Assembly (NCBI GenBank): GCA_032622095.1
Contig: CP136068.1
Span: forward strand, 61,774,025 to 61,838,024
From: Siphonodentalium dalli
Lineage: Eukaryota; Mollusca; Scaphopoda; Gadilida; Siphonodentaliidae
Length of the DNA stretch: 64,000 nucleotides
Direction: 5' to 3'
Shown: positions 1 through 64,000 of the stretch, one piece after another
Numbering within the stretch: position 1 is the stretch's first letter
How the letters are laid out: each line of letters begins with the position of its first letter
Made by a program: the position numbers and the translations under genes
The notes under the pieces: generated by a model
Databases searched by the model: none
Told to the model about the DNA's origin: nothing
What the model saw: the letters and a program-made list of their open reading frames with translations, nothing else

Positions 1-3000
1 ATATAAGAGTGGACAGGGAGGAACTCATATAAGAGTGGACAGGGAGGAACTAATATAAGAGTGGACAGGGAGGAACTCATATAAGAGTGGACAGGGAGGA
101 ACTCATATAAGAGTGGACAGGCTGGAACTCATATAAGAGTGGACAGGGAGGATCTCAAATAAGAGTGGACAGGGAGGAACTCATATAATAGTGGACAGGC
201 AACAACTCATATAAGAGTGGACTGGGAGGAACTCATATAAGAGTGGACAATGAGGGACTCATATAAGAGTGGACAATGAGGAACTCATATAAGAGTGGAC
301 TGTGAGGAACTCATATAAGAGTGGACAGGGAGGAACTAATATAAGAGTGGACAAGGATGAATTCATATAAGAGTGGACATGCAGCAACTCATATAAGAGT
401 GGACAGGGAGGAAATCATATAAGAGTGGGCAGACAGCAACTCATATAAGAGTGGACATGGATGAACTCATATACTAGTGGCAGGCAGCAACTCATATACT
501 CGTGGACAGGGAGGAACTCATATAAGAGTGGACAGGCAGGAACTCATATAAGAGTGGACAGTCAGCAACTCATATAAGAGTGGAGAGTGAGCAACTCATA
601 AAAGAGTGGACAGGGAGCAACTCATAAAAGAGTGGACAGTGAGCAACTCATAAAAGAGTGGACAGGGAGCAACTCATATAAGAGTGGACAGGGAGCAACT
701 CATATAAGAGTGGACACGCAGGAACTCATATAAGAGTGGACACGCAGGAACTCATATAAGAGTGGACAGGGAGGAACTCATATAAGAGTGGACAGGGAGG
801 AACTCATATAAGAGTGGACAGAGAGGAACTCATATAAGAGTGGACAGGCAGGAACTCATATAAGAGTGAACAGGGAGGAACTCATATGCGAGTGGACATG
901 CAGGAACTCATATTAGAGTGGACAGGGAGGAACTCATATTAGAGTGGACAGGGAGGAACTCATATAAGATGGACAGGGAGGAACTCATATTAGAGTGGAC
1001 AGGGAGGAACTCATAAGAGTGGACAGGGAGGAACTCATATAAGAGTGGACAGGGAGGAACTCATATAAGAGTGGACAGGGAGGAACTCATATAAGAGTGG
1101 ACAGGGAGGAACTCATATAAGAGTGGACATGGAGGAAATCATATAAGAGTGAACAGGGAGGAACCCATATAAGAGTGGACAGGCAGGAACTCATATAAGA
1201 GTGGACAGGCAGGAACTCATATAAGAGTGGACAGGCAGGAACTCATATAGCAGTGTACAGGGAGGAACTCATAAGAGTTGACAGGGAGGAACTCATATAA
1301 GAGTGGACAGGGAAGAACTCATATAAGAGTGGACATGCAGGAATTCATATAAGAGTGGACAGGGAGGAACTCATAAGAGTGGACAGGGAGGAACTCATAA
1401 TAGTGGACAGGGAGGAACTCATAAGAGTGGACATGGAGGAACTCATAAGAGTGGACAGGCAGGAACTCATATAAGAGTGGACAGGCTGGAACTCATATAC
1501 GAGTGGACAGGCTGGAACTCATATACGAGTGTACAGGCAGCAACTCATATAATAGTGGACAGGGAGGAACTCATAAGAGAGGACAGGGAGGAACTAATAT
1601 ATGAGTGTACATGGAGGAACTAATATAAGAGTGGACAGGGAGGAACTAATATAAGAGTGGACAGGGAGGAACTAATATAAGAGTGGACAGGGAGGAACTA
1701 ATATAAGAGTGGACAGGGAGGAACTAATATAAGAGTGGACAGGGAGGAACTCATATAAGAGTGAACAGGCTGGAACTCATAAGAGTGGACAGGCAGGAAT
1801 TCATATAAGAGTGGACAGTCAGCAACTCATATAAGAGTGGACAGGGAGGAACTCATATAAGAGTGGACAGACAGCAACTCATATAAGAGTGGACATGGAT
1901 GAACTCATATACTAGTGGCAGGCAGCAACTCATATACTAGTGGACAGGGAGGAACTCATATAAGAGTGGACAGGCAGGAACTCATATAAGAGTGGACAGT
2001 CAGCAACTCATATTAGAGTGGACAGGGAGGAACTCATAAGAGTGGACAGGGAGGAACTCATATAAGAGTGGACAGGGAGGAACTCATATAAGAGTGGACA
2101 GGCTGGAACTCATATAAGAGTGGACAGGGAGGATCTCAAATAAGAGTGGACAGGGAGGAACTCATATAACAGTGGACAGGGAAGAACTCATATAAGAGTG
2201 GACATGCAGGAATTCATATAAGAGTGGACAGGCTGGGACTCATATAATAGTGGACAGGCAACAACTCATATAAGAGTGGACTGGGAGGAACTCATATAAG
2301 AGTGGACAATGAGGGACTCATATAAGAGTGGACAATGAGGAACTCATATAAGAGTGGACTGTGAGGAACTCATATAAGAGTGGACAGGGAGGAACTAATA
2401 TAAGAGTGGACAAGGATGAATTCATATAAGAGTGGACATGCAGCAACTCATATAAGAGTGGACAGGGAGGAACTCATATAAGAGTGGACAGACAGCAACT
2501 CATATAAGAGTGGACATGGATGAACTCATATACTAGTGGCAGGCAGCAACTCATATACTAGTGGACAGGGAGGAACTCATATAAGAGTGGACAGGCAGGA
2601 ACTCATATAAGAGTGGACAGTCAGCAACTCATATAAGAGTGGACAGGGAGCAACTCATAAAAGAGTGGACAGGGAGCAACTCATAAAATAGTGGACAGGG
2701 AGCAACTCATAAAAGAGTGGACAGGGAGCAACTCATATACGAGTGGACAGGGAGCAACTCATATAAGAGTGGACACGCAGGAACTCATATAAGAGTGGAC
2801 ACGCAGGAACTCATATAAGAGTGGACAGGGAGGAACTCATATAAGAGTGGACAGGGAGGAACTCATATAAGACTGGACAGAGAGGAACTCATATAAGAGT
2901 GGACAGGCAGGAACTCATATAAGAGTGAACAGGGAGGAACTCATATGCGAGTGGACATGCAGGAACTCATATTAGAGTGGACAGGGAGGAACTCATATTA

Positions 3001-6000
3001 GAGTAGACAGGGAGGAACTCATATAAGATGGACAGGGAGGAACTCATATTAGAGTGGACAGGGAGGAACTCATAAGAGTGGACAGGGAGGAACTCATATA
3101 AGAGTGGACAGGGAGGAACTCATATAAGAGTGGACAGGGAGGAACTCATATAAGAGTGGACAGGGAGGAACTCATATAAGAGTGGACAGGGAGGAACTCA
3201 TATAAGAGTTAACAGGGAGGAACCCATATAAGAGTGGACAGGCAGGAATTCATATAAGAGTGGACAGGCAGGAACTCATATAAGAGTGGACTGGGAGGAA
3301 CTCATATAAGAGTGGAAAATGAGGGACTCATATAAGAGTGGACAATGAGGAACTCATATAAGAGTGAACAGGGAGGAACCCATATAAGAGTGGACAGGCA
3401 GGAACTCATAAGAGTGGACAGGGAGGAACTCATATAAGAGTGGACAGGGAGGAACTCATATAAGAGTGGACAAGGATGAATTCATATAAGAGTGGACATG
3501 CAGCAACTCATATAAGAGTGGACAGGGAGGAACTCATATAAGAGTGGACAGACAGCAACTCATATAAGAGTGGACATGGATGAACTCATATACTAGTGGA
3601 AGGCAGCAACTCATATACTAGTGGACAGGGAGGAACTCATATAAGAGTGGACAGGAAGGAACTCATATAAGAGTGGACAGGGAGGAACTCATATAAGAGT
3701 GGACAGGGAGGAACTCATATAAGAGTGGACAGAGAGGAACTCATATAAGAGTGGACAGGCAGGAACTCATATAAGAGTGAACAGGGAGGAACTCATATGC
3801 GAGTGGACATGAAGGAACTCATATTAGAGTGGACAGGGAGGAACTCATATAAGAGTGGACAGGGAGGAACTCATATAAGATGGATAGGGAGGAACTCATA
3901 TTAGAGTGGACAGGGAGGAACTCATAAGAGTGGACAGGGAGGAACTCATATAAGAGTGGACAGGGAGGAACTCATATAAGAGTGGACAGGGAGGAACTCA
4001 TATAAGAGTGGACAGGGAGGAACTCATATAAGAGTGGACATGGAGGAACTCATATAAGAGTGAACAGAGAGGAACCCATATAAGAGTGGACAGGGAGGAA
4101 CTCATATAAGAGTGGACAGGCAGGAACTCATATAAGAGTGGACAGGCAGGAACTCATATAGCAGTGTACAAGGAGGAACTCATAAGAGTTGACAGGGAGG
4201 AACTCATATAAGAGTGGACAGGGAAGAACTCATATAAGAGTGGACATGCAGGAATTCATATAAGAGTGGACAGGGAGGAACTCATATAAGAGTGGACAGA
4301 CAGCAACTCATATAAGAGTGGACATGGATGAACTCATATACTAGTGGCAGGCAGCAACTCATATAATAGTGGACAGGGAGGAACTCTTATAAGAGTGGAC
4401 AGGCAGGAACTCATATAAGAGTGGACAGTCAGCAACTCATATAAGAGTGGACAGGGAGCAACTCATAAAAGAGTGGACAGGGAGCAACTCATAAAATAGT
4501 GGACAGGGAGCAACTCATAAAAGAGTGGACAGGGAGCAACTCATATACGAGTGGACAGGGAGCAACTCATATAAGAGTGGACACGCAGGAACTCATATAA
4601 GAGTGGACACGCAGGAACTCATATAAGAGTGGACAGGGAGGAACTCATATAAGAGTGGACAGGGAGGAACTCATATAAGAGTGGACAGAGAGGAACTCAT
4701 ATAAGAGTGGACAGGCAGGAACTCATATAAGAGTGAACAGGGAGGAACTCATATGCGAGTGGACATGCAGGAACTCATATTAGAGTGGACAGGGAGGAAC
4801 TCATATAAGATGGACAGGGAGGAACTCATATAAGATGGACAGGGAGGAACTCATATTAGAGTGGACAGGGAGGAACTCATAAGAGTGAACAGGGAGGAAC
4901 TCATATAAGAGTGGACAGGGAGGAACTCATATAAGAGTGGACAGGGAGGAACTCATATAAGAGTGGACAGGGAGGAACTCATATAAGAGTGGACAGGGAG
5001 GAACTCATATAAGAGTGAACAGGGAGGAACCCATATAAGAGTGGACAGGCAGGAATTCATATAAGAGTGGACAGGCAGGAACTCATATAAGAGTGGACTG
5101 GGAGGAACTCATATAAGAGTGGAAAATGAGGGACTCATATAAGAGTGGAAAATGAGGGACTCATATAAGAGTGAACAGGGAGGAACCCATATAAGAGTGG
5201 ACAGGCAGGAACTCATAAGAGTGGACAGGGAGGAACTCATATAAGAGTGGACAGGGAGGAACTCATATAAGAGTGGACAAGGATGAATTCATATAAGAGT
5301 GGACATGCAGCAACTCATATAAGAGTGGACAGGGAGGAACTCATATAAGAGTGGACAGTCAGCAACTCATATAAGAGTGGACATGGATGAACTCATATAC
5401 TAGTGGCAGGCAGCAACTCATATACTAGTGGACAGGGAGGAACTCATATAAGAGTGGACAGGAAGGAACTCATATAAGAGTGGACAGGGAGGAACTCATA
5501 TAAGAGTGGACAGGGAGGAACTCATATAAGAGTGGACAGAGAGGAACTCATATAAGAGTGGACAGGCAGGAACTCATATAAGAGTGAACAGGGAGGAACT
5601 CATATGCGAGTGGACATGCAGGAACTCATATTAGAGTGGACAGGGAGGAACTCATATAAGAGTGGACAGGGAGGAACTCATATAAGATGGATAGGGAGGA
5701 ACTCATATTAGAGTGGACAGGGAGGAACTCATAAGAGTGGACAGGGAGGAACTCATATAAGAGTGGACAGGGAGGAACTCATATAAGAGTGGACAGGGAG
5801 GAACTCATATAAGAGTGGACAGGGAGGAACTCATATAAGAGTGGACATGGAGGAACTCATATAAGAGTGAACAGAGAGGAACCCATATAAGAGTGGACAG
5901 GCAGGAACTCATATAAGAGTGGACAGGCAGGAACTCATATAAGAGTGGACAGGCAGGAACTCATATAGCAGTGTACAGGGAGGAACTCATAAGAGTTGAC

Positions 6001-9000
6001 AGGGAGGAACTCATATAAGAGTGGACAGGGAAGAACTCATATAAGAGTGGACATGCAGGAATTCATATAAGAGTGGACAGGGAGGAACTCATAAGAGTGG
6101 ACAGGGAGGAACTCATAAGAGTGGACAGGGAGGAACTCATAAGAGTGGACATGGAGGAACTCATAAGAGTGGACAGGCAGGAACTCATATAAGAGTGGAC
6201 AGGCTGGAACTCATATACGAGTGGACAGGCTGGAACTCATATACGAGTGGACAGGCAGCAACTCATATAATAGTGGACAGGGAGGAACTCATAAGAGAGG
6301 ACAGGGAGGAACTAATATATGAGTGTACATGGAGGAACTAATATAAGAGTGGACAGAGAGGAACTAATATAAGAGTGGACAGGGAGGAACTAATATAAGA
6401 GTGGACAGGGAGGAACTAATATTAGAGTGGACAGGGAGGAACTAATATAAGAGTGGACAGGGAGGAACTCATATAAGAGTGGACAGGCTGGAACTCATAA
6501 GAGTGGACAGGCAGGAATTCATATAAGAGTGGACAGTCAGCAACTCATATAAGAGTGAACAGGGAGGAACTCATATAAGAGTGGACAGACAGCAACTCAT
6601 ATAAGAGTGGACATGGATGAACTCATATACTAGTGGCAGGCAGCAACTCATATACTAGTGGACAGGGAGGAACTCATATAAGAGTGGACAGGCAGGAACT
6701 CATATAAGAGTGGACAGTCAGCAACTCATATTAGAGTGGACAGGGAGGAACTCATAAGAGTGGACAGGGAGGAACTCATATAAGAGTGGACAGGGAGGAA
6801 CTCATATAAGAGTGAACAGGCTGGAACTTATATAAGAGTGGACAGGGAGGATCTCAAATAAGAGTGGACAGGGAGGAACTCATATAACAGTGGACAGGGA
6901 AGAACTCATATAAGAGTGGACATGCAGGAATTCATATAAGCGTGGACAGGCTGGGACTCATATAATAGTGGACAGGCAACAACTCATATAAGAGTGGACT
7001 GGGAGGAACTCATATAAGAGTGGACAATGAGGGACTCATATAAGAGTGGACAATGAGGAACTCATATAAGAGTGGACTGTGAGGAACTCATATAAGAGTG
7101 GACAGGGAGGAACTAATATAAGAGTGGACAAGGATGAATTCATATAAGAGTGGACATGCAGCAACTCATATAAGAGTGGACAGGGAGGAACTCATATAAG
7201 AGTGGACAGACAGCAACTCATATAAGAGTGGACAGTCAGCAACTCATATAAGAGTGGACAGGGAGCAACTCATAAAAGAGTGGACAGGGAGCAACTCATA
7301 TAATAGTGGACAGGGAGCAACTCATAAAAGAGTGGACAGGAAGCAACTCATATAAGAGTGGACACGCAGGAACTCATATAAGAGTGGACACGCAGGAACT
7401 CATATAAGAGTGGACAGGGAGGAACTCATATAAGAGTGGACATGGAGGAACTCATATAAGAGTGGACAGAGAGGAACTCATATAAGAGTGGACAGGCAGG
7501 AACTCATATAAGAGTGAACAGGGAGGAACTCATATGCGAGTGGACATGCAGGAACTCATATTAGAGTGGACAGGGAGGAACTCATATTAGAGTAGACAGG
7601 GAGGAACTCATATAAGATGGACAGGGAGGAACTCATATTAGAGTGGACAGGGAGGAACTCATAAGAGTGGACAGGGAGGAACTCATATAAGAGTGGACAG
7701 GGAGGAACTCATATAAGAGTGGACAGGGAGGAACTCATATAAGAGTGGACAGTGAGGAACTCATATAAGAGTGGACAGGGAGGAACTCATATAAGAGTGA
7801 ACAGGGAGGAACCCATATAAGAGTGGACAGGCAGGAACTCATATAAGAGTGGACAGGCAGGAACTCATATAAGAGTGGACTGGGAGGAACTCATATAAGA
7901 GTGGAAAATGAGGGACTCATATAAGAGTGGACAATGAGGAACTCATATAAGAGTGGACTGTGAGGAACTCATATAAGAGTGGACAGGGAGGAACTAATAT
8001 AAGAGTGGACAAGGATGAATTCATATAAGAGTGGACATGCAGCAACTCATATAAGAGTGGACAGGGAGGAAATCATATAAGAGTGGACAGACAGCAACTC
8101 AGATAAGAGTGGACATGGATGAACTCATATACTAGTGGCAGGCAGCAACTCATATACTAGTGGACAGGGAGGAACTCATATAAGAGTGGACAGGAAGGAA
8201 CTCATATAAGAGTGGACAGGAAGGAACTCATATAAGAGTGGACAGGGAGCAACTCATAAAAGAGTGGACAGGGAGCAACTCATAAAAGAGTGGACAGGGA
8301 GCAACTCATAAAAGAGTGGACAGGGAGGAACTCATATAAGAGTGGACAGGGAGGAACTCATAAGAGTGGACAGGGAGGAACTCATATAAGAGTGGACAGG
8401 GAGGAACTCATATAAGAGTGGACTGGGAGGAACTCATATAAGAGTGGACAGACAGCAACTCATATAAGAGTGGACATGGATGAACTAATATACTAGTGGC
8501 AGGCAGCAACTCATATACTAGTGGACAGGGAGGAACTCATATAAGAGTGGACAGGCAGGAACTCATATAAGAGTGGACAGTCAGCAACTCATATACGAGT
8601 GGACATGGAGCAACTCATAAAAGAGTGGACAGGGAGCAACTCATAAAAGAGTGGACAGGGAGCAACTCATAAAAGAGTGGACAGGGAGGAACTCATATAA
8701 GAGTGGACAGGGAGGAACTCATAAGAGTGGACAGGGAGGAACTCATATAAGAGTGGACAGGGAGGAACTCATATAAGAGTGGACAGGCAACAACTCATAT
8801 AAGAGTGGACTGGGAGGAACTCATATAAGAGTGGACAATGAGGGACTCATATAAGAGTGGACAATGAGGAACTCATATAAGAGTGGACTGTGAGGAACTC
8901 ATATAAGAGTGGACAGGGAGGAACTAATATAAGAGTGGACAAGGATGAATTCATATAAGAGTGGTCATGCAGCAACTCATATAAGAGTGGACAGGGAGGA

Positions 9001-9121
9001 ACTCATATAAGAGTGGACAGACAGCAACTCATATAAGAGTGGACATGGATGAACTCATATACTAGTGGCAGGCAGCAACTCATATACTCGTGGACAGGGA
9101 GGAACTCATATAAGAGTGGAC
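1..9121. repeat. 26-bp satellite array, left part
   Basis: Uninterrupted tandem array of a 26-bp monomer, roughly 350 copies. The monomer is a well conserved 18-nt core, AACTCATATAAGAGTGGA, followed by a variable 8-nt part, usually CAGGGAGG but also CAGGCAGG, CAGGCTGG, CAGGGAGC, CAGTCAGC, CAGACAGC, CACGCAGG, CAATGAGG, CTGTGAGG or CATGGATG. Length variants recur: a 22-nt monomer lacking ATAT (ACTCATAAGAG), and one reading CATATAAGATGG. Variants occur in a fixed order that repeats, so the array has higher-order structure. It continues beyond the left window edge. No gene is present; open frames here only reflect the repeat read in three frames (26 codons per cycle). Confidence 0.98.
1250..7208. 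repeat. Higher-order repeat blocks within left satellite array
   Basis: Rare monomer variants act as markers. GCAGTGTACA at 1250 and 5968, ACTAGTGGCA at 1911 and 6629, GGCTGGGACT at 2231 and 6949, and the GTGAGG variant at 2361 and 7079 are all exactly 4,718 bp apart, so a block of at least 1.2 kb (about 1250-2490) recurs at about 5968-7208. A second offset of 1,807 bp links 3592 with 5399 and 4161 with 5968. After about 7208 the first register breaks because several monomers are missing. This indicates repeated segmental duplications by unequal exchange, not a single uniform higher-order unit. Confidence 0.85.
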
Positions 9122-9135
9122 GCCCCTGCGATATG
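9122..9135 (+). repeat. Left terminal inverted repeat
   Basis: GCCCCTGCGATATG matches the reverse complement of the right end, GCCCCAGCGAGATG, at 12 of 14 positions. It starts where the satellite stops (GTGGAC immediately outside). The neighbouring C at 9121 can be assigned either to the element or to the satellite. Confidence 0.7.
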
Positions 9136-9490
9136 ATCATGAATTGTTCATGAATTGTCCATGAACCATTCTTGAACTTTGTTCGTGAAGTATTCACGAA
9201 TGTTCATGAATCATTCATGAACTTAAAATTGGACAACAGAAAGGTTCATGAACAGGGTTCATGAAATATCTAGTTCATGAATATTTTGAGTTCATGAATA
9301 TTCATGAAACTTTGATATTCATGAATAGTTTTAAGTTCATGAATTATTCATGAAACTTAAGGTTTATGAACATGTCCAATTTTAAGTTCATGAATTATTC
9401 ATGAATACTTCTTGAATAAATTTTGTGAATAATTCATGAACATTCATGAACTCAAACTGAAGTTTCATGAACTGTTCATAAAGTCAAAAG
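9136..9490. repeat. Left subterminal TTCATGAA repeat region
   Basis: About 16 exact copies of the 8-bp palindrome TTCATGAA, plus near copies (ATCATGAA, TCCATGAA, TTTATGAA, TTCTTGAA), lie within about 350 bp. Many are flanked by AAG, AG or A and spaced about 10-40 bp apart, some paired (TTCATGAATTATTCATGAA-like arrangements). Elsewhere in the block the 8-mer is rare. In plant CACTA elements, comparable subterminal motif clusters bind the accessory protein and are needed for transposition; that role here is inferred. Confidence 0.85.
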
Positions 9491-10124
9491 TCAATTGAAT
9501 AACATGAACTTTCGTAACAGACACACATTATACATTTGAAAACTATGATGAAATAACCTTAATTGAACTCCCTTTCAATCAGCTGGCAAGGAATACAAAA
9601 ATATCTTGGTTGTTGTTTTCTGATAGAATTTATTGATATTTAACATACGGTACCGAATAACCATGTACTCTTGAGGTCCAAATAAGCATATGCTGCAGAA
9701 TAAGAGTACAAGGTGAAAAGTTCTGCTAAATTCAATAAGAATACTGGGCGGATTAAGAGTACAGGGTGTCAATTTACAAAATGGAAGCAAATCTATATGA
9801 AATTCTATAAGGTTAACCATATATATTTCTCATTTTGTGCACTGTTTGTTCAATGTTGTCATAGGAGTTACCAAACAGACTCCCAGCAATAAGTTTGCAC
9901 TATCTTTTCCTGATCTGATTAAATGCTCCAGCAAATCTGAGATAGGCAGATATTATAAATCTCTTGAAAATCCTGCTTAAAATAAACATTAGTGTTAACG
10001 GACACAAATAAGCACCATACAGGGTGGCAACTTTTCCAAAAATTAATAAACATGGGTATGCCTATTTGGATTCCAAGAGTACAGATTATTTACAGAACAT
10101 CCAGAAAGTAAGAAAGGATACAAT
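9491..10124. other. 3' flank of BEN gene, no gene seen
   Basis: AT-rich sequence between the left subterminal region and the stop codon of the minus-strand BEN gene. The only element I can support is a candidate minus-strand polyadenylation signal AATAAA at 9629-9634 (TTTATT on the plus strand), 490 nt past the stop, so most of this stretch is probably 3' UTR. Short open frames here have no recognisable content. Confidence 0.5.
9629..9634 (-). terminator. Candidate polyadenylation signal of BEN gene
   Basis: AATAAA on the minus strand and the first canonical hexamer I found downstream of the stop codon at 10125-10127. Sequence match only. Confidence 0.35.
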
Positions 10125-13100
10125 TTAAGACGACATCTTTTTAAATTTCATCCTTTCCACTTTCTGGATATTCTGAACCTTCTCGACCATTGTCTTTCGA
10201 GAAAACGATTCACCAAATCTGTCCCGAAGGACAGCACTCATCACGCGGACTTTGTCCTGGTCCATAGCGGGCCTCGGACCATCAGCCCCCGATTTGGCAC
10301 AACATTTCCCACTCAGGGAAGAACCCCGGATCTCTTCCAGGGAAAACAGCTTTCTGAATAGCACTTCAACACCTTCGGTTATCCCCACTTTTTCAACAGA
10401 TTGGCTGAGCTCTGACTTTCTAGATCCATTATAAAGAACTTCATCATCCTCTTTGGATTTCGAAACAGTTTCAACACGACGTTTGAAGCGCCGAAGCTCG
10501 TTCTTCAGCTCTTCAACCTCCTTCTCCAAGGCCATCATTCTTCTATCACTGAAAAGAATTATTCAACACTACTATTAGGTTTCTTCCATATTATTGATTC
10601 ACATCAATTTAAAAGTTGGAAAGTCAGACTAAACTACAGTTGAACAAGATGTTCGCATCAAAGTTGTTGGGTCAAGTTTTTGATGGTTTAATCCACTGAA
10701 TACTTAGTAATGAGCTCATAATCTTCTTCACTGGGTTAAATTTGCTAAAATTACAAAAAGGTCATACTAATATCTCGGGCAAAGACATGACTATTACCAA
10801 TAAATGAAACTCCAGTGAAATTTGTAACTTCAGCTGAAGTTTGTTTGAGTTAATTACATATCAAGGTAAAATTGTGCATATTAATAGGGCCCTGCAAATC
10901 GGCTATTCAAGGCACACGCATTGAATCCAGTACCGGGTATGTTACCATTTTATTGAGGAACATTATAGTCAGTTAGTATTGTGACTGATTGTATGGACTT
11001 ATTAGCGCAAGCAACAATCACACCATGACAAAGAATGAAATACCTTCATCTTTAAGATAAAGTATATACAGGTCCTGTAAAATGTAAATTACTTTTATAC
11101 ATCGTTTTTTTTAATAATCCACACTCAAGATATGTCATTTAATTGACTAGTAGAGACAACATATACATGTTTCACAGATATTATCCTGATACGAAAATAT
11201 TTTATTCCAGTTCAATTATCAATCCTGAATTCTAGATCACCGATATCAAATGGGGGTCATAACTGATAACTCCACCAAGAAAAGTTTAACTCGACTGATT
11301 TGTTGATGTTTGTTTGAACCTTAATCTAGATCAAAATTGGGTTACATTTTTCTAAATGAACCTTTATCACGAGTCCAAGATAAGAATTTCACAACAAAAC
11401 ATTTCCCAAGATAAATGACAATTAGGTTGATTATGTACCTGTTTTTGTTGCTGGCCGTGCCCCTTTCTTTTGTCAACGATGATGGAATTTCTCTTTCCTC
11501 TGAAGAATCTGCAACATAGTAAAATTAACTAAATCAGTCGGAACCGAATAAAGTTGCATACATGTATGTATTATTCAAGAACAATGTCAACATCTGAAAT
11601 TAAACCTTTAAATAGGTAACAAACTCACGGTTCTAAGGATATCTATAAACAAGAGTACAGGTGTACTTTAAATAGGTAACAAACTCACGGTTCTAAGGAT
11701 ATCTATAAACAAGAGCACAGGTGTAGAGTGGAAAAATATGCCCATTAGCCATTTGAATTGTGCTACCGCAAAATACAAATACATGTATATTAGGATAATA
11801 GGATTGAGATATTAAAAATTGACCTGTATGTTGGGCTGACACTGAGCAAAGTAAAAAAAAGGGTCACTAACTGACCACATAAAATACTCTGAATCATATT
11901 CGAACTTGACCTATATTTTGCGCTGATAAACTAGCATACAAATTTTGGTTCAGTTCATATAAACCAGTCTGGAGATTCCAAGTCATAAAATTTGAAAAGG
12001 GTCATAACTTGGTTAAAAAAAAAATGTTCAGAACGAACTCAGAATCAAACTTGATCTATATTTTGGGCTGATATTAATCGCAACGCAATTCAAAATTTTT
12101 GAATTCCACATATAAACCCAAACTAAAATTTAATCAGCCGCAAACCAAAAAATTTTAACAGGCGAACGGACACAAACAGAAGGACTGACTGGTTACAAAA
12201 TACGAAAACAATTTAAAATGGCGTATGCAAAATAATCTCAGGACATAATTAACCTTGACCGGGTTGACTCTTCAGATTAACAATCACTTTCTGATAATTG
12301 GTCATACCTTCTGAAGATCCCAGCTCTTGAATACTATCCTTTGGTTTATTCAAATCTACATGTACAAGTTCTGGTTCTTTTGTTCGTTTTGGACTTGGTT
12401 CATTTCTGTTTGTTTCCGACTCTTGGTCGGCAGCTTTACGTTTTTTAACGTTCTCAGTATCTTCTGTGTCTATAACTGAAAAACAATATAATCTTATATA
12501 TAATCATTCAGAATTTAGACAATAGATCGCAGACACAGGACCCCTGTAGAAAATTTGGTTTACATTTAATTGAGAAAGTTCTGAGAAAACGTCAGTAAAT
12601 GGAGTGATATATATATATTTTACAACATGAGGATAGAATCAGTAGAATCGTATGGAATATGTTCTGTGGTATGACAGAAAGGGAAAAAATGGCTGGCGGG
12701 GGGGGGGATGGGACCTTTAAAGGGACATCTGCCCTACTGGCAGAAAGCCTGGGTATGCTAAAATTAAACTAGAGGTGTGACTGTCCCAATGGGACTAAGG
12801 ATACCCCCGTGTTTTTAAAATACTAAGATGTTTCAAATGTCAGTAAACATTTAGTTAAAATAATAAAATAACAGTTCCCATTGCAGGTGCACAAACCTAA
12901 CCATAATCTTAAACCTATAGACCGAAAAATGTAGGAATAAAAGCTCGACAAAATTATGCATTTGTAAATATGTTCCAAGTCGAAAAAGGGAAATAACTCC
13001 ATAAAAAAAAATCAGACAGACATCATAATCGCAGGTGCACATGTTCTCATGGTACTAAATATCAGTGCCAAGATTAAAAAACATTGACCTAAAAATGTAG

Positions 13101-15164
13101 AAATAAAAGCTCGGACAAAATTACGCATGTTGCAAACAAATTTCTAAGTCGAAAAAGGGAGATAACTCCACCAAAAAATGCCAGACAGACGTCATAATCG
13201 CAGGTGCACAGGTTCCCATGGTGGTCGATGCCTTGCAAAGTTTCACGAATATTTATAAAAAAAACGACTGAGAAAAACTCCGGACAAAGTTGTGTCCATG
13301 GACGGACGGACGGATAAGCTGACTTCAGTATACCCCCCCTAACTTCGTTGTGGGCGTATAATTAACCAGACCAGGCAACAATCAAGATTGTGTATAAAAC
13401 AGCTACAAGTTGGGCATTGATTAACCCCACCCTTGTTACTCGCATGGCCACTGAAGCATGCTGATTGGTCCAGAAATGAAGGAGCCTATAAAAATGGCCA
13501 CCCGTCTTCCGATACAGACATTGCTTTTATATATTTATTCGATAACTTTTCAGATGTGTATTTGTCTTCATCATGCTAATATCATGCAGCAGTAGCATTC
13601 ATAGAAATGAAACCTTTGCAGTATCCATCTTTACTACAACTTTTTAAAAGTTTTCTTGCATATTGTTTTTTTATCAATCAGAAGATCACAGAAATTTACT
13701 CACGGTTAATCAGATTGTCTGCAGGTGGTGAGTATCTATGATTAAGTTGTTTCTTCTTTTTTCTATCCTCAAGATATTTTCGATCATCTGGAAGTATAAA
13801 ATATTCTTAATTCTATCAAATGTTAACACAATAATATTAATATAGGACAATGTTGAAATATTGGGCTGACTCCAATGTTGAAATATTGGGCTGACTTGTT
13901 TTAAATCGTGCATCCAAATATATGGTTACAACAGCCAAATGAAATATGGGAACTATTTTATTAAAAAACATGCCATCAGTATCACTATCAGACTTGATAT
14001 TATTTGTCTTTGAAAGTATCACCATCAAATTCAAAGTCACTATTTTGTGCCACTGCAGACGCTACGATTAAAATCGTACATGTAATTGGGGGAAAATATA
14101 TTTTTGAGAATTATTTTCTGGATTTACATCACTTGACCTAAATTTGAAAAATAAATATAAAATTCAAAAATAGATACACCAACATTATAATGGAACGAGT
14201 TCCAAGCAGACCCACCAGATTATGGCAGATAAAAATATCTTAAATACATGTTGTTTCCAACCACAGGCCTTCTAAACAGTGAGTGATAAATAATTTAAAT
14301 ATTTATTTTATCAATATTTACCTATAAGAAGACATACTCACATAGGTAAATATTAATTAAAAAAAATTAATTATTTATCACTCACTGTTTAGAAGGCCTA
14401 TGTTTCCAACACCATACCAAGTCACACCATCTCCCTCTAAGTCTTAAGACTTGACGACCTCTCTCTAACTTACTTACTTAGTCTAAAGTCTTGACGAAGT
14501 AAAAACATACCTCGAAAATAGGGTATGCAAAAGTCTAAAACATCATGCTATTTTGATCAAATTCGTTACAACACAATACAACAGCTTTTAAAACTTAGCT
14601 TAATGAATCATCCTGTCATTAATTTATTACTTATTAATATTAGTTAGTATGATAAGTAACCGTAGCGGCTTTTGGTACAGACCGTACTGAGTCTGATATT
14701 AATTTCTACCATCGGGGGATTCCCCGGAGACTCGCGGAGTCTCTCATATTTACATGTGTGATGACGTCATATGATTTGTGCTATTTTAATTTTAACAAAA
14801 TTGCAAGCACATAGCATGATTGGTTTCCATAAAAAAATTAATGAATTGTGTTTGTTGAATTGAAAATGAAATGAAAGGAAATTTAAAAAATAAAAACTTG
14901 AAAAGGACCAAATTGTGTGAGATATTCACTAATTCAGCATATAATTTAGAGGGAGGTGGGGCAGCGAGAAAAAAGAATATAAATTCAAGACTTACCACTC
15001 AATTCGCAGATGATGGCTTTATATGGTTTTCCTTTGTATTTGGCTTTGATGATTTCTCCGGCCTTGTATAAACTGACGTCTTTCCTGGGTTCCAATATTG
15101 TTACCACACTGATAACGTTTACCCACTGATCTTCCCATTCGAGCAATGCGTATGTTCCAGCCAT
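10125..15164 (-). CDS. BEN-domain protein, 304 aa, five exons, intact
   Basis: Exons (minus strand, in order) 15164-14996, 13787-13704, 12475-12308, 11508-11439 and 10548-10125 join with canonical GT-AG sites (donors GTAAGT, GTGAGT, GTATGA, GTACAT; acceptors ending CAG), conserved phases 1,1,1,2 and no stop, giving 304 codons plus TAA. Residues 1-56 look like a small beta-barrel (GEIIKAKYKGKPYKA). Residues about 85-140 are charged and hold NLS-like clusters KKRK and PKRTK. A coiled coil spans about 168-197. A BEN domain spans about 225-301: LFSLEEIRGSSLSG, then MDQDKVRVMSAVLRDRF. BEN domains bind DNA, often palindromic sites, and act in chromatin repression. The gene shares its promoter with the transposase gene and lies between the element ends, so I infer an accessory DNA-binding protein of the transposon; a captured host gene is the alternative. 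Confidence 0.85.
10549..11438 (-). other. Intron 4 of BEN gene
   Basis: AT-rich intron of 890 bp with GTACAT donor at its right end and TTCTTTTCAG acceptor next to the BEN-domain exon. No repeat or gene recognised. Confidence 0.75.
11509..12307 (-). other. Intron 3 of BEN gene with repeats
   Basis: Holds the 60-bp tandem duplication at 11607-11726. From about 11860 to 12200 it holds two diverged copies of an interspersed repeat (GGGTCATAACTTGGTT, CTTGACCTATATTTTG and CTTGATCTATATTTTGGG, GAACGGACACAAACAG). This type of sequence is familiar to me from bivalve introns. No coding sequence seen. Confidence 0.65.
11607..11726. repeat. 60-bp tandem duplication
   Basis: The stretch starting TTTAAATAGGTAACAAACTC at about 11607 is repeated immediately from about 11667, with one visible substitution (AAGAGTACAG versus AAGAGCACAG). 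It lies in intron 3 of the BEN gene. Confidence 0.9.
12476..13703 (-). other. Intron 2 of BEN gene
   Basis: Contains a G-run near 12699, an interspersed tandem repeat (about 12870-13370, listed separately) and a plus-strand core-promoter-like stretch near 13440-13520. No coding sequence recognised. Confidence 0.65.
12870..13370 (+). repeat. Interspersed mollusc-type repeat with about 150-170-bp subunits
   Basis: Subunits start with CAGGTGCAC at 12884, 13032 and 13201 and share AAAAATGTAG (12925 and 13091), GTCGAAAAAGGGA and CAGACAGACGTCATAATCG. The 3' part reads GGACGGACGGACGG (about 13302) then TACCCCCCCTAACTTCGTTG and a GTATAATTA end. I recognise this tail style from bivalve genomes, which is the main clue to the organism. 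Confidence 0.7.
13704..13787 (-). CDS. BEN gene exon 2
   Basis: An 84-bp exon bounded by acceptor TTATACTTCCAG and donor GTGAGT, phase 1 at both ends. It encodes a lysine-rich segment beginning DDRKYLEDRKKKK. Listed separately because the short exon is easily missed. Confidence 0.8.
13788..14995 (-). other. Intron 1 of BEN gene
   Basis: Starts at GTAAGT (right end). It holds a foldback element at 14262-14400 and two tandem copies of an 18-nt motif CAATGTTGAAATATTGGG (about 13850 and 13873). Otherwise it is AT-rich sequence without recognisable genes. Confidence 0.7.
14262..14400. mobile_element. Foldback (MITE-like) element in BEN intron 1
   Basis: The arms AGGCCTTCTAAACAGTGAGT near 14265 and its reverse complement ending 14399 form a long inverted repeat. 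They continue through GATAAATAATT and TATTTACCTAT around an AT-rich centre. A 10-bp direct repeat TGTTTCCAAC flanks it at 14252-14261 and 14401-14410, suggesting a target-site duplication. It has no coding capacity. Family not assigned. Confidence 0.75.
14996..15164 (-). CDS. BEN gene exon 1
   Basis: The ATG is at 15164-15162; 56 codons plus one base, then donor GTAAGT. The N-terminal peptide starts MAGTYALLEWEDQW. The first 83 bp lie inside the 2,745-bp duplication, so a second copy of this start exists at 24116, where it is fused to LINE ORF1. Confidence 0.85.
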
Positions 15165-15422
15165 AACGTTAGTTAGCGATACAAGTTAAAACTAGATTTG
15201 AACGAAGAATTGCGTGAAAATCTCGGACCCAATGATCGAATGTTATCAAATTCAAAATCGAACCCAAATTGCGCCAATTCCAATGTCCAATACAATTCCC
15301 CAAATTCCCAAGACTCGACAAGAGAACCAACCAGATCTACTCTTACGGAATTGTGATTCGGTTCCGCCGCAGAATTAGGTGAATTGAATTATGGGAAGGC
15401 ATTCCTGGCAATCAAAACAGAC
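15165..15422. promoter_or_regulatory. Shared divergent promoter region, left copy
   Basis: 258 bp separate the ATG of the minus-strand BEN gene (15164) from the ATG of the plus-strand transposase exon 1 (15423). I see no TATA box at a convincing distance from either; the stretch includes GATTCGGTTCCGCCGCAG and CAATTCCCCAAATTCCC. It is the only upstream region available to the BEN gene, so in this rearranged locus it should still drive that gene, while its plus-strand output meets only orphan transposase exons and then the LINE. Confidence 0.6.
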
Positions 15423-15573
15423 ATGGCTGACGCATCAACTTCAAGTTCCAAAGAAAATAATTTCTGTACTGTTATAATAGACGGAAAAAATCAGTTTGAG
15501 TGCAAATTGTGCCGGCGTTACTTCACGACTAAATTTAGCATTCTCTGCCATTTGAAATCGGCACATGACATGA

Positions 15574-16581
15574 GTACGTAATATTTAAATTGAGAATACT
15601 GAGTCAAGAACTTTCAGAACTTATACTAAGTTATAGAAGTTATAACTCGCTAGCACTGCACCGAAAATTGCGAAATTGATGATTGCAATGAATCGAATGA
15701 TAGACCATGTCAGTATGTGATGTATGATGTCGGCTGGTAGTCTAGTCTGACGATAATACAATTGCCTTGAAATTTTATCATGGGCTAATAATATGGGAAC
15801 TGTCTGAGAGGAGTCAGGAATGTTGTAAAAAATAAAACATTCATTGATTCAAAAACATGTTCAAAATTTCAAACTATTACTACTAGTACTTAGTGGTATT
15901 ACTATTAGTACTACTACTAGTATAGTTAGTTCATATAGTTAGTCATGAATGTAGTGCGTATCCTTCTACATTACTATAGTATAGTAGGCCTAGTAATTGC
16001 CCCCCCCCCCCAGTTAACATCAGTGAGATGAATCCCGATCACCAAGTGTTGTGATAACACACTGTGATAATGAACCATTTGCATCAAATGTTTGTTTTGA
16101 AAGCACCCCTTTTAATTAGTCTTCACTTACCTTAAGTGCGTTCAGTTGTCAAAACATCGTGTCATTCTTTACTCCAGTCCACGCATTGACATAATTAATG
16201 AATAAACACATGTTTTGTTGGTCAAAATCTTTAATAATATATCATCAAAGAACATAAAAGAACATAATCACTATTAACAATTTCTGGACAACCCGCCCTT
16301 ATTTATCGGGACAACCCGCCCCGAAAATAGCAGAGGGGCGGGTAGTCCCGTTCCCGGCCAATTTTTTTTTACTTTTTAGTATTGGGAGGAATAAATTTGC
16401 ACCCCCCTTTGAGTCAAGTCAAACTTGTATACATACTTTTATAAGATGCAAAAGGTAAATGTAGCACATATTGATATACATCTCTGGCATTTGATTCAGT
16501 GAAATTAAGGTCCCAAAGAAAAGGATGACTTTTGAAAGTTTCAACCTTTAAATACAGTTTTGTTATTATTTTTTATTTTAG
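15574..16581 (+). other. Intron 1 of orphan transposase copy
   Basis: Bounded by donor GTACGT and acceptor TTTTATTTTAG. It includes simple-sequence runs (ACTACTAGTA-type near 15880-15940, a C-run at 16000) and a GC-rich hairpin at 16307-16350. No gene seen. Confidence 0.7.
16307..16350. repeat. GC-rich inverted repeat in intron
   Basis: CGGGACAACCCGCCCC and GGGGCGGGTAGTCCCG form 16-nt arms with one mismatch around a 12-nt loop. The arms contain GGGGCGGG, an Sp1-like GC box, within otherwise AT-rich sequence. The same structure recurs in the right copy about 9,761 bp downstream. Confidence 0.75.
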
Positions 16582-16803
16582 GTCCTGTGAAAAGAATGAA
16601 AAAAAGATATCTTGAAGACTCAAATATTCCTGTACCTCGAAGCACTGTATATTACAAAAAGAAAATAAACTCAATGGCTATGGCAGATGGTGGAGCTTCA
16701 TTTTCCACAGACCATGTTCCACAGACAGATGATGTTTCGTACACAGGACATATTTCATACCAAGATCGTGTTCCAGCCACACACCACGACAATATCCAAA
16801 GAG

Positions 16804-17507
16804 GTATGCCTACTAGTGTTTGATCAAGACATGTGGGTCGTTCATATACAGGTTAAGTTTGAATTTGTGTTTGATCCAATTATTTTTCCCAGAGTTATGG
16901 GCCTTTCGACTTGAATTTTTTTTTTTTTATAATTTTCTGTACGAGGGTACCTTCATGGTGTTATCAACTCCTCCTGCAGGTTTGATCGTAGATATTTGAA
17001 ACTTCAGAGTATTGTTACCCACATATTGGAGATGTGCAACATTTACGTATATAGATGACAGATATTTTTTTGTTTTTAATTGGTGTAAAAAAACTATTTA
17101 TTTTTCATTTATCTTTGCTTTTCAGCTCATTTCTCGAAACAAATTTCTGTTCTTTTTTATATGTAGTTTGGAGCCTCCTCTTTTGAGTTTCTCTGCAGTA
17201 CACAATGTTAATACTGCATTTTGATCAGTAATTTCATCGGATAAGTTACAGTGTCAATGACACTTTCATTCACGTCATACTTTCCATAGTATTATAAAAA
17301 CACATGTGCAAAACCGATTTAAAATTATGACATAACCTCAAATATGGTCTATTGATTTTTAAGGGGAATAAGTGTGTAATAGCTCTAGTTGTCCATGCAG
17401 TAGGGACATTGTTGCATTTAAGTTTTTCTTTGTCAATACATATATATATATTCATGTTGTTACCTTGAGGGCTTTCATGTAATTTCATGAATATGCTTCT
17501 TTTTCAG
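16804..17507 (+). other. Intron 2 of orphan transposase copy
   Basis: Bounded by GTATGC and TTCTTTTTCAG. T-runs and a TATATA microsatellite near 17440. No gene seen. Confidence 0.7.
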
Positions 17508-17826
17508 ATGATCACAGCTTTGAGGATGTTCAAGAAATTGGAGATGATTTCACAATGAGGAATGAACAAATTAGAATGGTTAACTTGAGTGATGACATTG
17601 AGATGTTGTCTTCTGATGGTAATTTGTCTTATTCAACAGATTCAACAACTGAGGATGAATTTCTAAGTTCCTATTCTTCCTCTGAATCTGATGAAGATTC
17701 CACTAAATCTGATGAAGATACAACAGTAGACTGTGGTAATGACTTATCGACTGAGAAGTTAATTCTTTCTTGTTTTCTAAGGAATCACCTGTCAGCCACC
17801 ACCGGTAGAGATATTTTATCTACAAT

Positions 17827-18671
17827 ATATATATATCTATCTTTAATCCTCCGATAACGAAGAGTGGATAAACATACATATTAGTTTTTTTTACAAAGAA
17901 CTCAAGAACAAAAAACAATACGACAGAAAGACAAGTTTGATCAACAACAAAGACTACCCTTCATGTTAATAACATATTTACATAGACCTAAGTGCACACA
18001 TTCGGGCCATCATGCACGTATTACATACTTACATATTTGCAACATGTATGCATCCATTCATGCACGTAGCAACATTAACCCCTTACATACTGACGAACAC
18101 ACGCAACGGAACGCACAAGTACACCTGTCGTACATATATACTTACATGTGCATCAATCCATACATCCATACATACAAGCCTATTACATACCTACTTTCCT
18201 GGGTCCTGATATACAGCCACACAGACTCACGTACGTATACATGTATACGTGCATACGCACAGTCACCCATACCCACATATACTCGTTACACATATCCATA
18301 CATATGCACATACTCAAGTACACGGTGACACAACAGTACCCTCGCACATTCATTCAACAACAAAAAATCAATAAGTCAATATAGAGGCCATTTATGGACC
18401 AATAGCTTGCAGCGAGTATATGAATTATAGGATGTAAGAGAAAGTGAAAGACGTTCAAGTAACGCGATGAGCGTTATCATTTTGGAATTGTCCCGACTCT
18501 GTTCGCGGGATATCAGCATTGCAATATTTTTTTTTTTTTTTAAATACTCGCTACATACCATCGGTCCACCCCCTCTATTTACCACAACATGGTGGCGACC
18601 AGAGCGTCCAGTCAACAGTACGTAATGATTAATCGTTTTCAGCACCGTGATGTCCCTCTGTTAGCCAAAAA
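17827..18671 (-). other. LINE 3' untranslated region
   Basis: Follows the ORF2 stop. It contains a T-run near 18526-18541 (A-run on the LINE strand), a 400-bp stretch rich in TACATA/CACACA words (about 17960-18360) and ends in ATATATAT. Open frames on the plus strand here are low-complexity by-products. Confidence 0.75.
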
Positions 18672-21600
18672 TTATTGCGTTAGTTTACTATAATTTGCCC
18701 ATAATTTTGCTGTATTTCTAACGAAAAATGTGACAAATTTGTATTTATCAAGAAATGGTATCAAGTTGTCAGCAATGTCGGGTATGTGCCCTAAGAATAT
18801 TGCCGCAAGATCTGGTGTGTTCAGATTGTCCAGCATAATGTAGAAATTGATCCCAAAGTGATCAATTATCTTGTACCATATAACATTTCGAATTTCGCAA
18901 CCTGATGGGCAATCGAACAATATGTGCAGTACTTTGTGTGCATACGGATGCAGACACGCATCACAAACTCCCTTTTGGTCATATGTTGTTTGTGATATTA
19001 TTCTTCCCACCTGAAGAAAGTCGTCTTTGAATTGAGGATGCGCACGGCATACGCGCCATAAAAATGACAGCGAAAATTCACTTTGAATTTGACTGAAAAT
19101 ATAGAGCCACGGATCACCAGAAATTGTTGTTTTCCAAATTTCACTATACTTTGTATCAATGGCTACCTTTACAAGATTCTTCCAACTATCTTTAGTTGGG
19201 AAGGTATTATCATCAGCAAAGTTCGTAATGAAATCAAGTAAACCATATCTTAATAAGATTATGATTAGCTCATTCAAAAATGATTTTGAGGGGCGTATTG
19301 TGTTAGTTAAGGATTCATGCATTCGTAAGAGAAATATCTCAGATGAAGATTTTTTGGGGTCTCCTCTGCATAGGGATCCCATAAGAGAAAGTTTTCTTTT
19401 GTCAATAAGTGTGGCAAGGGAGGGTATACCGACTGAGCCCTCTACAATGACAGTTCTTGCTCGCGTGGGCAATCCCTGAAAGTTCTTTAAACAAAATCGG
19501 TGTGTTTTCTCCAGGCGGTCTGTATCACTCTTGCCTAATTGCCACAAGAGTTCAGACCCATAAAGAGATCTGGGAAGGATGATAGATTTGTATATCTTAC
19601 AGCAACTGACAGGGGTTGTTCCACCAGCATATAGGCCCGAATTTGAGAGCATAAAATATGTGTCTCTTTGTTTTTCTCTTATTGCTTCCACAAGGGAGTG
19701 ATTGAAATTGTATTTGTCAAAGAGGATACCAAGGTGTGTAGCTTCTGTTTTTTCTGAAATTTCTTGACCTAGAAGATACATCTTCCTGTTTTGAATGCAC
19801 CGCGCGAATTCAGCTTTTGGTTCATTAAACACTATTGTGACAGTTTTGCTTGGGTTATAGAGAAATCGCCATTTCCTACTGTACTGGGAACATATATTAA
19901 GAAGGTTCTGTAGCCCACGTTTTGACAATGAGAGTAAGACCATATCATCAGCCTGTGTGGGTGCAGCGCAACAAACTGAATAAACCATTAAACCGTAGTT
20001 TGAGTTGGCTAAGTCAGAAATGAGTGTGTCAACGTAGAGCATGTACATCAGAGGTGAGAGAATACTTCCCTGTCTGGCTCCTTGTTTCAGTAAGAAGTAC
20101 TCAGAATATTTACATTTATACCTCACACAGCATTGAATATTTGTTAATAAACAACACAGTATGCGCCACATGGAACCAGTTATGCCCCGCTGGTGGAGTT
20201 TGTACAAGAGGCCATCGATCCAGACAGTATCGAAGGCCTTTTGTACATCAAGGAAGCAAGCAAATAGTTTGCTGCCTCTTTCAGCTGTGTAAGATATACA
20301 TTCTTTCAGGAGGAAAGAAGTCGCTAGACAATTTGAATTTTTCTGAAACCCGTTTTGAAGTGGGTGAATATTTGTGAGATGTGGGGCATTGGTTTCCAAC
20401 CGGGATTTTAAAAGTTTCTCAAACAATTTATACATTACTGGCAATATGGTGATAGCCCTATAATTGTTGAAACTATGTGCTGACTTGTTTCCTCCCTTAA
20501 AAAGTGAGATCATTATGCCTTTTTTTGCATCATCTGGAACATGAGTGAATTTTAACATACATGAAAATAAAAAAGCAATACATTTCAAAATAGTTTCACC
20601 ACCATATATAATGTGTTCATAAACTAAACCGTCATAACCCTGTGACTTGTTCTTGTTCAAAGTGGGAATAAGAGAAGACAGTTCACTTATACTGACAGGG
20701 TAAGTAAGATGATCATCTAGACTCTTTGAAATTATATCATCTTTCAATCTTTTAACTGTGTCGGTAACGACCGAGTAGTGATTGTCATCGAACAATGAGT
20801 TATTCAATGGTGAGTATAATGTTTTGTAATAGGAAGACCAGGCACTTAATATGTCATTTGTATCTCGGATAATCGAGCCATCATGTTCGAAATATGAGGC
20901 ACCCAGAGTGCCGTTATTTGCTCTTTTTGCGTTTAGTAATCTGAAGAAGTGATCATTATCTATCTCAGCGCAGCGATCAATTTCGTTCAGTTGTTCTCTC
21001 ATAAAGTCGGATGAGATGGACCGATATAAGCTCCGAAAGTGTCTCTTTGAGTCTTTATACAGCTGGAAAGAGCTGTGTTCGTGACCACGCGGTCTACCCT
21101 CTTTAATCCAATCATTTCTAAGAATGGACATTTTTTTGTGAAGTTCTTTCAGATTTTCATTCCAAAATGGTTTTTTGTGACTTTTGAATTTACATGTTGG
21201 AATCGATTGTTGCGCTGCTTGTTTCATAGAAGCTACCAATGAATTGTAATACAAGTCCAAATTGATTGTATCGTGTACACGCGTTTCACTGTGTGGCAAT
21301 AAGGAAGCTAATATATGTTGGTACTGTTTAACTAAATTTTCATCTTGTGCGAGCAAACGCCACTTCAATTTTGAGATATCCGCACTCGACCCATTGGAAT
21401 CAGGTATGGTGCCCGCGTCACAGTTAAGTTCAACTTGCACCGGTCTGTGATTCGAAACATTGAGTGCAGAATCATCAATTATGCGAACGTTAGCTACGAA
21501 AGGTAAGTCAGAGTATTTTATTATCACATGGTCAATATTTGAGCAATCACTCCCATCATGATTAACATATGTTGAACAAATATCATCACAAAGACTATTC

Positions 21601-22193
21601 TCTATCAGTGATGTACATTCTGCCTTTTTCAACAAATTTTTTAGAAGTTTTTGTCGTCTACCTGGTTTACTGAGACTAGCATTGAAGTCACCCATCACAA
21701 CAAGTGTGCCCAAATGTGAGTAGCTTTTAATGACATCTTTAACTTTCATAATATAGTCTTCATATGCAACAATTGGATAATTAGATGATGGTAAATATAC
21801 CTGAAATATATATATATATTTATGCTTAGATAGTCTATATTGGAGACCAACAATTCTGTCATCATTAAATCATAGATTTGATACATGATCGTCATATTCT
21901 GTTTTCCAAAAGAGAGCGACCCCGCCTTTATAGCGACCCCGCTGTTGGGGAAGCCGTTGTGAAAAATCACAAACAGTATGGCATCGGTAATGTTTCGAAA
22001 TTGAATTCATGAAGCTCGCACTCTTAGCTGGAAGCCAGTGTTCAGATATGCCACAGAAATCTATAGTCTGCCCATCCAATATTCTACTCAAATAAGGGCC
22101 GCTTGACATGATGCCAGTCGCGTTCCATGTACAGAAGAGCATTTTGCTGTGAAAATATAACAAAATGACGCACATAAGATGAAGTGCGTACAT
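18672..22193 (-). pseudogene. LINE ORF2: APE endonuclease-reverse transcriptase, one premature stop
   Basis: One frame of 1,173 codons plus stop from 22193 to 18672, interrupted only by TGA at 21870-21872 (codon 108). Start may be 22193 or the later ATG at 22142, just before the endonuclease (LFCTWNATGI). Endonuclease motifs: ISEHWL, VVMGDFNA, SNIDHVI, VSNHRPV. Reverse transcriptase motifs: KSQGYDG, NYRAITILPVMYKLFEK, FLDVQKAFDTV, GARQGSILSP, then PTQADDMVLLS with the catalytic DD at codons 749-750 (19944-19949), where Gln replaces the usual Tyr. A Cys/His cluster (VCDACLHPYAHKVLHILFDC) lies near the C-terminus. The stop follows CTA and precedes TTT, consistent with a CGA-to-TGA change. Otherwise the frame is undamaged, so the insertion is young. 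Confidence 0.9.
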
Positions 22194-22388
22194 TTAAAAG
22201 GTTGTGCTTAATAGCGATTCAAATATTCATATAATATTTGGTGTGTTATAAAGACAAATGCATATCCAGCATAAGAAAATATAAAGCATGAAAACAAACA
22301 GTAAATATCCAACTATATTACTTTTAAAATATTCAGTTATAACCGATTTGCTTCAAGTTAAAGAAGCAACTCCTACGGACGTACATGA
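22194..22388 (-). other. LINE inter-ORF spacer
   Basis: AT-rich 195 bp between ORF1 stop and the first possible ORF2 start. No motif recognised. Confidence 0.7.
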
Positions 22389-24116
22389 TTACCACCGATC
22401 ACGTTTTGAAGTGATATACTTGCTGTAAGCATACTCAGACAGCCAGGGACGACAGAATGACCCCTTTGGCCAAAAAAAAGAATCTGTGACCATATCGACA
22501 TGCTCGTTGTATACGTTGACTCTTGCATACGACTTATTTTTCTGATCACTATAATACAAACGAACAATAGAGAACTTGACGCCTCTACGGCTAAGGTAGC
22601 GTTCAATAGTGCGTCGATCTAGATCATTACTGATGTTCCCTAAGTAAAATCGTTCTGTTTTTATGGGTTCTGCATTCCGTCGGCGATGTTGATTGCTTTG
22701 GTGTTCAAATTCATCATTTTTATGTTGACCATTGACGTCTCCTGTGAATGTGCTGTCTGTAGCGTTATCTCCGTTATAAGTTATGTTGGCATCGAACTGA
22801 GTAGCTGCATGTAATGAGTGTCTTGATTTCGGTATACGTTCATCTTCACAGTCAATACTATTCACACTTGTATCATCCTTGCTGGATCCACGAAAAGGTT
22901 GAATACACGTTACACTGTGTGGTGTGTCTAGTTGTGATTTAACTGGAGAGGGAGATTTGGATCTTGGTACAGTGTGGGTTGGGGTATACAAATTTGGAGA
23001 GTCATGCATAGTTTTGTTTGAAGAAATATTTTGGTTGAAGAATAGTTCATTACATTTTTGTTCAAAACCTCCCATGAAATCTTTAACTGCTTCTTGGAAT
23101 AACTTACTTTCCCATACTTCATTTTTTGCGTCGGGCTGTTTTGCTTTGTTTTGGGTACCTTTTGATTTCAGTTTATGGATTTCACCCTTGACAGATGCAA
23201 TTGCAGATGTGTTTGAGTTACTCTTCTTAAGTGATTCCTCAACACAATCGAGAACGTCACCAACATCTCGTTTCACAAGAACTAATTCAGATCGAAGTTT
23301 AGTTACACCACTATATTTGTCATCCTGAATCCTCTCTACCGTATCACGAATATCATTGGAGGCGATCTGAGTCACATCTACTTCCCCTTCGAGAGCATTC
23401 ACACGAGCGCTGAGGTTGCTGATTTTCCCGTTAATGAGAGGGATATCTTCTGAGATAAGTTTGTCGAGTGCTGTATTTTTCGAGCGAAGAACTGACATTT
23501 CTTTCTTTAGTTCAATGAGACTAGATGACATCATTTTAACCAACGCGCCATGAGAACATGACATGTCATTTGTGCTTGAACCAGTTACTTGTGAGGCTGT
23601 GCTTGTCCGAATATTACGTTGACCACTTATCATGTCATTTAGTAAACATTGGTCCTCATCCACTGAGAATAAAAAGAGATCATATATGTCCCTAACTAAT
23701 TTATGGCTTAGAAAATTTGCAGATTCGTTTCTCGGCTTGGTCCTGTTTTTCAGCACGGCAGAAGAATCTATTAGGAATGCCGGTGTTGCTTTTATTGCTG
23801 CAAATACAACTGACCGCATCAGTTTTAACCTACTGACATCATCGCACACTTTAAGAGTTATGAGCAGAAATGATTCTTTTGTGACACAGTGAATATAGTT
23901 TGATATCCATCCCACAAATGCTGAGCAGTCACTTTTTGCGTTTTCCGGCGTTTTTATAAAGTCGTCTAGTGAATTTACTGCCAAAAGAAGATCATCCTCT
24001 GGTGACTTAAACGATAATGGAACTTCATCTTCGTTCCTGGGTTCCAATATTGTTACCACACTGATAACGTTTACCCACTGATCTTCCCATTCGAGCAATG
24101 CGTATGTTCCAGCCAT
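22389..24116 (-). CDS. LINE ORF1 fused in frame to BEN gene start
   Basis: Open frame of 575 codons. The first 27 residues (starting MAGTYALLEWEDQW) are the duplicated N-terminus of BEN exon 1; from about residue 28 (NEDEVPLSFKSPEDD) it is LINE ORF1. ORF1 has a coiled-coil stretch around residues 190-300 (LKKEMSVLRSKNTALDKLI onward), a Ser/Pro/Thr-rich linker (RSKSPSPVKSQLDTP) and an RRM-like C-terminus (RFYLGNISNDLDRRTIERYL, later NKSYARVNVY). Such ORF1 proteins bind RNA and form the retrotransposon particle with ORF2. The fusion places ORF1 behind a copy of the divergent promoter at 24117-24374 and supplies an ATG that the truncated LINE otherwise lacks near its 5' end. Whether it is expressed is unknown. 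Confidence 0.85.
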   Translation of the reverse strand: MAGTYALLEWEDQWVNVISVVTILEPRNEDEVPLSFKSPEDDLLLAVNSLDDFIKTPENAKSDCSAFVGWISNYIHCVTKESFLLITLKVCDDVSRLKLMRSVVFAAIKATPAFLIDSSAVLKNRTKPRNESANFLSHKLVRDIYDLFLFSVDEDQCLLNDMISGQRNIRTSTASQVTGSSTNDMSCSHGALVKMMSSSLIELKKEMSVLRSKNTALDKLISEDIPLINGKISNLSARVNALEGEVDVTQIASNDIRDTVERIQDDKYSGVTKLRSELVLVKRDVGDVLDCVEESLKKSNSNTSAIASVKGEIHKLKSKGTQNKAKQPDAKNEVWESKLFQEAVKDFMGGFEQKCNELFFNQNISSNKTMHDSPNLYTPTHTVPRSKSPSPVKSQLDTPHSVTCIQPFRGSSKDDTSVNSIDCEDERIPKSRHSLHAATQFDANITYNGDNATDSTFTGDVNGQHKNDEFEHQSNQHRRRNAEPIKTERFYLGNISNDLDRRTIERYLSRRGVKFSIVRLYYSDQKNKSYARVNVYNEHVDMVTDSFFWPKGSFCRPWLSEYAYSKYITSKRDRW

Positions 24117-24374
24117 AACGTTAGTTAGCGATACAAGTTAAAACTAGATTTGAACGAAGAATTGCGTGAAAATCTCGGACCCAATGATCGAATGTTATCA
24201 AATTCAAAATCGAACCCAAATTGCGCCAATTCCAATGTCCAATACAATTCCCCAAATTCCCAAGACTCGACAAGAGAACCAACCAGATCTACTCTTACGG
24301 AATTGTGATTCGGTTCCGCCGCAGAATTAGGTGAATTGAATTATGGGAAGGCATTCCTGGCAATCAAAACAGAC
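24117..24374. promoter_or_regulatory. Shared divergent promoter region, right copy
   Basis: Same 258 bp as 15165-15422. On the plus side it leads into the complete transposase gene (ATG 24375, G at -3 and +4). On the minus side it now leads into the BEN-LINE ORF1 fusion. No TATA box recognised. Confidence 0.55.
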
Positions 24375-24525
24375 ATGGCTGACGCATCAACTTCAAGTTC
24401 CAAAGAAAATAATTTCTGTACTGTTATAATAGACGGAAAAAATCAGTTTGAGTGCAAATTGTGCCGGCGTTACTTCACGACTAAATTTAGCATTCTCTGC
24501 CATTTGAAATCGGCACATGACATGA

Positions 24526-26342
24526 GTACGTAATATTTAAATTGAGAATACTGAGTCAAGAACTTTCAGAACTTATACTAAGTTATAGAAGTTGGTGTAA
24601 ACAATATTTATTCCCAATACAAAACAAGTTGAATATTTTACAAAAATGCTAATGGATGAGTATGGGTGATTGGAAAGGGATGAGACAACAAGCCTATTGT
24701 GGCTTTTTTGTAAGTCCTCTCCCAGATCGCTTAAATTTTCCGAACTACATAAGGCCGTTCGAGCGTGTCAGACGGGAATTTTTCTGGTTTGTACTTTAAA
24801 TAACTTATTGGTGATTTTGATATAGATCGCACTCAACAAAAGATAACAAGAGATAAGATAAGAACTGGAGTGGGGTGTGATTAAGGAATTAAAGGTAACC
24901 AATGGGACGAAAGGAGAGTAGATAGGTTTAAGAAAGGTCAGAAAGATAGGATGGTCAATGGGGGCGGGGTAGTTTAACATTCGGCTGTAGAATTATATGT
25001 CAATTGTGTATAACTTGGCGTACAGAGACTACATGAGTTAGCTGGGCAGTCAGGCTTTCCGAATTATGACATTATGTATGACTTTATATATGACTCAATG
25101 GCAGAAGACATGTGACATAGTATTACGTTTAGAATCGTTTTGTACTAATTATGTATCTTTGTGCGGCCTCGAAAATACTATGATTTTCCCTAATGGAACT
25201 TTCGGGTGAACCCTCGAGTAGGGTTCTTTCTGATAATATTATGTTTGGTAGAGATGATAGCAATTCCAATCTTGATGCCTGGTATAAATGGCATTCTAAC
25301 AGGTAATGGTGGGCTGTTTCAACAGCACCGCATGCACAATATGGGTCGGGCCTAACAAAATTGGTCATGAGGTCGAAATTCAAATTACTACATAGAAGTT
25401 ATAACTCGCTAGCACTGCACCGAAAATTGCGAAATTGATGATTGCAATGAATCGAATGATAGACCATGTCAGTATGTGATGTATGATGTCGGCTGGTAGT
25501 CTAGTCTGACGATAATACAATTGCCTTGAAATTTTATCATGGGCTAATAATATGGGAACTGTCTGAGAGGAGTCAGGAATGTTGTAAAAAATAAAACATT
25601 CATTGATTCAAAAACATGTTCAAAATTTCAAACTATTACTACTAGTACTTAGTGGTATTACTATTAGTACTACTACTAGTATAGTTAGTTCATATAGTTA
25701 GTCATGAATGTAGTGCGTATCCTTCTACATTACTATAGTATAGTAGGCCTAGTAATTGCCCCCCCCCCCCCCAGTTAACATCAGTGAGATGAATCCCGAT
25801 CACCAAGTGTTGTGATAACACACTGTGATAATGAACCATTTGCATCAAATGTTTGTTTTGAAAGCACCCCTTTTAATTAGTCTTCACTTACCTTAAGTGC
25901 GTTCAGTTGTCAAAACATCGTGTCATTCTTTACTCCAGTCCACGCATTGACATAATTAATGAATAAACACATGTTTTGTTGGTCAAAATCTTTAATAATA
26001 TATCATCAAAGAACATAAAAGAACATAATCACTATTAACAATTTCTGGACAACCCGCCCTTATTTATCGGGACAACCCGCCCCGAAAATAGCAGAGGGGC
26101 GGGTAGTCCCGTTCCCGGCCAATTTTTTTTAACTTTTTAGTATTGGGAGGAATAAATTTGCACCCCCCTTTGAGTCAAGTCAAACTTGTATACATACTTT
26201 TATAAGATGCAAAAGGTAAATGTAGCACATATTGATATACATCTCTGGCATTTGATTCAGTGAAATTAAGGTCCCAAAGAAAAGGATGACTTTTGAAAGT
26301 TTCAACCTTTAAATACAGTTTTGTTATTATTTTTTATTTTAG
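24526..26342 (+). other. Intron 1 of transposase gene
   Basis: Donor GTACGT, acceptor TTTTATTTTAG. Equivalent to 15574-16581 but lengthened by the inserted LINE fragment at 24594-25391. C-run near 25758 and the GC-rich hairpin near 26068-26111. Confidence 0.75.
24594..25391 (-). mobile_element. 5'-truncated LINE fragment with 9-bp target duplication
   Basis: ATAGAAGTT flanks the insertion at 24585-24593 and 25392-25400; the left repeat copy has a single uninterrupted site. On the minus strand an open frame from 25391 to 25129 encodes the C-terminal end of a LINE polymerase with a Cys/His knuckle (CACGAVETAHHYLLECHLY). It is followed by a 535-bp 3' UTR with AATAAATATTG near the end. It is a different family from the 6.2-kb LINE, whose C-terminal Cys cluster differs. 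It inserted after the 2,745-bp duplication arose. Confidence 0.9.
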
Positions 26343-26564
26343 GTCCTGTGAAAAGAATGAAAAAAAGATATCTTGAAGACTCAAATATTCCTGTACCTCG
26401 AAGCACTGTATATTACAAAAAGAAAATAAACTCAATGGCTATGGCAGATGGTGGAGCTTCATTTTCCACAGACCATGTTCCACAGACAGATGATGTTTCG
26501 TACACAGGACATATTTCATACCAAGATCGTGTTCCAGCCACACACCACGACAATATCCAAAGAG

Positions 26565-27266
26565 GTATGCCTACTAGTGTTTGATCAAGACATGTGGGTC
26601 GTTCATATACAGGTTAAGTTTGAATTTGTGTTTGATCCAATTATTTTTCCCAGAGTTATGGGCCTTTCGACTTGAATTTTTTTTTTTTTATAATTTTCTG
26701 TACGAGGGTACCTTCATGGTGTTATCAACTCCTCCTGCAGGTTTGATCGTAGATATTTGAAACTTCAGAGTATTGTTACCCACATATTGGAGATGTGCAA
26801 CATTTACGTATATAGATGACAGATATTTTTTTGTTTTTAATTGGTGTAAAAAAACTATTTATTTTTCATTTATCTTTGCTTTTCAGCTCATTTCTCGAAA
26901 CAAATTTCTGTTCTTTTTTATATGTAGTTTGGAGCCTCCTCTTTTGAGTTTCTCTGCAGTACACAATGTTAATACTGCATTTTGATCAGTAATTTCATCG
27001 GATAAGTTACAGTGTCAATGACACTTTCATTCACGTCATACTTTCCATAGTATTATAAAAACACATGTGCAAAACCGATTTAAAATTATGACATAACCTC
27101 AAATATGGTCTATTGATTTTTAAGGGGAATAAGTGTGTAATAGCTCTAGTTGTCCATGCAGTAGGGACATTGTTGCATTTAAGTTTTTCTTTGTCAATAT
27201 ATATATATATTCATGTTGTTACCTTGAGGGCTTTCATGTAATTTCATGAATATGCTTCTTTTTCAG
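26565..27266 (+). other. Intron 2 of transposase gene
   Basis: GTATGC donor and TTCTTTTTCAG acceptor; same as 16804-17507 apart from a TATA microsatellite shortened by 2 bp. No gene seen. Confidence 0.75.
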
Positions 27267-27848
27267 ATGATCACAGCTTTGAGGATGTTCAAGAAATTGG
27301 AGATGATTTCACAATGAGGAATGAACAAATTAGAATGGTTAACTTGAGTGATGACATTGAGATGTTGTCTTCTGATGGTAATTTGTCTTATTCAACAGAT
27401 TCAACAACTGAGGATGAATTTCTAAGTTCCTATTCTTCCTCTGAATCTGATGAAGATTCCACTAAATCTGATGAAGATACAACAGTAGACTGTGGTAATG
27501 ACTTATCGACTGAGAAGTTAATTCTTTCTTGTTTTCTAAGGAATCACCTGTCAGCCACCACCGGTAGAGATATTTTATCTACAATGAAAAAAGCATTTCC
27601 AAGTTGCTTTTCTCTGCAACAGATAAAATATGAAAGTCTCTGGGAGTTTTCAGGCAATCAAGAGGACTATGCCAAGGAGATCCATTAATGTGACAAATGT
27701 AACACAATTTTCCCCAAAGATCCTGAAGTGAGATGGTGTGAGAGCTGCCAAAATCCTCGCTACAAAGAGACTGGATCCAAGCAACCACGGGGGAGTTTCG
27801 TGTTGGCCAACATCAAGAGACAGTTAGCCAATTTGATAAAATCTCCAG

Positions 27849-29332
27849 GTACTTATTAGTTGGTACTCATTCTAGGTCAATTTAACGGTAGCCCATTGTC
27901 TTCCCGGCCTCTGATGACTTGGTCCAGATATTTGTCATACAGAGACCGTGTTCCGTCCCTTAATAGTCTCAAGCACTTAGACCTCGGGAAGACGCGGGCT
28001 ATTTGACAGTCAATGTAAGTTATTGTTGTCAGTTTAAATCTCTATAACACCATGTTTAGAACAGATGTTCGGTTAGGCATGAGTATAATTGAAAAAATGT
28101 CTCCTTTTTAAAAATGTTAAGAATTTATTTCAATCATGAAATTTGATATTCCATATCAGGTTAAGCATTCCTTTTCAACTAAAATTCTGAAAAACATTGA
28201 GTCTAATAATTGGTAATTCGCCGGGCATTCGTTGTTACTGAATGGCAATTGAGACTAGTACATGTTTCAAAGGGTCCTTATAAATAATGAGTAACAAGTT
28301 CTATTTAATCAATTATTTATGCAGACTGGTTACAAAGCACAAGATGCTCATTTAGTTTTTTCTATACTGAGAAATCCAATTGTTCCTAGAGGTGCTCTAT
28401 GGGATACATACCCTCAGTTTAGCAAGGAGGGACTTTAGGGGTGGCTTCCCATACCACAACAACGACCGGTCTAATGAATACATCGTGCGCTTGCAGTCAT
28501 CCCGTTTTGTGATGAAGAGGCAGTTACACCGTCTACTGAACAATATTTCAACATTTTTTATAAAACCACATTTGCTGGAGCTTTGACCGAAATTAAGCTT
28601 TTCTGACAATATACTCAGAAGTAACTATAATAGTGACAAGTACTGTAAGCAGTGCACCCGGCGACATTTATAACTTAATGGCGAAATGTTGCTGGGTGCT
28701 TATTTTTTAAATTTATTCCCCCCCCCCCCCTCCGTCTCACTGTTAAGTGGCCGATGAAAGTATTTTCTGGCAATTTCCAGTATTCAACTGAGATGTACAA
28801 ACACAGACTTAATCATTATATGGATATAGCAAATTTTGGTACAGCAGTCTTAAATAAAGCAGTGTGTATTAAAAATGGTATGACACAAGTGTGTAAACTC
28901 TTATGTTATTACTAGTGCTGCCGCGGATATCCAGTTGTCATCTGATTACAGACACAATCGGTTGAAATGCCACAAAGCGGCCATCCGTACGCGAAGTATC
29001 ACACGGTAAATTAGGTAACGTCATCTCGCAGTCGACATAAAGTCATAAACCTCTCTGTTATAATTGATTTCAATATTAAGTCAGGGTTTCCCCCAATATA
29101 TTGACGTCATAATGCTTTTGCATACATTCCAAAATTTATTAGGAATAACTTCGTATTGAGGTATGGGGCTACTGGATTCGCGGTTCAAATATGCGAATAA
29201 CTGGTTAAAACCGGTTGAACCCGACGGTTGACTGGTTGGTAAAACTGGCTAAATGCGGCAGCTCTAGTTATTACACTCATTTGTTATTTCAAACAATTGT
29301 GCCTCTCATCATACTCATGTCCTTTTTTTCAG
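27849..29332 (+). other. Intron 3 of transposase gene
   Basis: Donor GTACTT after CTCCAG, acceptor CCTTTTTTTCAG at 29321-29332. Includes a C-run near 28718-28730 and the hAT-type MITE at 28913-29266, which ends 66 bp before the acceptor. No coding sequence recognised. Confidence 0.75.
28913..29266. mobile_element. hAT-type MITE, 354 bp
   Basis: Termini TAGTGCTGCCGC and (reverse complement of the right end) TAGAGCTGCCGC form a short inverted repeat. The element is flanked by a perfect 8-bp direct repeat GTTATTAC at 28905-28912 and 29267-29274. The 8-bp duplication and TAG-GCTGC-like ends are typical of hAT transposons. It has no transposase; the interior includes AACTGGTTAAAACCGGTTGA. It lies in intron 3 of the transposase gene. 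Confidence 0.85.
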
Positions 29333-31155
29333 GAGTATGGGAAGACATTACTAGAAATAAAAGGGAAATAAAATCAAGGCATCAAGACGACATTCATAAT
29401 ATAAAAGACATAACAGATGGATCATTATATAAGGACTTGGTTAAGGATGGTGGATTCTTGAATGGGGAGAATCACAATTTAACATGTATGATCAATACTG
29501 ACGGCTTGAGTTTATATTCATCATCCAAGATTCAATTATGGCCAATTTTCCTGGCCATAAACGAACTCACTCCCCGCAAGCGGTTTGCAAGGGAAAACAT
29601 AATCCTTGCTGGAATTTGGCAAGGTAGGGGTAAGCCCCCATTCAAACAGTTTTTTACATCATTTTGTTCTGAAATGAACGAATTGTACTTGAAGGGAACA
29701 ACGATCCACATCGATGATGAAGAAATCACATTGAAAATGAAATTGATCTGCGGAACATATGACCTCCCTGCAAAGGCAGCGGTGATAAATATGACTCAGT
29801 ACAATGGTGCTGAATCATGTATTTCCTGTGAGGACCCAGGGAAGTCAGTGAAACAAGGGAAAGGTACAAGCAGGTGTTTTCCATATAGACCTTTGAATGA
29901 GCGATATCAAATGCGCACCAACGCATCTGTTAGAACTTCCATGAAAAAGGCGACGGATAAAAAGCGTGTGAAAGGCTTCAGAGGCTCCTCTGCACTAACA
30001 GATCTGGAGTACTTTGATGTTGTAATTGGAACACCTCCCGATTATATGCACGCTGTATTGCTGGGCTCCACCAAGACACTACTATACAAATGGGTTTCTC
30101 CAACTGAAAGCAAAAAAGATTACTTCATTGGCGATAAGATAAAGACATTATCCAAGAGGCTCAGTTCTGTACAACCTCCACAATACATGGAAAGACTGCC
30201 GCGTGATTTGGAAAAGAACTACTCAAACTTCAAAGCCACAGAATTGCAGGCCTGGCTTCTGTATTATGCTGCACCAGTTCTGAAAGGAATTCTGAAGGAC
30301 AAATATCTGCAGCATTTCATGTTGTTGTCCGAGGGAATATATCTCCTTCTTGGTGATAATATCACACAAACAGAGCTACAGAGAGCAGAGCAGCTACTGA
30401 ATGAATTTTTCAAAGAGTTCAGTGCCTTATACTCCGAGGGTTCTTGTGGATTGAACATCCATAATATAGGACTCCATTTAGTTGAATATGTGCGATATTT
30501 GGGACCATTGTGGAACTGGAGCTGTTTCCCATTCGAGGACTGCAATGCAATGTTGAAAAAAACTGTCCATGGAACTGGCAATGTAACCAAACAGGTTATG
30601 AAACTCAGGGAAGCTCAAACTTCATTACGGAACAACACACCTTCAAGTTTGTGTGATAACGCCAGGAATTGGAAAACTATGAAAACTACAATGAATTGTA
30701 AAGTAGCAGGAGCCTTGTTGGAACTGCAGGAGGATGAATATATGCATGATATTCTTTGCAAGTTGAATGCAAATAAATCTGAAGTCAAGAAAGTCAATCG
30801 CATAACGGTGTATGGCAGAAAGTGTTTTTCCGAGAGCTATTCAAGAATGAAGAGACGTGTTTGTCATACATTTCTTACAACAAAGAAAACAGCTGTTGAT
30901 GTGAAATATTTTGTTTTACACCAAGAGTCTCAACATGTGTATGCTGTTGCAATCCCCTTTCAAGTGTCTGATTGGGGCATTGGTGATTTATCAGCAGGTA
31001 GACATCTGGGTATTGCCAAACGGTGCAGTGCGTTCGAACTTATTCGTGCAGATGAACTGGTTGAAAGCCTATGGTTTATTGATGTGAAAGATGATACTAA
31101 TGATATATTTATTTCCAGAATGCCAAATAATCTTGGACATTCTGTTTTCAAGTGA
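29333..31155 (+). CDS. Transposase catalytic exon (exon 4)
   Basis: A 1,823-bp open exon after a strong acceptor (CCTTTTTTTCAG), starting GVWEDITRNK and ending in TGA at 31153-31155. It carries all three presumed catalytic residues (D375, D462, E720 of the spliced protein), the CxxC and DYMH motifs, and a C-terminal tail of about 160 residues (SYSRMKRRVCHTF onward). The frame is open upstream to 29215, but that stretch is MITE and intron sequence without an ATG. No damage is visible in this exon. Confidence 0.9.
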
Positions 31156-31210
31156 ATTAACTTCATGAGACCTATTGTCACCTGTCAAATTGCTGTTTAC
31201 ACATGTCATA

Positions 31211-31284
31211 TTAATCCGAGCTTCCTCGATGTAAAGCTACACCGCTCTGCTGACTTTACTTTACATCGAGGAAGCTCGGATTAA
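31211..31284. repeat. Perfect 26-bp-arm hairpin after the transposase stop
   Basis: Arms 31211-31236 (TTAATCCGAGCTTCCTCGAT then GTAAAG) and 31259-31284 are perfect reverse complements around a 22-nt loop. ACATGTC occurs just outside on both sides (31201-31207, 31295-31301). It starts 55 bp after the stop codon, so it would fold in the transposase mRNA 3' UTR. It could be a short foldback element or a functional RNA structure. Confidence 0.85.
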
Positions 31285-32132
31285 TGTTATATGTACATGT
31301 CGATAGTATACCAGCTTAATTTGAATTTCTTCTAACTGTTGCATTTGAATTTTTTGCTGGGACAAGTCAGAACCAATTGTCCACATTTTCTAGAAAGTTA
31401 TAGAATATGGGACACCTGTTCACTTCATGCTATGCTTTTTCGGCTGTTGGTTTCAACATATCACAAACCTCATACAAAATAATCACTGCACCAAGAATAT
31501 CCTGTGGAAGTGCTTTGTTCAGATACCAGTAATTGTGGAAATGCTTTGTTATCTTTTGATACATTTGTATCATGTAATGGTTTGGCAACATCCCACTTTA
31601 AACAAATGCAATGGTTACGTTTTCCTTGATGATTTATGGAGTTGTCAAGATAGACATCAATCGGTACACGCACACTCTGCAGAAAATATGCCATTTGCCA
31701 CAGCTGATTTGCCATAGTTAATTTTGAGTGCTGATAATTGGCACTGACTTAGTCACAGTTAAGAAATTAAAGGAAGACAAGTTTGAAGCAATCTGGATTA
31801 ATTGCACCTTTATGAACACATACGGTTCGAATGCATATCGCATGACTACTTTTACTTAGATTTTTTTTTAAAAGATACTTCTCACCGGAAATTGATCGTA
31901 ACAAGTTGTTTTGTCCAATTTCATTATGGGTGAATATTCGAAAAATGAATTTGATTTCATTTTGAATTGTGTGTACATATTAGAAACAATGTTTGTTTCC
32001 CAAAATGAGTGCATTATGAACATGTGGTCGGTGTCACATTTTTTGTAGTGAACTGTGAAAATGACAGCAATGTCGCATTCATAATGCATGATTACGTTAA
32101 ATAATTGCTGAAGAAAACTGATTGTTTATTGA

Positions 32133-32138
32133 AATAAA
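32133..32138 (+). terminator. Candidate polyadenylation signal of transposase gene
   Basis: AATAAA within GAAATAAAATTG, about 980 nt after the stop and just before the right subterminal repeats. It is the first canonical hexamer I found downstream of the stop. Confidence 0.4.
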
Positions 32139-32202
32139 ATTGACAATTTCCATACATTAGTAGTTGCAATATATATCTGTATGACCTGATAAATCAGAAT
32201 TG

Positions 32203-32560
32203 ATTCATGAAATTCACAAGAGGTTCATGAAAATTTCATAATCAGAATATTATCATTGATTCATGAAATTCATGAACATTTCATCATCAGAATTGATTCA
32301 TGGAAATTTTGTCATCCGAATTGATTCATCAAAATTTCATCAAATTTCATCAAACCCGTTCATGAGAAATTCATCATCACAATTGATTCATGAAATTCAT
32401 GATAAGTTCATTAAACAAGTTCATGAATGTTCATGAACCAAGTTCATGAACAGTTCATGAATTAAGTTCATGAACATATTTCATGAACCGATTGTGAACA
32501 TTCATGAACTGTTCATGAACATTCATGAACGTTCATGAAAGTTCATCACTTCATGAATTC
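32203..32560. repeat. Right subterminal TTCATGAA repeat region
   Basis: About 16 exact TTCATGAA copies plus degenerate ones (TTCATCAA, TTCATGAG, TTCATGGA) in 358 bp, densest in the last 150 bp next to the terminus. The composition mirrors the left end. Because the motif is its own reverse complement, both ends present the same sites. Confidence 0.85.
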
Positions 32561-32574
32561 CATCTCGCTGGGGC
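32561..32574 (-). repeat. Right terminal inverted repeat
   Basis: CATCTCGCTGGGGC is the reverse complement of GCCCCAGCGAGATG and pairs with the left end at 12 of 14 positions. The satellite resumes with AGGCAGGAACTC at 32577. Confidence 0.7.
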
Positions 32575-32576
32575 TG

Positions 32577-35500
32577 AGGCAGGAACTCATATAAGAGTGG
32601 ACAGGGAGCAACTCATAAAAGAGTGGACAGGGAGCAACTCATAAAAGAGTGGACAGGGAGCAACTCATAAAAGAGTGGACAGGGAGCAACTCATATAAGA
32701 GTGGACAGGGAGCAACTCATATAAGAGTGGACACGCAGGAACTCATATAAGAGTGGACACGCAGGAACTCATATAAGAGTGGACAGGGAGGAACTCATAT
32801 AAGAGTGGACAGGGAGGAACTCATATAAGAGTGGACAGAGAGGAACTCATATAAGAGTGGACAGGCAGGAACTCATATAAGAGTGAACAGGGAGGAACTC
32901 ATATGCGAGTGGACATGCAGGAACTCATATTAGAGTGGACAGGGAGGAACTAATATTAGAGTGGACGGGGAGGAACTCATATAAGATGGACAGGGAGGAA
33001 CTCATATTAGAGTGGACAGGGAGGAACTCATAAGAGTGGACAGGGAGGAACTCATATAAGAGTTGACAGGGAGAAACTCACATAAGAGTGAACAGGGAGG
33101 AACCCATATAAGAGTGGACAGGCAGGAACTCATATAACAGTGGACAGGCAGGAACTCATATAAGAGTGGACTGGGAGGAACTCATATAAGAGTGGAAAAT
33201 GAGGGACTCATATAAGAGTGGACAATGAGGAACTCATATAAGAGTGGACTGTGAGGAACTCATATAAGAGTGGACAGGGAGGAACTAATATAAGAGTGGA
33301 CAGGGAGGAACTCATAAGAGTGGACAGGGAGGAACACATATAAGAGTGGACAGGGAGGAACTCATATAAGAGTGGACAGGGAGGAACTCATATAAGAGTG
33401 GACAGGCAACAACTCATATAAGAGTGGACTGGGAGGAACTCATATAAGAGTGGACAATGAGGAACTCATATAAGAGTCGACAATGAGGAACTCATATAAG
33501 AGTGGACTGTGAGGAACTCATTTAAGAGTGGACAGGGAGGAACTAATATAAGAGTGGACAAGGATGAATTCATGTAAGAGTGGACATGCAGCAACTCATA
33601 TAAGAGTGGACAGGGAGGAACTCATATAAGAGTGGACAGACAGCAACTCATATAAGAGTGGACATGGATGAACTCATATACTAGTGGCAGGCAGCAACTC
33701 ATATACTCGTGGACAGGGAGGAACTCATATAAGAGTGGACAGGCAGGAACTCATATAAGAGTGGACAGTCAGCAACTCATATAAGAGTGGACAGGGAGCA
33801 ACTCATAAAAGAGTGGACAGGGAGCAACTCATAAAAGAGTGGACAGGGAGCAACTCATAAAAGAGTGGACAGGGAGCAACTCATATAAGAGTGGACAGGG
33901 AGCAACTCATATAAGAGTGGACACGCAGGAACTCATATAAGAGTGGACACGCAGGAACTCATATAAGAGTGGACAGGGAGGAACTCATATAAGAGTGGAC
34001 AGGGAGGAACTCATATAAAAGTGGACAGAGAGGAACTCATATAAGAGTGGACAGGCAGGAACTCATATAAGAGTGAACAGGGAGGAACTCATATGCGAGT
34101 GGACATGCAGGAACTCATATTAGAGTGGACAGGGAGGAACTAATATTAGAGTGGACAGGGAGGAACTCATATAAGATGGACAGGGAGGAACTCATATTAG
34201 AGTGGACAGGGAGGAACTCATATAAGAGTTGACAGGGAGGAACTCATATAAGAGTGGACAGGGAGGAACTCATAAGAGTGGACAGGCAGGAACTCATATA
34301 AGAGTGGACAGGCTGGAACTAATATTAGAGTGGACAGGGAGGAACTCATAAGAGTGGACAGGGAGGAACTCATATACGAGTGGACAGGGAAGAACTAATA
34401 ATAGAGTGGACAGGGAGGAACTCATATAAGATGGACAGGGAGGAACTCATATTAGAGTGGACAGGGAGGAACTCATAAGAGTGGACAGGGAGGAACTCAT
34501 ATAAGAGTTGACAGGGAGGAACTCATATAAGAGTGGACATGGAGGAACTCATAAGAGTGGACAGGCAGGAACTCATATAAGAGTGGACAGGCTGGAACTC
34601 ATATACGAGTGGACAGGCTGGAACTCATATACGAGTGGACAGGCAGCAACTCATATAATAGTGGACAGGGATGAACTCATAAGAGAGGACAGGGAGGAAC
34701 TGATATATGAGTGTACATGGAGGAACTAATATAAGAGTGGACAGGGAGGAACTAATATAAGAGTGAACAGGGAGGAACTCATATGCGAGTGGACATGCAG
34801 GAACTCATATTAGAGTGGACAGGGAGGAACTAATATTAGAGTGGACAGGGAGGAACTAATATAAGATGGACAGGGAGGAACTCATATTAGAGTGGACAGG
34901 GAGGAACTCATATAAGAGTGGACATGGAGGAACTCATAAGAGTGGACAGGCAGGAACTCATATAAGAGTGGACAGGCTGGAACTCATATACGAGTGGACA
35001 GGCTGGAACTCATATACGAGTGGACAGGCAGCAACTCATATAATAGTGGATAGGGATGAACTCATAAGAGAGGACAGGGAGGAACTAATATATGAGTGTA
35101 CATGGAGGAACTAATATAAGAGTGGACAGGGAGGAACTAATATAAGAGTGGACAGGGAGGAACTAATATAAGAGTGGACAGGGAGGAACTAATATAAGAG
35201 TGGACTGGTAGGAACTAATATAAGAGTGGACAGGGAGGAACTCATATAAGAGTGGACAGGCTGGAACTCATAAGAGTGGACAGGCAGGAATTCATTTAAG
35301 AGTGGATAGTCAGCAACTCATATAAGAGTGGACAGGGAGGAACTCATATAAGAGTGGACAGACAGCAACTCATATAAGAGTGGACATGGATGAACTCTTA
35401 TACTAGTGGCAGGCAGCAACTCATATACTAGTGGACAGGGAGGAACTCATATAAGAGTGGACAGGCAGGAACTCATATAAGAGTGGACAGTCAGCAACTC

Positions 35501-38500
35501 ATATTAGAGTGGACAGGGAGGAACTCATAAGAGTGGACAGGGAGGAACTCATATAAGAGTGGACAGGGAGGAACTCATATAAGAGTGGACAAGCTGGAAC
35601 TCATATAAAAGTGGACAGGGAGGATCTCAAATAAGAGTGGACAGGGAGAAACTCATATAACAGTGGACAGGGAAGAACTCATATAAGAGTGGACATGCAG
35701 GAATTCATATATGAGTGGACAGGCTGGGACTCATATAATAGTGGACAGGCAACAACTCATATAAGAGTGGACTGGGAGGAACTCATATAAGAGTGGAAAA
35801 TGAGGGACTCATATAAGAGTGGACAATGAGGAACTCATATAAGAGTGTACTGTGAGTAACTCATATAAGAGTGGACAGGGAGGAACTAATATAAGAGTGG
35901 ACAAGGATGAATTCATACAAGAGTGGACATGCAGCAACTCATATAAGAGTGGACAGGGAGGAACTCATATAAGAGTGGACATGGAGGAACTCATATACTA
36001 GTGGCAGGCAGCAACTCATATACTAGTGGACAGGGAGGAACTCATATAAGAGTGGACAGGCAGGAACTCATATAAGAGTGGACAGTCAGCAACTCATATA
36101 AGAGTGGACAGGGAGCAACTCATAAAAGAGTGGACAGGGAGCAACTCATAAAAGAGTGGACAGGGAGCAACTCATAAAAGAGTGGTCAGGGAGCAACTCA
36201 TATACGAGTGGACGGGGAGCAACTCATATACGAGTGGACACGCAGGAACTCACATAAGAGTGGACACGCAGGAACTCATATAAGAGTGGACAGGGAGGAA
36301 CTCATATAAGAGTGGACAGGGAGGAACTCATATAAGAGTGGACAGAGAGGAACTCATATAAGAGTGGACAGGCAGGAACTCATATAAGAGTGAACAGGGA
36401 GGAACTCATATGCGAGTGGACATGCAGGAACTCATATTAGAGTGGACAGGGAGGAACTCATATTAGAGTGGACAGGGAGGAACTCATAAGAGTGGACAGG
36501 GAGGAACTCATATAAGAGTGAACAGGGAGGAACTCATATAAGAGTGGACAGGGAAGAACTCATATAAGAGTGAACAGGGAGGAACCCATATAAGAGTGGA
36601 CAGGCTGGAACTCATATACGAGTGGACAGGCTGGAACTCATATACGAGTGGACAGGCAGCAACTCATATAATATTGGACAGGGAGAAACTCATAAGAGAG
36701 GACAGGGAGGAACTAATATATGAGTGTACATGGAGGAACTAATATAAGAGTGGACAGGGAGGAACTCATAAAAGATTGGACAGGGAGCAACTCATAAAAT
36801 AGTGGACAGGGAGCAACTCATATAAGAGTGGACAGGGAGCAACTCATATAAGAGTGGACAGGCAGGAACTCATATAAGAGTGAACAGGGAGGAACTCATA
36901 TGCGAGTGGACAGGGAGGAACTCATATAAGAGTGGACAGGGAGCAACTCATATAAGAGTGGACAGAGAGGAACTCATATAAGAGTGGACAGGCAGGAACT
37001 CATATAAGAGTGAACAGGGAGGAACTCATATGCGAGTGGACAGGCAGGAACTCATATTAGAGTGGACAGGGAGGAACTCATATTAGAGTGGACAGGGAGG
37101 AACTCATATTAGAGTGGACAGGGAGGAACTAATATAAGAGTGGACAGGGAGGAACTCATATAAGAGTGGACAGGTTGGAACTCATAAGAGTGGACAGGCA
37201 GGAATTCATATAAGAGTGGACAGTCAGCAACTCATATAAGAGTGGACAGGGAGGAACTCATATAAGAGTGGACAGACAGCAACTCATATAAGAGTGGACA
37301 TGGATGAACTCATATACTAGTGGCAGGCAGCAACTCATATACTAGTGGACAGGGAGGAACTCATATAAGAGTGGACAGGCAGGAACTCATATAAGAGTGG
37401 ACAGTCAGCAACTCTTATTAGAGTGGACAGGGAGGAACTCATAAGAGTGGACAGGGAGGAACTCATATAAGAGTGGACAGGGAGGAACTCATATAAGAGT
37501 GGACAGGCTGGATCTCATATAAGAGTGGACAGGGAGGATCTCAAATAAGAGTGGACAGGGAGGAACTCATATAACAGTGGACAGGGAAGAACTCATATAA
37601 GAGTGGACAGGCTGGGACTCATATAATAGTGGACAGGCAACAACTCATATAAGAGTGGACTGGGAGGAACTCATATAAGAGTGGACAATGAGGGACTCAT
37701 ATAAGAGTGGACAATGAGGAACTCATATAAGAGTGGACTGTGAGGAACTCATATAAGAGTGGACAGGGAGGAACTAATATAAGAGTGGACAAGGATGAAT
37801 TCATATAAGAGTGGACATGCAGCAACTCATATAAGAGTGGACAGGGAGGAACTCATGTAAGAGTGGACAGACAGCAACTCATATAAGAGTGGACATGGAT
37901 GAACTCATATACTAGTGGCAGGCAGCAACTCATATACTAGTGGACAGGGAGGAACTCATATAAGAGTGGACAGGCAGGAACTCATATAAGAGTGGACAGT
38001 CAGCAACTCATATAAGAGTGGACAGGGAGCAACTCATAAAAGAGTGGACAGGGAGCAACTCATAAAAGAGTGGACAGGGAGCAACTCATAAAAGAGTGGA
38101 CAGGGAGCAACTCATATACGAGTGGACAGGGAGCAACTCATATAAGAGTGGACACGCAGGAACTCATATAAGAGTGGACACGCAGGAACTCATATAAGAG
38201 TGGACAGGGAGGAACTCATATAAGAGTGGACAGGGAGGAACTCATATAAGAGTGGACAGAGAGGAACTCATATAAGAGTGGACAGGGAGGAACTCATATA
38301 AGAGTGGACAGGGAGGAACTCATATAAGAGTGGACAGGGAGGAACTCATATAAGAGTGAACAGGGAGGAACCCATATAAGAGTGGACAGGCAGGAACTCA
38401 TATAAGAGTGGACAGGCAGGAACTCATATAAGAGTGGACATGCAGGAACTCATATAGCAGTGTACAGGGAGGAACTCATAAGAGTTGACAGGGAGGAACT

Positions 38501-41500
38501 CATATAAGAGTGGACAGGGAAGAACTCATATAAGAGTGGACATGCAGGAATTCATATAAGAGTGGACAGGGAGGAACTAATAAGAGTGGACAGGGAGGAA
38601 CTCATAAGAGTGGACAGGGAGGAACTCATAAGAGTGGACATGGAGGAACTCATAAGAGTGGACATGCAGGAACTCATATAAGAGTGGACAGGCTGGAACT
38701 CATATACGAGTGGACAGGCTGGAACTCATATACGAGTGGACAGGCAGCAACTCATATAATAGAGGACAGGGATGAACTCATAAGAGAGGACAGGGAGGAA
38801 CTAATATATGAGTGTACATGGAGGAACTAATATAAGAGTGGACAGGGAGAAACTAATATAAGAGTGGACAGGGAGGAACTAATATAAGAGTGGACAGGGA
38901 GGAACTAATATAAGAGTGGACAGGGAGGAACTAATATAAGAGTGGACAGGGAGGAACTCATATAAGAGTGGACAGGCTGGAACTCATAAGAGTGGACAGG
39001 CAGGAATTCATATAAGAGTGGACAGTCAGCAATACATATAAGAGTGGACAGGGAGGAACTCATATAAGAGTGGACAGACAGCAACTCATATAAGAGTGGA
39101 CATGGATGAACTCATATACTAGTGGCAGGCAGCAACTCATATACTAGTGGACAGGGAGGAACTCATATAAGAGTGGACAGGCAGGAACTCATATAAGAGT
39201 GGACAGTCAGCAACTCATATTAGAGTGGACAGGGATGAACTCATAAGAGTGGACAGGGAGAAACTCATATAAGAGTGGACAGGGAGGAACTCATATAAGA
39301 GTGGACAGGCTGGAACTCATATAAAAGTGGACAGGGAGGATCTCAAATAAGAGTGGACAGGCTGGAACTCATATAACAGTGGACAGGGAAGAACTCATAT
39401 AAGAGTGGACATGCAGGAATTCATATAAGAGTGGACAGGCTGGGACTCATATAATAGTGGACAGGCAACAACTCATATAAGAGTGGACTGGGAGGAACTC
39501 ATATAAGAGTGGAAAATGAGGGACTCATATAAGAGTGGACAATGAGGAACTCATATAAGAGTGGACTGTGAGGAACTCATATAAGAGTGGACAGGGAGGA
39601 ACTAATATAAGAGTGGACAAGGATGAATTCATATAAGAGTGGACATGCAGCAACTCATATAAGAGTGGACAGGGAGGAACTCATATAAGAGTGGACAGAC
39701 AGCAACTCATATAAGAGTGGACATGGATGAACTCATATACTAGTGGCAGGCAGCAACTCATATACTAGTGGACAGGGAGGAACTCATATAAGAGTGGACA
39801 GGCAGGAACTCATATAAGAGTGGACAGTCAGCAACTCATATAAGAGTGGGAGCAACTCATAAAAGATTGGACAGGGAGCAACTCATAAAAGAGTGGACAG
39901 GGAGCAACTCATAAAAGAGTGGACAGGGAGCAACTCATATAAGAGTGGACACGCAGGAACTCATATAAGAGTGGACACGCAGGAACTCATATAAGAGTGG
40001 ACAGGGAGGAACTCATATAAGAGTGGACAGGGAGGAACTCATATAAGAGTGGACAGAGAGGAACTCATATAAGAGTGGACAGGCAGGAACTCATATAATT
40101 GTGAACAGTGAGGAACTCATATGCGAGTGGACATGCAGGAACTCATATTAGAGTGGACAGGGAGGAACTCATATTAGAGTGGACAGGGAGGAACTCATAA
40201 GAGTGGACAGGGAGGAACTCATATAAGAGTGGACAGGGAGGATCTCATATAAGAGTAGACAGGGAGGAACTCATATAAGAGTGGACAGGGAGGAACTCAT
40301 ATAAGAGTGGACAGGGAGGAACTCATATAAGAGTGGACAGGGAGGAACTCATATAAGAGTGAACAGGGAGGAACCCATATAAGAGTGGACAGGCAGGAAC
40401 TCATATAAGAGTGGACAGGCAGGAACTCATATAAGAGTGGACAGGCAGGAACTCATATAGCAGTGTACAGGGAGGAACTCATAAGAGTTGACAGGGAGGA
40501 ACTCATATAAGAGTGGACAGGGAAGAAATCATATAAGAGTGGACATGCAGGAATTCATATAAGAGTGGACACGGAGGAACTCATATAAGAGTGGACAGGG
40601 AGGAACTCATAAGAGTGGACAGGGAGGAACTCATCAGAGTGGACATGGAGGAACTCATAAGAGTGGTCAGGCAGGAACTCATATAAGAGTGGACAGGCTG
40701 GAACTCATATACGAGTGGACAGGCTGGAACTCATATACGAGTGGACAGGCAGCAACTCATATAATAGTGGACAGCGAGGAACTCATAAGAGAGGACAGGG
40801 AGGAACCAATATATGAGTGTACATGGAGGAACTAATATAAGAGTGGACAGGGAGGAACTAATATAAGAGTGGACAGGGAGGAACTAATATAAGAGTGGAC
40901 AGGGAGGAACTAATATAAGAGTGGACTGGGAGCAACTAATATAAGAGTGGACAGGGAGGAACTCATATAAGAGTGGACAGGCTGGAACTCATAAGAGTGG
41001 ACAGGCTGGAACTCTTAAGAGTGGACAGGCAGGAACTCATAAGAGTGGACATGGAGGAACTCATAAGAGTGGACAGGCTGGAACTCATATATGAGTGGAC
41101 AGGCAGCAACTCATATAAGAGTGGACAGGGAGGAACTCATATAAGAGAGGACAGGGAGGAATTAATATATTAGTGTACAGGGAGGAACTAATATAAGAGT
41201 GGACAGGGAGGAACTAATATAAGAGTGAACAGGGAGGAACTCATATAAGAGTGGACAGGGAGGAACTCATATAAGAGTGGACAGGCAGCAACTCATATAA
41301 GAGTGGACAGGCAGGAACTCATATAACAGTGTACAGGGAGGAACTCATAAGAGTTGACAGGGAGGAACTCATATAAGAGTGGACAGGGAAGAACTCATAT
41401 AAGAGTGGACATGCAGGAATTCATATAAGAGTGACAGGCTGGGACTCAAATAAGAGTGGACATGCATGAACTCATATAAGAGTGGACAGGGAAGAACTCA

Positions 41501-44500
41501 TATAAGAGTATACAGGTCCAACTCATATAAGAGTGGACAGGGAGGAACTCATAAAAGAGTGGACAGGGAGCAACTCATAAAAGAGTGGACAGGGAGCAAC
41601 TCATAAAATAGTGGACAGGGAGCAACTCATATAAGAGTGGACAGGGAGCAACTCATATAAGAGTGGACACGCAGGAACTCATATAAGAGTGGACACGCAG
41701 GAACTCATATAAGAGTGGACAGGGAGGAACTCATATAAGAGTGGACAGGGAGCAACTCATATAAGAGTGGACAGAGAGGAACTCATATAAGAGTGGACAG
41801 GCAGGAACTCATATAAGAGTGAACAGGGAGGAACTCATATGCGAGTGGACAGGCAGGAACTCATATTAGAGTGGACAGGGAGGAACTCATATTAGAGGAG
41901 ACAGGGAGGAACTCATATTAGAGTGGACAGGGAGGAACTCATATTAGAGGTGACAGGGAGGAACTCATATAAGATGGACAGGGAGGAACTCATATTAGAG
42001 TGGACAGGGAGGAACTCATAAGAGTGGACAGGGAGGAACTCATATAAGAGTGAACAGGGAGGAACCCATATAAGAGTGGACAGGCAGGAACTCATATAAG
42101 AGTGGACAGGCAGGAACTCATATAAGAGTGGACAGGCAGGAACTCATATAGCAGTGTACAGGGAGGAACTCATAAGAGTTGACAGGGAGGAACTCATATA
42201 AGAGTGTACAGGGAAGAACTCATATAAGAGTGGACATGCAGGAATTCATATAAGAGTGGACAGGGAGGAACTAATAAGAGTGGACAGGGAGGAACTCATA
42301 AGAGTGGACAGGGAGGAACTCATAAGAGTGGACATGGAGGAACTCATAAGAGTGGACATGCAGGAACTCATATAAGAGTGGACAGGCTGGAACACATATA
42401 CGAGTGGACAGGCTGGAACTCATATACGAGTGGACAGGCAGCAACTCATATAATAGTGGACAGGGATGAACTCATAAGAGAGGACAGGGAGGAACTAATA
42501 TATGAGTGTACATGGAGGAACTAATATAAGAGTGGACAGGGAGGAACTAATATAAGAGTGGACAGGGAGGAACTAATATAAGAGTGGACAGGGAGGAACT
42601 AATATAAGAGTGGACAGGGAGGAACTAATATAAGAGTGGACAGGGAGGAACTCATATAAGAGTGGACAGGCTGGAACTCATAAGAGTGGACAGGCAGGAA
42701 TTCATATAAGAGTGGACAGTCAGCAACTCATATAAGAGTGCACAGGGAGGAACTCATATAAGAGTGGACAGACAGCAACTCATATAAGAGTGGACATGGA
42801 GGAACTCATATAAGAGTGGACAGGCTGGAACACATATACGAGTGGACAGGCTGGAACTCATATACGAGTGGACAGGCAGCAACTCATATAATAGTGGACA
42901 GGGATGAACTCATAAGAGAGGACAGGGAGGAACTAATATATGAGTGTACATGGAGGAACTAATATAAGAGTGGACAGGGAGGAACTAATATAAGAGTGGA
43001 CAGGGAGGAACTAATATAAGAGTGAACAGGGAGGAACTCATATAAGAGTGGACAGGGAGGAACTCATATAAGAGTGGACAGGCAGCAACTCATATAAGAG
43101 TGGACAGGCAGGAACTCATATAACAGTGTACAGGGAGGAACTCATAAGAGTTGACAGGGAGGAACTCATATAAGAGTGGACAGGGAAGAACTCATATAAG
43201 AGTGGACATGCAGGAATTCATATAAGAGTGACAGGCTGGGACTCAAATAAGAGTGGACATGCATGAACTCATATAAGAGTGGACAGGGAAGAACTCATAT
43301 AAGAGTATACAGGTCCAACTCATATAAGAGTGGACAGGGAGGAACTCATAAAAGAGTGGACAGGGAGCAACTCATAAAAGAGTGGACAGGGAGCAACTCA
43401 TAAAATAGTGGACAGGGAGCAACTCATATAAGAGTGGACAGGGAGCAACTCATATAAGAGTGGACACGCAGGAACTCATATAAGAGTGGACACGCAGGAA
43501 CTCATATAAGAGTGGACAGGGAGGAACTCATATAAGAGTGGACAGGGAGCAACTCATATAAGAGTGGACAGAGAGGAACTCATATAAGAGTGGACAGGCA
43601 GGAACTCATATAAGAGTGAACCGGGAGGAACTCATATGCGAGTGGACAGGCAGGAACTCATATTAGAGTGGACAGGGAGGAACTCATATTAGAGGAGACA
43701 GGGAGGAACTCATATTAGAGTGGACAGGGAGGAACTCATATTAGAGGTGACAGGGAGGAACTCATATAAGATGGACAGGGAGGAACTCATATTAGAGTGG
43801 ACAGGGAGGAACTCATAAGAGTGGACAGGGAGGAACTCATATAAGAGTGGACAGGGAGGAATTCATATTAGAGTGGACAGGGAGGAACTCATATTAGAGT
43901 GGACAGGGAGGAACTCATATAAGATGGACAGGGATGAACTCATATGCGAGTGGACATGCAGGAACTCATATTAGAGTGGACAGGGAGGAACTCATATTAG
44001 AGTGGACAGGGAGGAACTCATATAAGATGGACAGGGAGGAACTCATATTAGAGTGGACAGGGAGGAACTCATAAGAGTGGACAGGGAGGAACTCATATAA
44101 GAGTGGACAGGGAGGAACTCATATAAGAGTGGACAGGGAGGAACTCATATAAGAGTGGACAGGGAGGAACTCATATAAGAGTGGACAGGGAGGAACTCAT
44201 ATAAGAGTGAACAGGGAGGAACCCATATAAGAGTGGACAGGCAGGAACTCATATAAGAGTGGACAAGGAGGAACTCATATAAGAGTGGACAGGCAGGAAC
44301 TCATATAGCAGTGTACAGGGAGGAACTCATAAGAGTTGACAGGGAGGAACTCATATAAGAGTGTACAGGGAAGAACTCATATAAGAGTGGACATGCAGGA
44401 ATTCATATAAGAGTGGACAGGGAGGAACTAATAAGAGTGGACAGGGAGGAACTCATAAGAGTGGACAGGGAGGAACTCATAAGAGTGGACATGGAGGAAC

Positions 44501-47500
44501 TCATAAGAGTGGACATGCAGGAACTCATATAAGAGTGGACAGGCTGGAACACATATACGAGTGGACAGGCTGGAACTCATATACGAGTGGACAGGCAGCA
44601 ACTCATATAATAGTGGACAGGGATGAACTCATAAGAGAGGACAGGGAGGAACTAATATATGAGTGTACATGGAGGAACTAATATAAGAGTGGACAGGGAG
44701 GAACTAATATAAGAGTGGACAGGGAGGAACTAATATAAGAGTGGACAGGGAGGAACTAATATAAGAGTGGACAGGGAGGAACTAATATAAGAGTGGACAG
44801 GGAGGAACTCATATAAGAGTGGACAGGCTGGAACTCATAAGAGTGGACAGGCAGGAATTCATATAAGAGTGGACAGTCAGCAACTCATATAAGAGTGCAC
44901 AGGGAGGAACTCATATAAGAGTGGACAGACAGCAACTCATATAAGAGTGGACATGGATGAACTCATATACTAGTGGCAGGCAGCAACTCATATACTAGTG
45001 GACAGGGAGGAACTCATATAAGAGTGGACAGGCAGGAACTCATATAAGAGTGGACAGTCAGCAACTCATATTAGAGTGGACAGGGATGAACTCATAAGAG
45101 TGGACAGGGAGGAACTCATATAAGAGTGGACAGGGAGGAACTCATATAAGAGTGGACAGGCTGGAACTCATATAAAAGTGGACAGGGAGGATCTCAAATA
45201 AGAGTGGACAGGCTGGAACTCATATAACAGTGGACAGGGAAGAACTCATATAAGAGTGGACATGCAGGAATTCATATAAGAGTGGACAGGCTGGGACTCA
45301 TATAATAGTGGACAGGCAACAACTCATATAAGAGTGGACTGGGAGGAACTCATATAAGAGTGGAAAATGAGGGACTCATATAAGAGTGGACAATGAGGAA
45401 CTCATATAAGAGTGGACTGTGAGGAACTCATATAAGAGTGGACACGGAGGAACTCATATAAGAGTGGACAGGGAGGAACTCATAAGAGTGGACAGGGAGG
45501 AACTCATCAGAGTGGACATGGAGGAACTCATAAGAGTGGTCAGGCAGGAACTCATATAAGAGTGGACAGGCTGGAACTCATATACGAGTGGACAGGCTGG
45601 AACTCATATACGAGTGGACAGGCAGCAACTCATATAATAGTGGACAGCGAGGAACTCATAAGAGAGGACAGGGAGGAACCAATATATGAGTGTACATGGA
45701 GGAACTAATATAAGAGTGGACAGGGAGGAACTAATATAAGAGTGGACAGGGAGGAACTAATATAAGAGTGGACAGGGAGGAACTAATATAAGAGTGGACA
45801 GGGAGGAACTAATATATGAGTGGACAGGGAGGAACTCATATAAGAGTGGACAGGCTGGAACTCTTAAGAGTGGACAGGCTGGAACTCTTAAGAGTGGACA
45901 GGCAGGAACTCATATAAGAGTGGACAGGGAGGAACTCATAAGAGTGGACATGGAGGAACTCATAAGAGTGGACAGGCTGGAACTCATATACGAGTGGACA
46001 GGCAGCAACTCATATAAGAGTGGACAGGCAGCAACTCATATAAGAGAGGACAGGGAGGAATTAATATATTAGTGTACAGGGAGGAACTAACATAAGAGTG
46101 GACAGGGAGGAACTAATATAAGAGTGAACAGGGAGGAACTCATATAAGAGTGGACAGGGAGGAACTCATATAAGAGTGGACAGGCAGCAACTCATATAAG
46201 AGTGGACAGGCAGGAACTCATATAACAGTGTACAGGGAGGAACTCATAAGAGTTGACAGGGAGGAACTCATATAAGAGTGGACAGGGAAGAACTCATATA
46301 AGAGTGGACATGCAGGAATTCATATAAGAGTGACAGGCTGGGACTCAAATAAGAGTGGACATGCATGAACTCATATAAGAGTGGACAGGGAGGAACTCAT
46401 ATAAGAGTATACAGGTCCAACTCATATAAGAGTGGACAGGGAGGAACTCATAAAAGAGTGGACAGGGAGCAACTCATAAAAGAGTGGACAGGGAGCAACT
46501 CATAAAATAGTGGACAGGGAGCAACTCATATAAGAGTGGACAGGGAGCAACTCATATAAGAGTGGACACGCAGGAACTCATATAAGAGTGGACACGCAGG
46601 AACTCATATAAGAGTGGACAGGGAGGAACTCATATAAGAGTGGACAGGGAGCAACTCATATAAGAGTGGACAGAGAGGAACTCATAAAAGAGTGGACAGG
46701 CAGGAACTCATATAAGAGTGAACAGGGAGGAACTCATATGCGAGTGGACAGGCAGGAACTCATATTAGAGTGGACAGGGAGGAACTCATATTAGAGGAGA
46801 CAGGGAGGAACTCATATTAGAGTGGACAGGGAGGAACTCATATTAGAGGGGACAGGGAGGAACTCATATAAGATGGACAGGGAGGAACTCATATTAGAGT
46901 GGACAGGGAGGAACTCATAAGAGTGGTCAGGGAGGAACTCATATAAGAGTGGTCAGGGAGGAACTCATATTTGAGTGGACAGGGAGAAACTCATAAAAGA
47001 ATGGACAGGGAGCAACTGATATAAGAGTGGACAGGCAGGAACACATATAAGAGTGGTCAGGGAGGAACTCATATTTGAGTGGACAGGGATAAACTCATAA
47101 AAGAATGGACAGGGAGCAACACATATAAGAGTGGACAAGGAGGAACTCATATAAGAGTGGACAGGCAGGAACTCATAAGAGTGGACAGGCAGGAACTCAT
47201 ATAAGAGTGGACAGGCTGGAACTCATATACGAGTGGACAGGCTGGAACTCATATACGAGTGGACAGGCAGCAACTCATATAATATTGGACAGGGAGGAAC
47301 TCATAAGAGAGGACAGGGAGGAACTAATATATGAGTGTACATGGAGGAACTAATATAAGAGTGGACAGGGAGGAACTCATTAAAGAGTGGACAGGGAGCA
47401 ACTCATAAAATAGTGGACAGGGAGCAACTCATATAAGAGTGGACAGGGAGCAACTCATATAAGAGTGGACACGCAGGAACTCATATAAGAGTGGACACGC

Positions 47501-50500
47501 AGGAACTCATATAAGAGTGGACAGGGAGGAACTCATATAAGAGTGGACAGGGAGCAACTCATATAAGAGTGGACAGAGAGGAACTCATATAAGAGTGGAC
47601 AGGGAGGAACTCATATCAGAATGGACAGGGAAGAACTCATATAAGAGTGGACATGCAGGAATTCATATAAGAGTGGACACGGAGGAACTCATATAAGAGT
47701 GGACAGGGAGGAACTCATAAGAGTGGACAGGGAGGAACTCATCAGAGTGGACATGGAGGAACTCATAAGAGTGGTCAGGCAGGAACTCATATAAGAGTGG
47801 ACAGGCTGGAACTCATATACGAGTGGACAGGCAGGAACTCATATACGAGTGGACAGGCAGCAACTCATACAATAGTGGACAGCGAGGAACTCATAAGAGT
47901 GTACAGGGAGGAACCAATATATGAGTGTACATGCAGGAACTAATATAAGAGTGGACAGGGAGGAACTAATATAAGAGTGGACAGGGAGGAACTAATATAA
48001 GAGTGGACAGGGAGGAACTAATATAAGAGTGGACAGGGAGGAACTAATATAAGAGTGGACAGGGAGGAACTCATATAAGAGTGGACAGGCTGGAACTCAT
48101 AAGAGTGTACAGGCTGGAACTCATAAGAGTGGACAGGCAGGAACTCATATAAGAGTGGACAGGGAGGAACTAATAAGAGTGGACATGGAGGAACTCATAA
48201 GAGTGGACAGGCTGGAACTCATATACGAGTGGACAGGCAGCAACTCATATAAGAGTGGACAGGGATGAACTCATATAAGAGAGGACAGGGAGGAATTAAT
48301 ATATGAGTGTACATGGAGGAACTAATATAAGAGTGGACAGGGAGGAACTCATATAAGAGTGGACAGGCAGCAACTCATATAAGAGTGGATAGGCAGGAAC
48401 TCATATAACAGTGTACAGGGAGGAACTCATAACAGTTGACAGGGAGGAACTCATATAAGAGTGGACAGGGAAGAACTCATATAAGAGTGGACATGCAGGA
48501 ATTCATATAAGAGTGACAGGCTGGGACTCAAATAAGAGTGGACATGCAGGACCTCATATAAGAGTGGACAGGGAGGAACTCATATAAGAGTATACAGGTC
48601 CAACTCATATAAGAGTGGACAGGGAGGAACTCATAAAAGAGTGGACAGGGAGCAACTCATAAAAGAGTGGACAGGGAGCAACTCATAAAATAGTGGACAG
48701 GGAGGAACTCATATACGAGTGGACAGGGAGCAACTCATATAAGAGTGGACACGCAGGAACTCATATAAGAGTGGACAGGGAGCAACTCATAAAATAGTGG
48801 ACAGAGAGGAACTCATATAAGAGTGGACAGACAGGAACTCATATAAGAGTGAACAGGGAGGAACTCATATGCGAGTGGACAGGCAGGAACTCATATTAGA
48901 GTGGACAGGGAGGAACTCATATTAGAGGAGACAGGGAGGAACTCATATTAGAGTGGACAGGGAGGAACTCATATTAGAGGGGACAGGGAGGAACTCATAT
49001 AAGATGGACAGGGAGGAACTCATATTAGAGTGGACAGGGAGGAACTCATAAGAGTGGTCAGGGAGGAACTCATATAAGAGTGGTCAGGGAGGAACTCATA
49101 TTTGAGTGGACAGGGAGAAACTCATAAAAGAATGGACAGGGAGCAACTGATATAAGAGTGGACAGGCAGGAACACATATAAGAGTGGTCAGGGAGGAACT
49201 CATATTTGAGTGGACAGGGATAAACTCATAAAAGAATGGACAGGGAGCAACACATATAAGAGTGGACAAGGAGGAACTCATATAAGAGTGGACAGGCAGG
49301 AACTCATAAGAGTGGACAGGCAGGAACTCATATAAGAGTGGACAGGCTGGAACTCATATACGAGTGGACAGGCTGGAACTCATATACGAGTGGACAGGCA
49401 GCAACTCATATAATATTGGACAGGGAGGAACTCATAAGAGAGGACAGGGAGGAACTAATATATGAGTGTACATGGAGGAACTAATATAAGAGTGGACAGG
49501 GAGGAACTCATTAAAGAGTGGACAGGGAGCAACTCATAAAATAGTGGACAGGGAGGAGCTCATAAGAGTGGACAGGGAGGAACTCATATAAGAGTGGACA
49601 CGCAGGAACTCATATAAGAGTGGACACGCAGGAACTCATATAAGAGTGGACAGGGAGGAACTCATATAAGAGTGGACAGGGAGCAACTCATATAAGAGTG
49701 GACAGAGAGGAACTCATATAAGAGTGGACAGGGAGGAACTCATATCAGAATGGACAGGGAAGAACTCATATAAGAGTGGACATGCAGGAATTCATATAAG
49801 AGTGGACACGGAGGAACTCATATAAGAGTGGACAGGGAGGAACTCATAAGAGTGGACAGGGAGGAACTCATCAGAGTGGACATGGAGGAACTCAAAAGAG
49901 TGGTCAGGCAGGAACTCATATAAGAGTGGACAGGCTGGAACTCATATACGAGTGGACAGGCAGGAACTCATATACGAGTGGACAGGCAGCAACTCATACA
50001 ATAGTGGACAGCGAGGAACTCATAAGAGTGTACAGGGAGGAACCAATATATGAGTGTACATGCAGGAACTAATATAAGAGTGGACAGGGAGGAACTAATA
50101 TAAGAGTGGACAGGGAGGAACTAATATAAGAGTGGACAGGGAGGAACTAATATAAGAGTGGACAGGGAGGAACTAATATAAGAGTGGACAGGGAGGAACT
50201 CATATAAGAGTGGACAGGCTGGAACTCATAAGAGTGTACAGGCTGGAACTCATAAGAGTGGACAGGCAGGAACTCATATAAGAGTGGACAGGGAGGAACT
50301 CATAAGAGTGGACATGGAGGAACTCATAAGAGTGGACAGGCTGGAACTCATATACGAGTGGACAGGCAGCAACTCATATAAGAGTGGACAGGGATGAACT
50401 CATATAAGAGAGGACAGGGAGGAATTAATATATGAGTGTACATGGAGGAACTAATATAAGAGTGGACAGGGAGGAACTAATATAAGAGTGGACAGGGAGG

Positions 50501-53500
50501 AACTCATATAAGAGTGGACAGGCAGCAACTCATATAAGAGTGGATAGGCAGGAACTCATATAACAGTGTACAGGGAGGAACTCATAAGAGTTGACAGGGA
50601 GGAACTCATATAAGAGTGGACAGGGAAGAATTCATATAAGAGTGGACATGCAGGAATTCATATAAGAGTGACAGGCTGGGACTCAAATAAGAGTGGACAT
50701 GCAGGAACTCATATAAGAGTGGACAGGGAGGAACTCATATAAGAGTAAACAGGTCCAACTCATATAAGAGTGGACAGGGAGGAACTCATAAAAGAGTGGA
50801 CAGGGAGCAACTCATAAAAGAGTGGACAGGGAGCAACTCATAAAATAGTGGACAGGGAGGAACTCATATACGAGTGGACAGGGAGCAACTCATATAAGAG
50901 TGGACACGCAGGAACTCATATAAGAGTGGACAGGGAGCAACTCATAAAATAGTGGACAGAGAGGAACTCATATAAGAGTGGACAGACAGGAACTCATATA
51001 AGAGTGAACAGGGAGGAACTCATATGCGAGTGGACAGGCAGGAACTCATATTAGAGTGGACAGGGAGGAACTCATATTAGAGGAGACAGGGAGGAACTCA
51101 TATTAGATTGGACAGGGAGGAACTCATATTAGAGGGGACAGGGAGGAACTCATATAAGATGGACAGGGAGGAACTCATATTAGAGTGGACAGGGAGGAGC
51201 TCATAAGAGTGGACAGGGAGGAACTCATATAAGAGTGGACAGGGAGGAACTCATATAAGAGTGGACAGGGAGGAACTCATATAAGAGTGGACAGGGAGGA
51301 ACTCATATAAGAGTGGACAGGGAGGAACTCATATAAGAGTGAACAGGGAGGAACGCATATAAGAGTGGTCAGGCAGGAACTCATATACGAGTGGACAGGC
51401 AGGAACTCATATAAGAGTGGACAGGCAGGAGCACATATAAGAGTGGTCAGGGAGGAACTCATATAAGAGTGGTCAGGGAGGAACTCATATTTTAGTGGAC
51501 AGGGAGAAACTCATAAAAGAATGGACAGGGAGCAACTCATATAAGAGTGGACAGGCAGGAACACATATAAGAGTGGTCAGGGAGGAACTCATATTTGAGT
51601 GGACAGGGATAAACTCATAAAAGAATGGACAGGGAGCAACTCATATAAGAGTGGACAAGGAGGAACTCATATAAGAGTGGACAGGCAGGAACTCAAAAGA
51701 GTGGACAGGCAGGAACTCATATAAGAGTGGACAGGCTGGAACTCATATACGAGTGGACAGGCTGGAACTCATATACGAGTGGACAGGCAGCAACTCATAT
51801 AATATTGGACAGGGAGGAACTCATAAGAGAGGACAGGGAGGAACTAATATATGAGAGTACATGGAGGAACTAATATAAGAGTGGACAGGGAGGAACTCAT
51901 AAAAGAGTGGACAGGGAGCAACTCATAAAATAGTGGACAGGGAGCAACTCATATAAGAGTGGACAGGGAGCAACTCATATAAGAGTGGACACGCAGGAAC
52001 TCATATAAGAGTGGACACGCAGGAACTCATATAAGAGTGGACAGGGAGGAACTCATATAAGAGTGGACAGGGAGCAACTCATATAAGAGTGGACAGAGAG
52101 GAACTCATATAAGAGTGGACAGGCAGGAACTCATATAAGAGTGAACAGGGAGGAACTCATATGCGAGTGGACAGGCAGGAACTCATATTAGAGTGGACAG
52201 GGAGGAACTCATATTAGAGTGGACAGGGAGGAACTCATATTAGAGTGGACAGGGAGGAACTCATATTAGAGGAGACAGGGAGGAACTCATATAAGATGGA
52301 CAGGGAGGAACTCATATTAGAGTGGACAGGGAGGAACTCATAAGAGTGGACAGGGAGGAACTCATATAAGAGTGGACAGGGAGGAACTCGTATAAGAGTG
52401 GACAGGGAGGAACTAATATAAGAGTGGACAGGGAGGAACTCATATAAGAGTGGACAGGGAGGAACTCATATAAGAGTGAACAGGGAGGAACGCATATAAG
52501 AGTGGTCAGGCAGGAACTCATATACGAGTGGACAGGCAGGAACTCATATAAGAGTGGACAGGCAGGAACACATATAAGAGTGGACTGTGAGGAACTCATA
52601 TAAGAGTGGACAGGGAGGAACTAATATAAGAGTGGACAAGGATGAATTCATATAAGAGTGGACATGCAGCAACTCATATAAGAGTGAACAGGGAGGAACT
52701 CATATAAGAGATGACAGACAGCAACTCATATAAGAGTGGACATGGATGAACTCATATACTAGTGGCAGGCAGCAACTCATATACTACTGGACAGGGAGGA
52801 ACTCGTATAAGAGTGGACAGGCAGGAACTCATATAAGAGTGGACAGTCAGCAACTCATATAAGAGTGGACAGTCAGCAACTCATATAAGAGTGGACAGGG
52901 AGCAACTCATAAAAGAGTGGACAGGGAGCAACTCATAAAAGAGTGGACAGGGAGCAACTCATATAAGAGTGGACAGGGAGGAACTCATATAAGAGTGGAC
53001 AGGGAGGAACTCATATAAGAGTGAACAGGGAGGAACGCATATAAGAGTGGTCAGGCAGGAACTCATATACGAGTGGACAGGCAGGAACTCATATAAGAGT
53101 GGACAGGCAGGAACTCATATAAGAGTGGACAGGGAGGAACTCATAAGAGTGGACATGGAGGAACTCATAAGAGTGGACAGGCTGGAACTCATATACGAGT
53201 GGACAGGCAGCAACTCATATAAGAGTGGACAGGGAGGAACTCATATAGGAGAGGACAGGGAGGAATTAATATATGAGTGTACAGGGAGGAATTTAATATA
53301 AGAGTGGACAGGGAGGAACTAATATAAGAGTGGACAGGGAGGAACTCATATAAGAGTGGACAGGCAGCAACTCATATAAGAGTGGATAGGCAGGAACTCA
53401 TATAACAGTGTACAGGGAGGAACGCATAAGAGTTGACAGGGAGGAACTCATATAAGAGTGGACAGGGAAGAACTCATATAAGAGTGGACATGCAGGAATT

Positions 53501-56500
53501 CATATAAGAGTGACAGGCTGGGACTCAAATAAGAGTGGACATGCAGGAACTCATATAAGAGTGGACAGGGAGTAACTCATATAAGAGTATACAGGTCCAA
53601 CTCATATAAGAGTGGACAGGGAGGAACTCATAAAAGAGTGGACAGGGAGCAACTCATAAAAGAGTGGACAGGGAGCAACTCATAAAATAGTGGACAGGGA
53701 GCAACTCATATAAGAGTGGACAGGGAGCAACTCATATAAGAGTGGACACGCAGGAACTCATATAAGAGTGGACAGGGAGCAACTCATAAAATAGTGGACA
53801 GAGAGGAACTCATATAAGAGTGGACAGACAGGAACTCATATAAGAGTGAACAGGGAGGAACTCATATGCGAGTGGACAGGCAGGATCTCATATTAGAGTG
53901 GACAGGGAGGAACTCATATTAGAGGAGACAGGGAGGAACTCATATTAGATTGGACAGGGAGGAACTCATATTAGAGGGGACAGGGAGGAACTCATATAAG
54001 ATGGACAGGGAGGAACTCATATTAGAGTGGACAGGGAGGAGCTCATAAGAGTGGACAGGGAGGAACTCATATAAGAGTGGACAGGGAGGAACTCATATAA
54101 GAGTGGACAGGGAGGAACTCATATAAGAGTGGACAGGGAGGAACTCATATAAGAGTGGACAGGGAGGAACTCATATAAGAGTGAACAGGGAGGAACGCAT
54201 ATAAGAGTGGTCAGGCAGGAACTCATATACGAGTGGACAGGCAGGAACTCATATAAGAGTGGACAGGCAGGAGCACATATAAGAGTGGTCAGGGAGGAAC
54301 TCATATAAGAGTGGTCAGGGAGGAACTCATATTTTAGTGGACAGGGAGAAACTCATAAAAGAATGGACAGGGAGCAACTCATATAAGAGTGGACAGGCAG
54401 GAACACATATAAGAGTGGTCAGGGAGGAACTCATATTTGAGTGGACAGGGATAAACTCATAAAAGAATGGACAGGGAGCAACTCATATAAGAGTGGACAA
54501 GGAGGAACTCATATAAGAGTGGACAGGCAGGAACTCATAAGAGTGGACAGGCAGGAACTCATATAAGAGTGGACACGCTGGAACTCATATACGAGTGGAC
54601 AGGCTGGAACTCATATACGAGTGGACAGGCAGCAACTCATATAATATTGGACAGGGAGGAACTCATAAGAGAGGACAGGGAGGAACTAATATATGAGTGT
54701 ACATGGAGGAACTAATATAAGAGTGGACAGGGAGGAACTCATAAAAGAGTGGACAGGGAGCAACTCATAAAATAGTGGACAGGGAGCAACTCATATAAGA
54801 GTGGACAGGGAGCAACTCATATAAGAGTGGACACGCAGGAACTCATATAAGAGTGGACACGCAGGAACTCATATAAGAGTGGACAGGGAGGAACTCATAT
54901 AAGAGTGGACAGGGAGCAACTCATATAAGAGTGGACAGAGAGGAACTCATATAAGAGTGGACAGGCAGGAACTCATATAAGAGTGAACAGGGAGGAACTC
55001 ATATGCGAGTGGACAGGCAGGAACTCATATTAGAGTGGACAGGGAGGAACTCATATTAGAGTGGACAGGGAGGAACTCATATTAGAGTGGACAGGGAGGA
55101 TCTCATATTAGAGGAGACAGGGAGGAACTCATATAAGATGGACAGGGAGGAACTCATATTAGAGTGGACAGGGAGGAACTCATAAGAGTGGACAGGGAGG
55201 AACTCATATAAGAGTGGACAGGGAGGAACTCGTATAAGAGTGGACAGGGAGGAACTAATATAAGAGTGGACAGGGAGGAACTCATATAAGAGTGAACAGG
55301 GAGGAACTCATATAAGAGTGAACAGGGAGGAACGCATATAAGAGTGGTCAGGCAGGAACTCATATACGAGTGGACAGGCAGGAACTCATATAAGAGTTGA
55401 CAGGCAGGAACACATATAAGAGTGGACTGTGAGGAACTCATATAAGAGTGGACAGGGAGGAACTAATATAAGAGTGGACAAGGATGAATTCATATAAGAG
55501 TGGACATGCAGCAACTCATATAAGAGTGGACAGGGAGGAACTCATATAAGAGTGGACAGACAGCAACTCATATAAGAGTGGACATGGATGAACTCATATA
55601 CTAGTGGCAGGCAGCAACTCATATACTACTGGACAGGGAGGAACTCGTATAAGAGTGGACAGGCAGGAACTCATATAAGAGTGGACAGTCAGCAACTCAT
55701 ATAAGAGTGGACAGTCACCAACTCATATAAGAGTGGACAGGGAGCAACTCATAAAAGAGTGGACAGGGAGCAACTCATAAAAGAGTGGACAGGGAGCAAC
55801 TCATATAAGAGTGGACAGGGAGGAACTCATATAAGAGTGGACAGGGAGGAACTCATATAAGAGTGAACAGGGAGGAACGCATATAAGAGTGGTCAGGCAG
55901 GAACTCATATACGAGTGGACAGGCAGGAACTCATATAAGAGTGGACAGGCAGGAACTCATATAAGAGTGGACAGGGAGGAACTCATAAGAGTGGACATGG
56001 AGGAACTCATAAGAGTGGACAGGCTGGAACTCATATACGAGTGGACAGGCAGCAACTCATATAAGAGTGGACAGGACGGAACTCATATAAGAGAGGACAG
56101 GGAGGAATTAATATATGAGTGTACAGGGAGGAATTAATATATGAGTGTACAGGGAGGAACTAATATAAGAGTGGACAGGGAGGAACTCATATAAGAGTTG
56201 ACAGGCAGCAACTCATATAAGAGTGGATAGGCAGGAACTCATATAACAGTGTACAGGGAGGAACTCATAAGAGTTGACAGGGAGGAACTCATATAAGAGT
56301 GGACAGGGAAGAACTCATATAAGAGTGGACATGCAGGAATTCATATAAGAGTGACAGGCTGGGATTCAAATAAGAGTGGACATGCAGGAACTCATATAAG
56401 AGTGGACAGGGAGGAACTCATATAAGAGTATACAGGTCCAACTCATATAAGAGTGGACAGGGAGGAACTCATAAAAGAGTGGACAGGGAGCAACTCATAA

Positions 56501-59500
56501 AAGAGTGGACAGGGAGCAACTCATAAAATAGTGGACAGGGAGCAACTCATATAAGAGTGGACAGGGAGCAACTCATATAAGAGTGGACACGCAGGAACTC
56601 ATATAAGAGTGGACAGGGAGCAACTCATAAAATAGTGGACAGAGAGGAACTCATATAAGAGTGGACAGACAGGAACTCATATAAGAGTGAACAGGGAGGA
56701 ACTCATATGCGAGTGGACAGGCAGGAACTCATATTAGAGTGGACAGGGAGGAACTCATATTAGAGGAGATAGGGAGGAACTCATATTAGATTGGACAGGG
56801 AGGAACTCATATTAGAGGGGACAGAGAGGAACTCATATAAGATGGACAGGGAGGAACTCATATTAGAGTGGACAGGGAGGAGCTCATAAGAGTGGACAGG
56901 GAGGAACTCATATAAGAGTGGACAGGGAGGAACTCATATAAGAGTGGACAGGGAGGAACTCATATAAGAGTGGACAGGGAGGAACTCATATAAGAGTGGA
57001 CAGGAGGAACTCATATAAGAGTGAACAGGGAGGAACGCATATAAGAGTGGTCAGGCAGGAACTCATATACGAGTGGACAGGCAGGAACTCATATAAGAGT
57101 GGACAGGCAGGAGCACATATAAGAGTGGTCAGGGAGGAACGCATATAAGAGTGGTCAGGGAGGAACTCATATTTTAGTGGACAGGGAGAAACTCATAAAA
57201 GAATGGACAGGGAGCAACTCATATAAGAGTGGACAGGCAGGAACACATATAAGAGTGGTCAGGGAGGAACTCATATTTGAGTGGACAGGGATAAACTCAT
57301 AAAAGAATGGACAGGGAGCAACTCATATAAGAGTGGACAAGGAGGAACTCATATAAGAGTGGACAGGCAGGAACTCATAAGAGTGGACAGGCAGGAACTC
57401 ATATAAGAGTGGACAGGCTGGAACTCATATACGAGTGGACAGGCTGGAACTCATATACGAGTGGACAGGCAGCAACTCATATAATATTGGACAGGGAGGA
57501 ACTCATAAGAGAGGACAGGGAGGAACTAATATATGAGTGTACATGGAGGAACTAATATAAGAGTGGACAGGGAGGAACTCATAAAAGAGTGGACAGGGAG
57601 CAACTCATAAAATAGTGGACAGGGAGCAACTCATATAAGAGTGGACAGGGAGGAACTCGTATAAGAGTGGACAGGGAGGAACTAATATAAGAGTGGTCAG
57701 GCAGGAACTCATATACGAGTGGACAGGCAGGAACTCATATAAGAGTGGACAGACAGGAACACATATAAGAGTGGACTGTGAGGAACTCATATAAGAGTGG
57801 ACAGGGAGGAACAAATATAAGAGTGGACAAGGATGAATTCATATAAGAGTGGACATGCAGCAACTCATATAAGAGTGGACAGGGAGGAACTCATATAAGA
57901 GTGGACAGACAGCAACTCATATAAGAGTGGACATGGATGAACTCATATACTAGTGGCAGGCAGCAACTCATATACTACTGGACAGGGAGGAACTCGAATA
58001 AGAGTGGACAGGCAGGAACTCATATAAGAGTGGACAGTCAGCAACTCATATAAGAGTGGACAGTCAGCAACTCATATAAGAGTGGACAGGGAGCAACTCA
58101 TAAAAGAGTGGACAGGGAGCAACTCATAAAAGAGTGGACAGGGAGCAACTCATATAAGAGTGGACAGGGAGGAACTCATATAAGAGTGGACAGGGAGGAA
58201 CTCATATAAGAGTGAACAGGGAGGAACGCATATAAGAGTGGTCAGGCAGGAACTCATATACGAGTGGACAGGCAGGAACTCATATAAGAGTGGACAGGCA
58301 GGAACACATATAAGAGTGTTCAGGGAGGAACTCATATAAGAGTGGTCTGGGAGGAACTCATATTTGAGTGGACAGGGAGAAACTCATAAAAGAATGGACA
58401 GGGAGCAACTCATATAAGAGTGGACAGGCAGGAACACATATAAGAGTGGTCAGGGAGGAACTCATATTTGAGTGGACAGGGATAAACTCATAAAAGAATG
58501 GACAGGGAGCAACTCATATAAGAGTGGACAAGGAGGAACTCATATAAGAGTGGACAGGCAGGAACTCATAAGAGTGGACAGGCAGGAACTCATATAAGAG
58601 TGGACACGCTGGAACTCATATACGAGTGGACAGGCTGGAACTCATATACGAGTGGACAGGCAGCAACTCATATAATATTGGACAGGGAGGAACTCATAAG
58701 AGAGGACAGGGAGGAACTAATATATGAGTGTACATGGAGGAACTAATATAAGGGTGGACAGGGAGGAACTCATAAAAGAGTGGACAGGGAGCAACTCATA
58801 AAATAGTGGACAGGGAGCAACTCATATAAGAGTGGACAGGGAGCAACTCATATAAGAGTGGACACGCAGGAACTCATATAAGAGTGGACACGCAGGAACT
58901 CATATAAGAGTGGACAGGGAGGAACTCATATAAGAGTGGACAGGGAGCAACTCATATAAGAGTGGACAGAGAGGAACTCATATAAGAGTGGACAGGCAGG
59001 AACTCATATAAGAGTGAACAGGGAGGAACTCATATGCGAGTGGACAGGCAGGAACTCATATTAGAGTGGACAGGGAGGAACTCATATTAGAGTGGACAGG
59101 GAGGAACTCATATTAGAGTGGACAGGGAGGATCTCATATTAGAGGAGACAGGGAGGAACTCATATAAGATGGACAGGGAGGAACTCATATTAGAGTGGAC
59201 AGGGAGGAACTCATAAGAGTGGACAGGGAGGAACTCATATAAGAGTGGACAGGGAGGAACTCGTATAAGAGTGGACAGGGAGGAACTAATATAAGAGTGG
59301 ACAGGGAGGAACTCATATAAGAGTGAACAGGGAGGAACTCATATAAGAGTGAACAGGGAGGAACGCATATACGAGTGTTCAGGCAGGAACTCATATACGA
59401 GTGGACAGGCAGGAACTCATATAAGAGTGGACAGGCAGGAACACATATAAGAGTGGACTGTGAGGAACTCATATAAGAGTGGACAGGGAGGAACTAATAT

Positions 59501-62500
59501 AAGAGTGGACAAGGTTGAATTCATATAAGAGTGGACATGCAGCAACTCATATAAGAGTGGACAGGGAGGAACTCATATAAGAGTGGACAGACAGCAACTC
59601 ATATAAGAGTTGACATGGATGAACTCATATACTAGTGGCAGGCAGCAACTCATATACTACTGGACAGGGAGGAACTCGTATAAGAGTGGACAGGCAGGAA
59701 CTCATATAAGAGTGGACAGTCAGCAACTCATATAAGAGTGGACAGTCAGCAACTCATATAAGAGTGGACAGGGAGCAAGTCATAAAAGAGTGGACAGGGA
59801 GCAACTCATAAAAGAGTGGACAGGGAGCAACTCATATAAGAGTGGACAGGGAGGAACTCATATAAGAGTGGACAGGGAGGAACTCATATAAGAGTGAACA
59901 GGGAGGAACGCATATAAGAGTGGTCAGGCAGGAACTCATATACGAGTGGACAGGCAGGAACTCATATAAGAGTGGACAGGCAGGAACTCATATAAGATTG
60001 GACAGGGAGGAACTCATAAGAGTGGACATGGAGGAACTCATAAGAGTGGACAGGCTGGAACTCATATACGAGTGGACAGGCAGCAACTCATATAAGAGTG
60101 GACAGGGAGGAACTCATATAAGAGAGGACAGGGAGGAATTAATATATGAGTGTACAGGGAGGAACTAATATAAGAGTGGACAGGGAGGAACTAATATAAG
60201 AGTGGACAGGGAGGAACTCATATAAGAGTGGACAGGCAGCAACTCATATAAGAGTGGATAGGCAGGAACTCATATAACAGTGTACAGGGAGGAACTCATA
60301 AGAGTTGACAGGGAGGAACTCATATAAGAGTGGACAGGGAAGAACTCATATAAGAGTGGACATGCAGGAATTCATATAAGAGTGACAGGCTGGGATTCAA
60401 ATAAGAGTGGACATGCAGGAACTCATATAAGAGTGGACAGGGAGGAACTCATATAAGAGTATACAGGTCCAACTCATATAAGAGTGGACAGGGAGGAACT
60501 CATATAAGAGTGGACACGCAGGAACTCATATAAGAGTGGACAGGGAGCAACTCATAAAATAGTGGACAGAGAGGAACTCATATAAGAGTGGACAGACAGG
60601 AACTCATATAAGAGTGAACAGGGAGGAACTCATATGCGAGTGGACAGGCAGGAACTCATATTAGAGTGGACAGGGAGGAACTCATATTAGAGGAGATAGG
60701 GAGGAACTCATATTAGATTGGACAGGGAGGAACTCATATTAGAGGGGACAGGGAGGAACTCATATAAGATGGACAGGGAGGAACTCATATTAGAGTGGAC
60801 AGGGAGGAGCTCATAAGAGTGGACAGGGAGGAACTCATATAAGAGTGGACAGGGAGGAAATCATATAAGAGTGGACAGGGAGGAACTCATATAAGAGTGG
60901 ACAGGGAGGAACTCATATAAGAGTGGACAGGAGGAACTCATATAAGAGTGAACAGGGAGGAACGCATATAAGAGTGGTCAGGCAGGAACTCATATACGAG
61001 TGGACAGGCAGGAACTCATATAAGAGTGGACAGGCAGGAGCACATATAAGAGTGGTCAGGGAGGAACGCATAAAAGAGTGGTCAGGGAGGAACTCATATT
61101 TTAGTGGACAGGGAGAAACTCATAAAAGAATGGACAGGGAGCAACTCATATAAGAGTGGACAGGCAGGAACACATATAAGAGTGGTCAGGGAGGAACTCA
61201 TATTTGAGTGGACAGGGATAAACTCATAAAAGAATGGACAGGGAGCAACTCATATAAGAGTGGACAAGGAGGAACTCATATAAGAGTGGACAGGCAGGAA
61301 CTCATAAGAGTGGACAGGCAGGAACTCATATAAGAGTGGACAGGCTGGAACTCATATACGAGTGGACAGGCTGGAACTCATATACGAGTGGACAGGCAGC
61401 AACTCATATAATATTGGACAGGGAGGAACTCATAAGAGAGGACAGGGAGGAACTAATATATGAGTGTACATGGAGGAACTAATATAAGAGTGGACAGGGA
61501 GGAACTCATAAAAGAGTGGACAGGGAGCAACTCATAAAATAGTGGACAGGGAGCAACTCATATAAGAGTGGACAGGGAGGAACTCGTATAAGAGTGGACA
61601 GGGAGGAACTAATATAAGAGTGGTCAGGCAGGAACTCAAATACAGTGGACAGGCAGGAACTCATATAAGAGTGGACAGGCAGGAACACATATAAGAGTGG
61701 ACTGTGAGGAACTCATATAAGAGTGGACAGGGAGGAACAAATATAAGAGTGGACAAGGATGAATTCATATAAGAGTGGACATGCAGTAACTCATATAAGA
61801 GTGGACAGGGAGGAACTCATATAAGAGTGGACAGACAGCAACTCATATAAGAGTGGACATGGATGAACTCATATACTAGTGGCAGGCAGCAACTCATATA
61901 CTACTGGACAGGGAGGAACTCGAATAAGAGTGGACAGGCAGGAACTCATATAAGAGTGGACAGTCAGCAACTCATATAAGAGTGGACAGGGAGCAACTCA
62001 TAAAAGATTGGACAGGGAGCAACTCATAAAAGAGTGGACAGGGAGCAACTCATATAAGAGTGGACAGGGAGGAACTCATATAAGAGTGGACAGGGAGGAA
62101 CTCATATAAGAGTGAACAGGGAGGAACGCATATAAGAGTGGTCAGGCAGGAACTCATATACGAGTGGACAGGCAGGAACTCATATAAGAGTGGACAGGCA
62201 GGAACACATATAAGAGTGTTCAGGGAGGAACTCATATAAGAGTGGTCTGGGAGGAACTCATATTTGAGTGGACAGGGAGAAACTCATAAAAGAATGGACA
62301 GGGAGCAACTCATATAAGAGTGGACAGGCAGGAACACATATAAGAGTGGTCAGGGAGGAACTCATATTTGAGTGGACAGGGAGAAACTCATAAAAGAATG
62401 TACAGGGAGCAACTCATATAAGAGTGGACAAGGAGGAACTCATATAAGAGTGGACAGGCAGGAACTCATAAGAGTGGACAGGCAGGAACTCATATAAGAG

Positions 62501-64000
62501 TGGACAGGCTGGAACTCATATACGAGTGGACAGGCTGGAACTCATATACGAGTGGACAGGCAGCAACTCATATAATAGTGGACAGGGAGGAACTCAAGAG
62601 AGGACAGGGAGGAACTAATATATGAGGGTACATGGAGGAACTAATATAAGAGTGGACAGGGAGGAACTAATATAAGAGTGGACAGGGAGGAACTAATATA
62701 AGAGTGGACAGGGAGGAACTAATATAAGAGTGGACAGGGAGGAACTAACATAAGAGTGGACAGGGAGGAACTCATATAAGAGTGGACAGGCTGGAACTCA
62801 TAAGAGTGGACAGGCAGGAATTCATATAAGAGTGGACAGTCAGCAACTCATATAAGAGTGGACAGGGAGGAACTCATATAAGAGTGGACTGACAGCAACT
62901 CATATAAGAGTGGACATGGATGAACTCATATACTAGTGGCAGGCAGCAACTCATATACTAGTGGACAGGGAGGAACTCATACAAGAGTGGACAGGCAGGA
63001 ACTCATATAAGAGTGGACAGTCAGCAACTCATATTAGAGTGGACAGGGAGGAACTCATAAGAGTGGACAGGGAGGAACTCATATAAGAGTGGACAGGGAG
63101 GAACTCATATAAGAGTGGACAGGCTGGAACTCATATAAGAGTGGACAGGGAGGATCTTAAATAAGAGTGGACAGGGAGGAACTCATATAACAGTGGACAG
63201 GGAAGAACTCATATAAGAGTGGACTTGCAGGAATTCATATAAGAGTGAACAGGCTGGGACTCATATAATACTGGACAGGCAACAACTCATATAAGAGTGG
63301 ACTGGGAGGAACTCATATAATACTGGACAGGCATCAACTCATATAAGAGTGGACTGTGAGGAACTCATATAAGAGTGGACAGGGAGGAACTAATATAAGA
63401 GTGGACAAGGATGAATTCATATAAGAGTGGACATGCAGCAACTCATATAAGAGTGGACAGGGAGGAACTCATATAAGAGTGGACAGACAGCAACTCATAT
63501 AAGAGTGGACATGGATGAACTCATATACTAGTGGCAGGCAGCAACTCATATACTAGTGGACAGGGAGGAACTCATATAAGAGTGGACAGGCAGGAACTCA
63601 TATAAGAGTGGACAGTCAGCAACTCATATAAGAGTGGACAGGGAGCAACTCATAAAAGAGTGGACAGGGAGCAACTCATAAAAGAGTGGACAGGGAGGAA
63701 CTCATATAAGAGTGGACAGGGAGGAACTCATATAAGAGTGGACAGGGAGGAACTCATATAAGAGTGAACAGGGAGGAACGCATATAATAGTGGTCAGGCA
63801 GGAACTCATATACGAGTGGACAGGCAGGAACTCATATAAGAGTGGACAGGCAGGAACACATATAAGAGTGTTCAGGAAGGAACTCATATAAGAGTGGTCA
63901 GGGAGGAACTCATATTTGAGTGGACAGGGAGAAACTCATAAAAGAATGGACAGGGAGCAACTCATATAAGAGTGGACAGGCAGGAACACATATAAGAGTG
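32577..64000. repeat. 26-bp satellite array, right part
   Basis: Same monomer and variant set as the left array, roughly 1,200 copies, running to the window edge. It starts with the variants expected to follow those at the left break. More locally derived variants appear rightward (AGAGTGGTCAGG, CATATTTGAGTGG, AAGAATGGACAGGGAGC, AGGAACGCATATAAG, AGAGTATACAGGTCC), so this side has diversified. No gene; all open frames are the repeat read with a 26-codon cycle. Confidence 0.98.
46965..62235. repeat. Higher-order repeat blocks within right satellite array
   Basis: Large blocks recur with exact offsets: 46965 and 49096 (2,131 bp); 51277 and 54119, 52312 and 55154, 53047 and 55889 (all 2,842 bp); 55154 and 59185, 55889 and 59920 (4,031 bp); 58150 and 62050 (3,900 bp). 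The marker ATACTACTGG confirms this at 52781, 55623 (+2,842) and 59654 (+4,031), and at 57972 and 61898 (+3,926, one monomer more than 3,900). Several unit lengths therefore coexist and have expanded stepwise. Confidence 0.88.

Follow-up and report, generated by a model that had tools for sequence, protein, structure and literature searches.

What is the island of DNA that interrupts a satellite in the scaphopod Siphonodentalium dalli, and what does a gene for a BEN-domain protein do in it beside a transposase gene? In the 64,000 nucleotides analyzed (the window; assembly GCA_032622095.1, contig CP136068.1, positions 61,774,025 to 61,838,024), a 26-bp satellite fills positions 1-9121 and 32577-64000, and the island between them (9122-32576) was found to be one transposon embedded in that satellite. 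It belongs to the animal CACTA/TRC type of mobile element and has a second gene, for a BEN-domain protein. It consists of CCCC-type terminal inverted repeats, arrays of TTCATGAA, a four-exon Transposase_21 gene and, opposed to it, a four-exon BEN gene. In the window copy and in a further copy, C7a, whose flank is different, both genes are bounded by the same ends. A literature search found no published description of a CACTA-type transposase paired with a BEN gene.

The terminal inverted repeats claimed in an earlier note on this locus are indeed present, though short. The left repeat, CCCCTGCGATATG, lies at 9123..9135 (the G at 9122 is either repeat or flank), and the right repeat, CATCTCGCTGGGG, at 32561..32573; they agree at 12 of 14 bases from GCCCC, and an equal score was reached by 21 of 20,000 random within-element pairs. 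The breakpoints recur in other copies: CCCCTGCGA was found again at the left end of four of them (C3a, C3b, C3d and C7a). C7a and C3e repeat TCGCTGGGG at their right ends and have the same right repeat; C3e is a right-end fragment without a BEN gene. Inside each end lies an array of 16 exact copies of TTCATGAA, at 9147..9471, where the preferred flanks give RTTCATGAAY, and at 32204..32557. The window holds 35 copies in all (the remaining 3 lie elsewhere in it), compared to 2.07 expected and a maximum of 5 over 100 shuffles. The two clusters noticed earlier are therefore real, but their description as mirror images is empty, since TTCATGAA is a palindrome and such symmetry tells nothing of the sites.

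Plant CACTA elements have ends that start with CACTA, and En/Spm has short repeats arrayed inside each of its ends. The element resembles En/Spm in its short-motif arrays inside both ends (16 + 16 copies of TTCATGAA) and in having a second protein besides the transposase, DNA-binding in En/Spm and BEN-domain here, but its ends start with CCCC and not with CACTA. The earlier designation as an animal CACTA element suits the TRC branch better than it does plant CACTA proper: TRC elements (SmTRC1 and others) are an animal CACTA branch with CCC ends and 2-bp target duplications, according to the part of the source consulted (PMC1636069). The element shares with them a transposase with Transposase_21 (above the gathering score) and terminal inverted repeats starting with CCC; 2-bp target duplications are seen in its short relatives. 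It differs from them in its long TTCATGAA arrays and in its opposite-strand BEN gene, whereas that part of the source describes an alternatively spliced ORF for TRC elements and mentions no further gene (PMC1636069).

The short, nonautonomous relatives (12 examined) contain 15 to 29 copies of TTCATGAA each, and the five compared with the window element have only the ends and arrays in common with it. We placed their right end after GGG, the position that makes the flanks match, and read 2-bp target duplications in 8 of the 10 relatives with both ends readable. By the same rule, no target duplication was found at the window copy or C7a. A GC duplication at the window copy is not claimed, since the joined site had 0 matches in the satellite.

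The transposase gene, on the forward strand, was modeled with exons at 24375..24525 (exon 1, encoding a C2H2-like finger; cf. P0003), 26343..26564 (exon 2), 27267..27848 (exon 3) and 29333..31155 (exon 4). Exon 4 carries Transposase_21 (E 3.6e-9) and DUF1258 (E 1.2e-9), with NTDG, DLPAK, PDYMH and FPFED motifs. The transposase gene claimed earlier was thus recovered by its domains, but the gene model is broken by one in-frame stop codon in exon 3. A search for relatives of the protein returned 248 at E 1e-3, the best 60% identical and the best named ones bivalve proteins; none were found in viral_contigs and genome_contigs. Further copies, 75 to 89% identical, lie in the host genome at C3:16166056 and C3:13865533.

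The BEN gene, on the reverse strand, was modeled with four exons joined by GT/AG introns and 276 codons without a stop. Exon 1 (14996..15164, the used copy) encodes a 56-residue N-terminal domain with no Pfam match; exons 2 (12308..12475) and 3 (11439..11508) are 98% and 98.6% identical in C7a; exon 4 (10125..10548) encodes a coiled coil and the BEN domain (Pfam BEN, E 3.7e-6). Against the gathering score of 23.2 bits for PF10523, the window exon reached 27.5 and its C7a counterpart 25.2, whereas that of copy C5a, at 20.2, fell below it. The gene is thus intact, as had been proposed. Its protein is very divergent. Searches of 5.8 billion proteins gave nothing at E 1e-3 with the whole protein and nothing at E 10 with residues 178-276; neither search covered proteins shorter than about 152 residues, and single-exon BEN ORFs (about 145 residues) thus lay outside the reach of both. 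No BEN protein was among the 6 matches of the window exon in a PDB sequence search at E 10, no relatives of the exon were found in viral_contigs, and NCBIfam gave no useful match. A single-sequence structure model of the BEN part showed five helices but was poor (mean pLDDT 53).

We then compared the element with its copies in the host genome. C7a repeats the entire order of the window element, end to end, with another flank and with the two genes 241 bp apart within the same ends. C7a is one of 12 copies on contig C7, each with a left and a right end; 11 of these pairs of ends span 16.9 to 17.0 kb and one spans 19.9 kb, and exon 1 of the BEN gene as well as exon 4 of the transposase gene were matched at all 12. 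These copies look like amplified DNA, since the flanks of the 6 that were compared are 99.5 to 100% identical over at least 636 bases, and we do not count them as 12 independent transpositions. The nested insertions in the island, a LINE and a further insert, might suggest that unrelated elements came to be nested in the satellite by chance; this is ruled out by C7a, where the whole order is kept end to end without the LINE, and we regard it as virtually impossible.

The LINE retrotransposon occupies 17827..24030 on the reverse strand (ORF1 at 22389-24030; ORF2 region with RVT_1 at 18672-22193, with a stop near 21870) and, like the direct duplication of 2,748 bp around it, is absent from C7a. 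The left copy of the duplication (15079..17826) spans most of BEN exon 1, the intergenic region and the transposase gene from exon 1 to within exon 3; the right copy (24031..27585) is 0.07% diverged from it and is split by a nested 798-bp insert (24594-25391). The earlier note had overlooked both the LINE and this 2.7-kb duplication. It had described divergent genes sharing one promoter, which agrees with the opposed genes and the single intergenic region of C7a, but in the window the LINE and duplication have doubled that region. We take the 258 bp between the two ATGs to be a putative bidirectional promoter. Its left copy (15165..15422) now serves the BEN gene and its right copy (24117..24374) the transposase gene. 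Because the LINE and duplication separate the genes, with their usable start codons 9.2 kb apart, each gene stands in the window on its own copy of a once shared promoter.

Since CACTA elements are known for capturing host sequence, the BEN gene might be a captured host gene and a functionless passenger. Against this, exon 4 is under purifying selection between copies (dN/dS of 0.14 between window and C5a, with a dS of 0.60, and of 0.13 between C7a and C5a), and none of the 7 left-end loci examined, of the 19 found, lacks it. Moreover, exon 1 had 17 rows of matches in a genome search, of which 14 belong to the window element's family, one lies beside another transposase and two are unplaced (13 matches were full length); the search revealed no close host donor at its sensitivity. 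A first-exon homologue also lies upstream of a transposase only 49% identical. We consider a passenger very unlikely; if the gene indeed serves the element, it is an accessory gene of an animal transposon on which purifying selection has been measured. The host-genome comparison suggested earlier thus came out in favor of the pairing: the BEN gene is multicopy, lies beside the transposase gene within the same ends in C7a and is under purifying selection, and neither a single-copy BEN gene nor transposase copies never accompanied by it turned up, as far as the host genome was tested.

What might the BEN protein do? In En/Spm, the transposase is accompanied by a second DNA-binding protein, TNPA, alternatively spliced from the same unit, according to the part of the source seen (PMC1636069). 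By analogy, the BEN protein may be a TNPA-like partner that binds TTCATGAA, although TNPA is unrelated to BEN and comes from the same transcription unit, whereas the BEN protein here comes from a separate opposite-strand gene. Such a role fits the preference of the NACC1 BEN domain for CATG-core palindromes, as reported in the parts consulted (PMC7764960, PMC11472053). Like NACC and BEN-solo proteins, the protein has its BEN domain near the C terminus, but those are host chromatin factors, whereas this one is element encoded, very divergent and equipped with the N-terminal domain described above. Its alignment to NACC1 was at shuffle level (192 of 500 shuffles equaled it), so that the CATG-contact residues have no confident assignment. 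We propose that the BEN protein would bind palindromic RTTCATGAAY in both subterminal arrays, perhaps dimerized via its coiled coil, help the transposase join the ends of the element and possibly regulate the promoter between the two genes; it would be a TNPA-like worker with an unrelated DNA-binding fold. Such a transposase/BEN pair would also mobilize, in trans, the short elements that retain nothing but ends and arrays. This two-gene reading, taken as a whole, has in our judgment about an even chance of being right.

The protein could instead be an array-binding regulator, dispensable for the cut, that represses the shared promoter or wards off host silencing. In VANDAL elements, which are MULEs, the accessory protein VANC counters host silencing and acts on clusters of short motifs within the element, a likeness in accessory protein and clustered motifs with another transposase superfamily and another protein. 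A regulator would suit an intergenic region of only 241 to 258 bp and the chromatin roles known for BEN proteins. However, the arrays lie at the ends, TTCATGAA is absent from 15165-15422, and the short relatives (five of them compared with the window) retain their end arrays, a pattern suggestive of a role in transposition; we find a pure regulator rather unlikely. Alternatively, the N-terminal C2H2-like finger of the transposase could bind TTCATGAA, with the BEN protein having another task or other DNA. The finger exon is conserved in bivalve homologues and in C3t61, a locus with a 61% identical transposase, where it is 46% identical, and on C6 there is a relative (42% identical transposase) in which no BEN gene was detected. 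BEN domains, in contrast, are known to bind CATG palindromes (PMC7764960, PMC11472053), and selection conserves the BEN protein; neither point excludes the finger, which we would nonetheless not expect to be the answer.

If the proposed TNPA-like role of the BEN protein is true, two kingdoms met the same need, that of a CACTA end rich in repeats for a second protein, by unrelated DNA-binding folds. BEN and RTTCATGAAY would then form a concrete, testable protein-site pair, with recently moved short elements as a set of substrates, and such genes would be a possible origin of animal BEN-domain chromatin proteins.

More speculatively, this could be an old animal CACTA lineage that has had head-to-head BEN partners as TNPA equivalents since before transposase families of 38 to 49% identity split, in which element and BEN evolve together with an end motif of their own, and from which some host BEN proteins derive; we rate this as improbable.

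Diverged loci speak partly for and partly against the two-gene reading itself. In its favor, at C1t49, the locus of the 49% identical transposase, a clear exon 1 homologue lies antisense and upstream (score 95; 0 of 2,000 shuffles) with its splice donor at the same position as in BEN exon 1. Near a 38% identical transposase on C6, an antisense exon 1 match (45%, E 1.4e-4; a search match only) lies 5.9 kb away. Against it, the first-exon likeness adjoining the C3t61 transposase is weak (67 of 2,000 shuffles), and the 42% identical relative on C6 showed neither a significant homologue of the first exon nor, over 13 kb, an array. At C1t49 and C3t61, tblastn did not find BEN exon 4, a scan of 10 of their 17 listed ORFs on the minus strand gave no BEN domain, and both loci lack a TTCATGAA array. 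No listed transposase match is close to C3:50394563 or C3:50577961, two of the three distant matches to the first exon. The triple pattern of TTCATGAA was also seen in viral_contigs, in 5 contigs with 3 to 8 sites each in the stretch examined.

The island borders are sharp, since everything outside 9122-32576 in the window (G000:C8:61774025-61838024, in a 2.23-Gb genome) is a 26-bp satellite array whose units come in many variants (1-9121 and 32577-64000). An earlier note had claimed terminal inverted repeats, and we found GCCCCTGCGATATG at the left and GCCCCAGCGAGATG at the right (reverse complement), alike at 12 of 14 positions. Because 21 of 20,000 random pairs from within the element scored as well, this likeness alone is modest evidence. 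Recurrence of the breakpoints in other genomic copies is stronger proof of the ends. Indeed, the left breakpoint CCCCTGCGA recurs with other flanks in C3a, C3b, C3d and C7a, and TCGCTGGGG is the terminal sequence of C7a and of C3e; the latter is a fragment of the right end that retains some of the transposase and has no BEN gene in 19.8 kb. The two motif clusters were also confirmed: TTCATGAA occurs 35 times in the window versus 2.07 expected (maximum of 5 in 100 shuffles), with 16 sites at each end of the element, and its flanking bases favour RTTCATGAAY.

The BEN-domain gene, on the minus strand (exons 15164-14996, 12475-12308, 11508-11439 and 10548-10125), is intact as the note had stated, with 276 open codons and GT/AG introns. 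A small inverted-repeat element with 46-nt arms, 87% complementary, lies in its intron 1 (14259-14405). The plus-strand transposase gene (exons 24375-24525, 26343-26564, 27267-27848 and 29333-31155) is full length compared with the homologous protein P0003 (923 residues) and has one in-frame stop, in exon 3. Its exon 4 reading frame has 248 relatives at E 1e-3; among the 120 listed, the best is 60% identical; the top-ranking named relatives belong to Mytilus and Saccostrea, and Haliotis, a fish and a hemichordate also appear. The protein carries the motifs NTDG, DLPAK, PDYMH and FPFED, which we take to hold the DDE residues; the core residues are invariant or nearly so in 24 aligned sequences.

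Between the genes lies a minus-strand LINE that the note had overlooked. It separates two copies of the same 2.75 kb (15079-17826 and 24031-27585), which differ by 0.07%; the simplest interpretation is that a LINE inserted here and gave rise to a very long target duplication of 2.75 kb. The duplicated stretch takes in the first exons of both genes as well as the intergenic region, and each gene keeps a complete copy of its own first part. Thus, neither gene was broken by the LINE insertion itself: the left exon 1 and left intergenic region serve BEN, and the transposase uses the right copy. Only the right copy carries a further 798-bp insert, at 24594-25391, which has a 9-bp direct repeat, ATAGAAGTT. 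Divergent transcription from one promoter, as first proposed, fits C7a, which has no LINE and a single intergenic region, but in the window that region is doubled around the LINE.

A left-end search of the genome gave 59 matches, which included the array part at 19 places, and six copies besides the window were fetched (C7a, C3a, C3b, C3c, C3d and C5a). C7a is complete, about 16.9 kb long, with both genes, its transposase being broken by AGG at the start codon position and a frame break in exon 4. Contig C7 (18.8-24.0 Mb, G000) carries the element at 12 places spread across 5 Mb, in both orientations, each with a left and a right end, a BEN exon 1 match and a transposase exon 4 match. C7 looks like one amplified insertion, since flanks were near-identical in the six of these places that were compared. 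The two genes do lie between the same ends elsewhere, as is seen in C7a, one of these 12 places. The other five copies have BEN exons, and the 13-29 kb fetched at each contain no close transposase; far matches (26-38%) were found only in C3a and C5a. The left end of C5a is missing its first 101 bases, and that of C3c, known from the left-end search, lies just outside the fetched stretch. BEN exon 4 was found in all seven copies, window included. The window and C7a (286 codons) keep the BEN frame open throughout; of the other copies, C5a has an open exon 4, and C3a, C3b, C3c and C3d have a broken one. Among the copies examined, none had both genes unbroken. In C3a (L014-L016), a fragment from the right part of the element (R1 and some array) lies within BEN intron 3, as if by faulty gap repair. 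In another stretch (L039-L040, C3:62556300-62576100), 58 bp of transposase exon 4 have been expanded into roughly a dozen minisatellite units, at 16287-16982 of its reverse complement.

We then estimated dN/dS by NG86. For BEN exon 4, window/C5a gave dS 0.60, dN 0.08 and a ratio of 0.14, C7a/C5a gave 0.13, and window/C7a gave 0.28 on six changes; BEN exons 1-3 gave 0.17 for window/C7a on five changes. For one exon and one pair of lineages, the deep comparison shows that BEN exon 4 was conserved by selection. Transposase ratios, all comparing decayed copies, were 0.24 in exon 1 (two changes), 0.55 in exon 3 (three changes) and 0.73 in exon 4 for window/C7a, and 0.53 for window/C3e. BEN exon 4 (10125-10548) is more divergent than its own flanks against C5a, C3b, C3c and C3d: window/C5a differences per 60-base step are 7-29% across most of the exon versus 2-9% in the steps on either side, in the intron and downstream. 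Possible causes are selection on synonymous sites and exchange of the exon with a diverged lineage.

A genome search with the transposase gave at least 69 matches (68 of 457 candidates scored, as lower bounds), and the listed matches outside C7 were 31-92% identical. Three diverged loci were read, a set that excludes the 75-89% copies on C3. C1t49 (49% identical) has a 57-residue BEN exon 1 homologue antisense to and upstream of the transposase (score 95, 0/2000 shuffles), with the splice donor at the same position; the first exon of its transposase was not found. C3t61 (61%) has a weaker exon-1-like frame with the donor at the same place and a start codon 477 bp from that of the transposase, scoring 31 against the window (67/2000 shuffles) and reaching 1/2000 against C1t49. 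The locus on C6 (42%) showed no exon 1 homologue. Since none of the three had a TTCATGAA array or, in 10 of 17 frames scanned, a BEN domain, what is shown there is an antisense first exon, not a whole gene. A genome-wide exon 1 search gave 17 matches, C1t49 and C3t61 not among them. Twelve lie on C7 and two in the window, where the LINE cuts one of the pair. Of the remaining three, the match at C6:232593192-232593311 runs antisense to a 38% identical transposase match (C6:232599241) at a distance of 5.9 kb, and the other two have no listed transposase match nearby.

TTCATGAA is a palindrome with a CATG core. The NACC1 BEN domain selects ACATGT, also with core CATG, according to PMC7764960 and PMC11472053. 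Because of this shared core, the BEN protein is the natural candidate for the array binder; its domain is too divergent for contact residues to be aligned to NACC1. Alternatively, a transposase finger might bind the arrays instead of BEN. No description of a BEN/CACTA-transposase pairing was found among the titles and abstract openings of the open-access papers that our searches listed, nor in the parts consulted of PMC5704228, PMC11075544 and PMC4574769. According to PMC11075544, DUF4806 is a BEN domain subtype (citing Pan et al. 2023) and is present in multi-copy zebrafish Chr4 genes, which gives a lead toward further element-linked BEN genes.

Animal TRC elements have CCC ends and 2-bp duplications (PMC1636069), and CCC-type ends are shared by the window element. 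Judged by transposase and ends, the element is assigned to TRC, the target duplication being seen only in short relatives. These 1.5-1.8-kb elements were also matched by the right-end search. The 12 fetched carry 15-29 TTCATGAA apiece, with ends CCCCTGYG.. and mostly ..ATCTCGCCTGGG, and the five compared resemble the window in ends and arrays only. Both ends were readable in 10 of 12 (L043 and L044 have no readable left end). When the right end is placed just after GGG, 2-bp flanks match in 8 of these 10 (TA, TA, TT, GC, TT, AA, CT, TG), with no match in L034 and L047. L034 and L038 lie on different contigs (C4 and C3) and are 99.94% identical over 1756 bp; thus, movement of the short elements is recent.
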